A program made the translations under genes and the position numbers. From Hyphomicrobiales bacterium (GTDB lineage: Bacteria; Pseudomonadota; Alphaproteobacteria; Rhizobiales; Rhizobiaceae), in contig UBQX01000013.1 of assembly GCA_900467685.1 (NCBI GenBank), positions 62,001 through 126,000 on the forward strand: DNA of 64,000 nucleotides, written 5' to 3'. This document shows positions 1-64,000 of this stretch, piece after piece. The notes under the pieces are model-generated. The model had not been told where the DNA came from, made no database searches, and saw only the letters and a program-made list of their open reading frames with translations. Each line of letters begins with the position of its first letter. Positions within the stretch are counted from its first letter, which is position 1.

Positions 1-39
1 TTCGAGATGACTTTTAATCGACAGCGTTTCGTTTGCCAT
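1..39 (-). CDS. 5' end of an unidentified leftward gene (partial)
   Basis: An ATG at 37-39 on the minus strand, preceded by a strong GGAGGAGAGGG ribosome site at about 49-59, opens a frame reading MANETLSIKSHLE to the window edge. Only 13 codons are visible, so the product cannot be named. A perfect copy of the regional palindrome (65-78) lies 25 bases upstream, which puts this gene in the same apparent regulon as the rest of the window. Confidence 0.55.
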   Translation of the reverse strand, partial: MANETLSIKSHLE

Positions 40-64
40 CTGAGACTTCCCTCTCCTCCAGTCA

Positions 65-78
65 GTAATCTAGCTTAC
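65..78. promoter_or_regulatory. Regional operator, GTAATCTAGCTTAC
   Basis: Perfect match to GTAnnCTAGnnTAC. It lies 25 bases upstream of the leftward start codon at 39, a position that suits a repressor site overlapping the promoter. Confidence 0.7.
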
Positions 79-105
79 TATTTAGAGAATAGGATTAATT
101 TGCTG

Positions 106-1287
106 TTAAAGCCCGGCATTCAACGGAGGGATGACACCTGTTTTTGCAAGGTCTTCAATACGGTCCGTCGCCAATCCCCAGGAGATGAGCACAGAGGCTG
201 TCGTTTCAAACGGGTTTGGCGGCGGGTTTCTGACTGACCCCGGAGTTCGGCTGAAACGTGGGGCGGGTGCGGGCTCGATGACCCCGTCATGATCGAGATA
301 GGTCTTGCGCGCCCTTGCGGCCGGATGGTTGGGGGCCTCCTCCATGTCCAGCACAGGCGAAACGCAAGCGTCACTGGCCGCGAAGATCTCGGCCCACTCG
401 TCACGCGTTTTCTTGACGAATTCGTTTGCGAAAATTGCCCGCAACTCATCCCAGCGCGACTGATCATGCTGTCTGGGAAGAGCCTTGTCATCAAGGCCGA
501 GTTTCTCCACGAATTCCTTGTAGAAGCGCTTCTCCACCGCGCCGACGGCCATCCAGCGATCGTCTTTCGTCTGATAGGTCGTGTACCAGGGCGCCCCGCC
601 GTCGACTGAATTCGTGCCGCGCTCGAGGTTCCAGAAATTGGCCTGCCGGTAGCCCATATGCATCGACATGAGGCTTGCGACCCCGTCGACCATGGCGGCA
701 TCGACGACCTGACCCAGACCGGAGGCCCGCGCCTCGACAAGGGCGGCCAACATCCCCATGGCGAGATAGAGCGAACCACCGCCGAAATCTCCGACCAGGT
801 TAAGGGGTACTGCCGGCGCATCGCCTTTCGGGCCGATTGCCGCAAGCGCGCCGGCCAGAGCGATGTAGTTGATATCGTGCCCCGCCGTCTGAGCCAGAGG
901 CCCCTCCTGCCCCCAGCCCGTCATCCGACCGTAAACGAGGCGTGGATTAAGCCCAAGGCAGACGTCAGGTCCGAGCCCCAACCGCTCCATGACGCCGGGC
1001 CGAAAACCTTCGACCAGAATGTCGGCCTGTCCCACCAGCTCCTTGACCACCTCCACGCCGTCCGGCGACTTCAAATCGACGGCAATCGCCTGTTTAGAGC
1101 GGTTCAGGAAATCGAAGCGCCGGTCGATTTCAAAGCCAAGGTCGGCGCTTGACAGACGCTGGACGCTGACGACTTCAGCGCCAAGATCGGCCAGGAGCAT
1201 GCAGCAAAATGGGGCTGGCCCGATATTCGACATCTCGACGACACGAATGCCCTTGAGCGGCCCGAGTGCCTTAGCTTTTGTATTCAT
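106..1287 (-). CDS. Alpha-methylacyl-CoA racemase-like (CaiB/BaiF family)
   Basis: A family III CoA-transferase fold protein of about 393 residues. The segment AGHDINYIALAGAL carries a His (about residue 137). The segment NLVGDFGGGS follows with an Asp exactly 30 residues later, which is the His126/Asp156 spacing of bacterial alpha-methylacyl-CoA racemase. I therefore favour epimerisation of 2-methylacyl-CoA esters over CoA transfer; this is inference. Such racemases let S-specific dehydrogenases use R-methyl-branched chains. The ATG at 1285-1287 is chosen; an in-frame GTG at 1294-1296 is possible, and neither has an ideally spaced ribosome site (AGAGG). A second copy sits at 45992-47110. Confidence 0.8.
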   Translation of the reverse strand: MNTKAKALGPLKGIRVVEMSNIGPAPFCCMLLADLGAEVVSVQRLSSADLGFEIDRRFDFLNRSKQAIAVDLKSPDGVEVVKELVGQADILVEGFRPGVMERLGLGPDVCLGLNPRLVYGRMTGWGQEGPLAQTAGHDINYIALAGALAAIGPKGDAPAVPLNLVGDFGGGSLYLAMGMLAALVEARASGLGQVVDAAMVDGVASLMSMHMGYRQANFWNLERGTNSVDGGAPWYTTYQTKDDRWMAVGAVEKRFYKEFVEKLGLDDKALPRQHDQSRWDELRAIFANEFVKKTRDEWAEIFAASDACVSPVLDMEEAPNHPAARARKTYLDHDGVIEPAPAPRFSRTPGSVRNPPPNPFETTASVLISWGLATDRIEDLAKTGVIPPLNAGL

Positions 1288-1392
1288 GAGTGCCACTAAC
1301 CTCTATATTCCGGATGCATCGCCTGGTTTCCGATGGCGCACGATCCATTTTTTCCTTTATTACACAGGCATAAGTGGTGGTAAAGAAAATTA

Positions 1393-1407
1393 GTATATGA
1401 AGCGTAC
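1393..1407. promoter_or_regulatory. Degenerate operator-like site
   Basis: GTATATGAAGCGTAC has the outer GTA/TAC and a GCGTAC half-site but is 15 rather than 14 bases and lacks CTAG. It lies in the divergent promoter region between the racemase and the first BcrC-like gene. Confidence 0.3.
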
Positions 1408-1488
1408 GATTCTGATTGATTTCCGGAGAAGGTGAGTTATACTCATTAACGTTCAAGGCGCCGCAAGGCATTACCGAGGGAGGTCGGC

Positions 1489-2646
1489 TTGGAACGGCAG
1501 GAGATTATGCGGAGATTTGCCGAGGCAGCAGGCAATCCTCTTTCCTACGCCAGGGCGTGGAAGGAAAGGACGGGCCGCAAGGTCATTGGCTCATTCCCGA
1601 TGAATTTTCCCGGCGAACTTGCCCATGCGGCGGGTGCGCTGCCGATGATTTTGCAGGAGACCGATGATCCGATCACGGCCGGCCATGGCGTGCTTTTCCC
1701 GTTCTATTGCGGCTTCACCCGATCGATGGTGGACCAAGCGATGCGGGGCGAATTTGACGTGCTGGACGCCATCATGTTCGGGGATCATTGCGTTCAGCTG
1801 CTCGGGGCCGCCGACGGCATTCGCATGCATCTCACCAAGACGCGCGTCATCTTCTTCCAGCTTATTTCCTCGATGTGCGATCCCTGGACACAAGGACGCT
1901 CTGAAGAAAGCTTTGCCAAGCTTCGCGCAGAGCTTGAGGATTTCATCGGGGAAGCCGTGGCGGATGATGCCATGCATGCCTCGATCAGGCTTTTCAACCG
2001 GAACCGGGCGCTGATCCGGAAGCTCTACGACATGCGCAAGAAGGGGACCGCACCTCTCGGCGCCATCGAAATGCAGCATGTCGTCAAGTCATCCATGATC
2101 ATGGATAAGGCCGAGCATACCGATCTCCTGCAGCAACTCGTTGCCCAATTTGAAGGTGCCAAAGCCACGCCAAACCGGGCTGTTCGGCTTCATCTGTCGG
2201 GGCATTTCTGTCAGGCGCCAAAACCTGAACTCCTGGAGATGATCGAGGAATGCGGTGTCGTCGTCGTCGGAGACGATCTCTACCACGGCTTCCGCTACAT
2301 ATCGACCGACGTGCCGGAGGAAGGCCCTCCCGTTTCGGCGCTCGCTAGATGGTACATGGATCGCAATACCGGGGTTCCCTGTCCCACCCGCGTTCAAAAC
2401 AACGTCGACTGGGACGCGTACCTGCTTGACGCCATCCGCGACGAGCGCGCTGACGGCATGATCGTGCTCATGGCAAAGTTCTGCGAGCCGCACATGTATT
2501 ACTACCCTGAGGTCAAGGAAGCCTTTGAAAAGGCTGGGGTGCCGCATCTCCTCATAGAGACCGAACACGAGGGCATGGCGCTGGAAAGCCTGAAGACCCG
2601 GGTCGAGACATTCGTCGAAATCGTGAAACGCCGCGAAGCCGCCTGA
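1489..2646 (+). CDS. BcrC/HgdB-like subunit, set 1
   Basis: 385 residues of the benzoyl-CoA reductase BcrC/BadD and 2-hydroxyacyl-CoA dehydratase HgdB family. These proteins bind an Fe-S cluster and accept a low-potential electron from an ATP-driven activase, for aromatic ring reduction or for dehydration of 2-hydroxyacyl-CoA. Cysteines shared with the two paralogues lie in FYCG, DHCVQLLG, HFCQAPKPE, EECG, PCPTR and KFCEPHMYYYP. The TTG start at 1489 is chosen because GAGGGAGG sits just upstream; the next ATG is at 1507. It is followed after 16 bases by its BcrB-like partner and then the activase. Substrate is unknown, and sequence alone does not separate reductase from dehydratase. Confidence 0.85.
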   Translation: MERQEIMRRFAEAAGNPLSYARAWKERTGRKVIGSFPMNFPGELAHAAGALPMILQETDDPITAGHGVLFPFYCGFTRSMVDQAMRGEFDVLDAIMFGDHCVQLLGAADGIRMHLTKTRVIFFQLISSMCDPWTQGRSEESFAKLRAELEDFIGEAVADDAMHASIRLFNRNRALIRKLYDMRKKGTAPLGAIEMQHVVKSSMIMDKAEHTDLLQQLVAQFEGAKATPNRAVRLHLSGHFCQAPKPELLEMIEECGVVVVGDDLYHGFRYISTDVPEEGPPVSALARWYMDRNTGVPCPTRVQNNVDWDAYLLDAIRDERADGMIVLMAKFCEPHMYYYPEVKEAFEKAGVPHLLIETEHEGMALESLKTRVETFVEIVKRREAA

Positions 2647-2662
2647 GAACAGGAGAGAACCC

Positions 2663-3994
2663 ATGAACATCGCCGTACCCCCGATGGAAGACAAGAAAGC
2701 CAACAAGCTGAAGTCCACCCGCATCGCCGGCAAGCTCGTCAACGATTATTGGGAAATGGTCTGGCGGGCCAAGGAGGAAGGCAAGCTGATTTGCTGGTAC
2801 GAAGGCTCCGCCATCAATCCGTTCCTGGAAGCCGCCGATATCTGCTGGGTCCATGGCGAGGCCTACTCAGCCATGCTTGCAGCGCGCCATCAGGAAGAAA
2901 CGGCCCAGCGCGTCGCGGAAGAGCGCGGCTACATGCGCGAGCTGTGCTCCTATGCCCGCACGCATCTCGGCTGCGCCGTTTCGAACCAGCGCCTGCGCGG
3001 CGACAATTCCGGCGCGACCCCTGATGACGACGATCTGACCTGGAAACTTCCCGCGCCGGACATGATCATTTCGGCCTATGCCTACTGTTCGACAGGACAG
3101 CAATGGGACGAAATGACGAGCCGCGTTTTCGGCAAGAAGGTCCCGATCTTCAACGTGTCTCTGCCTTGGATATGGGCATCAAAGCCGGATGCGGGGTATC
3201 TCAGAGGCCATGAATGGCACGAGACCTCGGATTATGTCGCCCGCCAGCTTTACGACATGGTCAAGTTCATCGAAGAGCAGACAGGCAAGCCCTATCCCTG
3301 GGATCGTCTTCGCGCCATGATGGCCGACATCAAACGGGCATCCGAGCTGCGATTGGAAGCCATGGATCTCTGCACCGCCCAACCTGCCCCGGCAAGTTTC
3401 TTTGACTGGGTCGTTTCGATCGCACCGATCAACAATTTGCCTGTCGCCGGCGTCAAGGACTATTTCGAAACGGTGCTTGCCGAGGTGAAGCAGCGCGTCG
3501 CCAGCGGCGAAGGCGCAGTTCCGGACGAAAAATACCGTCTCTTCTTCGACGGCATCATGAACTGGAACAAGGTCGGCTGGCTGGCGAATAAATTTGCCCG
3601 CTACGACGCAGCCGTTGTTGCGGGTCGTTACACGCACATGGCCTTCTGGCAGGAGCCGGACCTGATCGACCCGAAGAACCCGGTTCTTGGCATGGCGCAG
3701 AACTATCTGATCTGCCCGAACAACCATGCCGCGCCGATCCTGATCGAGTTGATCATGGGCCTATGCCGGAAATTTCAGGTCGACGGCATGGTCATCCACG
3801 CCTCGCGAACCTGCCGCGCCTTCACCAATCCGCAATTCATGATCGCCGAAGCCGCGCAGCGCCAACTGGGCATTCCGAGCTCGATGTTCGAGGGTGATGT
3901 GACGGATGAGAGTTTCTACAAGGACGAACTGCTGAACAGCCGCGTCGAGGCCATGCTCGAGGCCATCGAATCGCGCCGCATGGCCGTTGCCTGA
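2663..3994 (+). CDS. BcrB/HgdA-like subunit, set 1
   Basis: 443 residues, close to the usual BcrB/BadE length. It is the partner of the gene just upstream and would form the catalytic heterodimer. Cysteines shared with the other two BcrB-like proteins lie in ELCSYAR, the CSTGQQWDE segment, a LICPNNH segment and SRTCRAF, and are likely Fe-S ligands. The C-terminus EGDVTDESFYKDELL is nearly identical in all three copies. AGGAGAGAACCC precedes the ATG. The co-transcribed activase at 4028 makes this the set most clearly supplied with its electron activator. Confidence 0.85.
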   Translation: MNIAVPPMEDKKANKLKSTRIAGKLVNDYWEMVWRAKEEGKLICWYEGSAINPFLEAADICWVHGEAYSAMLAARHQEETAQRVAEERGYMRELCSYARTHLGCAVSNQRLRGDNSGATPDDDDLTWKLPAPDMIISAYAYCSTGQQWDEMTSRVFGKKVPIFNVSLPWIWASKPDAGYLRGHEWHETSDYVARQLYDMVKFIEEQTGKPYPWDRLRAMMADIKRASELRLEAMDLCTAQPAPASFFDWVVSIAPINNLPVAGVKDYFETVLAEVKQRVASGEGAVPDEKYRLFFDGIMNWNKVGWLANKFARYDAAVVAGRYTHMAFWQEPDLIDPKNPVLGMAQNYLICPNNHAAPILIELIMGLCRKFQVDGMVIHASRTCRAFTNPQFMIAEAAQRQLGIPSSMFEGDVTDESFYKDELLNSRVEAMLEAIESRRMAVA

Positions 3995-4027
3995 GGCACC
4001 TGGAGATCGAGAAAAGGGAGTATGATG

Positions 4028-4993
4028 ATGAACCGCCATGTCATGGGAGTGGATTTCGGATCGACCACTGCAAAGACGGTGATCCTGGATCTCTCGGGCA
4101 ACATCGTCGCGCATTCGGTCGCCCATATGGGGGCGGTTTCCGGCGACGGCGTCAAGCAATCGATGAAGGACGCACTCGAGGAAGCGGGACTTGCTCAGTC
4201 CGACATGGGCCGCGTGGTGGCGACGGGTTACGGCCGCCGTATGCTCGATGAGGCCGACAAGAACTATACCGAAATCACCTGTCACGCCCGTGGCGCCGTT
4301 GCCATGGTGCCAGGCGCTCGCCTTGTCATCGATATCGGCGGGCAGGACAGCAAGGTGATTTCGGTGGATTCCAATGGCCTCGTCGCCCAGTTTGCTATGA
4401 ACGACCGCTGCGCGGCCGGAACGGGCAAATTTCTCGAAGTGCTTGCCCGCGCCGTCGAAATCGGCCTCGAGGAGCTTGGGGATACGGCGCTTCAGGCCAG
4501 GGAAAAACTGAAAATCTCCTCCATGTGCGCCACATTTGCAGAGACCGAAGTGATTTCCCTCCTGGCCGAGGGGCATCCCAAGACCGATGTTCTGGGGGCG
4601 GTTCACGCCGCAATCGCCATGCGGACGCTTGGACTCGTCGGGCGGGTCGGCAAGAAGGGGCCGGTCGTCATGACCGGTGGCGTCGCCAAGAACCCGGCCG
4701 CCGTTCACTACATTCAGCAGGCACTCGAAATGCCCCTGATCCTCCCGAAGACGCCACAGATCGCCGGCGCCTTGGGCGCCGCGCTGATTGGCCTCGACGA
4801 CTACCGGGCAGAAAACAAGCACCTCTTCATATCCGAGCATGAAGACATGGCCCGCGAAGAACAGATGGCTGCCGACAAGGCCTGCATTCCGGGCTGCCGC
4901 GGGGTTCCCGAGCTTGCCGTTGATCCGTTCGAAAAGCAGCCGCCCAAAGGCAAGTTGAAATCTCTGCTGGGCACGATACAAAACCACATATGA
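4028..4993 (+). CDS. ATP-dependent activase (BcrD/HgdC-like, ASKHA fold)
   Basis: About 321 residues. It would bind ATP and a [4Fe-4S] cluster at a homodimer interface and drive one electron into the BcrC/BcrB-like heterodimer. The phosphate-binding motifs are GVDFGSTTAK near the N-terminus and VIDIGGQDSK mid-protein. The two cluster cysteines are in NDRCAAGTGK and SSMCATFAETE, 39 residues apart, the spacing of HgdC of Acidaminococcus. Of three consecutive ATGs (4022, 4025, 4028) the last has the best distance from AAAGGGAG. It is the only activase in the window although there are three BcrC/BcrB-like pairs. No BcrA-type second activase subunit is present, so a homodimer like HgdC is expected. 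Confidence 0.9.
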   Translation: MNRHVMGVDFGSTTAKTVILDLSGNIVAHSVAHMGAVSGDGVKQSMKDALEEAGLAQSDMGRVVATGYGRRMLDEADKNYTEITCHARGAVAMVPGARLVIDIGGQDSKVISVDSNGLVAQFAMNDRCAAGTGKFLEVLARAVEIGLEELGDTALQAREKLKISSMCATFAETEVISLLAEGHPKTDVLGAVHAAIAMRTLGLVGRVGKKGPVVMTGGVAKNPAAVHYIQQALEMPLILPKTPQIAGALGAALIGLDDYRAENKHLFISEHEDMAREEQMAADKACIPGCRGVPELAVDPFEKQPPKGKLKSLLGTIQNHI

Positions 4994-5000
4994 GGGCGTC

Positions 5001-5216
5001 TTGGAGCGTTTCCCGGCACTCAGGCTCATATTGAAGCTCGGCCGTATCGGAGCCGCGATCTTCGCGGTTTCGCTCACCGCGCTTTTCATCGTCCTCACAT
5101 ACGGCGTGCTTGGGATCTGGCTTGTTTTGTTCGCGCCGACCGTTTTCGCCGTCGGCTATTTCCTTTTCAAAAGCTATGTCGAGATCATTCAGATCATCAC
5201 CGAAATGGTTCATTGA
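5001..5216 (+). CDS. Small two-helix membrane protein
   Basis: 71 codons starting at TTG 5001, seven bases after the activase stop and just downstream of GAGGG. Two hydrophobic stretches, roughly residues 15-35 and 39-58, predict two membrane helices separated by a short turn, with a basic N-terminus (RLILKLGR). No family is recognised. Tight spacing suggests co-translation with the activase operon. A role in anchoring or electron supply would be guesswork. Confidence 0.5.
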   Translation: MERFPALRLILKLGRIGAAIFAVSLTALFIVLTYGVLGIWLVLFAPTVFAVGYFLFKSYVEIIQIITEMVH

Positions 5217-5561
5217 TCTGGCCTTTTGTCGATTTCCAAGGTTTCTATCCGCTCACCGCTGCGCCGTGAGACGATGCAAAGACGCCCGTCATGATGGTAA
5301 GTCAGCCTTACTTGAAAAGATCGAAATTTCAGATCTATTCTCATGTACCTAAATTGTATCAATAAAATACTCAAATCATGCCGTTTTTGTTAATGAGCAA
5401 ACATCAACAGCATCTGATTGTGCGATGAATCTTACTTGTGCGAAAGCTGATAGTAAGATAGCATACGGATCAGTCGGAATGACGTCGCGGGTGGAGGATC
5501 CGCCATTGCCGGCATGTATGTTCCGGTGAAAGACCGGGATGGATTTTCTGGGAGGAAAAGT
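5217..5561. other. Intergenic promoter region, no gene seen
   Basis: 345 bases without a convincing gene. AT-rich from about 5310 to 5470 and holding one near-perfect operator (5453-5466); presumably the promoter of the transporter operon. Confidence 0.5.
5453..5466. promoter_or_regulatory. Regional operator, GTAAGATAGCATAC
   Basis: One mismatch from GTAnnCTAGnnTAC. Lies 95 bases upstream of the binding-protein start at 5562. Confidence 0.6.
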
Positions 5562-6761
5562 ATGAAACGCCATGCGAGAATCTTATTCGGCTCCGCCGCG
5601 ATTGCCGTACTGACACTGGGCGTCGCTTCGGCAAGCGCAGCACCACTCGATCTTGTCGTATGCCATGTCGACGACCGTTCCGGATCTGCCGCCGACACCG
5701 GAATTGAAAGCCTCAATGGCCTCAAGATGCTGATCGATCCGATCAACGCTGCGGGGGGCATCGACGGCCAGAAAATCAAGCTGGTCACTTACGACACAAA
5801 GACGGACCCGCAGCTTGCAGCCAGCTTCGGCACCCGCTGTGCTGACGACGACCACGGCCTTCTGATCATCGGCGGCAGCCCCTCGGCGGTGGCAAACTCG
5901 CTCGTTGGCGTCGCCAACCAAAGCAAGATACCTCTTTATATCCTGGCGGCAGCTTCGCCACCCTTGACCGACAACGCCAACTACCAGTTCCGTTTCGGCC
6001 CCAAGGTGACGCAGGACTCGATCGCCGTTGCCGACGCACTTGCTGAAAACGGCATCACGAAGGTGGCCATCATCAACAATTCAGTGCCCTTCGGCATTTC
6101 CGGCGCGGCATCCGCCAAGAAGGAATTGACGGAAAAGGGCATCCAGATCACCTCGGAGCAGACCTACGATGTTGCCGCAACGGATGTTTCGCCGCAGATC
6201 ATCAACACGATGCAGTCCGACCCCCAGGTCATCCTCGTCTACCCGTATCCGGCGGACGGTGCACGAGTCATGCGGACCATCCGCCAGATGGGCTTGAAGC
6301 AGCCGGTCATCATGCCTCGCGTCGGGATGATGCAGGCGTTCCGTGATCTCGCCGGCAAGGATGCCGATGGCGTGCTCGTCCCGTCGTCGGTCGATACCAA
6401 GCGGCCGGATGTCGCCAAATTCTTTGCGCAATATTCGAAAGACTATGCGCCGCTCGCGATGTCGCCCTCACCCGTGCAGGGTTATGACGCCGGTACGCTG
6501 ACGGTCAAAGTGTTGAAGGACGAAAAGGTCCAGGCCGCCATCAAGGCCGGCAACCTGCAGGGCGCTCGCGACGCGATCCGCGACGCCACGACCCGGCTTG
6601 GCGACTTCACCGGTCTTCAGGGGACGTTGAAAGGTGGCTACGATTTCTCGAAAAGCCATCATGGTCCCACGGATAAGGGTTTCTTTGTCTTCGTCAGCGT
6701 GGACAAAGCCGGCAAGGGCATGGAAATCGTCGACCCGACCAAGGCCCTGAAGGCCAAATGA
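5562..6761 (+). CDS. ABC transporter periplasmic substrate-binding protein (Liv type)
   Basis: 399 residues with a clear signal peptide (MKRHARILFGSAAIAVLTLG, cleavage after ASA near residue 26), then a type I periplasmic-binding fold of the leucine/branched-chain amino acid class. GGGAGGAA at 5550-5557 fixes the start at 5562. Liv-type binding proteins in catabolic clusters of Rhodopseudomonas and relatives often bind aromatic or alicyclic acids rather than amino acids. Given the neighbours, a carboxylic acid ligand is likely (inference). It heads an operon with permeases, ATPases and a MaoC protein, separated from the first permease by a strong hairpin. Confidence 0.88.
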   Translation: MKRHARILFGSAAIAVLTLGVASASAAPLDLVVCHVDDRSGSAADTGIESLNGLKMLIDPINAAGGIDGQKIKLVTYDTKTDPQLAASFGTRCADDDHGLLIIGGSPSAVANSLVGVANQSKIPLYILAAASPPLTDNANYQFRFGPKVTQDSIAVADALAENGITKVAIINNSVPFGISGAASAKKELTEKGIQITSEQTYDVAATDVSPQIINTMQSDPQVILVYPYPADGARVMRTIRQMGLKQPVIMPRVGMMQAFRDLAGKDADGVLVPSSVDTKRPDVAKFFAQYSKDYAPLAMSPSPVQGYDAGTLTVKVLKDEKVQAAIKAGNLQGARDAIRDATTRLGDFTGLQGTLKGGYDFSKSHHGPTDKGFFVFVSVDKAGKGMEIVDPTKALKAK

Positions 6762-6825
6762 GGTCTGGCCTGAGCTAAGGCAGTGCGCAATATATGCGCC
6801 AAGAAGCCTTAATCACATGTGCGCC

Positions 6826-6857
6826 GCCCGGCGGAGCGGAACCAGTATCCGCCGGGC
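6826..6857 (+). other. Strong hairpin between binding protein and permease genes
   Basis: Perfect 10-bp stem GCCCGGCGGA (6826-6835) with TCCGCCGGGC (6848-6857) and a 12-base loop, with no following T-run. It probably stabilises the upstream mRNA or partly terminates it, so that binding protein exceeds permease. The second transporter has the same arrangement at 44441-44469. Confidence 0.6.
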
Positions 6858-6928
6858 ATCGTCATGAAAATCCCGTGTTGAACCACGGCTTTGATTAAAC
6901 GGGTTCCCGTAAAAGGCGTTCGCGATCG

Positions 6929-7813
6929 ATGCTGATTAAACTGAGCTATCTACTTCTTGCCGGACTGACCAATGGCAGCGTCTACGGTCTGATCGGCCTG
7001 TCACTGTCCATCATTTACGGCTCATCGCGGGTCATCAATTTCGCCCAGGGCGAATTCGCGATGCTGGGCGCCATGTGCGCATTCTTTTTCATGGTCAGCG
7101 CTTCGCTGCCTTGGCCGCTTGCCATGCTTGCCATGATCGTCGTCGTCGTCCTTGCCGCGCTGGCGCTTGATTACGGCATTTATCGTCCGCTTGTACGCCG
7201 TCGGGCGGCACCCCTGACGATCATGATCGGCACGCTTGCCGGGGCCATCATTCTTTATGGCCTTGCCTTTGTAGTGTGGGGGCCAGAGCAGAAATTCGTT
7301 CCTCCGGTCCTGTCACTTGAACCGCTCCGCATCGGCTTCCTCATTACCAACTCGCAGCAATTATCGCTGATCGGGCTTTTCATCTTCTTCCTTATGCTGA
7401 CCTGGTACATCCTCTATCGGACCCGTTTCGGCCTGTCGGTCCGTGCAACCGGCGTCAACCCCCGCACGGCGCTGCTGATGGGCATTCGCTCGGAACGGAT
7501 CGTGCAGTTTTCCTTCATGTTTTCGGCTTTCATTTCAGGCGTTGCCGGAATGATGATCGGGCCCCTTCTCGGCGGCAATGTCGGCATGGGCCTGCTTCTG
7601 ACCGTGAAGGGCTTCATGGCGGCAATCTTTGGCGGCCTCGGCTCCCCGTTCGCCGCCGCTGCAGGCGGGCTTGCGATCGGCATGATGGAAGCGCTCATGG
7701 CCGGCTACGGGACGTCGCTTTATGCGGAACCGTCGATCTTCGTCTTTATCCTCATGGTCCTCATTGTCAGACCCTATGGCCTGCTGGGCGATTACGAAGC
7801 GGAGCGCCGCTGA
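6929..7813 (+). CDS. ABC permease, LivH family
   Basis: 294 residues with about eight hydrophobic segments. Contains the LivH hallmarks YGLIGLSLSIIYG near the N-terminus and NFAQGEFAMLG. Forms the membrane channel with the LivM-type protein that follows; the stop overlaps that start by one base (TGATG). Confidence 0.88.
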   Translation: MLIKLSYLLLAGLTNGSVYGLIGLSLSIIYGSSRVINFAQGEFAMLGAMCAFFFMVSASLPWPLAMLAMIVVVVLAALALDYGIYRPLVRRRAAPLTIMIGTLAGAIILYGLAFVVWGPEQKFVPPVLSLEPLRIGFLITNSQQLSLIGLFIFFLMLTWYILYRTRFGLSVRATGVNPRTALLMGIRSERIVQFSFMFSAFISGVAGMMIGPLLGGNVGMGLLLTVKGFMAAIFGGLGSPFAAAAGGLAIGMMEALMAGYGTSLYAEPSIFVFILMVLIVRPYGLLGDYEAERR

Positions 7814-8823
7814 TGTCCAAGCCTACTCTTCCCGCAGCCCCCACCCCGACGATTCTGCCGGTGTTCGTTTTCCTGGCGATCGGAGCGCTGATACCGCTCG
7901 TTCTGGAGAGCGGTTTCTATATCCGGCTGGCGATGCTCGTCTGGACCTACGCCGTCTTGTGCATGGGCTTCAATCTGCTTTATGGCTTTGCCGGACAAAT
8001 CTCGCTCGGCCAGCCTGCATTCTATTCGCTTGGCGCCTATGCCTACGCCATGCTGCAGATCAAACTCGGTTGGTCGCCGGCGGTCGCCCTCGGCGGATCG
8101 CTGGCTTTCGTGGCGGTTGTTTCCCTGCTGATCGGGTTGCCGCTCCTGCGGTTGCGAACACATTATCTTGCCATGGCGACGCTCGCCTTCATGCTGGTCG
8201 AAAACGGGGTTGCCAACCGGTGGATCGACTTTACCGGCGGCCAAAGCGGCGTCGAAGTCCCTGCCCTGAAATGGGCCGGAGAGGAAATCGGCCGGACCGG
8301 CATCTATTACACCGTGCTGGGATTGGCGGCAGTCGTCCTGCTCTTGCACGATTTTCTGATCCGCTCTCATCTCGGACGCGGCATGCAGGCGATCCGCGAC
8401 GACGAAACTGCCGCTCAGGCGCTCGGCGTGCGCGTTGATCTCTACAAGCTGCGCGTCCTGGTATTGTCGTCCGTCATGGCCGCCATAGCCGGCATTTGCT
8501 TCGGCATCACCTCACTCCGGGTCGATCCAAGCCTCTCGGAATTTCACGTTCTCGTGTCATTACTTACCATCGTCGTCATGGGAGGCCTCGGCACCCGGTT
8601 CGGACCGATCATCGGTTCAGTCATCGTGGTTGCCCTGCCGCAGGTTCTGACGGGTTTTGGCAGATTCGAAACGGCCATTTACGGCGCTTGCATTCTTGTC
8701 TTCCTTATTTTCCTTCCCCACGGTCTCTCCGGCCTGGTGGAGCGGAAATTTCAATGGCGCGCGGACCGGGCCACGGCTGACGCGAAGCGCCGAAAGCAGG
8801 TGTTGAAGGAGGAAGTGTCTTGA
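7813..8823 (+). CDS. ABC permease, LivM family
   Basis: 336 residues, polytopic. Shows the conserved segments NLLYGFAGQISLGQPAFYSL and MGGLGTRFGPIIGS. Second membrane subunit of the importer. Overlaps the LivH gene by one base and the next gene by four, indicating translational coupling. Confidence 0.88.
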   Translation: MSKPTLPAAPTPTILPVFVFLAIGALIPLVLESGFYIRLAMLVWTYAVLCMGFNLLYGFAGQISLGQPAFYSLGAYAYAMLQIKLGWSPAVALGGSLAFVAVVSLLIGLPLLRLRTHYLAMATLAFMLVENGVANRWIDFTGGQSGVEVPALKWAGEEIGRTGIYYTVLGLAAVVLLLHDFLIRSHLGRGMQAIRDDETAAQALGVRVDLYKLRVLVLSSVMAAIAGICFGITSLRVDPSLSEFHVLVSLLTIVVMGGLGTRFGPIIGSVIVVALPQVLTGFGRFETAIYGACILVFLIFLPHGLSGLVERKFQWRADRATADAKRRKQVLKEEVS

Positions 8824-9605
8824 GTGTCCCTCCCATTCTCAAGGTGGATGGTCTCTACAAACGCTTCGGCGGCCTGATTGCCATCAACAACGTTTCTTTC
8901 GAGATTGCGCCCGGCGAGGTCAAGGGTCTGATCGGCCCGAACGGAGCCGGAAAATCGACGACTTTCGACATGATCACCGGTGTACGACCGCCGACTTCGG
9001 GCGATATCTGGTTCAAGGCAGGGCGCATCACCAACCAGCCCGCGCACACACGCAGCCCGCTCGGCATGGCGAGGACCTTCCAGATCGTCCGCCTGTTCAG
9101 GGGCCTCTCGGTGTTGGACAACGTGCTGATGGGGCTACAGCCGAAGTTTCCGGACGGGCTTTTCGCTTCGCTTGCAAGGCTTGGCTCCCTGCGCAAGCAG
9201 GAAAGCGAGAGCCGAGACAAGGCAATCCAATTGCTCGAATTCGTCGGTCTCGCCGACCGGGCGGGTCACCCGATCGAGGCGCTGACGCTCGGTCAGGCGA
9301 GGCTGGTCGATATTGCGCGGGCGCTTGCATCGGAACCGCAGCTTCTCATGCTCGACGAGCCAGCGGCAGGTCTCAACGATGCCGAAACGCGCAATCTCGG
9401 AAATATGCTGGCTATCCTGAAAGACAGGGGCATGACGATGCTCCTTGTCGAGCATGACCTGGATTTCATCATGAAGGCTTGCGACACGATCGTCGTCATG
9501 GATCACGGTGTCAAAATCGCCGACGGCAGTCCGGCCGAAGTCTGCCGCAACCGCGACGTCATTGCCGCCTATATTGGACGGAGAGCCGCCGATGCTGAAC
9601 ATTGA
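8820..9605 (+). CDS. ABC ATPase, LivG family
   Basis: 261 residues. Walker A GPNGAGKST, signature region LTLGQARLVDIARAL (LTLGQ replaces the usual LSxGQ), Walker B LLMLDEPAAGL, H-loop VEHDL. Starts at TTG 8820 behind AAGGAGG, with a TTGA overlap to LivM. Energises uptake with the LivF partner. Confidence 0.88.
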   Translation: MSVPPILKVDGLYKRFGGLIAINNVSFEIAPGEVKGLIGPNGAGKSTTFDMITGVRPPTSGDIWFKAGRITNQPAHTRSPLGMARTFQIVRLFRGLSVLDNVLMGLQPKFPDGLFASLARLGSLRKQESESRDKAIQLLEFVGLADRAGHPIEALTLGQARLVDIARALASEPQLLMLDEPAAGLNDAETRNLGNMLAILKDRGMTMLLVEHDLDFIMKACDTIVVMDHGVKIADGSPAEVCRNRDVIAAYIGRRAADAEH

Positions 9606-10320
9606 CAACATAGTCGCCGGCTACAACACCTCGGTCGCACTTGAAAACGTGTCGCTCGATATCCCGGAAGGCAAGATCGTCTCGGTCGTTGGAGCCAACG
9701 GAGCCGGCAAGTCGACCATCGTCAATGCGATTTCGCGGCTCGTCTCCGTCTATTCGGGCGCGATCCGCTTCGATGGGAAAGACATTACCAGCATGCGACC
9801 GACGCAGGTCGTGGAGCTGGGCGTCGTTCAGGTTCCTGAAGGACGCGACATCTTTCCGCCGCTTACGGTCGAGGAAAATCTGCGGCTCGGCTTCCATCGC
9901 CTCGCCGGCAGAAAGGACGCGGCGCGACGCTACGAAGAACGGTTCAGTTATGTGACCGGCCTTTTCCCGATCCTCAGAGAACGGCTGAAACAGCGCGCCG
10001 GCACCATGTCTGGCGGCGAACAGCAAATGGTTGCTATCTCCCGCGCGCTCATGGCCGACCCCAGGCTCCTGATGCTCGACGAACCATCGCTCGGACTGGC
10101 GCCGATGATCGTTGACCAGATTTTCGATATTCTGGCGCGATTGCGCAGCGATGGACTGACCATCCTGCTTGTCGAACAGCATGCGGACGAAGCGCTGAAA
10201 TTGGCGGACTACGGCTACGTCATGGGAACTGGCAAGGTGCGCGCAAAGGGCCGCGGCGAAGACCTTCGCACCGACCCCACACTTGCCCAATCCTATCTTG
10301 GCCGCATGGCGGAGGGCTAG
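9592..10320 (+). CDS. ABC ATPase, LivF family
   Basis: 242 residues. Walker A GANGAGKST, signature MSGGEQQMVAISRAL, Walker B LLMLDEPSLGLAP, H-loop VEQHA. The start is ATG 9592 behind GGACGGAGAG; the gene overlaps LivG by 14 bases, as is common for these pairs. Confidence 0.88.
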   Translation: MLNIDNIVAGYNTSVALENVSLDIPEGKIVSVVGANGAGKSTIVNAISRLVSVYSGAIRFDGKDITSMRPTQVVELGVVQVPEGRDIFPPLTVEENLRLGFHRLAGRKDAARRYEERFSYVTGLFPILRERLKQRAGTMSGGEQQMVAISRALMADPRLLMLDEPSLGLAPMIVDQIFDILARLRSDGLTILLVEQHADEALKLADYGYVMGTGKVRAKGRGEDLRTDPTLAQSYLGRMAEG

Positions 10321-10325
10321 CAGCG

Positions 10326-10802
10326 ATGTCGGCAGCCGCAGATTATACAACGTCGGTCTTGTGGTTCGAGGATCTTGCTATCGGGCGAAAGGGCATTTCG
10401 CCGACACGAACCGTCACCGAGCACGACGTTGCGACATTCGCCGGGCTGACCGGCGATAACGCTGAACTGCATACGTCGCGTACTTATGCTGCCGAAAGCC
10501 GCTTTGGCGAACGGATAGCGCATGGCATGCTGACGCTCTCCTTGGCGCACGGCCTTATTGTGCGCACCGGCTATCTGGCGACCACCGGGATCGCGCTTCT
10601 CGGCTGGAGCGATGTTCGTTTCCTGGCGCCGGTGCGCCTGGGCGATACGATCCGCACCGAGTGGGAGACCGTGTCGCTGCGCGCAAGCAGCTCCCGGCCG
10701 CTTGCCGGCATCGTGCAGGACCGGGTCAGCCTCATGAACCAGCGCGACGAGCTTGTCATGACCGGAACGGTCTCTGAACTCGTGCGCATGCGTCCTCGTT
10801 GA
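10326..10802 (+). CDS. MaoC-like hot-dog enoyl-CoA hydratase
   Basis: 158 residues. The segment FAGLTGDNAELHTS matches the (R)-specific hydratase motif (Asp, then Asn, then His), followed by FGERIAHGMLTLSLAHG. Predicted to hydrate a trans-2-enoyl-CoA to the 3R-hydroxyacyl-CoA. It follows the LivF gene by five bases, so a hydratase is co-expressed with the uptake system, consistent with an acid substrate for the transporter. Confidence 0.75.
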   Translation: MSAAADYTTSVLWFEDLAIGRKGISPTRTVTEHDVATFAGLTGDNAELHTSRTYAAESRFGERIAHGMLTLSLAHGLIVRTGYLATTGIALLGWSDVRFLAPVRLGDTIRTEWETVSLRASSSRPLAGIVQDRVSLMNQRDELVMTGTVSELVRMRPR

Positions 10803-10922
10803 TCCCCTGGCAGTGATTTGAAGTGCATTCCGCCATCGGCATGGATGTCCGCTCTTTCCAGAGCCGACCATGCGGGCGGCCACCGGCCGGAGCTACGTCC
10901 TCGTTGACGGGCGCAGGGCCAA

Positions 10923-10962
10923 GCCTGAGGCGGAGAGTGCGTTTGCACCCGCCCCGTCAGGC
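10923..10962. terminator. Hairpin between convergent genes
   Basis: Imperfect long stem: GCCTGA (10923-10928) pairs with TCAGGC (10957-10962), GGCGG with CCGCC inside it, and GTGC/GCAC around a GTTT loop. It lies between a rightward and a leftward stop codon, so a bidirectional terminator is likely. No T-run. The rest of 10803-11012 shows nothing recognisable. Confidence 0.45.
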
Positions 10963-11012
10963 CCCCATGCGACACGTGTTGCCAAAGCGACCGGAGTTTT
11001 GCAGCTGTCGCT

Positions 11013-12668
11013 CTATGCGATTTTCGAGTGGCGTTCGGGACGCACCCATTCGACCGGCGTGAGTCTGCCTTCGCTGTACCATTCCAGAAGCACGTTTTTC
11101 TGGATCTTGCCGGTCGCTGTGAGCGGAAAGGAGTGCACGAAGAACCAGTGTTCAGGGGTCTTCTGCGGCGAAAGATTTGCCCGGCAATAATGCCACAGCT
11201 CGTCCGGGGCGGGCGGATTTTCCTTGTCATTCGCGAGAATGACCGCACCGACCGTTTCACCCCAAACATCGTCGGGAAGACCAATGACGGCCACCTGCGA
11301 GATCGCTTCATGCTGGAAGAGGATATTTTCGATTTCCGAAGGATAGAGGTTCATGCCGCCGCGGATGATCATTTCCTTCAGTCTGCCGGTAATGCGGAAA
11401 TAGCCATCCTCGTCCATCGTGCCGAGATCGCCGGTGCGCAGCCAGCCGTCTTCGGTGAGCGCAGCGCGGGTGGCGTCGGGCTGAGCGAAATATTCCTTCA
11501 TGGTGTTGAAGCCACGTACCCACCATTCACCGATCGTATTGACCGGGACGGTCTCAAGCGTTTGCACATCGACGACCTTGACCTCCACATGCTCGATCGG
11601 TCGCCCGATGGTCTGGGCCTGCAATTCGTCGCTGTCGCTGGTGAAGGTCTCCAGGAACGGGCCATTCGATTCCGTTTGGCCGTACATGATCGCGAAATCC
11701 GTTCCGAATTCTGCTTTCGCGCGTTTGACCAGGGCTTCGGGCACTGTCGCGGCGCCCGACAGGATGGAGTTGAAAGAGGAAAGATCGCGTGTCTTTGCGT
11801 CTGGATGGTTCAGCAGCGCCAGGATCATCGTCGGCACGATGAGGGAGCAGTTGACCTTCTCCGCCTCGATCAACTCAAGGAAAAGAGCCGGGTCGAAGGC
11901 TTGCATCAGCACGAAGGTGCCCTGACGCGCGAATGTACCGATTTCCGAAACGACGGCACCACCGATATGGAACATCGGCATTGTGTTCAGCCAGATTCCT
12001 CCCATTGGAAAATCAGCGCGTTCGACGATCATATTGGCGGCATTGATGACGCCACGATGGTGCAGGCAAGCCCCTTTCGGAAAGCCTGTCGTACCGGACG
12101 TATACTGGATCTGGATCATGTCGGTGGGATTGAGCTTCGGGAGATCGAGCCCCGGATCGCCTTCAGCCTTCAGCTTGTCCAGGTCGGCGACATTGATCGC
12201 CACCTTGAGGTGGTCGAGCTTGCTCTGCAGCTCCTTCACGATGGCCGCGAGATCCTTGCCTCGGGATTCGTTCGCGTAGACGACGCCGGCAGCTCCGGCA
12301 TTCTCGAGAATGTAGGAGATCTCTCGCGCGGTGAATGCGGGATTGATGGGAACGAGAATGAGACCGGCAAAGCTCATTCCATGCTGAAATATCACCCATT
12401 CGGGCGTCTCGGGGGCCAGGAGGCCGATCCGATCGCCAGGCTTGAAGTGTTTGAGCAGCCCGCGGGCACAGGCCTGCGCATCCTCGACGAGCTGCCGATA
12501 GGTCCAGCGCCGGCGTTTCGACGGATCGGCGACGCCCTCGACCAAGGCAAGCCGGTCCGGCGCTTCCCGGGCGTTCTTCAGCATGAGATCGCCGAGCGTG
12601 CTTTCGATCAGCGGCTTGGTTTCATATTTTGGAAAATAGCTTTCGGTAAACTTCTGCTGTGCGGTCAT
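11013..12668 (-). CDS. Acyl-CoA synthetase (AMP-forming)
   Basis: 551 residues of the class I adenylate-forming family. P-loop YTSGTTGFPKG near residue 189, GWLRTGDLGTMDEDGYF, the hinge GRLKEMIIRGGMNLYP, and the C-terminal lysine in ATGKIQK. Activates a carboxylic acid to its CoA ester through an acyl-adenylate. AAGGAGGATCAG sets the start at 12668; the longer frame is rejected. It is the third gene of a leftward operon with two atypical SDRs. Confidence 0.85.
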   Translation of the reverse strand: MTAQQKFTESYFPKYETKPLIESTLGDLMLKNAREAPDRLALVEGVADPSKRRRWTYRQLVEDAQACARGLLKHFKPGDRIGLLAPETPEWVIFQHGMSFAGLILVPINPAFTAREISYILENAGAAGVVYANESRGKDLAAIVKELQSKLDHLKVAINVADLDKLKAEGDPGLDLPKLNPTDMIQIQYTSGTTGFPKGACLHHRGVINAANMIVERADFPMGGIWLNTMPMFHIGGAVVSEIGTFARQGTFVLMQAFDPALFLELIEAEKVNCSLIVPTMILALLNHPDAKTRDLSSFNSILSGAATVPEALVKRAKAEFGTDFAIMYGQTESNGPFLETFTSDSDELQAQTIGRPIEHVEVKVVDVQTLETVPVNTIGEWWVRGFNTMKEYFAQPDATRAALTEDGWLRTGDLGTMDEDGYFRITGRLKEMIIRGGMNLYPSEIENILFQHEAISQVAVIGLPDDVWGETVGAVILANDKENPPAPDELWHYCRANLSPQKTPEHWFFVHSFPLTATGKIQKNVLLEWYSEGRLTPVEWVRPERHSKIA

Positions 12669-12736
12669 CTGATCCTCCTTCAGATCGCCGGAGCGCCCTC
12701 CCGCCGCCGGCCGGTATTTGGCCAAGTCTTCGAATT

Positions 12737-13606
12737 CTATCGCCTCTTCAACACCTCCGGCGTCACCGCTCGGTGGAAGCCATTGAATTCCGGAATGTTT
12801 TTCGCCTCGTATTCACGGGTCCAGGTCTGTCTGCGGTTCGGAGCGCCGCCGTCGACACGCAGGCAGGTGCCGGTGATATAGGCTGCGGCCGGCGACAGCA
12901 GGTAGACGATGGCAGCCGATATTTCCGCTTCAGTTCCATAGCGTGGCAGCGGCACTTTCTCCGCATATTCCAGCAGCCTCTCGGTGATTTCGGGCGGATA
13001 GGTATCGAAGCCGGAAGACGCTATTCCGCCGGGCGCGACCGAGTTGACGCGGACGCCGGAATGCGCCCATTCGCATGCCGCCGTTTCCGTCAAGGTCAGC
13101 ATTCCGCCGCGTGCCGCCCCCGAATGGGCAAATTCCGGCCAGCCGTTCCAGATGTCGGCAATGATATTGACGATCGCGCCGCCATGCTCCTCCATCCACC
13201 GCGTGTAGGCCTCGCGCATGAAGATGAAGCCGCCGGTCAGGTTGTTGCGGACAACCGCCTCGAAGCCTTTTGTCGAAATCGACTTCATCTCCGTGCGGTA
13301 TTGACCGCCGGCATTGTTGACGAGACCGTGAATTGCGCCGAACTGAGCGATGGTCCGGTCGACGACCGAAACCACCTGTTCTTCGTCGCGAATGTCGCAC
13401 GTCATCGCCACGACCTTGCCGCCATCTTCGGTGATTTCGCCGACGACTTTCTCAAGCTTTTCCGGATTGCGCCCGACAATGACGACGTTGGCGCCAAGGC
13501 TCGCAAGTTCGTGAGCGGTGCAACGCCCCAGTCCGGAGCCGCCGCCGGTCACGATGATCGTTTTCTCTTCGAAAAGCGCCGGCGCAAAAACGGAATTGTA
13601 TCCCAT
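12737..13606 (-). CDS. PECR-like SDR, putative trans-2-enoyl-CoA reductase
   Basis: 289 residues. The NADPH-binding motif TGGGSGLG and the NNAG motif are present. The Tyr-x-x-x-Lys catalytic pair is replaced by HSGAAR (residues 161-166), with Ser at the Tyr and Arg at the Lys position. This HSGAAR signature, with WA.SG(V/I)R(V/I)N.VAPG after it, is that of mammalian peroxisomal trans-2-enoyl-CoA reductase (PECR) and its DECR relatives. I therefore infer reduction of a C=C bond in an enoyl-CoA rather than a ketone/alcohol conversion. Middle gene of a three-gene leftward operon, nine bases from the preceding gene. Confidence 0.72.
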   Translation of the reverse strand: MGYNSVFAPALFEEKTIIVTGGGSGLGRCTAHELASLGANVVIVGRNPEKLEKVVGEITEDGGKVVAMTCDIRDEEQVVSVVDRTIAQFGAIHGLVNNAGGQYRTEMKSISTKGFEAVVRNNLTGGFIFMREAYTRWMEEHGGAIVNIIADIWNGWPEFAHSGAARGGMLTLTETAACEWAHSGVRVNSVAPGGIASSGFDTYPPEITERLLEYAEKVPLPRYGTEAEISAAIVYLLSPAAAYITGTCLRVDGGAPNRRQTWTREYEAKNIPEFNGFHRAVTPEVLKRR

Positions 13607-13615
13607 GCGGAAACC

Positions 13616-14416
13616 TCACGCTGCTGAAATGCCGCCGTTCAGGCTGATGGCCTGACCGGAAAGCTTTGCTGACGCCGGGCTGGCAAGAAAGGCGATCAGT
13701 TCCGCCATGTCTTCCGCATTCACGACGCCGAGTTGGGCCATCTGCTTGGCCTTGGCGAACAGCTTGCCTGAAAACTCACCGCCCATGACGGTGTCGTGCG
13801 TCATGGTCCCCTCGATGATGGAAGGCGTCACGCAATTCACCCGAATGCCGGATCGTTTCGCCTCGTTTGCGAGGCCACGGGAAAACATGATGATTGCCGC
13901 CATCAGGCCGCCGATCAAGGATTCACCCGGCGTCGCGATCTTTCCGGCATCCGATGCGATATTGATGATGGAGCCGTTTTCGCGGGCGCGCATGCCATCC
14001 ATCACGACGCGGCACATCAGAAAATGTGACATGACCTGCGTGAGCACCATGCCCTGAATGTCGTGAATGTCGATCTTGTGGAAGAGCGAGGGGTACGGAT
14101 AGGCACTCACCGTGGAGTTGACAAGCACATCGACGCCGCCCATCAGTTCCTCGGCCCTGCCCCCCACCTCGATGGCCTGCTCGGTCATGCAGCAGTCGCC
14201 TGCGAGAAAATTCACCTGGCAATGGGGGTATTCTTGCAGAATCGAGGCTTTGGCCTTCTCACCCCGCTCCTTGTTGCGCCCATTGATCGTCACGTGTGGA
14301 GCGCCCAACGAGGCAAGTTTTCTCGCTGTTGCAAGGCCGACACCCGACGTGCCCCCTGTCACGAGCACGCGCGCTTCTTCAAGCTTAAAGGGCCTCCTCT
14401 CAGGCACTTCGGACAT
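13616..14416 (-). CDS. SDR-fold protein lacking the catalytic Tyr and Lys
   Basis: 266 residues. The cofactor motif TGGTSGVG is intact. The active-site segment aligns without gaps to that of BadH (N-I-A-S-D-A...), keeping Ser155 but with Ile168 where Tyr and Met172 where Lys should be. The NNAG motif is also changed (VNSTV). It is thus a BadH-like paralogue that has lost the standard proton-relay residues: either a binding or regulatory subunit or an enzyme with different chemistry. First gene of its operon; a perfect operator lies 36 bases upstream. Confidence 0.75.
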   Translation of the reverse strand: MSEVPERRPFKLEEARVLVTGGTSGVGLATARKLASLGAPHVTINGRNKERGEKAKASILQEYPHCQVNFLAGDCCMTEQAIEVGGRAEELMGGVDVLVNSTVSAYPYPSLFHKIDIHDIQGMVLTQVMSHFLMCRVVMDGMRARENGSIINIASDAGKIATPGESLIGGLMAAIIMFSRGLANEAKRSGIRVNCVTPSIIEGTMTHDTVMGGEFSGKLFAKAKQMAQLGVVNAEDMAELIAFLASPASAKLSGQAISLNGGISAA

Positions 14417-14452
14417 CAGGCAACTCCTCCAGAATCCAATAGCCTGATTATA

Positions 14453-14466
14453 GTATGCTAGCGTAC
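14453..14466. promoter_or_regulatory. Regional operator, GTATGCTAGCGTAC
   Basis: Perfect match to GTAnnCTAGnnTAC, nearly fully symmetrical. 36 bases upstream of the leftward SDR start at 14416. Confidence 0.72.
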
Positions 14467-14512
14467 ATTAATCCAGAATATTTTTCGCATTTCCCAAAAT
14501 TCTGGCTCGCTC

Positions 14513-15871
14513 TCAGGCAGCCCGCCGCTTTGCATCCATGGACTCGATCATCGCCTCGAGGCGGATGTTCAAAAGCTCGTCCTTGTAGAAGCTCTCGTCC
14601 GCCACATCGCCTTCGAAGAACATCGACTGGCGGCCATATTTCTTGGCGGAGTCGGCGATCAGAAATTGCGAATTTGTCATGCCCCGGCAGGTTCTCGAAG
14701 CATGGCATACGACACCGTCGATGTCGAACTTGTCGCACAGCTTCTCGATTTCGCCGATCATGATCGGCGCTCCGTGGTTATTGGGGCAGATCAGATAGTT
14801 CTGCGCCATGCCCAGAATCGGATCGCCGAGGTCAATGAGCTGCGGCTCCTGCCAGAAGGACATATGGGTGTAGCGCCCCGCCACCACGCAGGCATCGACG
14901 GCCGCGAACTTTTCGGCGAGCCAGCCGACCTTGTTCCAGTTCATCATTCCGTCAAAGAAGAGCCGGTATTTCTCGTTCGGCACGGCCCCCTGCCCGGCCT
15001 TCACCCGCTCAGCAATCTCGGCCTTCACCCCTTCGAAATAAGTGACAAGGTTCTGGTCGCCGGGCAGGAAATTGACGGGTGCAATCGAAACGATCCAGTC
15101 GAAGAAGCTGGCGGGCGAGGGATGCACCTGGCACATATCCATCGCCTCCAGCCGCAGCTCGGCCGCCTTCTTGACATAGGTCATCGTCTCACCGAGGCGG
15201 TCGTAGTCGTATTTCCGGCCTGTATGTTCGGCAAGGAACCTCGTGAGCTCAAGCAGTTGCTCGGCCACATATTTCGACCGCTGTTCCCATTCCTCGCCTT
15301 GCATGTAGCCTGCGTCAGGACGGCCGCCCCACAAAAGCGGGATCTGGATGGTGAACATCGGAACTTTCTTGCCGAAGTTCCGGTAGGTGATGTCGTCCCA
15401 CTGCTGGCCGGAGGAACAATAGGGATAGGCATTCACGATCATGTCGGGCGCAGGCAATTTCAGCATGGTCTCGAGGCGCGGATCGTCAGGGTCCATGCCG
15501 TGATCGCCCGACCTGACCCGATCCAGTTCGATCAGCATCTGGCCAATATGGGTCCGGGCATAGGAGCAAAGCTCGCGGTCGTAACCGTATTGTTCACCGC
15601 GCGCCTGGGCGCCAATCTCGCGGTGCCGTGCCGCCAGCATCGCCGCCCAGGCTTCTCCATGCACCCAGACGAGGTCATGGGCATGAAAGAAAGGCGGAAT
15701 GTAAGTTCCGTTATACCAGACGACCTTCTTGCCGGCCTCCTTGGCGCGGAACACGCTTTCCCAATATTCCGAGACCAGCTTGCCGCCGAACTTTGTGGAT
15801 TTCAGCTTGTTTGCCTTTGGCCCGCCGGCGGATATGATTTTCGAGTTGGGCATTTCGCTTACCGTTTCCAT
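14513..15871 (-). CDS. BcrB/HgdA-like subunit, set 2
   Basis: 452 residues, same architecture as the set 1 protein: ELCSYARTHIG, CSSGQQWDD, LICPNNHGAP and SRTCRGM cysteine segments and the C-terminal EGDVADESFYKDELL. Set 2 lacks some cysteines found in set 1 (LVWVHGEAW where set 1 has DICWVHGEA). Starts 13 bases after its BcrC-like partner; AGGAGTGGACA precedes the ATG. No activase is next to this set, so it presumably uses the one at 4028. Confidence 0.85.
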   Translation of the reverse strand: METVSEMPNSKIISAGGPKANKLKSTKFGGKLVSEYWESVFRAKEAGKKVVWYNGTYIPPFFHAHDLVWVHGEAWAAMLAARHREIGAQARGEQYGYDRELCSYARTHIGQMLIELDRVRSGDHGMDPDDPRLETMLKLPAPDMIVNAYPYCSSGQQWDDITYRNFGKKVPMFTIQIPLLWGGRPDAGYMQGEEWEQRSKYVAEQLLELTRFLAEHTGRKYDYDRLGETMTYVKKAAELRLEAMDMCQVHPSPASFFDWIVSIAPVNFLPGDQNLVTYFEGVKAEIAERVKAGQGAVPNEKYRLFFDGMMNWNKVGWLAEKFAAVDACVVAGRYTHMSFWQEPQLIDLGDPILGMAQNYLICPNNHGAPIMIGEIEKLCDKFDIDGVVCHASRTCRGMTNSQFLIADSAKKYGRQSMFFEGDVADESFYKDELLNIRLEAMIESMDAKRRAA

Positions 15872-15884
15872 TGTCCACTCCTGT

Positions 15885-17042
15885 TCAGGCCGCCAGCGCC
15901 GTGGCGCGGCGTCTTACGATTTCAGCAAAGGTCTCGACGCGGGTTTTCAACGCCTCAAGCGGCATCTGTTCGTGTTCCGTCTCGATGAGAAGATGCGGAA
16001 TTGCCTTCTCATCGAACGCCGCCTTGATTTCGGGATAGAAATACATGTGCGGCTCGCAGAACTTGACCATGAGCACAACCAGGCCAAGCGCCCCGGAATT
16101 CTCGAGCTCAACCAGCAGATAGTCTTGCCAGTCCTTGCCCTTGATGGCGCGTGTGGGACAGGGCAGCGACCGGTTCTTTTCGATATACCAGGACGCCATG
16201 GCCTCCACAGGGGCCAGGCTCTCGTCCATGTCGGCGTGCACGAAGCGCCAGCCGGTAAACAGATCGTCATTGACGATGCGAATGCCGCATTCCTCGATGA
16301 GATCGATGATCTCGGGTTTCGGAGCATGGCACATATGGCCGGAAAGATAGATCGGCAGATCGCCGGAACCGGGCGCCTGCCGCGGCATGTCGCGCAACAG
16401 CAGGTCCATCAGCGACACATGCTCGTCCTTGTCCATGACCATCGACGACTTTACGACCGCCTGCATATCGCGCCCTGAAATGGAGACCTCGCCTCTGCGC
16501 CGCAAGTCGTAAAGCGCCCTGATCTGGGCGCGGTTGCGGTTGAACAGCCGTATCGATTGTGCAGCGGCCGCCGGATCGATCGCCTCACCGGTCAGAGCCT
16601 CCAGTTCTTTCCATATCTGGCTGAAGGTTCCGCGCGTTTCCCGCATCGCCCATCCGGCATCAAGGACAGTGCAAAGCTGGTTGAAGAGGATCGGCAGATC
16701 GGGCTTTTCGGCCCGGATGATGTCCGCCGTGCCAAGAAGCTGGACACAATGATCGCCGAACATGATCGCGTCCAGGCCGTCAAACCGGCCACGCATGGTC
16801 TGGTCCACGATGGAGCGATTATAGCCGCAGTAAAAGTTGAACATGTTCGACTGGCCGATGGTAATCGGTTCATCGTCCTCCTGCAGAAGCGTGGGCAGAC
16901 AGCCGGCGGCATGCGCCAGCTCGCCGGGGAAGTTCATCGGCAGCAAGCCGATCACCGGCCGACCTGTTCGCGCCTTCCACGCCGCGGCATAGTCCAGAGG
17001 CGCATCCGCCGCCTGCCTCATTTGATCTGGAATCTGCTGCAA
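15885..17042 (-). CDS. BcrC/HgdB-like subunit, set 2
   Basis: 385 residues. Shared cysteines in FYCGYNRS, DHCVQLLG, HMCHAPKPE, EECG, PCPTR and KFCEPHMYFYP; an extra one in AGCLPTLL. TTG start at 17042 is supported by GGGAGAGGGACGGAG just upstream; the alternative ATG is seven codons in. First gene of a two-gene leftward operon with an operator variant 31 bases upstream. Confidence 0.85.
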   Translation of the reverse strand: MQQIPDQMRQAADAPLDYAAAWKARTGRPVIGLLPMNFPGELAHAAGCLPTLLQEDDEPITIGQSNMFNFYCGYNRSIVDQTMRGRFDGLDAIMFGDHCVQLLGTADIIRAEKPDLPILFNQLCTVLDAGWAMRETRGTFSQIWKELEALTGEAIDPAAAAQSIRLFNRNRAQIRALYDLRRRGEVSISGRDMQAVVKSSMVMDKDEHVSLMDLLLRDMPRQAPGSGDLPIYLSGHMCHAPKPEIIDLIEECGIRIVNDDLFTGWRFVHADMDESLAPVEAMASWYIEKNRSLPCPTRAIKGKDWQDYLLVELENSGALGLVVLMVKFCEPHMYFYPEIKAAFDEKAIPHLLIETEHEQMPLEALKTRVETFAEIVRRRATALAA

Positions 17043-17073
17043 CTCCGTCCCTCTCCCTTATAACGCAGACTAT

Positions 17074-17087
17074 GTGTAGTAGCGTAC
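17074..17087. promoter_or_regulatory. Regional operator variant, GTGTAGTAGCGTAC
   Basis: Two mismatches from GTAnnCTAGnnTAC; the right half TAGCGTAC is identical to that at 14459-14466. 31 bases upstream of the set 2 BcrC-like start. Confidence 0.5.
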
Positions 17088-17195
17088 TAAGTTATTGTCA
17101 CTTCGTCAACTCGGCATGCTTCATTGTTTTATATCGATAATTTCTAGACTTTATTGAAATTCTCGACACAGAGATGAGTGTGACTCATTTTTGAG

Positions 17196-18863
17196 TTACG
17201 TCACGGGAATTCCCATGCGCTCCATGGGCTTCAGCGTGCCGGATCGGATGGCTTCAACGAGCTTGAACTTTTGCAGTTTGCCGGTCTCGGTGAACGGAAA
17301 CGCCTCTGCCAGGTACCAGAGACGCGGCGCCTTGTAGGATGCGAGCTCGGCTCGGCATCGGGCAAAAAGACATTCAATGTCGGGCATCATATCTGGCGAT
17401 TTCGGCAGCAGTACCGCGCCGACCTGCTCGCCCCAATACGGGTCGGGCACGCCAACCACCGCCACGTTGGCGAGGCCGGGGTCTTCGAGAAGCAGCAATT
17501 CGATCTCGCGGGGATAGATATTCTCGCCGCCGCGGATGATCATGTCCTTGATCCGGCCGGTGATGCGGATGAACCCGCGCTCGTCCATTTCCCCGATATC
17601 CCCGGACCGCAGCCACCCGTCCGGCAGAATGGTGCTTGCCGTTTCCCGAGGCATGTCGAAATAGCCGAGCATGTTCTGATAGCCGCGGGTCTGGATTTCC
17701 CCCTGAGCGCGGAGCGGCACCGTCTCCCCCGTTTCCGGGTCGGCTATGCGCACCTCCATATGCGGAAGCGGCTGGCCGATGGTTCCCACCAGATCGGGCT
17801 CCGCGTCGTCGGGATGCATCACCGTGATGCTGCCCTGCATCTCCGTCTGGCCGTAGGTGTTGCAGATGGTCGCGCCAAGCTCTGCCTTAACCGCACGGAT
17901 CAGGCCCGCCTCTACGGTCGAAGCGCCGGACGTCATGTTCTTCAGCGTGGAAAGATCGTACCGGCCGCGCCCGGGGTGGGCGAGGATCTGCTCGATCATG
18001 GTCGGCACGAGCAACGAAAACGTGCCGCCGTGGCGGGCTACCTGACGCATGTAGTTTTCCGGGTCCCATTCGGGCAGCAATACATGCGTGGCACGAAGGG
18101 CCACCGCTCCGATGCCCGCATGGCCGAGCGAGCCGATATGAAACATCGGCATCGGATTGACAAACACCCCGCCCTCTTTCAATCCGGCCCGGCGTTGGAC
18201 GAAGCTCGTCATGTTGATCACCCCGGTGTGATTGAAGATCACGCCCTTCTGCGCGCCGGTTGTCCCCGAGGTGAACATGATGACGGCCGGATCGTGGGGC
18301 TTGACCGCCGGCAGTTCGACCGCCGGATCACCCTCGGAGAGGAACCTGGCGAAGTCCGAAACAAGGAGGACCTCGCGTAGATCCGGCAGGTCGGACAATG
18401 CCTCGTCAACTGCGGCGGCCATGTCAAACTGGCGATAGATGCCTGAGTGGAAAACCCCGGCGGCCCGCGACTTGGACAGGACATACTGGAGCTCGCGGCG
18501 CTTGTAGGCGGGATTGACCGTCACAAGGGTAATCCCGGCCAATGCGCTACCGAAAAGCACCGGCAACCATTCGGGGACATTGGGCCCCCAGAACGCGACA
18601 CGCTCACCTTGCTGGAACCGAGATAGGAGCGCACGCGCCGTGCGCAGCGACGCGTCAAGCAAGGCCGCATAGGTCCAGCTGCGCCCGCCCTCTTCCCTTC
18701 CCTCCACCAAGGCGACCCGGTCTGGAGCCGCCATCGCTGCGGCCTTGAGGGCATCGCCAAGCGTCATCTCGGGAAGCGGCACGTCGGCAAACGCGGGCCA
18801 ATGGGACGTCAGGAGGCGCCTGTTCCGATAGGCTTGCGAAACATCATCATGAATCTCACGCAA
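17196..18863 (-). CDS. Acyl-CoA synthetase (AMP-forming)
   Basis: 555 residues, class I adenylate-forming family. P-loop FTSGTTGAQKG, DGWLRSGDIGEMDERGF, hinge GRIKDMIIRGGENIYP and C-terminal TETGKLQKF. TTG 18863 is chosen since GGAGGGGGAAGG lies directly upstream; a longer frame from 18887 would swallow that ribosome site. Divergent from the acyl-CoA dehydrogenase at 19151. Substrate unknown. Confidence 0.82.
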   Translation of the reverse strand: MREIHDDVSQAYRNRRLLTSHWPAFADVPLPEMTLGDALKAAAMAAPDRVALVEGREEGGRSWTYAALLDASLRTARALLSRFQQGERVAFWGPNVPEWLPVLFGSALAGITLVTVNPAYKRRELQYVLSKSRAAGVFHSGIYRQFDMAAAVDEALSDLPDLREVLLVSDFARFLSEGDPAVELPAVKPHDPAVIMFTSGTTGAQKGVIFNHTGVINMTSFVQRRAGLKEGGVFVNPMPMFHIGSLGHAGIGAVALRATHVLLPEWDPENYMRQVARHGGTFSLLVPTMIEQILAHPGRGRYDLSTLKNMTSGASTVEAGLIRAVKAELGATICNTYGQTEMQGSITVMHPDDAEPDLVGTIGQPLPHMEVRIADPETGETVPLRAQGEIQTRGYQNMLGYFDMPRETASTILPDGWLRSGDIGEMDERGFIRITGRIKDMIIRGGENIYPREIELLLLEDPGLANVAVVGVPDPYWGEQVGAVLLPKSPDMMPDIECLFARCRAELASYKAPRLWYLAEAFPFTETGKLQKFKLVEAIRSGTLKPMERMGIPVT

Positions 18864-18892
18864 GAGTACCTTCCCCCTCCAACCCAAATTAT

Positions 18893-18906
18893 GTTCACTA
18901 GCTTAC
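18893..18906. promoter_or_regulatory. Regional operator variant, GTTCACTAGCTTAC
   Basis: One mismatch from GTAnnCTAGnnTAC. 29 bases upstream of the leftward ligase start. Confidence 0.6.
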
Positions 18907-19103
18907 GAAGTGAAAATAGATTTGTCAATTATTGCCTTTATAATTGTATTTACAGGATAATATGTGTGCGAATTCAGCTCTCTGGATTCTATAATAAGTC
19001 TTTATCACTTATTTCGACGCCCCCTTAAGCAGGCCGCAACCCCACCGCAGGGCGCGGGACCCAACGCATCCGTCGAGCCTCTATTGCAAGAGGGACGTTA
19101 TTT

Positions 19104-19129
19104 CGCTAACGTTCTATGTGTTAGCGTAC
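19104..19129. promoter_or_regulatory. Inverted repeat with operator half-sites
   Basis: CGCTAAC (19104-19110) and GTTAGCG (19120-19126) form a 7-bp inverted repeat with a 9-base spacer. The right arm runs into TTAGCGTAC, a regional operator half-site (ATGTGTTAGCGTAC, 19116-19129). It lies 21 bases upstream of the dehydrogenase start at 19151. Confidence 0.5.
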
Positions 19130-19150
19130 GTTATCTGTTGGGAGGTATGG

Positions 19151-20296
19151 ATGGACTTCGCTCTGACGGAAAGCCAGGCTATTCTACAAGACACCATGCG
19201 CGATTTTGCCCACCAGAGACTCCTGCCGCGCTACAGGGAATGGGACCGACGTGCGGAGTTCCCGGCGGAGCTCTGGCCAAGGCTTGGAGAGCTCGGCGTC
19301 TTCGGCATGCGCGTATCGGAAGTCCACGGTGGCAGCGACCTTTCGTATCTGGATGCCGGCCTTGCGATAGAGCAGATCGCGCGGGGCGATTTCAATCTGT
19401 GCTACGGCATACTGAATGCCTGCTTCGCCGGCGATCTGCTGAGCCGCTTCGCGTCCCCCGCCCTTTGTGAAACCTGGCTGCGTCCGCTTTCGGCAGGTCG
19501 GGCAGTCTTGTGCGTCGCCCTGACCGAGCCGCATTGCGGATCGGATGCCGCCGCCATTCGAACCCACGCTATGCCCAAGGGCGACGGCTACGTCATCAAC
19601 GGGGAGAAGTCGGCAATCACGTTGTTGATGGCGGGCAACGCAGCAATTGTCTTTGCCAAGACCGCACCGGAACTTGGCGCGAAAGGCGTGTCCGCGTTTC
19701 TTGTGCCGCTCGACCTGCCGGGACTGACCAGGACGGCCTATCAGGATATGGGCGCGCGGGCGATCAAGCGCGGCTCGCTTTTCCTCGACAATGTCTATGT
19801 TCCCCGAACTGCCATGATCGGCCCCGAAAATGCCGGCTTCACGCAGGTCATGCAGACATTCGACTACACCCGTGCCCTCATCGGCCTGATGTGCCTCGGC
19901 GCTGCCGAACAGACGCTGGAAGAAACGGTGGAGTATGTGAAGGGCCGCAAAGCCTTTGGCGCACCGGTGTCCAAGAACCAGGGCGTGTCTTTTCCCCTGG
20001 CGGAGGCGAAGGCCCGGCTCGAGATGCTGCGATGGCTTTGCTACCGGACGCTTTGGCTGCGCGACCAGGGTCTGGCGCACACGGTCGAAGCCGCGCTGTG
20101 CAAGGCTGAAGGCCCTGCCTTGTGTGCCGACATCATCCGTGACTGCCTCGTATTGCATGGCCATTACGGCTATACGCAGGACTATCCGGTAGAGCAACGC
20201 TACCGCGACGTTCTCGGTCAGATCATCGCCGACGGAACGCCGCAGATCATGAAGATGATCATCGCCCGAGAGATGCTCGGACGGGAATTCGCATAA
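19151..20296 (+). CDS. Acyl-CoA dehydrogenase with Asp at the usual catalytic Glu
   Basis: 381 residues, FAD-dependent acyl-CoA dehydrogenase fold (TEPHCGSD flavin segment; GRKAFG; LHGHYGYTQDYPVEQ). The canonical base motif (Y)EGT reads ADGT, so Asp replaces Glu, and the alternative isovaleryl-type position is Thr-Arg, not Glu-Arg. A second Asp sits in ARGDFN near residue 80. An Asp base is established for cyclohex-1-ene-1-carboxyl-CoA dehydrogenase; whether this enzyme is of that type is inference. ATG 19151 follows GGGAGG; the longer frame is rejected. Confidence 0.82.
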   Translation: MDFALTESQAILQDTMRDFAHQRLLPRYREWDRRAEFPAELWPRLGELGVFGMRVSEVHGGSDLSYLDAGLAIEQIARGDFNLCYGILNACFAGDLLSRFASPALCETWLRPLSAGRAVLCVALTEPHCGSDAAAIRTHAMPKGDGYVINGEKSAITLLMAGNAAIVFAKTAPELGAKGVSAFLVPLDLPGLTRTAYQDMGARAIKRGSLFLDNVYVPRTAMIGPENAGFTQVMQTFDYTRALIGLMCLGAAEQTLEETVEYVKGRKAFGAPVSKNQGVSFPLAEAKARLEMLRWLCYRTLWLRDQGLAHTVEAALCKAEGPALCADIIRDCLVLHGHYGYTQDYPVEQRYRDVLGQIIADGTPQIMKMIIAREMLGREFA

Positions 20297-20317
20297 AGAG
20301 CCACGCAAAAAGACACT

Positions 20318-21085
20318 ATGGGATGGGCAATGAACCAGTCGGCGTTAACCGGACCCCTGAATTTTCGTGCGGTCGCGCCCTATGCGGCGCGCGGCGGAAA
20401 ACTGAAGGCCAACACCCTGTTCCGCAGCGGTGAATTCCACGGCCTGTCGCCAGCGGACCTTGATGGCCTTCGTGCGCTGGGCGTTACGACTGTCTTCGAT
20501 CTTCGCAGCGACGCTGAAAAGACGCGGCGCCCTTCATCTCTGCTGTCGGCCGAAGGGTTCCGGGTTTATGCCGAGCCGCACGATTTCCGCAACGGCGACC
20601 TTCGCGCCGTGCTCGACGACGCCAATTCGACGGCGGATGCCTGCGCCACGGTCATGCGCTCGATCTATGCCGCGCTGCCTTCGCAATTTTCAGCCGTCTT
20701 TGCACGTTATTTCCGACTGGTCGCCGCCAGCGAACTGCCGGTCGTCGTGCATTGCGCCGCCGGTAAGGACCGCACTGGCGTCACGGTTGCGCTGCTGCTC
20801 GATCTGATCGGCGTATCCCGTCACGATGTTTTCGAAGATTACCTGAAAACGAATGCCGTGCGTGACATGCTTCGCCAACGCTTCGGCGGCCACAACAACA
20901 CGCCTGGGCACAAGCGCTATGCAGAGCACCTGATCGAGCCGGTAATTACCGCCAACGCCACCTATCTCCAGGCAATGTTCTCCACCGTCGACGCCACATA
21001 CGGAGGGATAGAACCATATATGACTGAGGTCCTGGGACTATCGCATGACGAACTTGGCCGGCTGCAGCAAAACCTTGTCGCATAG
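20318..21085 (+). CDS. Tyrosine-phosphatase-like protein (CX5R)
   Basis: 255 residues. Active-site loop VVHCAAGKDRTG with Cys146 and Arg152, and an N-terminal FRSGEF/DLRSDAE pair, as in the Y_phosphatase3 family. Lies 21 bases after the dehydrogenase, so probably co-transcribed. These enzymes act on phosphotyrosine, phosphoinositides or small phosphoesters; the target here is unknown. An in-frame ATG at 20330 is an alternative start; neither has a strong ribosome site. Confidence 0.8.
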   Translation: MGWAMNQSALTGPLNFRAVAPYAARGGKLKANTLFRSGEFHGLSPADLDGLRALGVTTVFDLRSDAEKTRRPSSLLSAEGFRVYAEPHDFRNGDLRAVLDDANSTADACATVMRSIYAALPSQFSAVFARYFRLVAASELPVVVHCAAGKDRTGVTVALLLDLIGVSRHDVFEDYLKTNAVRDMLRQRFGGHNNTPGHKRYAEHLIEPVITANATYLQAMFSTVDATYGGIEPYMTEVLGLSHDELGRLQQNLVA

Positions 21086-21134
21086 AGCCTTTGCGACTTC
21101 ACCGGATCGGGGGTCTTGAGAGCGTCGCGTGACC

Positions 21135-21986
21135 TCAGACAATCTTGGCAACCCCCTGATCAATCACCGTGCGGTCGCCGACCTTGACCTCGAACAGGAC
21201 GAGGTCGTCTTCCTTCCAGCATGAGAAGTCGAGCCGGTCGCCGGGCATCACCACTCCCGCAAAGCGCAGATTGAGTGATTTCAAACGCTCCGGATCACCA
21301 TCACAGAAGGCGCGCAGAACCACGGCACAGGCCGTACCATAGGACGCGAGCCCATGCAGGATCGGACGGTCGTAGCCAGCCTTTCGCGCAACCGCATAGT
21401 CGGCGTGCAGAGGGTTATAGTCACCCGAAAGGCGATAGATCAAAGCAGCACGTGGAGAGGTCTCGACGCTTTCCACGTGGTCTGCGGATCGCGACGGCAT
21501 GGTCGGCCGCTCCTGCTTGGGCAGCGGCTCTCCGCCGAATCCGCCATTGCCGCGCATGGCGACAGTCTGGTCGATTGTGCAATATAAAGTGCCGTCGTCG
21601 GCACCCCTGACCTCGCGGGTCAGAATGCAAACCGATCCCTTTTCGGGGCCGCGATCGTAAAGTGCGACAATTTTCGCCCGGCTGACGACCGTTACGGCGG
21701 CGGGAAGCGGCCGATGGAATTGGGCCGCATGGGCCATGTGCAGAACCTTCACCCAGTCGATCGACAGTTCGGGGATCTTGGGCCACATGCCGGGCGTTGC
21801 GAGCGTCACGGCAAAGGAGGGCAAGACGGAGGGTCTGTCTTCCAGGAGAAAATCCAGATCGCGGCTTTCGCCTCTGGTGATCGGCATTCCCACGCCGAGC
21901 GCATAAATGATCGCATCACGCGCTTCATAGGACTGAATTTTTTCGTCGAAGTCCCAGCTTTGAAGTCTGATCGGGTCGAACGTCAT
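21135..21986 (-). CDS. Enoyl-CoA hydratase 2 (MFE-2 hydratase domain-like)
   Basis: 283 residues, a double hot-dog protein. The motif GDYNPLHADYAVARKAGY has the Asp189/His194 pair of hydratase 2 and is followed by PILHGLASYG. Predicted to hydrate trans-2-enoyl-CoA to (3R)-hydroxyacyl-CoA, including 2-methyl-branched forms as in eukaryotic MFE-2. Start and preceding stop overlap as TGATG, so ATG 21986 is preferred over the ATG at 22001. Last gene of a seven-gene leftward operon. Confidence 0.82.
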   Translation of the reverse strand: MTFDPIRLQSWDFDEKIQSYEARDAIIYALGVGMPITRGESRDLDFLLEDRPSVLPSFAVTLATPGMWPKIPELSIDWVKVLHMAHAAQFHRPLPAAVTVVSRAKIVALYDRGPEKGSVCILTREVRGADDGTLYCTIDQTVAMRGNGGFGGEPLPKQERPTMPSRSADHVESVETSPRAALIYRLSGDYNPLHADYAVARKAGYDRPILHGLASYGTACAVVLRAFCDGDPERLKSLNLRFAGVVMPGDRLDFSCWKEDDLVLFEVKVGDRTVIDQGVAKIV

Positions 21987-22900
21987 CAGACCGGATCCCA
22001 TGTGAAGACGTCACCGGACCGATGCAGCGGATAGAAGTCGTTCTCAAACTGCGGGAACACCCGCTCGATGATCGTTTCCGGCGTCCAGCCATCGGCCGTG
22101 TGCGCCGTGCGTAGCGGGCGAGGCTGGGAAAACAGATAGATTTCATTATTGCGGGACCCGAAAATCTGACCGCTCACGCCCTTCGAAGCGTCAGCGGACA
22201 ATGCCACGCAAAGTGCCGCCACCTTCTCTGGAACCAGCTTCTTCAGGCCCTCCACCCGCTTCTGCTGTTCCGGCGTGTCCGTGGGGATTGATGAAACCAT
22301 GCGCGTCCAGGCAAACGGAGCCACCGCATTGGAACGCACGTTGAAGCGTTGCATATCGAGTGCGATCGATTTCGAGAGGGCCACGATGCCGAGCTTCGCC
22401 GCCGAATAATTGGCCTGGCCGAAATTGCCGATCAGGCCCGACGTGGAGGCCATATGGACATAGCTGCCGCTCATCTGTTGCTTGAAATGCGGCGCTGCGG
22501 CTCGCGAAACATTGAACGAGCCCTTCAGATGGACGCCGATCACCGCGTCGAAATCATCTTCCGTCATCTTGTGAAAGAGAACATCCCTGAGATTGCCGGC
22601 ATTGTTCACGACGGCGTCGATGCGACCAAAATTATCAAGCGCGGCCTGAACCATATGATGGGCATCATCCCAGCTCGCCACAGAGCCGAAATTGGCAACT
22701 GCGCGGCCACCCATTGCCTTGATTTCATTGACAACATCTTCACAGGGCTGGGTATCGCCACCCTCGTCGCCCTTCAACGAAACGCCGAGATCATTCACGA
22801 CCACGGCAGCGCCCGCCCGGGCCATCTCGAGTGCAACGGCCTTGCCAACGCCGCGCGCGGCGCCGGTAACCAGCACCACCTTACCGTCCATAACACCCAT
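21986..22900 (-). CDS. (3R)-hydroxyacyl-CoA dehydrogenase (MFE-2/17beta-HSD4-like SDR)
   Basis: 304 residues. TGAARGVGK, NNAG, Ser152 and Tyr165-x-x-x-Lys169 (NYSAAK) are all intact. The long segment after the cofactor motif (NDLGVSLKGDE) and the C-terminal extension are typical of the dehydrogenase domain of peroxisomal MFE-2. Oxidises the 3R-hydroxyacyl-CoA made by the next gene's product. In eukaryotes both are fused; here they are adjacent coupled genes. Confidence 0.82.
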   Translation of the reverse strand: MGVMDGKVVLVTGAARGVGKAVALEMARAGAAVVVNDLGVSLKGDEGGDTQPCEDVVNEIKAMGGRAVANFGSVASWDDAHHMVQAALDNFGRIDAVVNNAGNLRDVLFHKMTEDDFDAVIGVHLKGSFNVSRAAAPHFKQQMSGSYVHMASTSGLIGNFGQANYSAAKLGIVALSKSIALDMQRFNVRSNAVAPFAWTRMVSSIPTDTPEQQKRVEGLKKLVPEKVAALCVALSADASKGVSGQIFGSRNNEIYLFSQPRPLRTAHTADGWTPETIIERVFPQFENDFYPLHRSGDVFTWDPV

Positions 22901-22953
22901 TTTCCTCTCCTTGCAGCGCTCTTTTTTTGAATTTCTAGATCGTATGTTGCGGT

Positions 22954-24129
22954 TCAGTAGCTCTTGGGCAGGTCCAGTACCTTTTCCGCGATGAAAGACT
23001 GGATGAGCTGCTCGGTCACAGGGGCAATGCGTGTCACGGTCACTTCTCTCAGCAGCCGCTCGACGTGATATTCTTTTGCGTAGCCGAATCCGCCATGGGT
23101 CAATACGGCCTGCAGGCAGGCGTCATAGCCGGCTCTGGCGCCGAGGAATTTGCCCGAATTGGCCTCCGCGCCACAGGGTTTGCCGACGTCGTAAAGCTCG
23201 GCGGCCTTCATCAGCATCAGCCAGGCCGCTTCCAGATACATCCAGCGCTCTGCAAGCGGATGCTGTATTCCCTGGTTCATGCCGATCGGCCTGTCGAAAA
23301 CGATGCGCTCCTTCGCGTATCGGGCGGCGCGGCCCAGCGCGTCGCGACCGATGGCGACCGCTTCCGTTCCGACCAGGATCCGCTCAGGATTCAGCGAATG
23401 GAGTATGTAGGAAAAGCCCTTGCCCTCCTCCCCGATCCGGTGTTCTTCGGGAATGAAAAGGTCTTCGATGAAGACCGCGTTGGAATCGACGGCCTTGCGG
23501 CCCATCTTCGGGATGCGCTGGGCTTCGATATGGGCGCGATCCAAATCTGTGTAGAAGATCGTGATCCCGTCGGTTGGCTTCTTGCAGTCCTCATATTTCG
23601 TGGTTCTCGTCAGAAGCATGATCTTGGAGGCGACCTGCGCCGTTGATGTCCAGACTTTTTGCCCGCGAACGCGGTATCCACCCGGCACCTTCTCTGCAAA
23701 GGTCTTGATGCGCGTGGTATTGAGCCCGGCATCCGGCTCGGTGAAGCCGAAGGCGACCTTGTCCTGACCGGAGACCAGGCGCGGTATCCATTCCGACTTC
23801 TGCTCATGCGTGCCGAACACCACGATCGGATGCGGTCCGAAGAGGTTTATATGAACGGAAGACGCCGCCGCCATGCCACCACCATGGCCTGCAACCTCGT
23901 GCATCATGACGGCAGCTTCCGTCACGCCGAGTCCGGACCCGCCGTATTCCTCGGGCATGGTGATGCCAAGCCAGCCGCCGTCTGCCATCGCACGGTGAAA
24001 CTCTTCGGGGAAGTGGCCGTCCTCGTCGCGCTCAAGCCAGTAATCCGCATCGAACTGCTTCACCACGCCGGCCACGCCCTCGCGGATCGAGCTGATCAAT
24101 TCTTCCCGTTCTTCGGTCGCCTTCGTCAT
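22954..24129 (-). CDS. Acyl-CoA dehydrogenase
   Basis: 391 residues. Typical flavin and substrate segments (FTEPDAG, YAKERIVFDRPIG, HGGFGYAKEYHVERLLRE). The C-terminal base motif is missing (IAPVTEQL), while Glu in NPERILVG occupies the isovaleryl/long-chain-type base position, suggesting a branched or long substrate. Fifth gene of the MFE-2-like operon. Confidence 0.82.
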   Translation of the reverse strand: MTKATEEREELISSIREGVAGVVKQFDADYWLERDEDGHFPEEFHRAMADGGWLGITMPEEYGGSGLGVTEAAVMMHEVAGHGGGMAAASSVHINLFGPHPIVVFGTHEQKSEWIPRLVSGQDKVAFGFTEPDAGLNTTRIKTFAEKVPGGYRVRGQKVWTSTAQVASKIMLLTRTTKYEDCKKPTDGITIFYTDLDRAHIEAQRIPKMGRKAVDSNAVFIEDLFIPEEHRIGEEGKGFSYILHSLNPERILVGTEAVAIGRDALGRAARYAKERIVFDRPIGMNQGIQHPLAERWMYLEAAWLMLMKAAELYDVGKPCGAEANSGKFLGARAGYDACLQAVLTHGGFGYAKEYHVERLLREVTVTRIAPVTEQLIQSFIAEKVLDLPKSY

Positions 24130-24138
24130 GTGCTCCTC

Positions 24139-25014
24139 CTATTCCTGGTCCATCGCGGCGAGAATCCGTTGCGCCTGCTTGAGATGGGGCATGTCATACA
24201 TTTTGCCGTCGATCCCGATCGTCCCCAGGGACGGGTTTTCGTCGAAGGCGGCAACGATCCTGCGGGCAAGCGGAAGGTCTTCCTCGTTCGGTGCAAAGGC
24301 CCGGTTGATTGCGTCCACCTGGGCAGGGTGAATGGCAAGCCGCCCGATAAAGCCGTCACGGCGCGAAATGCGGCAGGACGCCCCAAGCCCTTCGGGGTCG
24401 CGGAAATCGGCATATAGCGTGTCAATCGCCGGCACTTCGGCATTCGCGGCCGCAAAAAGGCAGAGCGAACGGGCAAGCTGGTAGGGTTGGGTCCAGGTGC
24501 CGTCCGCTTCCTTGTTCGAGGAAGAGCCGACGACGGCTGAAAGGTCTTCCGCCCCCCAGGTCAGTGCGGCAAGGCGCGGATGAGCCGGTGCATAGGACGC
24601 AAGGTTGAACATCGCAGCAGCCGTCTCGGTTGCGACCACGATGACCTTCACCTGGTTCTTCGCCATGCCCGCCGCCTGTTCCAGCGGGTCGATCATATCG
24701 GAAAGCATGCTGACATCCTGACCGCCATTGGACTTGGGTAATATGATGCCGGTAAGGCCGGAGCCTATGACGGCCTCGAGATCCTGGCGCGTCATGCCAC
24801 TATCGAGTGGATTGACACGGACCCAAAAATCCCAATCGCGCTTGCCGTTCGAGGCCTTGATCAAGCCGGCAAGCAGCTTGCGCGCCGCAGCCTTGTTGCC
24901 CATAGCGACGCTGTCTTCCAGGTCCAGGATCAACCCGTCAGCGCCGATGCTCCTGGCCTTGTCGAACTTTCTTTCCGAGTCCGCCGGAACGAAAAGAAGC
25001 GAGGTCAGTCTCAT
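24139..25014 (-). CDS. CitE-like CoA-ester lyase (HpcH/HpaI family)
   Basis: 291 residues. TIM-barrel lyase with FVPADSERKFDKA, LILDLEDSV (metal-binding Glu/Asp) and WGAEDLSAVVG. Relatives cleave malyl-, beta-methylmalyl- or citramalyl-CoA. Start ATG 25014 overlaps the upstream stop as ATGA. Pairing with a MaoC gene recalls mesaconyl-CoA hydratase with methylmalyl-CoA lyase; the exact substrate is unknown. Confidence 0.78.
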   Translation of the reverse strand: MRLTSLLFVPADSERKFDKARSIGADGLILDLEDSVAMGNKAAARKLLAGLIKASNGKRDWDFWVRVNPLDSGMTRQDLEAVIGSGLTGIILPKSNGGQDVSMLSDMIDPLEQAAGMAKNQVKVIVVATETAAAMFNLASYAPAHPRLAALTWGAEDLSAVVGSSSNKEADGTWTQPYQLARSLCLFAAANAEVPAIDTLYADFRDPEGLGASCRISRRDGFIGRLAIHPAQVDAINRAFAPNEEDLPLARRIVAAFDENPSLGTIGIDGKMYDMPHLKQAQRILAAMDQE

Positions 25015-25463
25015 GCCGGTGCCTTCATCATGAGCGCCAGCCTTCTGCATTCGCAAACCAGTTCGCCGCGTTGGTTGAAGCCGCGGTGGATGAAAGTCAC
25101 GATGCCCTGGGTCGGCCGCGATTTGCTTTCCCGCTTGTCTGCGACTTCAGTTTCCACGCGGATCGTGTCGCCCGTGAAGACAGGCTTCGGAAACTTCACC
25201 TCTTCCCAGCCGAGATTTCCGACCGTGGTGCCATGCGTCGTATCGGCGACGGACAGGCCCACGACGAGCCCCAGCGTGAAAATCGAATTGACCAGCGGTT
25301 TTCCGAATTCGGTCTTCGAAGAGTAATCGTGGTCGAGGTGGATTGCCGCCGTGTTCATCGTCAACGTGGTGAAAAGCACGTTGTCGGTTTCCGTGACAGT
25401 GCGGCGGACATCGTGCTTGATCGTCTCGCCTACTTCAAATCCCTCGTAGTAACGCCCAGCCAT
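25011..25463 (-). CDS. MaoC-like dehydratase
   Basis: 150 residues, single hot-dog domain. The hydratase motif is altered: TMNTAAIHLDHDYSS, with no Asp at the first catalytic position but with Asn and His, as in some mesaconyl-CoA/enoyl-CoA hydratase relatives. Coupled (ATGA) to the CitE-like lyase, so the two probably act in sequence. Confidence 0.75.
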   Translation of the reverse strand: MAGRYYEGFEVGETIKHDVRRTVTETDNVLFTTLTMNTAAIHLDHDYSSKTEFGKPLVNSIFTLGLVVGLSVADTTHGTTVGNLGWEEVKFPKPVFTGDTIRVETEVADKRESKSRPTQGIVTFIHRGFNQRGELVCECRRLALMMKAPA

Positions 25464-25474
25464 CAGCTATCTCC

Positions 25475-26677
25475 CTAAAGCTTGCCGAATATGGAAACGG
25501 AGGACACCGAGTTGGACGGCTGACCCCCGAGATTATGGGTCAGTCCGAAGTTGACCTTGCGCAGTTGTCGCTGCCCGGCACGACCGAGAAGCTGCGTGTA
25601 AACCTCGTAGGCCATGCGCAGCCCGGACGCGCCGACGGGGTGGCCGAAGCATTTCAGGCCGCCATCGACCTGCGCGGGTATTGCACCGTCGTGGTCGTAG
25701 CGACCGTCGAGATAATCGAACACGGCCCGGCCCGCATCCGACAGACCGAGATCCTCCATCGTCACCAGTTCGGTGATCGAAAAGCAGTCATGAACTTCGG
25801 TGACGCTGATATCGTCGCGCGGGTCCTTGATGCCCGCCTCCCGGTAGGCGCGAGAAGCCGCCACCTGCGTGTTTCGAACCGAAGCGCCGTCCCATTCCCC
25901 ATACTGGCTTTCCCAGCCGTGCGAGGTGCAGATCTGCAGCGCCTTGACGGCAACAAGCTCGTCGAGAGCCTTGCCGAGGCTCCTTGCAATTTCCGGCGTC
26001 GTGACGATGGCACAGGCTGCGCCGTCGGAAACGCCGCAGCAATCGTAAAGCCCCAGCGGATCGGCGATCATCGGTGCATTGACGATCGTGTCCATGTCGA
26101 CGGGCTTTCGCAGATGCGCCTTGGGAGAGAGGGCGCCGTTCTGGTGGCTTTTCCAACTGACATGCGCCATGCCGCGCTTGAGATCTTCAGCCTTGATCGA
26201 ATGCTCGGCCTGATAGGCGCCGGCAAGCTGGGCGAACGTGCCGGGCGCCGAGCCATAGGGCATCCACAGGTCGTTGACCGTTCCCTTGGTTCGGATCGGC
26301 AATCCGCCGAAGCCGGTGTCCTTCAGCTTTTCCACGCCAAGCGCCATGGCGATATCGACCGCACCGGCCGCCACCGCATAGACCGCGCCGCGAAGCGCTT
26401 CCGTTCCCGTCGCGCACATGTTCTCGACGCGGGTCACCGGAATGTTCTGCAGCCGCAACGCGGTGGCCAGCGGAATTGCCGAATTGCCGACATTGACATC
26501 GTCCAGTGCGGAGCCAAGCCATGCAGCCCCGATCATATTCTTCTCGATGCCCGCATCGCTGAGGGCTTCGCCAAAAGCCTCAACCATCAGCATGTCTGAA
26601 GACATGTTCCAACGCTCACCAAATTCGGTGCAGCCCATGCCGAGAATGACGACCTTGTCCTTGATGCCACTTGCCAT
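25475..26677 (-). CDS. SCP2-type thiolase
   Basis: 400 residues. Nucleophile Cys88 in VENMCATGTEAL, plus HDCFSITEL and the C-terminal GGLKCFGHPVGASG. This order and length fit the sterol-carrier/lipid-transfer thiolase class. Would cleave 3-oxoacyl-CoA, including 2-methyl-branched ones, in the operon carrying the MFE-2-like pair. Starts four bases after the HMG-CoA-synthase/OB-fold gene. Confidence 0.85.
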   Translation of the reverse strand: MASGIKDKVVILGMGCTEFGERWNMSSDMLMVEAFGEALSDAGIEKNMIGAAWLGSALDDVNVGNSAIPLATALRLQNIPVTRVENMCATGTEALRGAVYAVAAGAVDIAMALGVEKLKDTGFGGLPIRTKGTVNDLWMPYGSAPGTFAQLAGAYQAEHSIKAEDLKRGMAHVSWKSHQNGALSPKAHLRKPVDMDTIVNAPMIADPLGLYDCCGVSDGAACAIVTTPEIARSLGKALDELVAVKALQICTSHGWESQYGEWDGASVRNTQVAASRAYREAGIKDPRDDISVTEVHDCFSITELVTMEDLGLSDAGRAVFDYLDGRYDHDGAIPAQVDGGLKCFGHPVGASGLRMAYEVYTQLLGRAGQRQLRKVNFGLTHNLGGQPSNSVSSVSIFGKL

Positions 26678-26681
26678 CGTA

Positions 26682-28112
26682 TCAGCCCTCCACTGGCAGG
26701 TTGGGGCGCTTGGCCGGCGCCGCTTTCCAGAAATAGCTGCGGAACTGCCGTTGTCTGTCGATCGCTTTCACGCGGAAGCGCATGCGCAAGGCAGCGCCAA
26801 CCTCCGGCGTCTTGCCCTCGACATCACAATGTTCCATCGCAACGCGCGCGCCATTTTCAAACTGCACGAGACCAAAATAGAATGGCGGATCGGGGGTAAA
26901 ATTGAGACGGTCGGCGGTGATGGAGACGATGGTTGCCGGCACATCGCGCAGGATGACATCCTGATAGGCTTCGGGGCCGGACGCATCGGGTCTCACCGGG
27001 ATCGGCGTCTTCGGGAACTGAACATTTCCGGCCGCATCGCGGCCGCCGACAAAACCGTGAACATCGCGGCCATGACGCAGCAGCGTCGAAGCGGAAACCT
27101 TCTGATTGACCTCCGCGCGCGGTCCCCAATCAAGGGCGATCTGACCGGTCAGGTTTAAAAGACGGCTGTAGGATGACAGGACTGCGCCCTGAGCAAGCGC
27201 CGCCGCCGCACTGCCGCCGGACTGCCCCGTTACCTCCAGGACTAGGACGTCGCAGCCATTGCCAAACCCGGCCAGGAGCAGTTTTTCGCCCGGCTTGGCC
27301 CGATCGAGCGCCAGCGCCAGCCCGAACAAGGGCATCGCCGCACCGAGATCGCCGGCCTTTGCGGCAATTTCCTCGCAGGGATTGGATGCCTTGAGACCAA
27401 GCGCCTTCGCCACGGCAGCATAGGTTCCAGCCGTCGGCTCAGGGACTACGGCATGCGTGATATCGGTTGCCGCAATCCCGGCCTTTTCAAGCGCGGCCGA
27501 TATCGTCGGAACATAGATTGCCGAAACCGCCTCGTCGCGCACGAAGCGGGCTTCGGCTTCATAAGGTAGGCCGCGTTCCGCAGAGGTGACGAAATCAAGC
27601 AGGTCCGCATTGACAGTTGCCCAGCCGACAAGACGAGCTATTCCCTCGCCCGGGCCCGTCAGTGCTGCCGCCGCGCCGTCGCCAAATGTCATGTGCGGAC
27701 CACTGCCCGGCAGGGCTGCCCTTTTTTCCCCGGCGGCAACGAGTTCGCTGGAACCCGAAAGCAATGCCTTCAAGAGTGCCGAAACGCCGGCCCGCCGGGA
27801 GCCGCTGACATCCTGAGCCATCGCGCCCGGAGAGAGCTGCAATGCATCAATCATCACGCCAGCCATGGAACGGTCGGTAAAAGGTGATGAGGTGGAGGCA
27901 AAAATGATGCTGCCCGGCTCTGTCTTGCCGATGACGCCGCGGGCCGCTTCGACTGCCATCGTCAACGCGTCTTCGTCCCAGGCCGCGACCGCGCGAAAAC
28001 CGCGTTCCGAGCCGCCGAGCCCCGACCAGCGCAATTCCGAACGCGCCACCTTGCGATCGAAGCGCAAGAGCGGCAGATAACCTGATACCGCCAGCAGTCG
28101 ATTGTCCGCCAT
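26682..28112 (-). CDS. HMG-CoA-synthase-like protein fused to a DUF35 OB-fold
   Basis: 476 residues. Residues 1 to about 330 are a thiolase-fold, HMG-CoA-synthase-like domain; from about 350 a DUF35 OB-fold follows (GGRDAAGNVQFPKTPIPVRP, YFGLVQFENGARV). The expected nucleophile Cys is absent (DVSGSRRAG around 101-109), and the cysteines of the DUF35 zinc ribbon are also missing. DUF35 proteins normally partner SCP2-type thiolases or thiolase-like aldolases; here the partner thiolase is the next gene. A scaffold or aldolase role is inferred. AGGAGGAAATAGCAC fixes ATG 28112. First gene of the operon. Confidence 0.75.
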   Translation of the reverse strand: MADNRLLAVSGYLPLLRFDRKVARSELRWSGLGGSERGFRAVAAWDEDALTMAVEAARGVIGKTEPGSIIFASTSSPFTDRSMAGVMIDALQLSPGAMAQDVSGSRRAGVSALLKALLSGSSELVAAGEKRAALPGSGPHMTFGDGAAAALTGPGEGIARLVGWATVNADLLDFVTSAERGLPYEAEARFVRDEAVSAIYVPTISAALEKAGIAATDITHAVVPEPTAGTYAAVAKALGLKASNPCEEIAAKAGDLGAAMPLFGLALALDRAKPGEKLLLAGFGNGCDVLVLEVTGQSGGSAAAALAQGAVLSSYSRLLNLTGQIALDWGPRAEVNQKVSASTLLRHGRDVHGFVGGRDAAGNVQFPKTPIPVRPDASGPEAYQDVILRDVPATIVSITADRLNFTPDPPFYFGLVQFENGARVAMEHCDVEGKTPEVGAALRMRFRVKAIDRQRQFRSYFWKAAPAKRPNLPVEG

Positions 28113-28154
28113 TGTGCTATTTCCTCCTGTGTTACCCAAAGAAATAACTTGCAA

Positions 28155-28167
28155 GCGTACCGTACGC
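28155..28167. promoter_or_regulatory. Second palindrome class, GCGTACCGTACGC
   Basis: Perfect 13-bp palindrome around a central C, in the divergent promoter between the MFE-2-like operon (start 28112) and badH-like gene (start 28243). It consists of AGCGTAC-type half-sites pointing inward rather than outward. A close match is at 34461-34473. Confidence 0.55.
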
Positions 28168-28242
28168 AAGCATATTAATTATTCGACAGGTGCCAAATTT
28201 GGTGCCGGGCCCCAATCTTTCTGACGACGAGGAGGAATTAAG

Positions 28243-29007
28243 TTGAAGGGATTAAAAGGGAAAATGGCCATCGTGACGGGTGGCGGACAGGGCATCGGAA
28301 AGGCAATTGCCCTGCGTCTGGCCTCGGAAGGCTGCAATGTGGCAATCTTCGACCTGAAGCCCGAGGCCGCAGAAGCCACGGCCGAGGAGGCACGTGCGGC
28401 CGGCGTGAACGCGAAGGTTTATGGTGTCGACATCGCCGACAAGGACGCCGTCGACAAGGCCGTTGGCGAGGCCGAAGCCGATCTCGGCCCCACATGGTTG
28501 CTGGTCAACAATGCCGGCTGGGACAAACCGGCCATGTTCCTTTCCACCGACAAGGATCTCTGGGACCGGATTATTGCGATCAACCTCAACGGCCCGCTGA
28601 ACATGCACAAGGCGGTATGTGCCGGCATGGCGACGCGCGGTGGTGGACGGGTCGTCAATATTGCCTCGGACGCAGCCCGCGTCGGCACATCCACGGAAGC
28701 GGTCTATTCGGCCTGCAAGGGCGGCATCATCGCTTTCACGAAATCGATGGCACGCGAACTAGCCCGCCAGAATGTCCTCCTCAATGCCGTTTGCCCTGGC
28801 CCGACCAACACACCGATGATGCAACAGGTGCTCGGCGAAGGCGAGCAGGCGGTCAAATGGAAGGATGCAATGGTCCGCGGCATTCCGCTCAAGCGCATGG
28901 GCGAGCCGGAAGACTATGCCGGTATGGTCGCCTTTCTCGGCTCAAGCGATGCGGACTTCATCACTGGCCAGACGATTTCCATTTCCGGTGGAATGAACAT
29001 GGTCTGA
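28243..29007 (+). CDS. badH: 2-hydroxycyclohexanecarboxyl-CoA dehydrogenase-like SDR (BadH)
   Basis: 254 residues, the length of BadH. TGGGQGIGK, NNAGWD, Ser142, Tyr155 and Lys159 present. The segment VNIASDAARVGTS, then AVYSACKGG and VCPGPT, is strikingly like BadH of Rhodopseudomonas palustris as I recall it. BadH oxidises 2-hydroxycyclohexanecarboxyl-CoA to the 2-keto ester. TTG start behind GAGGAGGAATTAAG. It heads an operon with a BadI-like hydrolase, which strengthens the call. Confidence 0.85.
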   Translation: MKGLKGKMAIVTGGGQGIGKAIALRLASEGCNVAIFDLKPEAAEATAEEARAAGVNAKVYGVDIADKDAVDKAVGEAEADLGPTWLLVNNAGWDKPAMFLSTDKDLWDRIIAINLNGPLNMHKAVCAGMATRGGGRVVNIASDAARVGTSTEAVYSACKGGIIAFTKSMARELARQNVLLNAVCPGPTNTPMMQQVLGEGEQAVKWKDAMVRGIPLKRMGEPEDYAGMVAFLGSSDADFITGQTISISGGMNMV

Positions 29008-29095
29008 CGACGGCGTGCGGGCACCAGCCCGAGCCATTCTGGACGATTACATGGAAAACCCGCGGCATTCATGCGGGACAGGAAGGAGATTTGCC

Positions 29096-29890
29096 ATGGC
29101 CAAGATACCCGAATTCAACGACATCATTTACGAGGTCAGAGGCCGCGCTGCCTGGATCATCATCAACCGGCCGAAAGTCTATAACGCCTTTCGTGGCCAG
29201 ACGCTCGAAGAGCTGATCATGGCCCTTCAGCTTGCCGGCAACGACAAGGCCGTGGCCTCCATCGTGCTGACCGGCGCAGGCGAGAAGGCATTTTGCACCG
29301 GTGGCGACCAGTCGGCCCATGAAGGTAATTATGACGGACGCGGAGTCGTCGGTCTGCCGATTGACGAATTGCAGGGCCTGATCCGCGACACACCGAAGCC
29401 GATCATCGCCCGTGTCAATGGCTTTGCCATCGGCGGCGGCAATGTGCTGGTGACACTTTGCGACCTTGCCATCGCTGCAGACAGCGCCAAGCTCGGCCAG
29501 GTTGGTCCCAAAGTCGGTTCGTTTGACGCCGGCTGGGGGACGGCATTGCTCGCCCGCATCGTTGGCGAGAAGAAGGCCCGCGAAATCTGGTATCTGAACG
29601 AGAGCTACACCGCCAAGGAAGCCGTCGAGATGGGGCTCATCAACAAAGCCGTGCCGATGGACGAACTTGACGCTGCGGTGACAAAATGGACCGACACCCT
29701 GGCCGAACGCTCGCCAACGGCACTCGCCTTCCTCAAGCGCTCCTTCAATGCCGACAGCGATTCGATCCGCGGCATTTCCAACCTCGCGCTGCACGCCGTG
29801 AAGCTCTATTACGCCACGGATGAATCCAAGGAAGGCGTCAATGCGTTCAACGAGAAGCGCAAGCCCGACTTCCACAAGTTCGTAGACTGA
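29096..29890 (+). CDS. badI: 2-ketocyclohexanecarboxyl-CoA hydrolase (BadI)
   Basis: 264 residues, crotonase superfamily. AWIIINRP, AFCTGGDQS, NYDGRGVVGLP, AIGGGN and GQVGPKVGSFDAG closely follow R. palustris BadI, and resemble MenB rather than hydratases. BadI cleaves the ring of 2-ketocyclohexanecarboxyl-CoA hydrolytically to pimelyl-CoA. AAGGAGATTTGCC fixes the start at 29096; the upstream in-frame start at 29015 is rejected. Coupled to the next gene by TGATG. Confidence 0.88.
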   Translation: MAKIPEFNDIIYEVRGRAAWIIINRPKVYNAFRGQTLEELIMALQLAGNDKAVASIVLTGAGEKAFCTGGDQSAHEGNYDGRGVVGLPIDELQGLIRDTPKPIIARVNGFAIGGGNVLVTLCDLAIAADSAKLGQVGPKVGSFDAGWGTALLARIVGEKKAREIWYLNESYTAKEAVEMGLINKAVPMDELDAAVTKWTDTLAERSPTALAFLKRSFNADSDSIRGISNLALHAVKLYYATDESKEGVNAFNEKRKPDFHKFVD

Positions 29891-31095
29891 TGCCCAGGCC
29901 TATCACTGCCGGTGAACTTGGCGCATTCCTGCCGCACGAGGGGTTGTGCTGGATTTCAGCATGCTCCACGGAGTCGGCAGCTTTCCGGGAGGGGCTTTCC
30001 GGCCTCTCCCGCCCGGGCCTGACATTCACATCGGTTTTCGTTCCGGGGCTCAACAAGCCCTCTTATCTTCTGGAGACCGGCGGCCGGGTCACGACCTTCT
30101 TCATGCTCCCTGAGCTCGGAAGCAGCGACAGGGTGGATTTCCTACCGCTCTGCTACCGCGACATTCGAGGCTGGCTTGAGACGAACACACCGGACGTGGC
30201 GTTGGTGATGTGCACGCCCCCGGATGCCTCGGGCCGGTGCAGCTTCGGTCCGGTCACTGATTTCATTGCCGACCTGTGGGAAAGAATTCCGGTCCTGATT
30301 GCCCACATCAATCCGGCGATGCGCGCGACGCATGGCACCCCCGGTATTCCGTTCGATCGTTTTTCGGCCTTTATCGAAGCGCCGCAGGCCTTGCCACAAT
30401 CCGATCCGGGCACTGATGAGATTTCCGACAGAATTGCAGCGCATGCGGCGCGTGTCATACCTGACGGCGCCACGATCCAGGCCGGGATCGGCCGCGTGCC
30501 GGAGGCCGTGCTATGCGGGCTTGGCGGCAAGCGCAATCTTTCCATCCACTCCGGCCTTATTGGTGACTCGACGCTGAAACTGCTTGAGGCTGGTGCCCTG
30601 CGGCGGGAAAACCCGATCACCGCAGGTGTCGCCATCGGCACTGAGAGACTTTACGAGGCTGTTGGCCGCGCGGAATTCAACTTCCGACCGCCCTCCTTTA
30701 CCCATGACATTGCAACACTTGGGCAAATCCAGAATCTCGTCACGGTCAATTCGGCCATCGAAGTGGACATTGACGGCCAGGCCTATGCGGAAATGACCCC
30801 CAGGGGGCTGATTTCCGGCCCGGGCGGTGCTTCGGATTTTGCAGCCGGAGCGCGCGGAAATGGCGGCCTGCGCATCCTTGTCCTGCCGGGGAGTGCCGGC
30901 GGCGGAAAGATATCGCGCATCATCGGCCCAGACGACGCCGTCGGTCCCGTCTCGCTCGGGCGCTTCGACACCGACCTCGTCATTACTGAACATGGCGTTG
31001 CGGACCTCAGGAGCAAATCGAAGGCGGCCCGGCGTGAGGCTTTGATCGCGGTCGCTGATCCGGCGTTCCGCTCCTTTCTCCGTGAGAAGGCATAA
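29890..31095 (+). CDS. Acetyl-CoA hydrolase/CoA-transferase family protein
   Basis: 401 residues. GIGRVPEAVL, HSGLIGD, and the conserved NSAIEVDIDGQAYAE segment place it with 4-hydroxybutyrate/acetate CoA-transferases and acetyl-CoA hydrolases. Being coupled to badI, it might move CoA between pimelate or another ring-cleavage acid and an incoming acid (inference). It overlaps the badI stop by one base. Confidence 0.78.
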   Translation: MPRPITAGELGAFLPHEGLCWISACSTESAAFREGLSGLSRPGLTFTSVFVPGLNKPSYLLETGGRVTTFFMLPELGSSDRVDFLPLCYRDIRGWLETNTPDVALVMCTPPDASGRCSFGPVTDFIADLWERIPVLIAHINPAMRATHGTPGIPFDRFSAFIEAPQALPQSDPGTDEISDRIAAHAARVIPDGATIQAGIGRVPEAVLCGLGGKRNLSIHSGLIGDSTLKLLEAGALRRENPITAGVAIGTERLYEAVGRAEFNFRPPSFTHDIATLGQIQNLVTVNSAIEVDIDGQAYAEMTPRGLISGPGGASDFAAGARGNGGLRILVLPGSAGGGKISRIIGPDDAVGPVSLGRFDTDLVITEHGVADLRSKSKAARREALIAVADPAFRSFLREKA

Positions 31096-31116
31096 ATTTC
31101 CGTCCGGATGCATATT

Positions 31117-31130
31117 GTAATCTTGCTTAC
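31117..31130. promoter_or_regulatory. Regional operator variant, GTAATCTTGCTTAC
   Basis: One mismatch from GTAnnCTAGnnTAC and one from the copy at 65-78. Upstream member of a pair, 34 bases (about three helical turns) from the copy at 31151. Confidence 0.6.
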
Positions 31131-31150
31131 TTGTTCGCGTCTTGCTAAAA

Positions 31151-31164
31151 GTAAGCTAGCATAC
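31151..31164. promoter_or_regulatory. Regional operator, GTAAGCTAGCATAC
   Basis: Perfect match to GTAnnCTAGnnTAC, ending 15 bases before the ATG at 31180, so bound protein would block initiation. Confidence 0.72.
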
Positions 31165-31179
31165 AAAGAAAGTTAAGCG

Positions 31180-32340
31180 ATGATCGAACGTAGTCTCTTC
31201 CGTGAAGAACATGAAATGTTCCGCGAAACCGTCCGCAAATTTGTGGAAAAGGAAATCACGCCCTATCACATGAAATGGGAGAGAGACGGGGTCGTGCCGC
31301 GCGAACTTTGGCGCAAGGCAGGTGAGCAGGGTTTGTTGTGCTGTACGGTGCCTGAGGAATATGGCGGGCTCGGCTTGGACTACCTGTTCGATGTGGTCGT
31401 TTTCGAGGAGCTCTGGCGCGCCGGCGCTTCCGGTCCTGGCTTTCTGATTCACACAGACCTCGTCGCCACCTACATTCTGAGCTTCGGCTCGGAGGAGCAG
31501 AAGAAGAAATTCCTGCCCAAGATGGTCAGCGGCGAATGGATCGGCTCGCTTGGCATGACCGAACCGCATGCGGGCTCCGACCTGAAGGCGATCAAGACCC
31601 GCGCCGTGCGCGATGGCAACGAGTTCGTCGTCAACGGCCAGAAGGTTTTCATTTCCAACGGCCAGCTCTGTGACGTGCTCGTGCTGGCAACGAAGACCGA
31701 TAGCGACGCGGGCGCCAAGGGCATTACACTCTTTCTCGTCGAAGGCGACCGGCCCGGCTTCATTCGCGGCAAGAATCTCGAAAAGCTCGGCATGCATGCG
31801 CAGGATACGTCCGAACTCTTTTTCGACAATCTCCGCCTGCCGCCCGAAAACATGCTCGGCGAGGAAGGTCAGGGCTTTTCGCTCATGATGACAAAGCTGG
31901 CGCAGGAGCGTCTTGCCCAGGCGATCCGCTCGGCGACCGTGGTCGAGACGCTGATCGAATGGACGGCCGACTACACCATGCAGCGCCAGGCTTTCGGCAA
32001 ATCCATTTTCGATCAGCAGAACACGCAGTTCAAGCTCGCCGAACTGAAGACACAGGCCACAGCGGCACGCGTCTTTACAGACAAGTGCATCGAGTTGTTC
32101 ATGCAGGGCAAGCTCGACGCGGTCGATGCGGCAATGGCCAAGATGCTGACCACGGAGCTTCACTGCAAGACGGCCGATGAGTGCCTGCAGTTCTTCGGCG
32201 GTTGGGGCTATATGTGGGAATATCCCATCGCCCGGGCATATGCGGACGCCCGCATCACCAAGATCGCAGGCGGTTCGATCGAGATCATGAAGCTTATCAT
32301 CGCCCGTCGGATCGCCGATGAAGCGCGCAACCACTCCTGA
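31180..32340 (+). CDS. Acyl-CoA dehydrogenase
   Basis: 386 residues. TEPHAGSDLKAIKT, QRQAFGKSIFDQQN and GGWGYMWEYPI are typical. The C-terminal base motif is AGGS without Glu, but Glu in the QERL segment provides the isovaleryl/long-chain-type base. A paralogue at 35265 shares these features. Controlled by two operator copies immediately upstream; ends at a clear terminator. Substrate unknown; an alicyclic acid CoA ester is possible given the badHI neighbours. Confidence 0.83.
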   Translation: MIERSLFREEHEMFRETVRKFVEKEITPYHMKWERDGVVPRELWRKAGEQGLLCCTVPEEYGGLGLDYLFDVVVFEELWRAGASGPGFLIHTDLVATYILSFGSEEQKKKFLPKMVSGEWIGSLGMTEPHAGSDLKAIKTRAVRDGNEFVVNGQKVFISNGQLCDVLVLATKTDSDAGAKGITLFLVEGDRPGFIRGKNLEKLGMHAQDTSELFFDNLRLPPENMLGEEGQGFSLMMTKLAQERLAQAIRSATVVETLIEWTADYTMQRQAFGKSIFDQQNTQFKLAELKTQATAARVFTDKCIELFMQGKLDAVDAAMAKMLTTELHCKTADECLQFFGGWGYMWEYPIARAYADARITKIAGGSIEIMKLIIARRIADEARNHS

Positions 32341-32358
32341 CGTCTCCTCCCAGACGCA

Positions 32359-32389
32359 CCGGCGACGCTTCTTGCGTCGTCGGTTTTTT
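32359..32389 (+). terminator. Rho-independent terminator
   Basis: CCGGCGACGC (32359-32368) pairs with GCGTCGTCGG (32374-32383), ten pairs with one G-T, around a TTCTT loop, followed by six T residues. Ends the dehydrogenase transcript. Confidence 0.8.
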
Positions 32390-32418
32390 CTTCGCTTGTT
32401 GTTTGCTAGCGGCCTGTC

Positions 32419-33330
32419 ATGACGAATGACGCGACCGCGAAAGCCCAGACCAAGACAGATGCTCCAGGCCATGCTGAAACGCTCGCCGGCATCGCCTTGA
32501 TGGCGACTGGTTTCTTTTTCTATTCCATGGCCGACATGCTGGCCAAACTGCTCTCCCAAAGCATCCACCCTGTCGAAATCGCCTGGGCGCGGCAAATCGG
32601 CTTGCTGACGGGTGCGCTGGTGCTCGTCGTCATTCACGGCGCGCCCTTTCTGCCCACGCGCCATCCAGCCTTGCAGATATCGCGCGGACTCACCGCAGTG
32701 GTTGCGTCTTCCTGCTTCGTTTTCGCAGTGGCACATGTCCCGCTTGCCGACGCGGTCTCGGTCACGTTCGTAGCACCGTTCATGGTCACGATCCTTGCGG
32801 CGCTGGTTCTGAAAGAGCCCGTCGGGCGCAGACGCTGGTCAGCCGTTGCCATTGGCTTTGCCGGAACGCTGATCGTCATCCGCCCGGGCGTCGGCGTGTT
32901 CCATCCCGCCATCTTGCTGGTGCTCATTTCAGCCCTGGCCTTCGCGGTACGCCAGATATTGTCGAGGATGCTGGGCGGCGAGGACAAGATCGCGACGACA
33001 GTTGCCTATACTGCCCTGACGTCGAGCGTGTTGCTGACGATCCCGCTTCCCTTTTTCTGGACCTGGCCGGCAAGCGTCCGAGAGGTCCTGCTTCTGATTG
33101 CCATGGCGGGGGCCTATGGTAGTGCGGAAATTGCCGTCATGGCCGCACTTGAACGCGCCCAGGCCGTCGTGCTTGCCCCATTGCAGTACTCGCTGATGAT
33201 GTGGGGAACGCTATGGGGATTCCTGGTTTTTGCACAGCTGCCCGATATCTGGACCGTCAGCGGCAGCCTGATCATCATCGGCTCCGGCGTCTTCGCTTTC
33301 TGCCGGGACACAAGACGCGCACGACACTGA
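32419..33330 (+). CDS. EamA/DMT-family membrane transporter
   Basis: 303 residues with about ten hydrophobic segments in two repeated EamA halves (first half includes FYSMADMLAKLLSQ and SVTFVAPFMVTILAALVL; second half has the AQAVVLAPLQYSLMMWG repeat end). A drug/metabolite-type exporter or importer in the inner membrane, substrate unknown. Weak ribosome site. Lies behind a terminator, so it likely has its own promoter. Confidence 0.82.
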   Translation: MTNDATAKAQTKTDAPGHAETLAGIALMATGFFFYSMADMLAKLLSQSIHPVEIAWARQIGLLTGALVLVVIHGAPFLPTRHPALQISRGLTAVVASSCFVFAVAHVPLADAVSVTFVAPFMVTILAALVLKEPVGRRRWSAVAIGFAGTLIVIRPGVGVFHPAILLVLISALAFAVRQILSRMLGGEDKIATTVAYTALTSSVLLTIPLPFFWTWPASVREVLLLIAMAGAYGSAEIAVMAALERAQAVVLAPLQYSLMMWGTLWGFLVFAQLPDIWTVSGSLIIIGSGVFAFCRDTRRARH

Positions 33331-33473
33331 TTAAGGTCGCGTCTCTGAGGGGTCAGACTTTCCACGCCATCACATGCGTTCCAGTCACCGGTCCCTGCAA
33401 TCATGCAGACGACCGTGACATCGCCACGGCCGCACTTCCTTTTGAAGATATCCGGACCACGCCGGTTGGACCT

Positions 33474-33489
33474 GCCCGTCTTGGCGGGC
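33474..33489. terminator. Short hairpin between convergent genes
   Basis: GCCCG (33474-33478) and CGGGC (33485-33489) around TCTTGG, just beyond the leftward stop at 33493. Only five pairs and no T-run. The rest of 33331-33492 shows nothing. Confidence 0.25.
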
Positions 33490-33492
33490 CTA

Positions 33493-34425
33493 TCAGAACC
33501 CGACCTGATCGGCTCCCTTCAGCCCCAGCATTTCGCGGGCCTCGTCAGGTGTCGCCGGCTCCAGTGAAAGCTCCTTGAGGATGCGCACGATCTTGGCCAC
33601 CTGTTCAGCATTGGATTTCGCCAGTTCGCCCTTGGAAATGTATATCGAATCTTCAAGCCCAACGCGGACATGGCCGCCCTTGAGCGCGTTGATTGTTGCA
33701 AAGGGCATCTGGTGGCGACCTGCGCCAAGGCAGGAGAAATAGTAGTCTTCCCCGAAAAGCCGGTCGGCGGTGTCGCGCATATGCAGGAGATGCTCCATCT
33801 CGGGCGCTATTCCGCCCAGAATGCCGAAAACGCCCTGAATGAAGAAAGGCGCCTTGATCAGACCCCGGTCGGCGAAATGGGCGAGATTGTAGAGATGCCC
33901 GATGTCATAGCACTCGAACTCGAAACGTGTGCCGTTGGCAGAAAGCTCGGTGATGCCCCGTTCGATTTGCTTGAATGTATTGGAAAGGATGAAATCCTTC
34001 GTCATTTCCAGATATGGCTTTTCCCAGGGCTCCTTGAATTCCGCAATCTTTTCGGCCGCCATCGAGATGTTGAAGTTCAGGCTACCCATGTTCATGGACG
34101 CAACTTCGGGCTTTGCCCACAAGGCTGCCGCAAGCCGCTGGTCGAGCGTCATTCCCAAGCCGCCGCCAGTCGTGATGTTCACCACGGCGTTGCAGCTTTG
34201 TTTGATCCTCGGCAGAAAAAGCTTGTAATGCTCCGGATCCTGGCTTGGCGACCCGTCCTTGGGGTTGCGCGCGTGCAAATGCAGGATCGCCGCCCCTGCT
34301 TCCGCGGCCGCGATGGCGTCGCTTGCGATCTGATCCGCTGTCAGAGGGAGATATGGCGACATGGTCGGCGTGTGAATGGATCCGGTGACGGCGCAGCTAA
34401 CGATGACCTTTTTCGACTTGCGCAT
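33493..34425 (-). CDS. Beta-keto acid cleavage enzyme (BKACE, DUF849)
   Basis: 310 residues. SCAVTGSIHTPTMSPYLP, the zinc-binding HLHARN, NITTGGGLGMT and LEDSIYISKGELAKSN are hallmarks of 3-keto-5-aminohexanoate cleavage-type enzymes, which convert a beta-keto acid plus acetyl-CoA into acetoacetate plus a shortened CoA ester. The substrate is not predictable. GGAGGAGCCCT fixes ATG 34425. Its promoter carries the second palindrome class and is divergent from the MarR gene. Confidence 0.85.
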   Translation of the reverse strand: MRKSKKVIVSCAVTGSIHTPTMSPYLPLTADQIASDAIAAAEAGAAILHLHARNPKDGSPSQDPEHYKLFLPRIKQSCNAVVNITTGGGLGMTLDQRLAAALWAKPEVASMNMGSLNFNISMAAEKIAEFKEPWEKPYLEMTKDFILSNTFKQIERGITELSANGTRFEFECYDIGHLYNLAHFADRGLIKAPFFIQGVFGILGGIAPEMEHLLHMRDTADRLFGEDYYFSCLGAGRHQMPFATINALKGGHVRVGLEDSIYISKGELAKSNAEQVAKIVRILKELSLEPATPDEAREMLGLKGADQVGF

Positions 34426-34460
34426 AGGGCTCCTCCGTGAGCGGTATATTATGATTTGTA

Positions 34461-34473
34461 ACGTACCGTACGT
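34461..34473. promoter_or_regulatory. Second palindrome class, ACGTACCGTACGT
   Basis: Perfect 13-bp palindrome sharing the 11-bp core CGTACCGTACG with 28156-28166. 35 bases upstream of the BKACE start, between it and the MarR gene. Confidence 0.55.
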
Positions 34474-34555
34474 ATACGTACCTTTTTTGTAAAGCCAAAA
34501 AATCTTCAGGCGGATTGAGGAATCGCACAACAAAGTATGTGCAATCCGCAAACGA

Positions 34556-34600
34556 AACCACAAGCGTACATTGATCAAAGCTAAAAATATGATAGCTAAC
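34556..34600. promoter_or_regulatory. Weak operator half-sites upstream of the MarR gene
   Basis: AACCACAAGCGTAC (34556-34569) holds an AAGCGTAC half-site and GATAGCTAAC (34591-34600) a GCTA half. Neither is a full match; they could support autoregulation. Confidence 0.3.
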
Positions 34601-34649
34601 AAAGTCGAAATCTTACTAGATTCCTCGTTGAGCAGAACTGGAGCGGCTT

Positions 34650-35183
34650 ATGAATGACACTAGATCTTGGGATCTGAGGCTCGGATATCTCATTCATGAT
34701 GTATCGCGGTTGCGGCGTGTTTCATATGACCGCGAGCTTGCGCCGATGAGCATCACGCGTTCGCAGTGGTGGGTTCTTGCATTCGTTTCGCGCAATGACG
34801 GCCTCCCCCAGACGCAGCTCGCCAACGAACTTGACGTCGGCAAGGTGGCGTTGGGCTCGCTGATCGATCGGTTGCAGTCGGCCGGATTTGTCGAGCGGCT
34901 GGCGGACAAGAAGGATCGGCGCGTGAAGCGCGTATTTCTCACCGAAAAGGCCCGCAAGCTCATCGAGAAAATCGGTCCCGTCAACGATCAGTTCAATGCC
35001 CGCATCCTGGAGGGGATCTCTCGGGAGGACCTGGAAACCACCTCTAGGACCCTTTTCGCGATGAAAACAAATCTCATCGCCCTTTTGGCAGAACGCGGCG
35101 TCGATCCGGACGAGGATGAGGAAGCGAATAAACGCGGGGGTGGCAAGACCGCCAGGGCATCGGGCCGCGTTTCGGTATTGTAA
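34650..35183 (+). CDS. MarR-family transcriptional regulator
   Basis: 177 residues. Winged-helix segment SRNDGLPQTQLANELDVGKV, then the wing DKKDRRVKRVFLT and a C-terminal dimer helix. MarR proteins bind short palindromes as dimers and usually release on binding an acyl-CoA or aromatic acid. BadR and CouR of R. palustris are MarR regulators of benzoate/cyclohexanecarboxylate and p-coumarate genes. It is the only regulator in the window, so it is the leading candidate for binding the GTAnnCTAGnnTAC sites (inference). Confidence 0.88.
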   Translation: MNDTRSWDLRLGYLIHDVSRLRRVSYDRELAPMSITRSQWWVLAFVSRNDGLPQTQLANELDVGKVALGSLIDRLQSAGFVERLADKKDRRVKRVFLTEKARKLIEKIGPVNDQFNARILEGISREDLETTSRTLFAMKTNLIALLAERGVDPDEDEEANKRGGGKTARASGRVSVL

Positions 35184-35190
35184 AATTTCT

Positions 35191-35204
35191 GTATACTAGC
35201 ATAT
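35191..35204. promoter_or_regulatory. Regional operator, GTATACTAGCATAT
   Basis: One mismatch from GTAnnCTAGnnTAC, between the MarR gene and the dehydrogenase start at 35265 (60 bases away). Confidence 0.6.
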
Positions 35205-35264
35205 GATAATTCAGCACACGAATTAAGGAAGACGGTGCAACTCGTCTTTCGCTGGAGGAATCAT

Positions 35265-36410
35265 ATGCTGCCAAACCGCGCCATCTATGGTGAAGACCAC
35301 GAACAGCTGCGCGACAGTCTGCGTCGCTTCATCACCGAGGAAATCGCGCCGCATTTCGCGACCTGGGAGGCCGAGGGCATCGTTTCCCGCACGCTTTGGG
35401 ACAAGCTGGGCGGGGCAGGCTTTCTCTGCCCCACTGTTCCGGAGGCCTATGGCGGCATTGAAAGCGACTTTCGGATGCACGCCGTTATTGCGGAGGAACT
35501 GGCTTATTCGGGCTACATGGGTCCGGCAGCCGACGTTTCGGTCCATTCCGATGTTTGCCTGGGCTATCTCCTGCATCATGCCACGCCTGAACAGAAAGCG
35601 CGCTGGCTGCCCGGCATGGTGGACGGCTCGCTTGTCTGCGCGATCGCGATGACGGAACCCGGCACGGGTTCCGACTTGCAGGGCGTGCGCACCAAAGGCA
35701 TGCGAGATGGAAACGAGTGGGTCATAAACGGCGCAAAGACGTTCATTTCCAACGGTCAGCACGCCGATATGGTGATTGTTGTCACCCGAACCGGAGAGGG
35801 CCGCGGATCGGGCAATATGACGCTGATCGTCGTGGAAGCCGACCGCGCGGGTTTTCGCCGCGGCCGCAATCTCGACAAACTCGGGCAAATCAGCGCGGAC
35901 ACATCAGAGCTTTTCTTCGACAATGTCAGAGTGCCGGTCGAAAACACGCTCGGCGGCGAAGGCCAGGCCATGGCGATCCTGATGAGCGAGCTGCCGCAGG
36001 AGCGCCTTATCATTGCCATCACATCGATCGGCGCCGCGCAGAAAGCATATGACATAACATGCGACTATGTTCGCGAACGTCAGGCATTCGGCAAGTCGAT
36101 CGCAGACTTCCAGAATACCCGCTACCGCCTCGCCGAACTCAAGACGGAACTGACGGTCGGCTGGGCTTTCGTTGACCAGTGCATCGCGCGGCATCTGAAG
36201 GGCGAGCTTTCAACCTATGAAGCCTCGATGGCCAAGTTGTGGTGCACCGAAATGCAGGGGCGCGTCGTCGATGCCTGCGTTCAGATGCATGGCGGCTACG
36301 GCTTCATGCGCGAGTTTGAAATCTGCAGGCTCTATGCCGATGCCCGAGTCCAGCGCATCTATGGCGGCACTTCGGAAATCATGAAGGAACTCATATCGAG
36401 GAACCTGTGA
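35265..36410 (+). CDS. Acyl-CoA dehydrogenase
   Basis: 381 residues, a paralogue of the 31180 protein. TEPGTGSDLQGVRT, RQAFGKSIADFQNTRYRLAE, HGGYGFMREFEI. The C-terminal motif is YGGTSEIMK, lacking Glu; the base is probably Glu in PQERL. GGAGGAATCAT fixes ATG 35265. Coupled to a thioesterase by TGATG. Confidence 0.83.
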   Translation: MLPNRAIYGEDHEQLRDSLRRFITEEIAPHFATWEAEGIVSRTLWDKLGGAGFLCPTVPEAYGGIESDFRMHAVIAEELAYSGYMGPAADVSVHSDVCLGYLLHHATPEQKARWLPGMVDGSLVCAIAMTEPGTGSDLQGVRTKGMRDGNEWVINGAKTFISNGQHADMVIVVTRTGEGRGSGNMTLIVVEADRAGFRRGRNLDKLGQISADTSELFFDNVRVPVENTLGGEGQAMAILMSELPQERLIIAITSIGAAQKAYDITCDYVRERQAFGKSIADFQNTRYRLAELKTELTVGWAFVDQCIARHLKGELSTYEASMAKLWCTEMQGRVVDACVQMHGGYGFMREFEICRLYADARVQRIYGGTSEIMKELISRNL

Positions 36411-36916
36411 TGAGCGACTGCAGCCGTGTCGACCGTGTCGCAATGCTCGTTGCTAGCGACCTGCCGGACAACCCGCCGAAGGGCTTTGTCGAACTCCCGG
36501 CCGTTGGCCCGTTCGACAGCCTGATGGGCAAGCTTTACGGACGCCGGGAGAACGAGGACATGGTCATGGGATTTCGTTGCTCGCCACGCCATATCAATGC
36601 CCACAACACCTGCCACGGCGGCATGATTGCGAGCTTCGCCGATATGGTCGCCTATTCGATGCGCGTTCAGGCCGGCCTGCGCGAAACGTCAACCCCGACG
36701 GTCATGCTTTCCATTGAATATCTGCGTCCGATCTCGCTTGGAGATTGGGTCGAAGGGCATTGCGAAGTCGTCAAGAAGGGAAAGCGCCTGCTCTTTTCAC
36801 GTGTCACCGGAAAGGTCGATGGGGAAACGGTCTTCACCGCGACATCGATCAACGTTCCCGGCGCGAAAGATATACCGGGGCGCGAAGGGCTCGACCGCGT
36901 GATGGGCGATCAGTGA
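36410..36916 (+). CDS. PaaI-like hot-dog thioesterase
   Basis: 168 residues. NTCHGGMIASFAD carries the HGG(M) motif of PaaI-type acyl-CoA thioesterases. Start overlaps the dehydrogenase stop (TGATG). Probably releases free CoA from stalled or toxic acyl-CoA intermediates of the same pathway. Confidence 0.78.
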   Translation: MSDCSRVDRVAMLVASDLPDNPPKGFVELPAVGPFDSLMGKLYGRRENEDMVMGFRCSPRHINAHNTCHGGMIASFADMVAYSMRVQAGLRETSTPTVMLSIEYLRPISLGDWVEGHCEVVKKGKRLLFSRVTGKVDGETVFTATSINVPGAKDIPGREGLDRVMGDQ

Positions 36917-36927
36917 AAGCGGATGGA

Positions 36928-36953
36928 AGCGGCAGGGAGATGTCACTGCCGCT
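36928..36953. terminator. Hairpin between convergent genes
   Basis: AGCGGCAG (36928-36935) pairs perfectly with CTGCCGCT (36946-36953), ten-base loop, sitting 11 bases after the rightward stop and 10 before the leftward stop. Likely bidirectional terminator; no T-run. Confidence 0.5.
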
Positions 36954-36962
36954 GCACCTCGT

Positions 36963-38309
36963 CTATGAGGAAAAGCCTGCCATTTTTCTGCAACGGGCCT
37001 CGCCATAGCGCTCGAGGAAGGTAAACGGACCACCGAGATAGCGCGGGAATCCTGCTAATTGCTGGCAGTGATAATCAACGAGTGCGAGGTCACTCGGATC
37101 AAAACTCCGAGCAGTGTCCGCCGCCGCCACCGCGCCAGATGCGAGGACCGCCATGGCCGCCGCCTCGACCGGCCCCTGCGGGGCTTCAAACCATTGCGGC
37201 TTGCGGTCGGCAACCATCTGGGCGGCGGCTGCATCTCCTGGAGAACCTTCATCGAGGCCGGCAAATATCACGGCATCCTTGCCAAGTGCTCCAAGCATTG
37301 CGGCCTTTTGATCCATGGCCGTCTTGACCGTTTTGGAGAACGCCTCAAGGCCTTCCGGCAGGGTTCCCTTGCGACGGCGCTTTTCATATTCCACGCGCCC
37401 CAGGAACATCACAGAAATCATGTTGCGTGGTTCAATGCGCTGAACAAGGTCCTTGAAGATATCGATCTCCTCGGCAACGCCCTCGTCCATGCCTTTCGGC
37501 AGACCGCGATCGAGGCAATCGAGGATCGCAAGTTCAGCCGGATAGTGACCGCCTGTTTTCTTGAGGAAAGCCTCACGCACCGGATCCGTGACCGCGTGCA
37601 GTTCCGCCACTGCGATCGCCTGCCAGTTCGGCCGATCCCAGGGCTGGCGCGGGTCCGGGTTCGACCGTATCCAGGCTTCCGCGGCAGCAATCTCTTCACC
37701 GGCCGGGACAACAATGTCCGCAGCCCCTTTCTCGAGGGCCTCTTGCGCGCCGAAACGAGCACCTTCGAGCAGGACACCAAGGGAGGCCTCGACACCCACC
37801 ACGCGCGGCATTCGCTGCGTGCCGCCACCGCCTGGCAGCAGGCCGACAAGCGACTCGGGCAGGCCAATCTGGGTTTCCTTCGCATCCGTTAGGACCCTGT
37901 AGTGACACGCCAGCATAAGCTCGCAGCCCCCACCCAGCGCCAGTCCGTTCACTGCGACCGCCACCGGCTTGCCGGCAGTCTCGAGCTTGCGGAACGCCCG
38001 CCCTATCGGCGAAAAGTGAGCGACCGTCATCGCATCACGTTCGACCTCCGGGGCGGCGATGATCATGTCATAAGCCGTCGACAACTCACTCAAGTCCGCG
38101 CCCGCACAAAAGGCTGTGTTCTTTCCCGAATATACGACCACACCGGAGACATCCGAAGCCTTGAGCCAGTCTGCAAAGGCCTCGATCTCGTGAATGGCCT
38201 TGTTGGTGAACACATTCATGGAGCGGTCTGGCAGATCGAAAATCAGATGAATGATGCCGTCCCCTGCCTCCCTGATCTTGAAATTCGTCATTTCTGGCAA
38301 ATCGTGCAT
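36963..38309 (-). CDS. Enoyl-CoA hydratase with a truncated MFE-type tail
   Basis: 448 residues. The first ~200 are a complete crotonase domain with both catalytic Glu residues (GGGCELMLAC and IGLPESLVGLLPGGGGTQR), like the N-terminus of FadB/FadJ. The NAD-binding Rossmann domain (no GxGxxG) expected next is absent. A tail of about 250 residues follows, ending in GFPRYLGGPFTFLERYG, which resembles the extreme C-terminus of FadB/FadJ-type multienzymes. It thus looks like a multifunctional protein with its dehydrogenase core deleted. GGGAGGTGAAAGACGC precedes the ATG. Confidence 0.75.
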   Translation of the reverse strand: MHDLPEMTNFKIREAGDGIIHLIFDLPDRSMNVFTNKAIHEIEAFADWLKASDVSGVVVYSGKNTAFCAGADLSELSTAYDMIIAAPEVERDAMTVAHFSPIGRAFRKLETAGKPVAVAVNGLALGGGCELMLACHYRVLTDAKETQIGLPESLVGLLPGGGGTQRMPRVVGVEASLGVLLEGARFGAQEALEKGAADIVVPAGEEIAAAEAWIRSNPDPRQPWDRPNWQAIAVAELHAVTDPVREAFLKKTGGHYPAELAILDCLDRGLPKGMDEGVAEEIDIFKDLVQRIEPRNMISVMFLGRVEYEKRRRKGTLPEGLEAFSKTVKTAMDQKAAMLGALGKDAVIFAGLDEGSPGDAAAAQMVADRKPQWFEAPQGPVEAAAMAVLASGAVAAADTARSFDPSDLALVDYHCQQLAGFPRYLGGPFTFLERYGEARCRKMAGFSS

Positions 38310-38353
38310 GCGTCTTTCACCTCCCGCACAGCAATTTCGTTCGCAAGATGATA

Positions 38354-38367
38354 GTATGCTTCCGCAT
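38354..38367. promoter_or_regulatory. Degenerate operator-like site, GTATGCTTCCGCAT
   Basis: Left half GTATGCT matches the operator; right half is poor. 44 bases upstream of the leftward crotonase start. Confidence 0.3.
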
Positions 38368-38402
38368 TAACGCAAGGGAAACGTCGCCGCCGACATATTT
38401 TC

Positions 38403-38416
38403 GTACTCTTGCGTAC
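38403..38416. promoter_or_regulatory. Regional operator variant, GTACTCTTGCGTAC
   Basis: One mismatch from GTAnnCTAGnnTAC. 66 bases upstream of the reductase start at 38483, in the divergent promoter region. Confidence 0.6.
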
Positions 38417-38482
38417 AATACGTTAGACAATCATATCGGATTTGCGATAACCTGTCGGCGCAGACAAGGGAGGCCGGCAAGC

Positions 38483-39364
38483 ATGAGTCCGTTCAAGAAC
38501 GATGTCCTCAAGGGCAAACGCATTCTCGTCACCGGAGGCGGTACGGGCCTCGGCAAGGAAATGTCCGTCGGCTTCGCGGTGCATGGCGCGCATGTAGCCA
38601 TATGTGGGCGGCGTGAACAAGTCCTGGCGGATGCCTGTGCGGAAATCGCCGAGCGCTCTGGCGGTACTGCGGAATATCGTGTCGTCAACATTCGCGACGC
38701 CGAGGCCGTCGACGAGATGGTGGGCGATCTGTGGCGGGGCGGCCACCTGACCGGGCTGGTCAACAATGCCGGCGCGAATTTCATCGCTCCGACCGAAACA
38801 ATCTCGCACCGCGCCTATGAGGCTGTCAGAGCAACCGTCATGGATGGAAGCTTTTACGCGACCCATTCCTGCGGCAAACGCTGGATCGCCGAAAAGGTCA
38901 GGGGAACGGTCATCTCCAACCTGGTGACCTGGGTCTGGTCCGGCTCCGCATATGTCGTGCCTTGCGCAATGGCCAAGACCGCCATTCATGCCATGACCAT
39001 GTCCCTGGCCTCGGAATGGGGTCCGAAGGGCATCCGGCTCAACGCCGTGGCGCCCGGTCCTTTCCCGACCGAGAATGCGTGGGAGAAGCTCAATCCGATC
39101 CCCGGCTCATCGGTCGGCGCGACCCAATCCGACAAGGTGCCGATGCGCCGCTTCGGCGAAATGGACGAATTGCGCAATCTCCTTGTCTTTCTGATGCTCG
39201 ACGAATGTGCCTATGTAAACGGGGCGACAATACCGATCGACGGAGGGCATCGTCTCACGGCGCCGTCCACCTTTGCAGATCTTTCCGCAATGTCGGACCA
39301 GGATTGGGCCAATGCGCGCGACACTTTGCGCAAATCGGCCGACAAGGAGCGGCAGGGACGTTGA
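38483..39364 (+). CDS. 2,4-dienoyl-CoA reductase, mitochondrial DECR1-like SDR
   Basis: 293 residues. TGGGTGLGKEM and NNAGANF bind NADPH. The active-site segment YVVPCAMAK (Cys161 where Tyr is usual, Lys165 kept) and the following SLASEWGPKGIRLNAVAPGP parallel human mitochondrial DECR1 (VVPSASAK...). The C-terminal extension after the IDGG motif also resembles DECR1. This differs from the flavin-dependent FadH normally used by bacteria. Predicted to reduce a 2,4-dienoyl-CoA; a ring dienoyl-CoA is conceivable. GGGAGG at 38468-38473 supports ATG 38483. Coupled (TTGA) to the next gene. Confidence 0.8.
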   Translation: MSPFKNDVLKGKRILVTGGGTGLGKEMSVGFAVHGAHVAICGRREQVLADACAEIAERSGGTAEYRVVNIRDAEAVDEMVGDLWRGGHLTGLVNNAGANFIAPTETISHRAYEAVRATVMDGSFYATHSCGKRWIAEKVRGTVISNLVTWVWSGSAYVVPCAMAKTAIHAMTMSLASEWGPKGIRLNAVAPGPFPTENAWEKLNPIPGSSVGATQSDKVPMRRFGEMDELRNLLVFLMLDECAYVNGATIPIDGGHRLTAPSTFADLSAMSDQDWANARDTLRKSADKERQGR

Positions 39365-40143
39365 GCGAAGAAATCCAGCTCGATCTTGCCGACAATATCG
39401 CCACGCTGACCCTCAATCGACCGGACAAGCTCAACGCCCTGACCGACGCGATGGTGGATGGTTTTCTCGATCGTCTCGACGAGGTGGCGCGCTCGAAAGC
39501 CAATGTTCTCATCGTCACAGGCGCCGGGCGCGGCTTCTGCGCCGGTTTTGACCTGTCGCTTGCCGACAGTTCATCGGGCGATGACGAAACCGCATTCTGG
39601 ATGGGACGGCAGGAGAAGTTTGCAAGTCTCGTGACGCGGCTGCAGGCGATCCCGCAGCCAACAATTGCCGCAGTCAACGGCGCGGCTGCCGGCGCGGGAT
39701 TGGGGCTCGCTCTCGCCTGCGACACCCGCATCGGCTCGACGGATGCGCGCTTCAACAGCGCCTTTATCCGGGTCGGCATGTCGAGCTGCGATATTGGGGT
39801 CAGCTGGCTTCTGCCGCGTGCTATCGGCACCACCCGCGCTTTCGAGATGATGCTTACCGGGCGTATGGTCGAAGCCGAAGAGGCAGAACGCATTGGCTTG
39901 ATTTTCCGGCGAACCCAATCAGACGACCTGCTGGCTGAGGCGCGTTTGCTTGCTCAAGCCATTTCGCAGAACGGTCGCCTGGCAACCTGGATGACCAAGC
40001 GCGGAATGTGGGCCAATCTCGAGGCCGGAAGTCTTCGCGCTGCAATCGAGCTCGAAAACCGCACCCAGATCCTGATGCGCGGAACCGGCTCTCTTGCACG
40101 AAGTGCGGTGGAAAGAGGTTTTTCGAAACCGAAACATGAATGA
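39361..40143 (+). CDS. Enoyl-CoA hydratase/isomerase family protein
   Basis: 260 residues, starting at TTG 39361 in a TTGA overlap behind AAGGAG; upstream in-frame starts inside the reductase gene are rejected. Crotonase core: LNRPDKLNAL, GRGFCAGFDLS, AAAGAGLGLALACD. The first hydratase Glu is absent and an Asp (SSCDIGVSW) stands near the second, a pattern of isomerases. Together with the DECR1-like reductase this suggests repositioning of double bonds. Confidence 0.78.
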   Translation: MSEEIQLDLADNIATLTLNRPDKLNALTDAMVDGFLDRLDEVARSKANVLIVTGAGRGFCAGFDLSLADSSSGDDETAFWMGRQEKFASLVTRLQAIPQPTIAAVNGAAAGAGLGLALACDTRIGSTDARFNSAFIRVGMSSCDIGVSWLLPRAIGTTRAFEMMLTGRMVEAEEAERIGLIFRRTQSDDLLAEARLLAQAISQNGRLATWMTKRGMWANLEAGSLRAAIELENRTQILMRGTGSLARSAVERGFSKPKHE

Positions 40144-40212
40144 AGAGCAGGCTCGCTTTGTTACCTATTTTGAGACACAGGCCACATAGGGCCTGCGACA
40201 GGAGGAAAGCAC

Positions 40213-41010
40213 ATGGAAGAAATGGTGATGGAAACGCTGACCTGCCGGTTCGACGACGGACTGGCGCGGGTCACGCTCACGCAGCCTGAACGCGGAAACC
40301 CAATCGACGGCGCAATGTGCCGCGAGATGTGCGATCTGTCGGTTGAGTTATCAACGCGTGCCGATGTGCGGGCGGTGTTGTTGACGGCACAGGGCCGTTT
40401 CTTTTCCGTCGGCGGCGACGTGCGCTCCTTCATGAAGGATCTGTCGCAATTGCCGAAGCAGATCAGGGCGTGGACAGCCGATCTGCATATGGCGCTGAGC
40501 AGGCTCCAGAGAATGAATGCCCCTGTCGTGTGTGCAGCGCAGGGCGATGTCGCCGGCGGCGCGGTTTCGCTGGCGGCCATGTCCGACATCCTGTTTGCCG
40601 CAGATACCGTGAAATTCAATGCCGCATTTTCCAAGATCGGTTTTTGTGCGGATTCAGGCTCTACCGTCTCGCTGTCCAATCGCATGGGTCTTTCCCGCGC
40701 CAAACGTTTCCTTCTGTTGTCCGAAGTGCTGGATGCCGCAGAGGCGGAAAAAGTCGGGCTCGTGGATTTCGTCGTTCCCGCCGATGAACTGACCGCGGCC
40801 GCTGAAAAGACAGCACGCATGCTTGCCGATGGACCGACGCTCGCCTACGGTGCGATCAAGCGCACGATCCTGACCGCCCGCGTCGACGCCTTTGAAACCC
40901 AGCTTGAAAACGAAGCGCAGGCCCTTGCTGCGCTGGCCTCGACCGACGACGTGCGCGAAGGTCTGACGGCCTTTAGCGAACGCCGCAAGCCGGCCTTCAA
41001 GGGGCATTAA
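40213..41010 (+). CDS. Enoyl-CoA hydratase/isomerase family protein (PaaG-like)
   Basis: 265 residues. FFSVGGDVRSFM, VAGGAVSLAAMSD and IGFCADSGSTVSL. A single acidic residue, the Asp of ADSG, matches PaaG-type 2,3-epoxyphenylacetyl-CoA/enoyl-CoA isomerases. Starts 69 bases after the previous gene behind CAGGAGGAAAGCAC; probably same operon. Confidence 0.75.
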   Translation: MEEMVMETLTCRFDDGLARVTLTQPERGNPIDGAMCREMCDLSVELSTRADVRAVLLTAQGRFFSVGGDVRSFMKDLSQLPKQIRAWTADLHMALSRLQRMNAPVVCAAQGDVAGGAVSLAAMSDILFAADTVKFNAAFSKIGFCADSGSTVSLSNRMGLSRAKRFLLLSEVLDAAEAEKVGLVDFVVPADELTAAAEKTARMLADGPTLAYGAIKRTILTARVDAFETQLENEAQALAALASTDDVREGLTAFSERRKPAFKGH

Positions 41011-41017
41011 GGCGAAT

Positions 41018-41041
41018 GCCGGGGCAGTGTCTTGCCCCGGC
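41018..41041. terminator. Hairpin between convergent operons
   Basis: Perfect 9-bp stem GCCGGGGCA (41018-41026) with TGCCCCGGC (41033-41041), six-base loop, between a rightward stop (41010) and a leftward stop (41084). Confidence 0.6.
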
Positions 41042-41083
41042 GCTCGTTTCAAATGGCAGTCTCCCCGGACCGAGACCCGATGC

Positions 41084-42037
41084 TCACAAAAGCGTCCGCA
41101 GCTTCTCCTGCAACTTTCCAACGATACCCTGGCGAAAAAGAAGCACGAAAAGCGTGAAGACAAGACCCTGGATCAGCAGGACCCAGGGCCCGTAGGGAGC
41201 AAGATAATATTCCAGCGAAAGGATGACGAAGCTGCCGACAACGGGCCCGAAGATCGTGCCGATACCGCCGACCAGGTTGCTCAGCACCACTTCGATCGAG
41301 GTGACCATGGATATATCCGTCAAGGTCGCAAGCCCGAAAATGATCGTCTTGAGCGAGGCCGCAAAGCCGGCAAGCGCAGCCGAAAGCACGAATGACATCA
41401 GCTTGAAGCGATCCACGTTGTAACCCAGCGATCTTGCACGCTCGGGGTTCTTGCGGGTCGCTCGCAAGACCTGCCCGAAGGGCGAATGGACGATCCGGTT
41501 ATGAAAAACGAGGACGCCGAGCAGGATGACGGCCATCACCCAATAAATGGTCGTGTCAGATGAAAGATCGACCAAACCCAGAAGTGATCCCCGCGGCACC
41601 TGCTGAATACCGTCTTCGCCGCCGGTGAATGGCACCTGAAGAGCGATGAAATACGTCATCTGTGCAAGCGCCAGCGTTATCATCGCAAAATAAAGGCCCG
41701 AGCGGCGGATGGCAATCCAGCCGAAGACTAGCCCGAGCAATGCGGCCGAGAGCGTGCCGGCTAGGACGGAAATCTCAAAGGGTAGGCCGAGCCTTGCAGC
41801 AGTATAGCCGCACAGATAGGCTCCGGCTCCGAAAAAGGCAGAATGCCCGAAGCTCATCAACCCAGTATATCCCAAAAGCAGATTGTAGGCGCAGGCAAAG
41901 ATGATGAAGCAATAGACCTTCATCAGGAAGACCGGGTAAAGCACGAACGGCGATACGACGATGAAGGCGGCAAGCAGCGCGAAGGCGACAGCACGCGGTT
42001 TCGTAAATCCCAGGAACTGCACTTCATCTTCTTGCAA
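41084..42037 (-). CDS. ABC permease, LivM family (second transporter)
   Basis: About 317 residues, polytopic. NLLLGYTGLMSFGHSAFFG and LVGGIGTIFGPVVGS are LivM signatures. A GTG at 42046 abuts GGGGGA too closely, so TTG 42037 is preferred; this is uncertain by three codons. Last gene of the second transporter operon. Confidence 0.85.
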   Translation of the reverse strand: MQEDEVQFLGFTKPRAVAFALLAAFIVVSPFVLYPVFLMKVYCFIIFACAYNLLLGYTGLMSFGHSAFFGAGAYLCGYTAARLGLPFEISVLAGTLSAALLGLVFGWIAIRRSGLYFAMITLALAQMTYFIALQVPFTGGEDGIQQVPRGSLLGLVDLSSDTTIYWVMAVILLGVLVFHNRIVHSPFGQVLRATRKNPERARSLGYNVDRFKLMSFVLSAALAGFAASLKTIIFGLATLTDISMVTSIEVVLSNLVGGIGTIFGPVVGSFVILSLEYYLAPYGPWVLLIQGLVFTLFVLLFRQGIVGKLQEKLRTLL

Positions 42038-42079
42038 GTGTTCCACTCCCCCTGATTTTTGCGGCGATATCCATGCTGC

Positions 42080-42958
42080 TCATGCCATTTTCCCGAACAA
42101 ACCCCTTGGGCGAAGAACCAGAACGATGACCATCGCCAGGAACAACACCGTCGAAGACGCCTCCGGATAGACCGCCTTGGCAAAACCTTCGAGCAATCCA
42201 AGTCCGAGTCCGGTGACGATGGAGCCGAGAATGGACCCCATGCCGCCGATCACCACGACGGCGAATGCAACGATGACGATATTGGTCCCCATCGACGGAT
42301 CGACGGCGATGAGCGGTGCGGCCATGACCCCGCCGGCCGCCGCGAGCGCCACACCCGCGGCATAGGTCAGCGTCAGCATGACCGGCACATTGATGCCGAA
42401 GGACTGCACCATCTGCGGATTGTCCGTCGCGGCTCTGAGCTTGGCCCCGAGCGGCGTCCGCTCGATGATAAACCATGTCGCCAGGCACAGGATGATGCCG
42501 AAGATAACGACCCAGGCGCGGTAATTGGGAAGGTACATGAAGCCCAGATTGATCGCTCCGCGCAGGTTGGCCGGTATGGCGTAGGGCAGCCCCTGAGGTC
42601 CGAAAACGATGCGCAGGAAGCCCTCGATGAAGAGCGCCAGCCCCAGCGTCAGCAACAGACCATAGAGGTGTTCGAGCTTGTAGAGATGCCGGATCAGAAG
42701 GACCTCCACGAAGAGGCCCAAGACGCCGATCATGAGCGGCGCCAGGATCAGGGCACCCCAATAGCCGATGCCCAGTGTCTCACCGAGCATATAGGCGATG
42801 AACGCGCCGAGCATAAAAAACACGCCGTGCGCATAATTGATGACGCCAAGAAGGCCGAATATGATCGCCAGGCCCAAGGATACGATGGCATAAAATGCCC
42901 CGTTGACGAGACCCAGCATCATCTGTCCGAGAATAAGATTGATGTTGATATCAAGCAT
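42080..42958 (-). CDS. ABC permease, LivH family (second transporter)
   Basis: 292 residues. NGAFYAIVSLGLAIIFG, NYAHGVFFMLG and VVIGGMGSILGS are LivH signatures. GAGGCGGAGCC precedes the ATG. Nine bases after the LivF-type gene. Confidence 0.87.
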   Translation of the reverse strand: MLDININLILGQMMLGLVNGAFYAIVSLGLAIIFGLLGVINYAHGVFFMLGAFIAYMLGETLGIGYWGALILAPLMIGVLGLFVEVLLIRHLYKLEHLYGLLLTLGLALFIEGFLRIVFGPQGLPYAIPANLRGAINLGFMYLPNYRAWVVIFGIILCLATWFIIERTPLGAKLRAATDNPQMVQSFGINVPVMLTLTYAAGVALAAAGGVMAAPLIAVDPSMGTNIVIVAFAVVVIGGMGSILGSIVTGLGLGLLEGFAKAVYPEASSTVLFLAMVIVLVLRPRGLFGKMA

Positions 42959-42967
42959 GGCTCCGCC

Positions 42968-43660
42968 TCACAATCCCAGAAGCTTTTCAACGCGGCTGAT
43001 CTGCCTGGCGAACTCGGTACCTTCCAGGCGGTCGACGATCATTCCGTTCTCGATGAGATAATGAACATCGGCGAGTCCCTCCACGAAGTGGGCATTCTGT
43101 TCCACCAGGAGGATCGAATAGCCATGCTCCTTGATCCTGGCGATCGTGCGCGAAATCTGCTGCACGATGACCGGCGCAAGCCCTTCGGTCGGCTCGTCCA
43201 ACAGCAGGAGCCGCGCGCCGGTGCGCAAGATCCGCGCGATGGCCAGCATCTGCTGCTCCCCTCCGGACAGGTCCGTGCCCCGGCTTGCGGCGCGTTCCCG
43301 GATGTTGGGGAAGAGCGTGTGGATTTCCTCGATATCCATGCCGCCCTTGGCGATGATCGGAGGCAGGAACAGGTTTTCCGTGACTGTGAGAGACGGGAAG
43401 ATGCAGCGGTCTTCCGGGCAAAGGGCTATTCCCTTGCGGGCAATCTGGTCCGGCCGAAGATTGAGCAGATTGTCGCCCTTGTAGTTGAGCGTGCCCGACG
43501 TCCTGTCCATCAGCCCCATGATCGAACGCATGGTCGTGGTCTTTCCCGCGCCATTGCGCCCCAACAGAGACACAACCCGGCCTTCGGGCACATCCATATT
43601 CGTTCCGTGAAGAATGTGACTTTCGCCGTACCAGGCATTCAGGTTGCGGATTTCAAGCAT
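42968..43660 (-). CDS. ABC ATPase, LivF family (second transporter)
   Basis: 230 residues starting MLEIRNLNAWYGESH. Walker A GRNGAGKTT, signature LSGGEQQMLAIARIL, Walker B LLLLDEPTEGLAP, H-loop VEQNA. Overlaps the LivG-type gene by eight bases. Confidence 0.87.
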   Translation of the reverse strand: MLEIRNLNAWYGESHILHGTNMDVPEGRVVSLLGRNGAGKTTTMRSIMGLMDRTSGTLNYKGDNLLNLRPDQIARKGIALCPEDRCIFPSLTVTENLFLPPIIAKGGMDIEEIHTLFPNIRERAASRGTDLSGGEQQMLAIARILRTGARLLLLDEPTEGLAPVIVQQISRTIARIKEHGYSILLVEQNAHFVEGLADVHYLIENGMIVDRLEGTEFARQISRVEKLLGL

Positions 43661-44405
43661 GTTCCGCTCCCAGATAGGCTTCGATGACCTTTTGGTTCTT
43701 CGACACCTCGTCATAGGTGCCGCTTGCTATGACCTGACCGCGTGCAAGCACCGTCACGCGGTCGCAGAGCCCTTCCACAACCGGTAAATTGTGCTCGACC
43801 ATGAGAACGGTCCGCCCCGTGGCAACCTTTCGGATCAGTTCGGTGACCCGCCCGATATCCTCGCGGCCCATACCCGAGGTGGGCTCGTCGAGCAGCAGGA
43901 CCTGCGGATCAAGAGCCAGCGTTGTCGCGATCTCAAGGGCGCGCTTGTGGCCATAAGGCAAATCGCCCGCGCGCGTGGCCGACCATTCCCCAAGGTTGAG
44001 TTCCTCGAGCAAAGCCATCGCGCGGTCGTCCAGGCTGCGCAGAGAAAGTTCCGAGCGCCAGAAATCAAAGTTCGTCGGGCGCTTTTGCTGAAGCGCGAAC
44101 CGGACATTGTGCAGGACCGTGAAATCGGGGAAGATCGATGAAATCTGGTAGGAGCGAACGAGGCCGCGCCGGGCAATCTCGTCCATTGTCAGGCCGGAAA
44201 TCACGGTATCACGCAACCTTATTTCGCCCGATGTAACCGGCAGACTTCCGGTCAGCAAATTGAAGCATGTTGTCTTTCCGGCCCCATTTGGGCCGATCAT
44301 CGCGTGGATCTCTCCCTCGACGATGTCGAGATCGACCCCATTGACTGCCACAAAGGCTCCAAAGCTTTTGGTCATGCGCCGGACGCTGATTATCGTGCCT
44401 TGCAA
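43653..44405 (-). CDS. ABC ATPase, LivG family (second transporter)
   Basis: 250 residues. Walker A GPNGAGKTT, signature region LPYGHKRALEIATTL, Walker B VLLLDEPTSGM, H-loop VEHNL. TTG 44405 is chosen because GGAAGGAGCTCGCCG precedes it; a longer frame from 44480 would include the hairpin. Confidence 0.86.
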   Translation of the reverse strand: MQGTIISVRRMTKSFGAFVAVNGVDLDIVEGEIHAMIGPNGAGKTTCFNLLTGSLPVTSGEIRLRDTVISGLTMDEIARRGLVRSYQISSIFPDFTVLHNVRFALQQKRPTNFDFWRSELSLRSLDDRAMALLEELNLGEWSATRAGDLPYGHKRALEIATTLALDPQVLLLDEPTSGMGREDIGRVTELIRKVATGRTVLMVEHNLPVVEGLCDRVTVLARGQVIASGTYDEVSKNQKVIEAYLGAEHA

Positions 44406-44440
44406 CGGCGAGCTCCTTCCAGATCCCTGACTGTCCCGAA

Positions 44441-44469
44441 GCGAGGGGCCGGCATGGCAGGCCCCTCGC
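44441..44469 (-). other. Strong hairpin after the second binding-protein gene
   Basis: Perfect 10-bp stem GCGAGGGGCC (44441-44450) with GGCCCCTCGC (44460-44469), nine-base loop, between the binding-protein stop and the LivG-type start. Same placement as the hairpin at 6826-6857, implying attenuated expression of downstream transporter genes. Confidence 0.6.
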
Positions 44470-44481
44470 AATCTGTTCAAT

Positions 44482-45672
44482 TCACTTCTTGATCAAGGGG
44501 CATTTGCTCTCGCTCAACGGCGGAGCCAGTGAATCGGCCGGAATGGTGCCGGTGATCTTGAGATAGTCCCAGTCGCCCTTGCTCTCGGAAGGCTTTTTCG
44601 TGACATAGGAATACATCGGGCGTAGCGTACGACCATCGGCACGGATCGTCGCGGTGTCGCCGTTTATCATCTCAAGGGGTGCCGCGCGCATGGCGGCAGT
44701 CACCTTCGATGCTTCCTTGCTTCCGGCCTTCTGAATCGCTTTCAGATAATCCGTGACGAATTCATAAGCCATCGCGTTGGTGAAGGTCGGCGGACGCCCG
44801 AAACGCTTTTCGAAGCGCTTGGAGAACGCGCGGGTCTTGTCGTTCTGGTCCCAGTAGAACTGGATCGCGCCATGAACATTCTGGAACGCATCGAGCCCGG
44901 CCGCCTTGATGTCGGTAATACCCAAGAAGAATGGCGCCAGTGCTACATCGGTCATGCCGAATTCCTGCGCCTGCTTGGCGATTGCCACCTGATAGGAGCC
45001 AAAGGTTGCAAGGCCGATCGTGTCCGCTCCCTTGCTCTTGGCCTCCAGCAGGAAGGCCGAGAAATCGGTGGCCTGCGGAGAATGGCTGGACGAGCCCAGG
45101 AACTTGCCTCCGGCTTCCTTGATAGCCGTGGCGCCATGACTTTCGAGGTCGTGGCCAAGCGCGTAGTCGACGGTGATATAATACCAGTTCTTGTGATTCT
45201 CCTTGACGAGAGGCGTGGTGATGGCACGCGAAAGGCCATAGCTGTCGACCAGCATCTGGATTTGATTGGGTCCACAGCTTTCATTTGTCAGCTTGGAGGT
45301 CGATGCGCCATGAATGAAAGCGACGTCCTTGTCTTTCACATAATCGGAAACAGCCAGCGCGACGGCGGAGTTGTCGACGGAAAACAGCAGATTGAGCTTC
45401 TTTTGATCGATCCATTCGCGGGCGATACCGAGACCGACGTCAGGCTTGCCCAGGTGGTCGGCGGACAACAGCTTGATATCCTCGCCATTGACCTTGCCAC
45501 CAAAATCCTCGATGGCCATTTCCATCGCTGCCTGGCTGGACTTGCCGCTGAGCACCGAAGTGGCGCCTGACAAATCCGCCAGATAACCGATGGTGACATC
45601 GGCCATAGCGCCTCTCGCAATCAGCAGGGCGGTTGCCGCCGAGGCGACAAACATGATTTTTCTGAAAGACAT
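44482..45672 (-). CDS. ABC transporter periplasmic substrate-binding protein (second)
   Basis: 396 residues. Signal peptide MSFRKIMFVASAATALLIAR with cleavage after AMA near residue 24, then a Liv-type fold (VTIGYLADLSGATSVLSG, AVSDYVKDKDVAFIHGAS). Distinct from the first binding protein, so a different ligand is likely. Order in this operon is binding protein, LivG, LivF, LivH, LivM. Two operator copies lie upstream. Confidence 0.87.
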   Translation of the reverse strand: MSFRKIMFVASAATALLIARGAMADVTIGYLADLSGATSVLSGKSSQAAMEMAIEDFGGKVNGEDIKLLSADHLGKPDVGLGIAREWIDQKKLNLLFSVDNSAVALAVSDYVKDKDVAFIHGASTSKLTNESCGPNQIQMLVDSYGLSRAITTPLVKENHKNWYYITVDYALGHDLESHGATAIKEAGGKFLGSSSHSPQATDFSAFLLEAKSKGADTIGLATFGSYQVAIAKQAQEFGMTDVALAPFFLGITDIKAAGLDAFQNVHGAIQFYWDQNDKTRAFSKRFEKRFGRPPTFTNAMAYEFVTDYLKAIQKAGSKEASKVTAAMRAAPLEMINGDTATIRADGRTLRPMYSYVTKKPSESKGDWDYLKITGTIPADSLAPPLSESKCPLIKK

Positions 45673-45803
45673 GGTTCAAGTTCCTCCTCTTTTGAACCTT
45701 CAAAGCCATCGATTCCGGACGCCACGCCCAAATCCAGACAAATCCGCTTGGATCCGTCCATTCCTCCTGCAGCAGGGCCCGAGCAACCGTCGATGACTTT
45801 ATT

Positions 45804-45817
45804 GTACAGTAGCGTAT
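45804..45817. promoter_or_regulatory. Regional operator variant, GTACAGTAGCGTAT
   Basis: Two mismatches from GTAnnCTAGnnTAC. One of a pair 35 bases apart, like the pair at 31117/31151. Confidence 0.5.
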
Positions 45818-45838
45818 CTGTTTCTGGGTGCAAGTTTA

Positions 45839-45852
45839 TTGTGCTAGCGTAT
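45839..45852. promoter_or_regulatory. Regional operator variant, TTGTGCTAGCGTAT
   Basis: Keeps the central GCTAGCGTA but lacks the outer GTA. Second of the pair upstream of the binding-protein gene. Confidence 0.45.
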
Positions 45853-45878
45853 CATTCGGTAGCTAGGATTATTTCGCA

Positions 45879-45971
45879 TCAACAGGGAATGATGGCGCGG
45901 CCGATTTTCTGGCGCGCGATGATCTGCTTCATGATACCGGCGGTAGCGCGACAGGTTGCCTCTGCAGACAT
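45879..45971 (-). pseudogene. Remnant of an acyl-CoA dehydrogenase gene
   Basis: A 30-codon frame with its own GAGGAG ribosome site six bases before the ATG. It reads MSAEATCRATAG, then IMKQIIARQKIGRAI. The latter resembles the extreme C-terminus of acyl-CoA dehydrogenases, e.g. IMKMIIAREMLGR at the end of the 19151 protein. It looks like a gene whose start and last ~20 codons survive after an internal deletion. A longer in-frame ATG at 45993-45995 overlaps the racemase stop (ATGA). Confidence 0.5.
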
Positions 45972-45991
45972 TGGCTGCTCCTCATCGCGGA

Positions 45992-47110
45992 TCATGGCGT
46001 CTCCGGCGTCAAAATGCCCCAGTCAGCAAGGACGGCTTCGGTGTCGGCACCGGGTTCAGGTGCGGGATTCCGCAAAGCGCCCGGCGTTTCAGAAAGCCTT
46101 GGTGCGGGCGCCGGATATTTCAGGCCATCCATCTGCTGAAAAGTTCCCCGCGCCTTCATCTGGGGATTTTCCCAGGCCTCATCGATGCTGAGCACCGGGG
46201 CGAAACAGGCGTCACGCCCGCGCATGATCCCGACCCATTCTGCGCGGGTCTTCTGCGCAAAGGCCGCAGCAAAGATCGCCCTGAGCGCCGGCCAGTTCGC
46301 CCTGTCGCGGCGATCGGGGATCTGGTTCAAGTCCAGACCAAGACAATTGACGAGGCTGGCATAAAATTGCGGCTCGATGGCGCCAACCGCGACATAGAGC
46401 CCGTCTCTTGTTTCATAGGTGCCAAAATCGGGAGAACCGCCGTCGACGATATTGTCCTGCCGCTGAGCCGACCAGGTTCCTTGCTGACGAAACGCCTGAA
46501 AGGCTGACATGAGTTGCGCAACGCCATCAATCATGGCGCAATCAACGACCTGCCCGCGCCCGGTTGCCCGCGCACCGTGCAGGGCGAGAAGAATGCCGGC
46601 GACGAGGAACATCGCCCCACCCCCCAGATCGGCGACAAGATTGAGCGGCGGTGGAGGTGGTGCATTGGCTGCGCCGATCGCCTGCAACGCTCCGGTCAGT
46701 GCGAGATAATTGATGTCGTGTCCGGCCTCCATGGCCATCGGTCCGTCCTGTCCCCAACCCGTCATGCGCGCAAAGACGAGTCGCGGGTTCAAGCCGAGGC
46801 ATATGTCGGGGCCAAGTCCCAGACGCTCGACAACGCCCGGTCTGTAACCCTCGATCAGGACATCCGCCTTGGCGATCAGCGCCTTTGCCGTCGCAATACC
46901 ATCTTCGGTTTTCAGATCGAGCGCCACGGACCGCTTGTTGCGCATGTAAAAGTCGTATTTGCGTGGCCTCTCGAGCGTCGTGCCGGGTCTTGAGGCCCGG
47001 TCGATCAACACCACATCCGCACCGAAATCGGCAAGAAAAGCCCCGGCGAAAGGTGCCGGGCCCTGCCCCGCCAGTTCCACGATTTTGACATCGGAGAGCA
47101 GACCCGTCAC
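45992..47110 (-). CDS. Alpha-methylacyl-CoA racemase-like (CaiB/BaiF family)
   Basis: 372 residues, close to bacterial racemase length. AGHDINYLALTG has His131 and NLVADLGGG has Asp161, again 30 apart as in MCR. Paralogue of the 106-1287 protein. Likely third gene of a leftward group with the VOC protein and ligase upstream. Confidence 0.8.
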   Translation of the reverse strand: MTGLLSDVKIVELAGQGPAPFAGAFLADFGADVVLIDRASRPGTTLERPRKYDFYMRNKRSVALDLKTEDGIATAKALIAKADVLIEGYRPGVVERLGLGPDICLGLNPRLVFARMTGWGQDGPMAMEAGHDINYLALTGALQAIGAANAPPPPPLNLVADLGGGAMFLVAGILLALHGARATGRGQVVDCAMIDGVAQLMSAFQAFRQQGTWSAQRQDNIVDGGSPDFGTYETRDGLYVAVGAIEPQFYASLVNCLGLDLNQIPDRRDRANWPALRAIFAAAFAQKTRAEWVGIMRGRDACFAPVLSIDEAWENPQMKARGTFQQMDGLKYPAPAPRLSETPGALRNPAPEPGADTEAVLADWGILTPETP

Positions 47111-47125
47111 GCGATCTTCCTTATG

Positions 47126-47139
47126 GTACGAATTATTAC
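47126..47139. promoter_or_regulatory. Degenerate operator-like site, GTACGAATTATTAC
   Basis: Has the GTA...TAC ends at the right 14-bp spacing but AATT instead of CTAG. 15 bases upstream of the racemase start. Confidence 0.3.
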
Positions 47140-47208
47140 TATATGGAGGCTAACGATATTCCGGTGAACGCGCAACCCGGCTCGGCATGGCAAGGGCCGG
47201 GCTGCACC

Positions 47209-48864
47209 TCAACCTGCAGCCCATAATTGTCGGGCTGTGAGAAAATCGCGGTACTCGTCGCGCAGCCGGTGCTTGAGGATCTTGCCGGCGGCGTTGACCT
47301 CCATGCTGTCAACGAAAACCACGGCGTCAGGCAGCCACCACTTCACCATTTTCGGCGCGATGAATTCCAGGAGCGCGTTTTCCTCCAGACCGGATCCCTC
47401 CTTCTTCACGACCACGAGCAACGGCCGTTCCTGCCATTTGGGGTGATCGACGGCAATCGCGGCAGCTTTCACCACATCGGGATGCGCCATGGCCGCGTGT
47501 TCGAGGTCAATCGACGGAATCCATTCACCACCGGACTTGATGAGGTCCTTGGACCGGTCAACGATATGCATGTAGCCGTCGGGATCAATCGTTGCGACAT
47601 CCCCTGTAACAAGCCAGCCTTCCGCATCCGTGGCCGAGCCCTCTTTCTGGTTCAGATAGGTCTTCGTCGCCCAAAGGCCTCGCACCCGCAAATGTCCACG
47701 CGTGCGGCCATCATGCGGCAGAAGATCGCCGTTGTCGTCCACGAGACGGAATTTGAAGCCCGGCGTCTGCCGTCCGTCTGTCGACTTGAACGGCACCTGA
47801 CCATCAAGCGGCAGGGCCTCATGCGGCCCCGACAGGATGCCGGAAGAGCCGAACATGCATTCGGTCATGCCCCAATTGTGGGCGGTCTGGATTCCGAATT
47901 CGTCGCCGAGGCGTTTGAGCACATGAGCCGGCATTGCTGTCGACGCGGTAATCAGCGTTTCGAGCGGAGCCAACGAAGAGCCGCTCTCGTCCACATAGGC
48001 CAGCAGACTTTGCATGACCGACGACGCGAGCGCCATATTGGTCACCTGTTCACTGCCAATGAGGCCGATGATCGTGGCCGGTGACACGTCGCGGCCGGCA
48101 AGCACCAGCTTGCGCCCCATGAAAAACGCCCCGAAAGGATAGTTCCATGCCGAGGAGTGAAACATTGGCGCCAACGGCATCATCACCAGCGGGTTGCGTT
48201 TTGGTATCGGCAGCCAGGCATGGGAAGACAGGATCAGCGTTTGCAGGAAGCAATCGCGATGGGCGTAGACAACGCCCTTCGGCAGGCCTGTCGTGCCGGA
48301 TGTGAAGCAGATTGTCGCCGCCGTGCGTTCATCGAATTCCGGCCATTCGAAGATGCGCTCCTCAGCCGCCAGCCAGGACTCGTAGCATTCCAGCGCAATT
48401 GCGTCGCTTGTCGGCATGTCCTCGGCGCAAGCCAGCACCACGAAATGCCGAATATTGGGCAGAGACCCCGCGAGCGCTTCGACCTGGGGCAGTATATCAG
48501 GATCAAAGAAGAGGATTTCGCCGGCGCCCTCGTTGATGACATAGGCCAGATGCTCCGGCGAAAGTCGCGGATTGGCGGTGTGGATCGCCGATCCGATACC
48601 CGTAATCCCGTAGAAGAGTTCCATGTGCCTGTGGGTGTTCCAGGCGATGGTCGTTGCACGGTGACCGAGGCCCAGCCCGCGCCGCAAAAGCGCATTGGCC
48701 AGCTGCTTGGTGCGCGCATTCAACTCGCTGAACGTGCAACGATGGACCGAACCGTCGAGCTGGCGGGAAACGACTTCGCAGCTTCCGTTGGACACCGCCC
48801 CGTGCTCGTTGATCACCGATAGCAGCATCGGCATCATCATCGACCCGCCCTGAAGTGGCAACAT
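47209..48864 (-). CDS. Acyl-CoA synthetase, medium/long-chain type (AMP-forming)
   Basis: 551 residues. P-loop FTSGTTGLPKGV, AEGWLVTGDVATIDPDGY, RSKDLIKSGGEWI (the medium/long-chain and DmdB-type hinge) and C-terminal NAAGKILKH. GGGAGG directly abuts the ATG at 48870, so ATG 48864, six bases further, is preferred. Follows the VOC gene by 33 bases. Confidence 0.83.
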   Translation of the reverse strand: MLPLQGGSMMMPMLLSVINEHGAVSNGSCEVVSRQLDGSVHRCTFSELNARTKQLANALLRRGLGLGHRATTIAWNTHRHMELFYGITGIGSAIHTANPRLSPEHLAYVINEGAGEILFFDPDILPQVEALAGSLPNIRHFVVLACAEDMPTSDAIALECYESWLAAEERIFEWPEFDERTAATICFTSGTTGLPKGVVYAHRDCFLQTLILSSHAWLPIPKRNPLVMMPLAPMFHSSAWNYPFGAFFMGRKLVLAGRDVSPATIIGLIGSEQVTNMALASSVMQSLLAYVDESGSSLAPLETLITASTAMPAHVLKRLGDEFGIQTAHNWGMTECMFGSSGILSGPHEALPLDGQVPFKSTDGRQTPGFKFRLVDDNGDLLPHDGRTRGHLRVRGLWATKTYLNQKEGSATDAEGWLVTGDVATIDPDGYMHIVDRSKDLIKSGGEWIPSIDLEHAAMAHPDVVKAAAIAVDHPKWQERPLLVVVKKEGSGLEENALLEFIAPKMVKWWLPDAVVFVDSMEVNAAGKILKHRLRDEYRDFLTARQLWAAG

Positions 48865-48897
48865 GTTCATCCTCCCTGTTGCGTGTTTGGAAAAGAC

Positions 48898-49299
48898 CTA
48901 GCCTTTGACGAACCGGCCAACGTCACCCTTCGGGCAAAGCTCGATGATCGTTCCGCATCCCTCACCCTTTGTGATCCAGCCCCGATGAAGGGGCAGGTTT
49001 TCGGTCGGTTTCTGGTGGTAGGCCTTGATCCCGGCTTCGGCCAGCCGAGCGATTTCAGCCTCGAGGTCATCGACCTCAAGGGCGACGACGACATCGCCGT
49101 TCCTCAATTCGCTTTTGCCCGAAGCCTCCACCAGTTCGATAATTTCGCCGCCCTGCTTGGTGAAAAAGGCGAGGCGAAGGCCGAGTTCCGGCACCTCGCG
49201 GATCACCGGTTTATCGTGGTCCAGAAGTTTGCGATAAAATGGGATTGCCTTGTCGAGGTCATCGACAAAAATCCCGACGTGATCCAGCTTTCCGGCCAT
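48898..49299 (-). CDS. VOC-fold protein, methylmalonyl-CoA epimerase-like
   Basis: 133 residues, glyoxalase/VOC fold with two repeats. Candidate metal ligands His in KLDHVGIFV, Glu in IIELVEAS and Glu in IIELCP. Length and the DHVGIFVDDLDKAI start resemble methylmalonyl-CoA epimerase, which would suit a cluster producing propionyl- or methylmalonyl-CoA; glyoxalase-like activities remain possible. Confidence 0.72.
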   Translation of the reverse strand: MAGKLDHVGIFVDDLDKAIPFYRKLLDHDKPVIREVPELGLRLAFFTKQGGEIIELVEASGKSELRNGDVVVALEVDDLEAEIARLAEAGIKAYHQKPTENLPLHRGWITKGEGCGTIIELCPKGDVGRFVKG

Positions 49300-49322
49300 T
49301 CGGTCATCTCCTCCGCAAATTT

Positions 49323-49336
49323 GAACGCTAGTTTAC
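49323..49336. promoter_or_regulatory. Regional operator variant, GAACGCTAGTTTAC
   Basis: Two mismatches from GTAnnCTAGnnTAC, CTAG core intact. 23 bases upstream of the leftward VOC start. Confidence 0.5.
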
Positions 49337-49337
49337 T

Positions 49338-49351
49338 TTCATCTTGCGTAC
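49338..49351. promoter_or_regulatory. Operator half-site, TTCATCTTGCGTAC
   Basis: Right half CTTGCGTAC is identical to that at 38408-38416. It lies 63 bases upstream of the rightward SDR start, beside the copy at 49323. Confidence 0.4.
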
Positions 49352-49414
49352 TTTACAATATGTCGGCATGAAGGTTCGCAGCGACTGCGGAAAGCGACAT
49401 AGAGGAGGATGACT

Positions 49415-50203
49415 ATGAAACGCCTGGAAGGACGGAGCGGCATCATCACCGGCGGGGGAAGCGGAATCGGACGGGCAAGTGCTCAGCGTTATGCCGCGGA
49501 AGGCGCCAGTGTCATGATCGTCGGGCGCAAGCGGGAGACGCTTGAGGAAACGGCGAGGATCGTCACGGAAGAAGGCGGCGCCTGCATCTGGCATGTCGCC
49601 GATGCCGGGGACGAAGCTGCGGTTCAGGCGGCAATCGACCGCTGTGTCGCCGAATTCGGCGGGCTCGACTTCTTCTTCGCCAATGCCGGCAATACCGATT
49701 CCGTCACGCCCTTTCTTGAGCAGACAACCAAGCAATGGGAGGAGATGTTTCGAGACAACGTCATCACGGCATTCGTGGCCTGCAAGCTCGCCGGTGGCTA
49801 CATGGCCGAGCATGGCGGCGGCTCGATTATTCTCAATTCGTCCACCGGATCGCTGCGCGCGCGCGGCGGCACAGAAGCCTATGGCGCGGCGAAGGCTGGG
49901 GTCAATCATCTGACGATGACGGCAGCCTGCGCCTTCGCCGGCCGGAATGTGCGCGTCAACGCCATACTCCCTGGTCTTACGGAAACCGGGCTGACCAAGC
50001 CGATGTTCGACTGGGCGCGCCAACACGGCAAGGAGGACAAGCTCGGCAGGCTGACGCCAATGCAGCGTCCGGGCCACGTCACCGACATGGCTGCCGTCGC
50101 CGCCTTTCTTGCCTCCGATGATGCGGCTTATGTCGACGGCCAGCTCATCGCCGTTGACGGAGGGATCTCGGCCACCCATCCGGCGGGAAAATTCGTCTAC
50201 TAA
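49415..50203 (+). CDS. SDR-family oxidoreductase
   Basis: 262 residues. TGGGSGIGRAS, NSSTGS and the full YGAAKAG catalytic motif, ending VDGGISATHPAGKF. A classical SDR, probably a 3-hydroxyacyl-CoA or alcohol dehydrogenase. GAGGAGG abuts the ATG at 49409, so ATG 49415 is preferred. Confidence 0.8.
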   Translation: MKRLEGRSGIITGGGSGIGRASAQRYAAEGASVMIVGRKRETLEETARIVTEEGGACIWHVADAGDEAAVQAAIDRCVAEFGGLDFFFANAGNTDSVTPFLEQTTKQWEEMFRDNVITAFVACKLAGGYMAEHGGGSIILNSSTGSLRARGGTEAYGAAKAGVNHLTMTAACAFAGRNVRVNAILPGLTETGLTKPMFDWARQHGKEDKLGRLTPMQRPGHVTDMAAVAAFLASDDAAYVDGQLIAVDGGISATHPAGKFVY

Positions 50204-50259
50204 TCTCACCTGTCATGCATTCCACTTGACAGCGGGAAATTTGGTGTGTCTTTTTACCG

Positions 50260-50273
50260 TACTCTAGCTTACT
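50260..50273. promoter_or_regulatory. Regional operator, GTACTCTAGCTTAC
   Basis: Perfect match to GTAnnCTAGnnTAC, 67 bases upstream of the ligase start at 50341. Confidence 0.72.
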
Positions 50274-50340
50274 ACTATGAGGGCATGGCTGCCGGGAGGA
50301 TTTGGCGGCTCTGCAATGAAAGCCACGGATGGAGGTGACC

Positions 50341-51978
50341 ATGGCGAGCGATTTCGATTTTGCGGCCCACGCCAGCGCCATGCGCCAGCAGGGCTGGTGG
50401 CAGGACAAGACCCTCGACGACCTCCTGGAAGCCGCCATCGCTCGCGATCCCGACAAAAAGGCGATCATCGCCTATCGGAAAGACAACGGGTTCGACAGGC
50501 CGCTCAAGATCATGACCTATGCGGCGCTGGGCGAGGCGGTCGCCAAGGCCGCCGGCGCGTTTCGTGCGATGGGGATCGGCCGCGGCGACGTGGTCGCGAT
50601 CATGCTTCCCAACTGGTGGGAATTCGTCGTTTCGGCGCTTGCACTGGGGCGGATCGGAGCTGTTCCCAATCCGTTGATGCATATCTTCCGCGAGCGGGAA
50701 CTGCGCTTCATGCTCGGCTTTGCCGACACCAAGGCGATCATCATACCCAGGCTGTTTCGTGGCCACGATTTCGAAGCCATGCTTGACGGACTGAAGCCGG
50801 ACTTGCCGAAGCTCGACCACATCATCGTCGTTGACGGCGCTCCGAACCGTTCCTTCGAAAATCTCGTCATGAATTCTGCGGCCGCGCCCGTGAGTGCCTC
50901 TGAGGGCACGCCCCCGGCAACCGACGAAATGGCGGTGCTGATGTACACATCCGGCACCACCGGCGAGCCGAAGGGCGTCATGCATTGTTTCAATACGCTG
51001 ATTGCGTGCACCGACGCCTTGGGCAAGCGTTTCAAGCTCACATATGACGACGTGCATTTTGGCTCGACGCCCTTCGGGCACATGACCGGCTATGCAGCTG
51101 TCATGATCCAGGCGCTCTACTATGGCGGGACGATGGTGCTCGTCGACATCTGGGAGCCGGCGGCCTGCGTGCCGGCCATGGTGCGCGAAGGCGTCACGCA
51201 TATGGCGGCGGCGACGCCTTTCCTCGCCGATATCTGCAACGCCGTCTCGGACGGCGCCGAGGCGCCAAAACTCACGACATTCCTTTGCGGCGGCGCGCAA
51301 ATTCCGCCGGTCGTCATCGAAAATGCAAAGCAAAAGCTCAATCTCGATGTCAGTTCGCTATGGGGCATGACCGAAAGCTTGGCCGGCTCCCTGACCGAGC
51401 CTGAACGGGCGGCGGAAAAATCCGCGACAACAGACGGGCGCGCGGTGGACGGCGTGGAAATCCTGATTGCCGACGAGAATCTCAACCCGATGGCCACAGG
51501 TGATACCGGGCGTCTCTATTTCCGCGGTTCCCAGCAGTTCATCGGCTATTACAAGAGGCCCGGTCTCGACGGGCGCGGCGCGGAAGGCTGGTTCGATACC
51601 GGCGACCTCGCCTATATGGACAAGGATGGCTACATCCGCATCGATGGCCGCACGAAAGATATTGTCATTCGCGGCGGCGAGAACATTCCGGTCGTCGAAA
51701 TCGAATCCATTCTCTACCGCCATCCAAACGTCACCGATGCAGCGATCGTTGGTTATCCCGACAGCCGTATGGGCGAGCGCGGATGCGCATTCGTCGTTCT
51801 GAAGGAAGGCTGCAGCCTGACGATGGACGATCTGCGTGAATGGATGACGAAAAGCGGTGCGGCCAAGCAATACTGGCCGGAGGCATTGGAAGTCATTGAC
51901 CGGATGCCCCGTACCGCATCGGGCAAGATCCAGAAATTCCTGCTCAAGGATCAGGCGTTGAAACATGTCGAGGCATAA
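50341..51978 (+). CDS. Acyl-CoA synthetase of the AliA/FadK type
   Basis: 545 residues. P-loop YTSGTTGEPKGV, GWFDTGDLAYMDKDGY, GRTKDIVIRGGENIP and C-terminal TASGKIQKF. The N-terminal MRQQGWWQDKTLDDLL and the overall layout resemble E. coli FadK and R. palustris AliA (cyclohexanecarboxylate-CoA ligase). With badHI in the window, cyclohexanecarboxylate is a reasonable guess; a 4-hydroxy acid is the alternative, given the next two genes. GGAGGTGACC precedes ATG 50341. Confidence 0.83.
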   Translation: MASDFDFAAHASAMRQQGWWQDKTLDDLLEAAIARDPDKKAIIAYRKDNGFDRPLKIMTYAALGEAVAKAAGAFRAMGIGRGDVVAIMLPNWWEFVVSALALGRIGAVPNPLMHIFRERELRFMLGFADTKAIIIPRLFRGHDFEAMLDGLKPDLPKLDHIIVVDGAPNRSFENLVMNSAAAPVSASEGTPPATDEMAVLMYTSGTTGEPKGVMHCFNTLIACTDALGKRFKLTYDDVHFGSTPFGHMTGYAAVMIQALYYGGTMVLVDIWEPAACVPAMVREGVTHMAAATPFLADICNAVSDGAEAPKLTTFLCGGAQIPPVVIENAKQKLNLDVSSLWGMTESLAGSLTEPERAAEKSATTDGRAVDGVEILIADENLNPMATGDTGRLYFRGSQQFIGYYKRPGLDGRGAEGWFDTGDLAYMDKDGYIRIDGRTKDIVIRGGENIPVVEIESILYRHPNVTDAAIVGYPDSRMGERGCAFVVLKEGCSLTMDDLREWMTKSGAAKQYWPEALEVIDRMPRTASGKIQKFLLKDQALKHVEA

Positions 51979-52024
51979 ACCCCGACATCCGTCATGAGCT
52001 ATCGCCGCATCAAGGAAAGATAAG

Positions 52025-53269
52025 ATGGACTTTGATCTGCCGTCCGCGATTACCAGCAAACTTGCAGAGCTCGACGCCTTCATTGAAGCCGAGATCAAGC
52101 CGCTTGAACGCGAGAACATTCAATTCTTCGACCACCGGCGTGAATGGGCGCGCACCGATTGGGAACATGACGGCCGGCCATCGGATGCCTGGCGCGCCGT
52201 GATATCCGAAATGGAGCGGCGGGCCGACAAGGCGGGCCACCTGCGGCTTTGCCTGCCGGAAAGCTGTGGTGGCAAGGCAGCCGGAAACCTGATGAACGCG
52301 GCCATCCGCGAACATCTGGCGGCGAAGGGGCTCGGTCTGCACAACGACCTTCAGGACGAGTCGTCGATCGTTGGAAATTTCCCGATCGTGCCGGCAATTG
52401 CGCGCTATGGCACAGAAGAGCAGAAAGTCTATGTCGAAGGGATCATCAGCGGAAAGCGGCATTTGAGCTTTGCCCTTACCGAACCCAATCACGGGTCTGA
52501 TGCGACCTGGCTTGAGACACGCGCCGTCAGGGACGGCGACGATTGGGTCATCAACGGCCGCAAACGCTGGAACTCGCAGGTCGGCCGCGCCGAAGCCAAT
52601 CTCGTCTTTGCCCGCACGAGCGGTCGGGACGGAGAGGCAAAGGGCATTACGGCTTTCGTCGTGCCGACGAACACGCCCGGGCACACGATCGTGATGAACC
52701 ACTGGACCTTCAACATGCCGACAGACCATTCGGAAGTGGAACTGAAGGACGTGCGCGTGCCCAATTCGGCCATTCTCCACAAGGAGGGGGAAGGCCTGAA
52801 GATTGCAATGATGTTCATCCATGAAAACCGCATCAGACAAGCGGCAGGCAGCGCCGGCGCGGCACGCTACTGCATTACCGAAGCGGTGAAATACGCGCGG
52901 CAACGCGTTCTCTTCGGCGAGCCGCTTGCAAAGCGGCAGGCCATTCAGTTCCCGCTTGCCGAGCTTCATGCCGAATGCGAACTCGTGCGCAACTATATTT
53001 TCCGGACCGCCTGGAAAATGGACAAGGCCGACCCCGCGGAGTTTAGCGACGAAGTCTCGATCTGCAATTTCAAGGCCAACGACCTGGTTTGCAGGGCAGC
53101 CGATTTCGCGATGCAGGTCCACGGTGGCATGGGCTATTCCCGTCATATGCCTTTCGAACACATTTATCGCCACCACCGGCGCTACAAGATCACCGAAGGC
53201 TCCGAGGAGGTGCAAAAGCGCCGCATCGCTCACACGCTCTTTTCCTTCGGACGCGGCGAGTCATCATGA
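52025..53269 (+). CDS. Acyl-CoA dehydrogenase of the ACAD10/11 type
   Basis: 414 residues. FALTEPNHGSDATWLETRA, HGGMGYSRHMPFEHIYRHHR and the base motif TEGSEE with Glu present. The C-terminal layout is that of the ACAD domain of mammalian ACAD10/11. It overlaps (ATGA) a gene for the matching kinase domain, so the pair reproduces ACAD11 as two polypeptides. Confidence 0.83.
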   Translation: MDFDLPSAITSKLAELDAFIEAEIKPLERENIQFFDHRREWARTDWEHDGRPSDAWRAVISEMERRADKAGHLRLCLPESCGGKAAGNLMNAAIREHLAAKGLGLHNDLQDESSIVGNFPIVPAIARYGTEEQKVYVEGIISGKRHLSFALTEPNHGSDATWLETRAVRDGDDWVINGRKRWNSQVGRAEANLVFARTSGRDGEAKGITAFVVPTNTPGHTIVMNHWTFNMPTDHSEVELKDVRVPNSAILHKEGEGLKIAMMFIHENRIRQAAGSAGAARYCITEAVKYARQRVLFGEPLAKRQAIQFPLAELHAECELVRNYIFRTAWKMDKADPAEFSDEVSICNFKANDLVCRAADFAMQVHGGMGYSRHMPFEHIYRHHRRYKITEGSEEVQKRRIAHTLFSFGRGESS

Positions 53270-54318
53270 ATTCCGTGGCCAAACCCTCCAGCCAGGGCGC
53301 GGATTTCGAACCCCAACGCCTGCGGGATTTCCTGACCGGCTTCCTGGGACGAAAGGTCGATGCCCTGTCGACCCGCCCGACCGAGGGCGGCATGTCGAAC
53401 CCGACCTATTTTGTCGAGGCTGACGGATGGCGCGCCGTTCTTCGCAAGCAGCCAGGCATGAAACTCGCGCGTTCGGCGCATGCGATAGACCGTGAATTCA
53501 GGGTTCTCAAAGCGTTGCGAGACACCGACATTCCGGTTCCGGAAGCCTTTCACTACCACGACGACGCCGGCATTCTCGGGACGCCCTTCTACCTCATGGA
53601 ATGGCTCGAAGGCCGCGTTTTCACCGAATATGCCGCACCCGGGCTTGCGGCGGCGGATCGGACGCTTCTCTACAATTCGATGTGCGAGACCATGGCGAGA
53701 ATCCACCGGCTCGATTTCCGCGCCGTCGGCCTTGGTGACTACGGCCGCGAAGGCAACTATTTCGAGCGGCAAATCGGCCGCTGGTCTCAGCTCTGGTCGC
53801 AATACAGAAAGGGCGATGACGACAACCCCGACCTCGACCAGATGTTGACATGGCTGGAAAGCCGCATTCCGCAAAGCGATCTCCTCGCGCTTTGCCACGG
53901 GGACCTGCGCATCGGCAATGTCATTTTCCACCCGACCGAACCACGTGTGATCGGTGTTCTGGACTGGGAGTTGTCGACGCTCGGCCATCCTCTGGTGGAC
54001 GTCGCTTTCAATACGCAGGCGTGGAACATGTCGCCGGACGAAAATGGCGGACTGCTGGGCCATGATCTGAAGGCGATGGGCATACCGACGGAAGAAGATT
54101 ATCTCCGGCACTATTATGCCCATGCAGGCAGCACAGAAGAAATGACGGATTTCCATCGCGTCTTTGCCATGTTCCGCGGCGCCGTTGGCAGCGCGGGGGT
54201 CGCGGTGCGCGGCGAACAGGGCAACAGCACATTGCCCGATTCCGCGCGTATCGGGCAGTTCCTTGCCAAGGCCTATTCAAAGCGCGGGATCGAAATTGCC
54301 GGGCGAAGCGGCCTGTAG
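53266..54318 (+). CDS. APH-family kinase, ACAD10/11 kinase-domain-like
   Basis: 350 residues. GGMSNPTYFV (nucleotide-loop region), catalytic CHGDLRIGNVIFH near residue 211, and metal-binding VLDWELSTLGHPLVD near 230. Mammalian ACAD10/11 and bacterial LvaA phosphorylate the 4-hydroxyl of 4-hydroxyacyl-CoA, after which phosphate is eliminated. By analogy this pair would convert 4-hydroxyacyl-CoAs to enoyl-CoAs (inference). ATG 53266 overlaps the dehydrogenase stop. Confidence 0.83.
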   Translation: MNSVAKPSSQGADFEPQRLRDFLTGFLGRKVDALSTRPTEGGMSNPTYFVEADGWRAVLRKQPGMKLARSAHAIDREFRVLKALRDTDIPVPEAFHYHDDAGILGTPFYLMEWLEGRVFTEYAAPGLAAADRTLLYNSMCETMARIHRLDFRAVGLGDYGREGNYFERQIGRWSQLWSQYRKGDDDNPDLDQMLTWLESRIPQSDLLALCHGDLRIGNVIFHPTEPRVIGVLDWELSTLGHPLVDVAFNTQAWNMSPDENGGLLGHDLKAMGIPTEEDYLRHYYAHAGSTEEMTDFHRVFAMFRGAVGSAGVAVRGEQGNSTLPDSARIGQFLAKAYSKRGIEIAGRSGL

Positions 54319-54337
54319 CTCACGAGGAGGCCCTGAC

Positions 54338-55000
54338 TTGATCTTGGACGATATACTTGCGAGGCGACGATCCGTTCGGGGTTATCTGCCAAAGGAAGTT
54401 CCCGAAGCCACTCTGCGTGAGGTCTTTTCTCTGGCCCAGGCCGCTCCGTCGAACTGCAACATTCAACCCTGGATCTGCCATGTCGTTTCGGGCGAAAACC
54501 TCCAGGCGCTGGCCCATAAGCTGGTGGAGGCTTCCGAGGCCGGGATCGCGCCTGATCCGGATTTCAGGGCCGATAGAAAATTTCCAGGCGTATACCGCGA
54601 CCGCCAGGTGGATGCCGCCGTGCAGCTTTACGGCGCGATGGGCATAGAGCGCAATGATCGGCCGCGACGCGACTGGGCTTACCGCCGCAATCTGGAATTT
54701 TTCGGCGCCCCGCACGCCGTCTTCGTCTTCATGCATGGTGAGTTCGAGGAACGCGAAGCCGTCGATCTGGGCATCTATGCACAAACGCTGATGCTCGTCA
54801 TGACATCGCGGGGCATATCATCCTGTGCGCAGGGCGCGCTCAGCCTTTATCCGACGATCGTCCGCGACCATCTTGGTCTTGATCCCTCAAACCGGCTGAT
54901 CTTCGGCATATCCTTCGGCTATGAGGACGAGGAGGTTCCCGCAAACAAGGCGCGGGTCGGCCGCGAGACCATCGACAACGCCATCGTCTTTCACCGTTAA
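54338..55000 (+). CDS. Nitroreductase-family flavoprotein
   Basis: 220 residues from TTG 54338 behind GAGGAGG. RRRSVRGY and APSNCNIQPW near the N-terminus bind FMN; SSCAQGALSLYP and FGISFGYED complete the family pattern. Could reduce an activated C=C or nitro group; the role in this operon is unknown. A longer frame from 54164 lies inside the kinase gene and is rejected. Confidence 0.8.
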   Translation: MILDDILARRRSVRGYLPKEVPEATLREVFSLAQAAPSNCNIQPWICHVVSGENLQALAHKLVEASEAGIAPDPDFRADRKFPGVYRDRQVDAAVQLYGAMGIERNDRPRRDWAYRRNLEFFGAPHAVFVFMHGEFEEREAVDLGIYAQTLMLVMTSRGISSCAQGALSLYPTIVRDHLGLDPSNRLIFGISFGYEDEEVPANKARVGRETIDNAIVFHR

Positions 55001-55032
55001 CCATGGCGCGCGGCGTCAGTTGGAGATAGATC

Positions 55033-55842
55033 ATGCATGAACAATTGAGCGGCAAGATTGCCATCGTCACCGGCGCTGCCCGCGGGCTCGGGAGGGCTTA
55101 CGCATTGCGTCTGGCCCAACTTGGCGCGGATGTGGTGATTGCCGACCTCAACCTTCAGGGCGCTGCCAGGATCGGCGAAGCACTGACGGCGGAAAGCGTG
55201 ATGGCGGAAGTCGAGGCATTAGGACGCCGCTCGATCGGCATCGAAGCCGATCTCAAAGACCCCGCATCGGCAACGCGGCTCGTCGCCGAGACACTCGAAA
55301 CCTTTGGCAGGCTTGATATTCTCGTCAACAATGCCGGTGTCGCCGTTGCCCGCGGTTCGGGTACATTTGCCAGTGATACGACCCCGGAAGCCTTCGACTA
55401 CCTGATCGGCGCCAATCTGAAATCGGCGCATTTGTGCTGCGCCGCTGCCGCGCCGGTGATGAAGGACCAGCGTAGCGGGGTCATCGTCAACATCTCCTCA
55501 CAGACCGGCATATCGCTGCTGGAGGGCGGCAATCTCGCCGTTTACGGCGCGGCAAAGGCCGGTGTCGCCTATCTCACGCGCACGCTCGCCGCCGAACTCG
55601 GCCCCTTCGGCGTGAGGGTCAACGCAATTGCGCCGGGCATCGTCGAGACCGAGCGGCTGAAGCGACTGGACCCGGCAATGGGCGTTGGGACGGACAAACA
55701 GCTTCAGGCGATCGCACTCAGGCGTTTTGCCACCACGGATGATCTTGCGAATGTGCTGGAATTTCTGGCCACCGATCTTTCGTCCTATGTAACCGGCCAG
55801 ATCATCTCGACCTGTGGCGGCGCCGTTCTTCACCCGCATTGA
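55033..55842 (+). CDS. SDR-family oxidoreductase
   Basis: 269 residues. TGAARGLGRAYAL, NNAG, NISSQTG and YGAAKAG all intact. Classical SDR, likely 3-hydroxyacyl-CoA or alcohol dehydrogenase. Last gene of the operon starting at 50341. Confidence 0.8.
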   Translation: MHEQLSGKIAIVTGAARGLGRAYALRLAQLGADVVIADLNLQGAARIGEALTAESVMAEVEALGRRSIGIEADLKDPASATRLVAETLETFGRLDILVNNAGVAVARGSGTFASDTTPEAFDYLIGANLKSAHLCCAAAAPVMKDQRSGVIVNISSQTGISLLEGGNLAVYGAAKAGVAYLTRTLAAELGPFGVRVNAIAPGIVETERLKRLDPAMGVGTDKQLQAIALRRFATTDDLANVLEFLATDLSSYVTGQIISTCGGAVLHPH

Positions 55843-55894
55843 GGTCTGCATTGAGGCCCGCGTTGAGGCAAGACGGAAAGGCCAATTCCCGGCT

Positions 55895-56668
55895 TTATAT
55901 TCCGTAGAACTTTGCCGGTCGCTTTTCGATGAACGCCTGCATGCCCTCTTTCTGGTCATGCGTGCCAAAAAGACTGTGAAACAGCCGGCGCTCAAACAGC
56001 AGTCCTTCCTTGAGCGAGCCTTCCTCGGCCCGCGAAACCGCCTCCCGGACAAGCCGCGCGGCCGGACGCGAATAGGATGCAATCTCCGCAGCCGCTTCCA
56101 TCGCGGTCGACAGGACCTTGTCGTCGGGCACAACCCGGGCGACAAGCCCGGCAGAAAGCGCCTCGGCCGCTCCCATCATTCGGCCGGTCAGGTGCATGTC
56201 CATGGCTTTCGCGCGTCCGATGAGCTTCGTCATGCGCTGGGTGCCACCGATGCCGGCGATGACTCCAAGCTTGATTTCCGGCTGCCCGAAGCGAGCGCCC
56301 TCCCCCGCTATGGCGAAGTCGCACATCATCATGAGCTCGCATCCGCCGCCAAGCGCATAGCCGTTGACGGCTGCGATTTTCGGCGTCCGCGCCGCGGCAA
56401 AGCGCTCCCACTCTCCGAAATAATCGAGCTCGGACATCTGCGCCGCGCTCATCCCGGCCATTTCGGCGATGTCGGCGCCGGCGGCAAAGGCGCGTTCGGA
56501 GCCCGTGAGCACCAAGCATCCGACCGAACTGTCGCGATCGAGGGCTTCGGTGGCCTCGATCAGTTCGGCGGCCAAGGCAATGTTCAATGCATTGAGCTGC
56601 TTTGGCCTGTTAAGGCGGATGAGCGCCACACGCCCTTCACGCTGGATATCGACAAGCTCTCCCATCAC
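55895..56668 (-). CDS. Enoyl-CoA hydratase
   Basis: 257 residues. Both catalytic Glu residues are present (GGGCELMMMCD and FGQPEIKLGVIAGIGGTQR). As the fourth gene of the isobutyryl-CoA module it probably hydrates methacrylyl-CoA to 3-hydroxyisobutyryl-CoA. Overlaps mmsB by four bases. Confidence 0.85.
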   Translation of the reverse strand: MMGELVDIQREGRVALIRLNRPKQLNALNIALAAELIEATEALDRDSSVGCLVLTGSERAFAAGADIAEMAGMSAAQMSELDYFGEWERFAAARTPKIAAVNGYALGGGCELMMMCDFAIAGEGARFGQPEIKLGVIAGIGGTQRMTKLIGRAKAMDMHLTGRMMGAAEALSAGLVARVVPDDKVLSTAMEAAAEIASYSRPAARLVREAVSRAEEGSLKEGLLFERRLFHSLFGTHDQKEGMQAFIEKRPAKFYGI

Positions 56669-57534
56669 GCCCGGCTCCGCTTTTCAAAGCGTGGCAACAT
56701 GGCAGAGAAATCGCGTCCGCGCCCGTCCTCGGTTTCCACGAAGCGCTGATAGAGTTCCTGGGCGAGTTGTCCCATTGGTGTATCTGCATTCGCAGCCGTG
56801 GCCGCCATCTGGCTCAAATTCAGATCCTTGAGCATCAGCTCTGCGGCAAACCCCGGCTTGTATCCATTGTCGGCCGGCGATTTGGGACCGACGCCCGGCG
56901 CCGGGCAATAGGCGTTCATGGACCAGGAATAGCCCGAGGAGGTGGAGACCACGTCGAACATCTTCTGCCGGTCAAGGCCGAGCTTGTCGGCCAGTGCAAA
57001 GGCCTCGCACGTTGCGATCATAGTCACCCCCAGGATCATGTTGTTGCAGATCTTGGCAGCCTGACCATTTCCCGACGGGCCACACAGAACCGCCTTCTGG
57101 CCCATGATGTCAAAGAGCGGTTTGACCGTTTCGAATGCGTCTTCGTCGCCGCCTGCCATGAAGGTGAGCGTACCGGCCTGGGCACCGCCGATGCCGCCGG
57201 AAACGGGCGCATCGAGAGCCTTGAGACCAGCGGCATGCGCCTGCTCGGCCACGGCACGGGCGCTGTCGACATCGACTGTCGAGCAATCGAGAAAAATGGC
57301 GCCCTTTGGCAATACGGGGATGATTTCCGCGGCAACCTTGCGAAGGATTTCGCCATTCGGCAACATTGTGATCGCCACGTCGGCGTTTGCGCAGGCCTCG
57401 GCGGCCGTTGACGCCATTTTCACGCCCCCAGGCTTTGCCATGACATCAAATCCGGTTACGTCGTGTCCGGCGGCAATCAGGTTCGTCGCCATCGGCGCAC
57501 CCATGTTGCCAAGCCCTATGAATGCTATTCTCAT
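56665..57534 (-). CDS. mmsB: 3-hydroxyisobutyrate dehydrogenase
   Basis: 289 residues. N-terminal FIGLGNMGAPMA dinucleotide motif, FLDCSTVD, DAPVSGGIGGAQAGTL and the active-site Lys in KICNNMILGV. Oxidises 3-hydroxyisobutyrate to methylmalonate semialdehyde in valine degradation. GGAGGAATTCGC fixes ATG 57534; it overlaps the upstream stop as ATGA. No methylmalonate-semialdehyde dehydrogenase (mmsA) is in the window. Confidence 0.88.
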   Translation of the reverse strand: MRIAFIGLGNMGAPMATNLIAAGHDVTGFDVMAKPGGVKMASTAAEACANADVAITMLPNGEILRKVAAEIIPVLPKGAIFLDCSTVDVDSARAVAEQAHAAGLKALDAPVSGGIGGAQAGTLTFMAGGDEDAFETVKPLFDIMGQKAVLCGPSGNGQAAKICNNMILGVTMIATCEAFALADKLGLDRQKMFDVVSTSSGYSWSMNAYCPAPGVGPKSPADNGYKPGFAAELMLKDLNLSQMAATAANADTPMGQLAQELYQRFVETEDGRGRDFSAMLPRFEKRSRA

Positions 57535-58577
57535 GCGAATTCCTCCTTCATTGACCATTCAAGATCGCCCAGTGGCGCCAGCATGTGGGCAACGGCGGCG
57601 GCAGGCACCCCGTCGGCAATCTTATGCATCCATTTCGGATTGCGGTCCTTGTCGATGATCTGCGCGAGGACGCCTTCCAGCAAATCGCCGCCGGCCTGCA
57701 CGCGATGGGTGAACCGGTACTCCTGCGCAAGAGCTGCCTCGATGTCATTGAAGCCGCGCGCCCGGCGAACCAGTTCCAGGGTGCATGCCATGGACAGGGG
57801 TGAATTGCGCTGAACCGCGTCCCGAGCCTTTTGGCAGGCTTCGGTATCCGCACCATCGAGCGCTCGAACGATGTCCCTGAGCGCGTGGCCCGAAAAAATG
57901 CGGTCGATTTCCGCGGCCTCAGCGGCGAGCGGCGCGTCTCCGGCATCTCCCACCGCAGCCGAAAGGCTGGCCGGGTTGCCGCTGGCTTCCAGGCCGGAAA
58001 TCAAACCCGGCCATTCTTCTTCGGGAATGAACATGTCGGCAAAGCCGGCGTAAATTGCGTCTGCGGCACCCATCCGTGCCCCTGTCAGCCCAAGATATTC
58101 ACCAAGCCGTCCGGGCGAATGCGCCAGAAGTAGGGTGCCGCCGACATCGGGAATGAGCCCTATGCTGGCTTCCGGCATCGCGATCTGGGTGGAACGTCCC
58201 ACGACCCTGTAGGCGGCGTGGCAACCGACGCCGACGCCCCCGCCCATGGTAAAGCCCTGCATGAAAGCGACAACCGGTTTTGGATATCGCGCAATCTTGG
58301 CATTCATGCGGTATTCCTGACGCCAGAAAGCCCGGGCGAATTCTTCATCGTCTGCGACGCCGTGATGATAGATGTCCGCGATGTCGCCGCCGGCGCAAAA
58401 GGCCCGTTCACCCTCCGCGTCTATGACCACGACGTCCACCGCGCCTTCATGCTCCCAGCCGTCGAGCGCTGCCTCGATCTCCAGAGACATTGCCGGCGAA
58501 AGGGCATTCAGGACCTTCGGCCGCGTCAGCGTGATACGTCCGGCCCGCCCGGATTTGCGGATCTCGACATCCTTCAT
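57531..58577 (-). CDS. 3-hydroxyisobutyryl-CoA hydrolase
   Basis: 348 residues, the long crotonase form typical of HIBYL-CoA hydrolase. ERAFCAGGDIADIY, MGGGVGVGCHA and MPEASIGLIPDVGGTLLL. Releases 3-hydroxyisobutyrate for the next enzyme. Overlaps its neighbours on both sides by four bases. Confidence 0.87.
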   Translation of the reverse strand: MKDVEIRKSGRAGRITLTRPKVLNALSPAMSLEIEAALDGWEHEGAVDVVVIDAEGERAFCAGGDIADIYHHGVADDEEFARAFWRQEYRMNAKIARYPKPVVAFMQGFTMGGGVGVGCHAAYRVVGRSTQIAMPEASIGLIPDVGGTLLLAHSPGRLGEYLGLTGARMGAADAIYAGFADMFIPEEEWPGLISGLEASGNPASLSAAVGDAGDAPLAAEAAEIDRIFSGHALRDIVRALDGADTEACQKARDAVQRNSPLSMACTLELVRRARGFNDIEAALAQEYRFTHRVQAGGDLLEGVLAQIIDKDRNPKWMHKIADGVPAAAVAHMLAPLGDLEWSMKEEFA

Positions 58578-59719
58578 CGACGCTCCCCGACCAACTGACG
58601 CGCCACGATGAGGCGCATGATTTCATTCGTTCCTTCCAGAATCTGGTGAACACGCAGGTCACGAACGATCTTTTCGATCCCGTAATCGGCGAGATATCCG
58701 TAGCCGCCATGCAATTGCAGGCAATTGTCTGCGATTGAAGATCCGGCTTCCGTCACGAACTTCTTTGCCATGGCGCAGAATTTCGTGGCGTCCGGCGCAC
58801 CGGTATCGAGCTTCCACGCCGCCTGCCGCAGGAAGGTCCGCGCCGCCTGCAACTCGATTTCCATGTCTGCGAGGCGGAACTGCAGCGCCTGGAACTGGTC
58901 GATCGTCTGACCGAAAGCCTTGCGCTCGCTCATATAGGTGAGTGTGGCGTCAAGTGCGGCCTGCGCTGCACCCAGCGAACAGGCGGCAATGTTCAACCGC
59001 CCGCCATCCAGACCCGCCATGGCATATTTGAAGCCCTGGCCTTCCTGACCGACAAGATTGGCCGCCGGCACTACACAATCGTCGAACTGCACCTGACGGG
59101 TCGGCTGGCTTCGCCAACCCATCTTGTCCTCGAGCCCGCCGAAGGAGAGCCCCGCGGTCTCGGTTTCCACGACGACCGTCGAAATGCCGCGCGGACCATC
59201 ATCGCCCGTGCGCACCATCACGACATAGGCATCCGAATACCCCCCGCCTGAAATGAACGCCTTCGTGCCATTGAGGCGATAACCCTGGCCGTCGCTTGCC
59301 GCCCGGGTCTTCAGGGCTGCCGCATCGGACCCCGAGCCCGGTTCGGTCAGGCAGTAGGAAAGAACGGCATCCATGGACACCGCCGCCGGGAGGAAGCGTT
59401 CGCGCAACTCGGCGCTGCCGAACTTGTCGATCATGCCGGCGCACATGTTGTGGATCGACAGGAACGAGGCGACCGAGGCGCAGGACATCGACAGGGCCTC
59501 GAAAACCAGCGTGGCATCGAGCCGTGACAGCCCCGAACCGCCCGATTCCTCGCGCACATAAAGACCGCCGAAACCCAACTCTCCCAATTTGGGCCAGAGT
59601 TCTTTGGGTATCTCGCCTGCCCTTTCCCATTCGCGCGCATATGGCGCGACGAATTGCTCACCAAAGGACCGGGCCATCTCGAAAATGGCCTCCTGTTCCT
59701 CCGTCAGTGCGAAGTCCAT
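58574..59719 (-). CDS. Isobutyryl-CoA dehydrogenase (ACAD8-like)
   Basis: 381 residues starting MDFALTEEQEAIF. CLTEPGSGSDAAALKT, GFKYAMAGLDGGRLNIAACS and the base motif LEGTNEIMR with Glu are those of ACAD8-type isobutyryl-CoA dehydrogenase. First gene of the four-gene valine module. GGAAGGGAGCGAC fixes the start; the longer frame upstream is rejected. Confidence 0.87.
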   Translation of the reverse strand: MDFALTEEQEAIFEMARSFGEQFVAPYAREWERAGEIPKELWPKLGELGFGGLYVREESGGSGLSRLDATLVFEALSMSCASVASFLSIHNMCAGMIDKFGSAELRERFLPAAVSMDAVLSYCLTEPGSGSDAAALKTRAASDGQGYRLNGTKAFISGGGYSDAYVVMVRTGDDGPRGISTVVVETETAGLSFGGLEDKMGWRSQPTRQVQFDDCVVPAANLVGQEGQGFKYAMAGLDGGRLNIAACSLGAAQAALDATLTYMSERKAFGQTIDQFQALQFRLADMEIELQAARTFLRQAAWKLDTGAPDATKFCAMAKKFVTEAGSSIADNCLQLHGGYGYLADYGIEKIVRDLRVHQILEGTNEIMRLIVARQLVGERR

Positions 59720-59783
59720 GGTCGCTCCCTTCCGGATTTCAATTCCAAACCCCGATGGAGCGTTTATGCTACACAGGCATATG

Positions 59784-59797
59784 ATACGCAAGTGTAT
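59784..59797. promoter_or_regulatory. Regional operator variant, ATACGCAAGTGTAT
   Basis: A symmetrical 14-mer with A/T-changed ends and CAAG for CTAG. 64 bases upstream of the isobutyryl-CoA dehydrogenase start. Confidence 0.4.
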
Positions 59798-60007
59798 TAT
59801 TATTGACTGCCGCGGGCGAGCAGAGACATAAGGATTGTGGCTGTGATGCTCGAAGGGCAAAGGAGCGTCCGCCGAATGAGCCGACGTGAGCGCGTTTAAT
59901 GAGTTATTCTCACTTATCGCCTTGCGCTGGAGTTTCACATTTTGTCGCGGTCGCGCGCCCAATGTCGGTTGACATATATCTATAAATGATGAAGTTTCGA
60001 ATAATTG

Positions 60008-60021
60008 GTATGCTAGCTTTC
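60008..60021. promoter_or_regulatory. Regional operator, GTATGCTAGCTTTC
   Basis: One mismatch from GTAnnCTAGnnTAC; shares GTATGCTAGC with 14453-14462. 73 bases upstream of the set 3 BcrC-like start. Confidence 0.6.
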
Positions 60022-60094
60022 TATATTCTGGAAAGTTCACGCATACAAATTCCGACAATATATGAAGTCAAACTCACCGTCCCGGAGGAGGCAG

Positions 60095-61276
60095 ATGAAG
60101 CAGACAGCGGAAATCGAGGAGATCGTTGGCAGGCTCGCGGCCATCGCGGAAGATCCGAATGCTTATGCCGTGGAATGGAAAGCGCGGACGCAGCGCAAAA
60201 TCATCGGAATTCTGCCGATGAACTTTCCGGCCGAAATTGTCCATGCGGCCGGCGCATTGCCTGTCCTCGTGCAGGAAGACAATGCCGCCATCACCTACGG
60301 CCGCAGCCTGCTTTTCGAATTCTATTGCGGCTATACGCGGAGCCTTGTCGATCAGGCAGCCACCGGAAAGCTGAAGATTTACGACGGCATTTTCCTGGTT
60401 GACCACTGTGTGGCCCTGCTTGGCGCGGTCGATGCAATCCGTTTCGAAGTGCCCGACCTGCCGGTTTTTCTCGCCCAGTTCACCGCTTCCATGGACGAGG
60501 ACACGACAAGGCCGCAAGTCCACGGGCGCATCACCGAACTGCGCGAGCGATTGGAGGAACTCTGCGGCTCATCGGTCACCGATGAGGCCATCTGTCGAAG
60601 CATCGAGGCCTATAACCGTGACCGGGCGCTGTTGCGCCGGGTCTATGAGATGCGCCGGTTGGGCAGGATCAGCCTCAGCAGCCGGCAAATGCAGGCGCTT
60701 GTGAAGTCCGCGATGGTGATGGATGTCGATGAGCACAGCCAGATCATGACACGGCTTGTTGCGCATCTGGAGGCAGGGTCGGTGCATTCGACGGGCCTCG
60801 TCAAGCTGCATTTGTCCGGTCATTTCTGTCATGCGCCGCGGCCCGAACTGCTCGACATGATCGAAAGCTGCGGCGTTGCCGTCGTCGATGACGATGTCTA
60901 CACCGGCTACCGCTATATCTCCACGGACGTGCCGCACAAGGCAGATCCGATCACGGCGCTGACGCAGTGGTATTTCGACCGTAACGACAATGTTCCCTGT
61001 TCGACCCGAGCGCAGAAATCCGCCGATTGGGAGAGCTATCTTGCCAATGCGGTCGAGAAGAACGGCGCAGAGGGCGTGATCGTCCTCGTGGCCAAATTCT
61101 GCGAACCGCACATGCTCTACTATCCTGAGCTGCGCAAGGAATTGCACAAGCGCGGGATCCCCCATCTGCTGATCGAGACGGAGCACGAAGGCCTCGCTCT
61201 CGAAATGCTCAAGACCCGGGTCGAGGCGTTGATCGAAGGAATCCGACGTTCCGTCCTGTCACGCGAAACCGCCTGA
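60095..61276 (+). CDS. BcrC/HgdB-like subunit, set 3
   Basis: 393 residues. Shared cysteines in FYCGYTRS, DHCVALLG, HFCHAPRPE, ESCG, PCSTR and KFCEPHMLYYP. It lacks the cysteine that sets 1 and 2 carry after the DHC segment (SSMC and QLC there; QFTASMDED here), so the active site may differ. GGAGGAGGCAG fixes ATG 60095. No activase nearby. Confidence 0.85.
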   Translation: MKQTAEIEEIVGRLAAIAEDPNAYAVEWKARTQRKIIGILPMNFPAEIVHAAGALPVLVQEDNAAITYGRSLLFEFYCGYTRSLVDQAATGKLKIYDGIFLVDHCVALLGAVDAIRFEVPDLPVFLAQFTASMDEDTTRPQVHGRITELRERLEELCGSSVTDEAICRSIEAYNRDRALLRRVYEMRRLGRISLSSRQMQALVKSAMVMDVDEHSQIMTRLVAHLEAGSVHSTGLVKLHLSGHFCHAPRPELLDMIESCGVAVVDDDVYTGYRYISTDVPHKADPITALTQWYFDRNDNVPCSTRAQKSADWESYLANAVEKNGAEGVIVLVAKFCEPHMLYYPELRKELHKRGIPHLLIETEHEGLALEMLKTRVEALIEGIRRSVLSRETA

Positions 61277-61296
61277 ATCCAATCAAGGAGCACGAC

Positions 61297-62667
61297 ATGT
61301 CTGCCACCATGGAACAAGCAAAGCCCGGTCAAGGACACCAGCGGACCGCTCCGCTTGCCAACCGTCTGATGAGCACCCGCAGCGGCGGGAAAATGGTCAA
61401 GGATTACTGGGACAACCTCTTTTCCGCCCGCGAACGCGGCGCGAAAGTGGTTTGGTACAACGGCGCGGCGATCAATCCGATCCTGCAGGCCGCCGGCGTG
61501 GAATGGTGTCACGGCGAGGCCTTCGGCGCGCGTCTCGCCGCCATGCATCTCGAGGCGCCGGCGCAATATGCCAGCGAATCCTACGGCTACATCAATGAAT
61601 TATGTTCCTATGCCAGAACCACGCTTGGCTGTGCCTTGCTGACCAAACAGGAGATGGCCGACAAGGTGGAGATGGACAATACCCCCGGCATTCCCAGCAA
61701 GGAAGTTCTGGCAAGCCGCCTGCCGGCGCCCGACCTTTTCGTAAATGCCTATGCCGGCTGCTCGACGGGCCAGCAGTGGGACGAAATCTCCTACCGGATG
61801 TTCAACAAGGAACTGCCGTTCTTCAAGGTCTCCTATCCGCTTCTATGGGGCAACAAGCCGGATGCGGGCTACCTGCGCGGCGAAGAATGGGAGGCGGCGT
61901 CGCGCTATGTCGCCAATCAGTTGCACAAACTGATCGAGTTTCTGGAACATGAAACGGGCCGCCCCTTCGACTGGGAAGGGCTCCGTGAATCCATGTACTA
62001 TATCAAGCGCGCCAGCGAACTTCGCATGGACGCTCTCAATCTCTGCAAGTCCAAACCTGCGCCCGCGGTGTTCTGGGACTGGGTTGCGAGCATCGCGCCG
62101 ATCAACTTCCTGCCGGGCAACCAGGCGCTTGTGGATTATTTCGCGGAAGTGAAGACCGAAATTAAAGAACGGCTTGCGGCGGGTGTTGCGGCTCTTCCAG
62201 GCGAGCGTTATCGGCTTGCTTTCGACGGTATTATGAACTGGAACAGGGTCGGCTGGCTGGCCAACAAGTTCGCCGAGCACGATGCAGCCGTCGTCTGCGG
62301 CCGCTATACCCATAATTCCTTCTGGCACGAGCCGCAGCTCATCGATCCCGACGACCCGATCCTCGGCATGGCGCAGCACTATCTTCTCTGCCCGTTCAAT
62401 CACAGCACGAAAAATCTGGCTGAAATGATCCTAAGGGATTGCGAGACCTACGGCATTGACGGCATCGTCTTCCATGCAACCCGCACTTGCCGATCGGCCA
62501 GCAACGGTCAGCTGCTTCTGGCGCAAATGGCGCAGAAGAAGGGACTGCAGACGATGTTCTTCGAGGGCGACGTCGCCGATGAGAGCTTTTACAAGGACGA
62601 GGTGCTGCAGAGCCGCCTGGAGGCGATGCTGGAAACAATCGATGTTCAGCGCAATCGGTCGGCATAG
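61297..62667 (+). CDS. BcrB/HgdA-like subunit, set 3
   Basis: 456 residues. ELCSYARTTLGC, CSTGQQWDE, the LLCPFNHS segment and TRTCRSAS cysteines, ending EGDVADESFYKDEVL. Partner of the gene 20 bases upstream; AAGGAGCACGAC precedes the ATG. Same gene order (C then B) as sets 1 and 2, indicating duplication of a two-gene unit. Confidence 0.85.
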   Translation: MSATMEQAKPGQGHQRTAPLANRLMSTRSGGKMVKDYWDNLFSARERGAKVVWYNGAAINPILQAAGVEWCHGEAFGARLAAMHLEAPAQYASESYGYINELCSYARTTLGCALLTKQEMADKVEMDNTPGIPSKEVLASRLPAPDLFVNAYAGCSTGQQWDEISYRMFNKELPFFKVSYPLLWGNKPDAGYLRGEEWEAASRYVANQLHKLIEFLEHETGRPFDWEGLRESMYYIKRASELRMDALNLCKSKPAPAVFWDWVASIAPINFLPGNQALVDYFAEVKTEIKERLAAGVAALPGERYRLAFDGIMNWNRVGWLANKFAEHDAAVVCGRYTHNSFWHEPQLIDPDDPILGMAQHYLLCPFNHSTKNLAEMILRDCETYGIDGIVFHATRTCRSASNGQLLLAQMAQKKGLQTMFFEGDVADESFYKDEVLQSRLEAMLETIDVQRNRSA

Positions 62668-62788
62668 CGCACCCGAATGATCCACCTGGACCGGGAAGGT
62701 GGGGGCTCGAGCATCGGCGACGGTGAATTGAAGATCAATATGGCGCGGAACCTGTTGGGCCCGAACGGCGCATAGGGAGGCTTTCAAC

Positions 62789-63580
62789 ATGGCAGAAGGC
62801 CAGATTTTCAAAGCGGCCACCACGATCATTGCGCGGGAGCGGGACGTGCTCGAAGTTCTGATGGTCAAGCGCCATCATGCGGTGGACTTTGTGGCCGGCG
62901 CTATGGTCTTCCCCGGAGGGAAGGTCCACGACGGCGATTGCGATCCAGCGTGGGCCAGGCATGCCCGTCACTGGGACGACGTCCCCGAGGAGGAGCGCGC
63001 GCTCCGCATCGCCGCAATCCGAGAATGCTTCGAGGAAACCGGGATTATCCTTGGCGACCCCGGCCGCGCGACGGCGGGAGCGGACATGGTGCAGGCCCGC
63101 CACTCGATCGACCGGCGCGAGCGAACCTTCCTCGACTATGTGGAGGAGATGGATATCGTACTCGATGTTGCAGCTCTGACGCTTTTCGCGCGCTGGCTCA
63201 CGCCGCCGGTGGTGCCGAAGCGCTTCGACACCTTCTTCTATCTGGCTGCCGCTCCCGATGCGCAGATCGCGCTTTCCGATGGGCGCGAGACTGTTGAAAC
63301 CGAGTGGATTTCCCCAACATCTGCGCTCGCGCTGGCTGAGGCCGGCCAGCGCGAAATTGTCTTGCCAACGCGCATGAACCTGCGCTTGCTGGCAAAAAGC
63401 GGCAGTCTGGCCGAGGCCGTCCTGGCTGCTCAAACGCGTGCGAGCCGGATTGTCTTGCCCCGTATCGTAACGCGGGACGGCGTCAGGTTCCTCCAGCTTG
63501 ACGTCTTGGACGGCTACGGCGCCGTGGAAGAACCGCTGGTGCTGGGCGAGGCCAGGGCGGCCGAAACTGTTACAAGGTGA
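62789..63580 (+). CDS. NUDT19-like Nudix hydrolase, putative CoA pyrophosphatase
   Basis: 263 residues. Nudix box with GG at 43-44 and RECFEETG at 78-85, interrupted by an insertion, which is the peculiarity of the NUDT19 family. NUDT7/19 enzymes hydrolyse CoA and acyl-CoA to 3',5'-ADP and (acyl-)phosphopantetheine in peroxisomes. Here it may trim the CoA pool or clear dead-end CoA esters (inference). Upstream, 62668-62788 shows nothing else. Confidence 0.8.
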   Translation: MAEGQIFKAATTIIARERDVLEVLMVKRHHAVDFVAGAMVFPGGKVHDGDCDPAWARHARHWDDVPEEERALRIAAIRECFEETGIILGDPGRATAGADMVQARHSIDRRERTFLDYVEEMDIVLDVAALTLFARWLTPPVVPKRFDTFFYLAAAPDAQIALSDGRETVETEWISPTSALALAEAGQREIVLPTRMNLRLLAKSGSLAEAVLAAQTRASRIVLPRIVTRDGVRFLQLDVLDGYGAVEEPLVLGEARAAETVTR

Positions 63581-63669
63581 TGACCTCGCGTTGGCTGTCC
63601 GTCGTCGAACGATTTGAGACTTTTTGGTCTTTGGAAGACTGGAGTTTCCGGCTCGGTTTGCGTTTTGAT

Positions 63670-64000
63670 TTAAGCCGCTTTGGCGTGGTGGTTCAAGCGG
63701 CGCTGTTTGATCGTGTCTCGTTTGATCCTTTCGCGTTCGAGCAGGATTGTCTGGCCGCGCCCGAAGTAGACGTCGGCCGGAGTGGGATTGTCGAGGCTCT
63801 CGTGGTATCGGCTATGATTGTAATGCTCAACGAAGGCCGCGATCTGGGCTTCGAGGTCCTCCTGGAAGAAGTAGTTTTCGAGCAGGATGCGGTTCTTCAA
63901 CGTCTGGTGCCAGCGTTCGATCTTGCCCTGCGTTTGTGGATGACCGGGAGCGCCGTGCACCTGATCGATCTTGTATTTCTCCAGCCATTCCCCGAGATCG
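63670..64000 (-). mobile_element. IS3-family-like transposase, C-terminal part (truncated by window edge)
   Basis: The frame runs off the right edge; 109 codons are visible. GHPQTQGKIERWHQTLK holds the last acidic residue (Glu) of the DDE integrase core, followed by HYNHSRYHESL. Only the end of the element is in the window. The T/G-rich stretch 63581-63669 between it and the Nudix stop may contain the terminal repeat, which I cannot define. Confidence 0.8.

Follow-up and report, generated by a model that had tools for sequence, protein, structure and literature searches.

Gene content of the locus

Six genes encoding HGD-D (PF06050) proteins, arranged as three pairs, lie in the window, by which we mean the whole 64-kb stretch of DNA analysed, and a profile search of the whole 5.05-Mb genome (a 43-contig assembly) placed every such gene here. 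The gene order is identical in the three units, with a small HadC/BcrC-like gene followed by a large HadB/BcrB-like gene, and each of the six proteins contains a single HGD-D domain (E-values from 4e-73 to 6e-50). Pair 1 is formed by C1 (1489..2646, + strand, 385 aa with the TTG start as listed; PF06050 247 bits, top NCBIfam match HadC with 180 of 700 bits) and B1 (2663..3994, +; 179 bits), the large subunit being the predicted catalytic one. Pair 2 consists of C2 (15885..17042, −; 210 bits) and B2 (14513..15871, −; 171 bits), and pair 3 of C3 (60062..61276, +; 216 bits) and B3 (61297..62667, +; 177 bits). The three same-order units claimed in a preliminary description of this DNA are thus all present, but the span given there for unit 2 (15885-14513) covers the large gene only, the full unit being 17042-14513. 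For pair 3 (start at 60095 there, 60062 here) and for the activase (4028 and 4022) the genes agree and the choice of start codon alone differs.

The activase gene (4022..4993, +; TIGR00241 255.6 bits with a cut-off of 125.4, also above the PF01869 cut-off) sits directly behind pair 1, at a distance of 27 bases, and is the sole activase of the genome. The whole-genome TIGR00241 search found no other gene above cut-off, and three places passed with PF01869: the activase itself, C4:24017-24760 and C9:9324-9530. The C4 frame reads as N-acetylglucosamine-kinase-like and lies beside GntR-like and MurQ-like frames, the C9 match is partial (77 positions, 31.6 bits with a cut-off of 31.5), and a match on C34 is also short and partial, so we rejected the C4, C9 and C34 matches as a second activase. 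The earlier claim of only one ATP-dependent activase holds genome-wide by these two profiles, and dedicated activases for pairs 2 and 3, looked for elsewhere in the genome, were not found. All seven genes (six pair genes and the activase) are under purifying selection, with pN/pS of 0.08–0.34 over 21 comparisons.

Family assignment and relatives

All six pair proteins score above the PF06050 cut-off and the activase above those of PF01869 and TIGR00241, which places them within the superfamily of benzoyl-CoA reductases (BCR), HAD and DCCP. In the NCBIfam profile search all six stay below the equivalog cut-offs for BCR, HAD and DCCP. With the BCR models (TIGR02260/TIGR02263, TIGR03190/TIGR03191) the window proteins score 66–169 bits against cut-offs of 421–487, and with TIGR02260 92–99 bits against 774–862 for true BcrB of Alphaproteobacteria (BCR equivalog positive control: 14 of 385 genomes). 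Scores with NF052455/NF052456 (HadB/HadC) are 106–180 bits, the cut-offs being 750 and 700, but since these models cover one substrate, a low score leaves another HAD possible. The DCCP model NF040772 gives 43–144 bits (cut-off 350). In NCBIfam five of the proteins match HadB or HadC best, whereas C3 matches BcrC best; among solved chains HadB/HadC also score best (184.9 and 114.4 bits) and DCCP lowest (77 and 50 bits). The initial reading of the pairs as benzoyl-CoA-reductase subunits is therefore not supported by their profile scores.

In quick trees of both subunits the window proteins group separately from BcrBC/MbdNO, HadBC and BzdNO as a distinct clade, within which three orthologous pair types recur. 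These trees used 77 small subunits (80 found, with one duplicate and two fragments dropped) and 80 large ones (81 found, one duplicate dropped; one of the 80 is a 342-aa fragment of a gene whose full-length form is in the set as well). HadBC, the only proven dehydratase in the trees, lies outside the clade on a very long branch; as to clustering of the pairs with proven 2-hydroxyacyl-CoA dehydratases, they stand apart from this one representative in the quick trees. For the activases, 59 of 61 found were used (one duplicate and one short sequence dropped), and their tree, quick and with long reference branches, was set aside.

How many pairs does one activase accompany elsewhere? Pairs and activases were counted in 50 of the ~60 genomes behind 73 loci (left out: L046, L052, L057, L062, L066, L070, L077, L079, L080 and L081). 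They are equal in number in 31 of 31 actinobacterial genomes (1:1 or 2:2), while the 19 proteobacterial genomes show 3:1 in six, 2:1 in five, equal numbers in five and no activase found in three (one locus at a contig end and two MAGs). Several pairs per activase is therefore a recurrent proteobacterial arrangement, and the layout originally read as one activase with three paralogous modules recurs as a 3:1 set in other proteobacteria. Moreover, activases 70–72% identical to that of the window adjoin a lone type 1 pair (L021, a MAG), a lone type 2 pair (L027, a MAG) and a lone type 3 pair (L072, an isolate). Since orthologous activases accompany each of the three types, comparative genomics supports the sharing of one activase among the three pairs.

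The Rhodobacteraceae bacterium QY30 plasmid (CP023455.1, 124 kb) resembles the window, with three pairs and one activase as well as genes for a BadI-like protein (88.6%) and a thiolase (78.8%). In Rhodococcus ruber, Azoarcus sp. KH32C and Sphingopyxis macrogoltabida the stretch read contains a single pair with a single activase; NCBI labels the pairs of these three species '2-hydroxyacyl-CoA dehydratase family protein', and neither their records nor that of QY30 state a function. Clade members with an activase occur in Rhodococcus, Nocardia, Gordonia, Amycolatopsis, Sphingopyxis, Mesorhizobium and Paracoccus, several of which are known as aerobes. A literature search covering few subscription papers found no characterised system of three modules with one activase and no paper joining Rhodococcus with 2-hydroxyglutaryl- or 2-hydroxyacyl-CoA dehydratase; the matches for 'QY30' concern other subjects by title, and the MbdONPQ structure paper was not among the matches listed.

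Active-site residues and predicted folds

Large-subunit Cys95, Cys142, Cys384, Glu66 and Tyr97 are conserved in all relatives covering those columns. The three cysteines are those expected for the large-subunit catalytic cluster, and Glu66 and Tyr97 correspond to BzdO Glu65 and Tyr97. The lysine of the C-x4-K-W motif, invariant in HadB, BzdO, MbdO and 14 of 14 BcrB, is replaced by glutamine in 80 of 80 relatives and in the three window proteins. The chemistry may therefore differ from that of HadB, BzdO, MbdO and BcrB alike, and, judging by these residues, the active site of the clade is remodelled. In the small subunit, whose candidate cluster cysteines are C74, C101, C241, C298 and C332, C241 is shared with BcrC (14 of 14) and MbdN, and C298 is absent from BcrC/MbdN and shared with DCCP; pairs 2 and 3 retain all cluster cysteines. 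The BZD-type six-cysteine [8Fe-9S] set is incomplete, with Tyr/Phe/Tyr in place of Cys265 and Thr/Asn/Thr at position 77, where BzdN has a cysteine, so we discarded a double cubane of the BzdN/DCCP pattern. The small subunit may instead hold a cluster in another arrangement, using C241 and C298.

The B1 model (pLDDT 86; large-subunit alignment of 52, namely 49 relatives and the three window proteins) matches BzdO, HadB and MbdO. BzdO ranks first by E-value and HadB by TM-score, the large-subunit model reaching a TM-score of 0.88–0.89 on the target against HadB. The predicted activase fold (alignment of 34, namely 33 and the window protein) matches HadI, MbdQ and HgdC; C130 and C169, two cysteines per monomer, are conserved in 59 of 59 relatives. 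A C-terminal C-x2/3-C tail (C288/C292 here), conserved in the activases of the clade, is absent from solved activases. Residues fixed within one pair type are enriched in the catalytic segments (18 of 35 columns as against 106 of 420, the segments having been picked after viewing the alignment), and their closeness to the predicted active site makes substrate-specific modules plausible.

Neighbouring genes and likely substrate

Divergent from pair 1 is a CaiB-type CoA-transferase gene (106..1296, −), which often adjoins type-1 pairs elsewhere. Pair 2 is accompanied by an adjoining SDR (13616..14416, −; relatives in 59 of 73 loci), a 2,4-dienoyl-CoA-reductase-like SDR in the same gene run (12737..13606, −; PRK07677 198 bits of 318), an AMP-dependent acyl-CoA ligase (11013..12725, −; relatives in 51 of 73 loci) and another such ligase upstream (17196..18887, −). 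The DECR1-like reductase named in the preliminary description is confirmed at 38348..39364 (+), with mitochondrial 2,4-dienoyl-CoA reductase as its best solved match (178 bits). An AliA-like ligase (50329..51978, +) stays below the cyclohexanecarboxylate-CoA ligase cut-off (TIGR03208 614.6 of 792.3 bits).

A block at 20318..31095 resembles the cyclic monoterpene island (mrc genes) of Castellaniella defragrans in a comparison with Table 1 of PMC4109377, with MaoC, SDR, acyl-CoA dehydrogenase, CitE-like, thiolase, synthase III/OB-fold, BadH-like, BadI-like and CoA-transferase genes and one that we read as tyrosine-phosphatase-like. The same kinds of ring-cleavage and β-oxidation genes occur in both, but, unlike the window, that table names no HAD/BCR-type gene or activase. 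The end product proposed for that island is methacrylyl-CoA, with valine-like degradation (PMC4109377). Valine-type genes are found in the window at 56665..60058 (−): 3-hydroxyisobutyrate dehydrogenase (TIGR01692 365 of 292 bits), 3-hydroxyisobutyryl-CoA hydrolase (PRK05617 375 of 274 bits) and acyl-CoA dehydrogenase. The likeness of these neighbours to monoterpene ring cleavage and valine degradation makes a ring-bearing acid a likely substrate.

The badH/badI co-occurrence reported earlier stands as to the presence of BadH-like (28243-29007) and BadI-like (29015-29890) genes, both of which fall short of their equivalog cut-offs (331 bits of 431 and 415.5 of 467.6). The link to ring cleavage does not hold across the relatives, a BadI-like gene being present in the fetched flanks of 14 of 42 actinobacterial loci and 0 of 30 proteobacterial loci. 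Even the actinobacterial linkage is weak, given the MenB-leaning scores of the five proteins tested: four are below both the BadI and MenB cut-offs, all four scoring better with the MenB model PRK07396, and the fifth (L082) is above the MenB cut-offs. For a published Rhodococcus naphthenic-acid cluster badI/badH/aliA/aliB-like genes are tabulated, and no such pair appears in that table (PMC5906575). A ferredoxin motif scan of the window found no low-potential donor gene, its sole match being antisense inside the BadH-like gene and taken as chance. A PF01558 oxidoreductase gene is absent from 3 of 25 genomes searched.

Proposed mechanism and alternatives

HadBC with HadI ((R)-2-hydroxyisocaproyl-CoA dehydratase; PDB 3o3m, 4eht), the best solved sequence relatives, share with the window a heterodimer of two homologous subunits, three cysteines and a glutamate in the large one and a single activase gene; the window differs in glutamine for the C-x4-K-W lysine, the extra Cys241 and the activase tail. 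The class I BCRs BcrCBAD, BzdNOPQ and MbdONPQ (PDB 8s02, 9g87, 9gai) have in common with it the fold, the three cluster cysteines and a glutamate beside the catalytic cluster. They use two different activase subunits (PMC11971306), MbdP and MbdQ in MbdONPQ, unlike the window with its one activase gene. DCCP with DCCP-R (PDB 6eno, 7yyl) belongs to the same superfamily and has a single activase gene, but DCCP is a homodimer from one gene (PMC11971306), the window units have two genes each, and Cys265 and Cys300 of DCCP are absent from the window small subunits.

We consider it probable that the locus belongs to a catabolic island with three paralogous [4Fe-4S] heterodimers, forming a BCR/HAD branch distinct from the characterised ones, and that a single ATP-dependent activase of the homodimer type, its gene grouped with pair 1, charges all three. 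An AMP-ligase or the CaiB transferase would turn a ring-bearing acid into its CoA ester. The bridging cluster of the activase would be reduced by a ferredoxin-like donor, and ATP hydrolysis would push the electron to the small-subunit cluster and then to the large-subunit catalytic cluster beside Glu66 and Tyr97, where the acyl-CoA would react via a radical. The product would be taken on by SDR, dienoyl-CoA-reductase-like, BadH/BadI-like and β-oxidation enzymes, with a separate acyl-CoA or a separate step for each pair. As to reaction type, we choose, at slightly short of an even chance, a HAD-like mode, with the priming electron recycled and an elimination on the acyl-CoA. This leaning rests on the best solved-chain and NCBIfam scores with HadB/HadC, the single activase gene and the adjacent CaiB gene; a CaiB gene also stands alongside in had/fld clusters. 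A reductive, BCR-like reaction comes behind it as a real contender, and some other reaction is rather less probable.

The pairs could be ATP-dependent class I BCR-like ring reductases that act on substituted aroyl-CoAs (4-isopropylbenzoyl-CoA, for example) and use a homodimeric instead of a heterodimeric activase, the DECR-like SDRs and BadH/BadI-like enzymes acting next. The nearby ligases, SDRs and BadH/BadI-like genes, the match of Glu66 and Tyr97 to BzdO, C241 as in BcrC and MbdN, and the top score of C3 with BcrC agree with this. We regard it as possible but clearly short of probable, in view of the TIGR02260 scores far below true BcrB, the single activase of the genome, C298 (absent in BcrC/MbdN) and the missing C-x4-K-W lysine and BzdN-type Cys265. 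Far less probable is a role of the pairs in reducing small molecules as double-cubane-type (DCCP-like) enzymes: the single activase gene, as in DCCP:DCCP-R, and C298 would suit them, but the heterodimeric two-gene units, the lowest scores among solved relatives, the missing cysteines at 265 and 300 and the linkage to acyl-CoA ligases and SDRs all speak against it. Alternatively, the activase might serve pair 1 only, as its position directly behind that pair would allow, with pairs 2 and 3 relying on another electron source or used at other times, without a common activation. The recurrence of 3:1 and 2:1 sets, the orthologous activases that elsewhere adjoin a type 2 or a type 3 pair standing alone, and the cluster cysteines and purifying selection retained in pairs 2 and 3 make this rather improbable, and we keep to the shared activase.

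The superfamily is known from oxygen-free life, and the window set is a branch of its own. If this branch works in the aerobic carriers, either oxygen-protected chemistry of the BCR/HAD kind exists or low-oxygen catabolism has been overlooked there. More speculatively, and we hold this to be doubtful, the conserved activase tail would shield the exposed bridging cluster, bind a second shared metal site or sense oxygen as a switch, and one activase priming three heterodimers with different acyl-CoAs would add a third class to the ATP-dependent BCR/HAD radical enzymes, one working in bacteria that live with oxygen. The 1:1 or 2:2 ratio in Actinobacteria, as against 3:1 or 2:1 in many Proteobacteria, makes the promiscuity of the activase directly testable.

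Three subunit pairs and a single activase

The 5.05 Mb genome (43 contigs, 99.99% complete) contains six HGD-D (PF06050) genes by whole-genome profile search. They form three adjoining small-large pairs (C1–C3 and B1–B3), all within the window, with 47–54% identity among the small subunits and 55–61% among the large ones. The ATP-dependent activase gene (4022–4993, forward strand) lies directly after pair 1; the genome's other strong PF01869 match was rejected as a second activase, since the protein is sugar-kinase-like. The layout of three pairs and one activase in the preliminary description is real and recurs in other genomes; its coordinates for the second unit leave out the small-subunit gene at 15885–17042.

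The pairs lie apart from known families

The six pair proteins match the models of 2-hydroxyacyl-CoA dehydratases (HADs), benzoyl-CoA reductases (BCRs) and double-cubane proteins (DCCPs), all far below the curated cut-offs. The benzoyl-CoA-reductase label is not supported: the three large subunits reach 92–99 bits with TIGR02260 versus 774–862 bits in true BcrB, which as a positive control exceeded the cut-off in 14 of 385 Alphaproteobacteria. The best-scoring solved chains are HadB/HadC, followed by BzdO/BzdN, MbdO/MbdN and DCCP. The AlphaFold model of B1 (pLDDT 86.0, pTM 0.87) matches the folds of BzdO (TM on target 0.79–0.81, top E-value), HadB (0.88–0.89) and MbdO (0.81–0.83). The three pairs and their activase are a new variant inside the BCR/HAD superfamily.

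A scan for relatives, limited to a single genome from each species, found 73 loci, with 80 of its 92 confirmed stretches retained. Quick trees with 14 BcrB/BcrC, HadBC, BzdNO, MbdNO and DCCP as references, on very long branches, were read for separateness and types rather than for the sister group: 83 large subunits form one group (SH-aLRT 98), as do 80 small subunits (SH-aLRT 99), and both trees sort the pairs of the window into three types that all have proteobacterial orthologues. Type-1 large subunits with 78–92% identity occur in Mesorhizobium, Mesobacterium, Paracoccus lichenicola, Rhodobacteraceae QY30, Novosphingobium, and Gemmobacter and Burkholderiales MAGs; relatives at 53–60% are found in many Actinobacteria and also in Zhongshania. 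Against the nearest relatives pN/pS is 0.08–0.34 (21 comparisons). In 60 relatives of the host (5 congeneric) no match comes close to the 892–909 bits of the window, and therefore the island looks horizontally acquired; distant matches of 27–107 bits are present in three of them. In QY30 the island is plasmid-borne: plasmid CP023455.1 (124 kb, unannotated; loci L017, L026, L048) bears the three pairs along with a single activase, a BadI-like gene and a thiolase gene.

Active-site residues

In the large subunit Cys95, Cys142, Cys384, Glu66 and Tyr97 are kept throughout the alignment. In BzdO the catalytic [4Fe-4S]-OH2 cluster is bound by Cys95, Cys128 and Cys380, with Glu65 adjoining the cluster and the thioester bound by Tyr97 (PMC11971306). 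The lysine of the C-x4-K-W motif, present in HadB, BzdO, MbdO and 14/14 BcrB, is replaced by glutamine in the three proteins of the window as well as in all 80 large-subunit relatives, and position 299 is Met where the HadB, BzdO, MbdO and BcrB references all keep Pro. In the small subunit C74, C101 and C332 are present in every sequence. C241 (76/77 relatives), common to BcrC and MbdN, and C298 (77/77), common to HadC, BzdN and DCCP, occur together in no reference small subunit of the alignment, and the BzdN/DCCP cysteine at position 265 is absent here. The three types are fixed differently at 35 of 420 large-subunit columns, 18 of them within the 106 catalytic-segment columns (Fisher p 0.0008, with segments picked after viewing the alignment and a p value that ignores kinship).

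Pairs versus activases

The count of large subunits (profile A2) and of activases above the TIGR00241 cut-off covers 50 of an estimated 60 genomes; MAG numbers may be low. Pairs and activases are equal in number in 31/31 Actinomycetota (23 with 1:1, 8 with 2:2). Among the 19 Pseudomonadota the ratio is 3:1 in six (P. lichenicola, QY30, N. colocasiae and three MAGs, from Gemmobacter, Burkholderiales and Rhodoferax), the window being the seventh such case, 2:1 in five (Mesobacterium pallidum, P. solventivorans and three Mesorhizobium, of which one is a MAG), equal in five, 1:0 in two MAGs and 2:0 in P. alkenifer, whose second pair lies ~200 bases from a contig end, at the spot where P. solventivorans carries its activase. 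The sole activase of Paracoccus solventivorans sits behind pair 3, not pair 1 (L059 versus L025). Elsewhere, activases 70–72% identical to the window's stand beside a lone type 1 (L021, MAG), a lone type 2 (L027, MAG) and a lone type 3 pair (L072, isolate). The TIGR00241 cut-off is passed in 16 of 384 other Alphaproteobacteria: 13 have BcrA-like matches, in most of them accompanied by a second, BcrD-like one, and three have frames of ~1400 codons.

The genomics support a single activase that would be common to several pairs. A catabolic-island activase charging three paralogous heterodimers, distinct from the characterised branches, is the best explanation and in our opinion a fairly probable one, which we rate no higher because of the ten uncounted genomes and because MAGs account for two of the three lone-type cases. 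HADs recycle one activated electron through many turnovers, while class I BCRs consume ATP for each electron (PMC11971306, PMC8473912, PMC11574389). A single activase that serves several enzymes would be easier to understand in the HAD-type mode. Besides the host, 21 of the 24 other genomes searched have genes with PF01558, a 2-oxoacid:ferredoxin oxidoreductase domain, but so do 11 of 14 controls.

The activase tail

The activase core is 42–43% identical to HadI, HgdC and MbdQ (TM on target 0.91–0.94). It is followed by a C-terminal tail of ~45–75 residues, with Cys288 in 59/59 and Cys292 in 58/59 relatives; of the 59 sequences having the motif, the window's included, 44 show the spacing C-x2-C and 15 the spacing C-x3-C. 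No such motif follows the core in five solved activases (chains of 243–276 residues) or in the 27 BcrA/BcrD-type rows read. Residues 288–295 are modelled at pLDDT <50. The tail may be a metal site, a shield or a redox switch; two tails per homodimer would provide four thiols. The C-x2/3-C(-x-G) stretch, residues 275–294, is kept in relatives L011–L083. Alphaproteobacterial ~1400-codon frames at L124, L125 and L126 contain two activase domains, then a larger Cys-rich domain with C-x2-C.

Gene neighbourhood and substrate

An SDR like that at 13616–14416 is present in 59 of 73 loci and a ligase like that at 11013–12725 in 51, so the core consists of ligase, pair, activase and SDR. The block at 20–31 kb of the window, together with its DECR1-like and valine-type genes, resembles the Castellaniella monoterpene gene set, for which a conversion of 4-isopropenylpimelyl-CoA to methacrylyl-CoA and valine-like degradation has been proposed (PMC4109377). 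From the neighbourhood we infer that the substrate may be a substituted cyclohexane or aromatic ring acid. BadI-like genes occur in the fetched flanks of 14/42 actinobacterial and 0/30 proteobacterial loci, which argues against a general link to ring cleavage, although the QY30 plasmid that bears the pairs also carries such a gene.

Azoarcus sp. KH32C carries a 1:1 pair-activase unit (L108; pAZKH, NC_020548.1, 343639–384949) near a synthase III/thiolase/CoA-transferase block resembling the window's, and its MrcD/MrcE homologues are the nearest to those of Castellaniella among the matches listed. A beta-keto acid cleavage enzyme (BKACE) gene at 33493–34602 (reverse strand; PF05853, 348 bits) adjoins a MarR-type regulator, by reading of the sequence. 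APH-type phosphotransferase-family and nitroreductase-family genes (53089–55000, forward strand) lie inside the acyl-CoA gene run, and relatives of the phosphotransferase recur in other loci.
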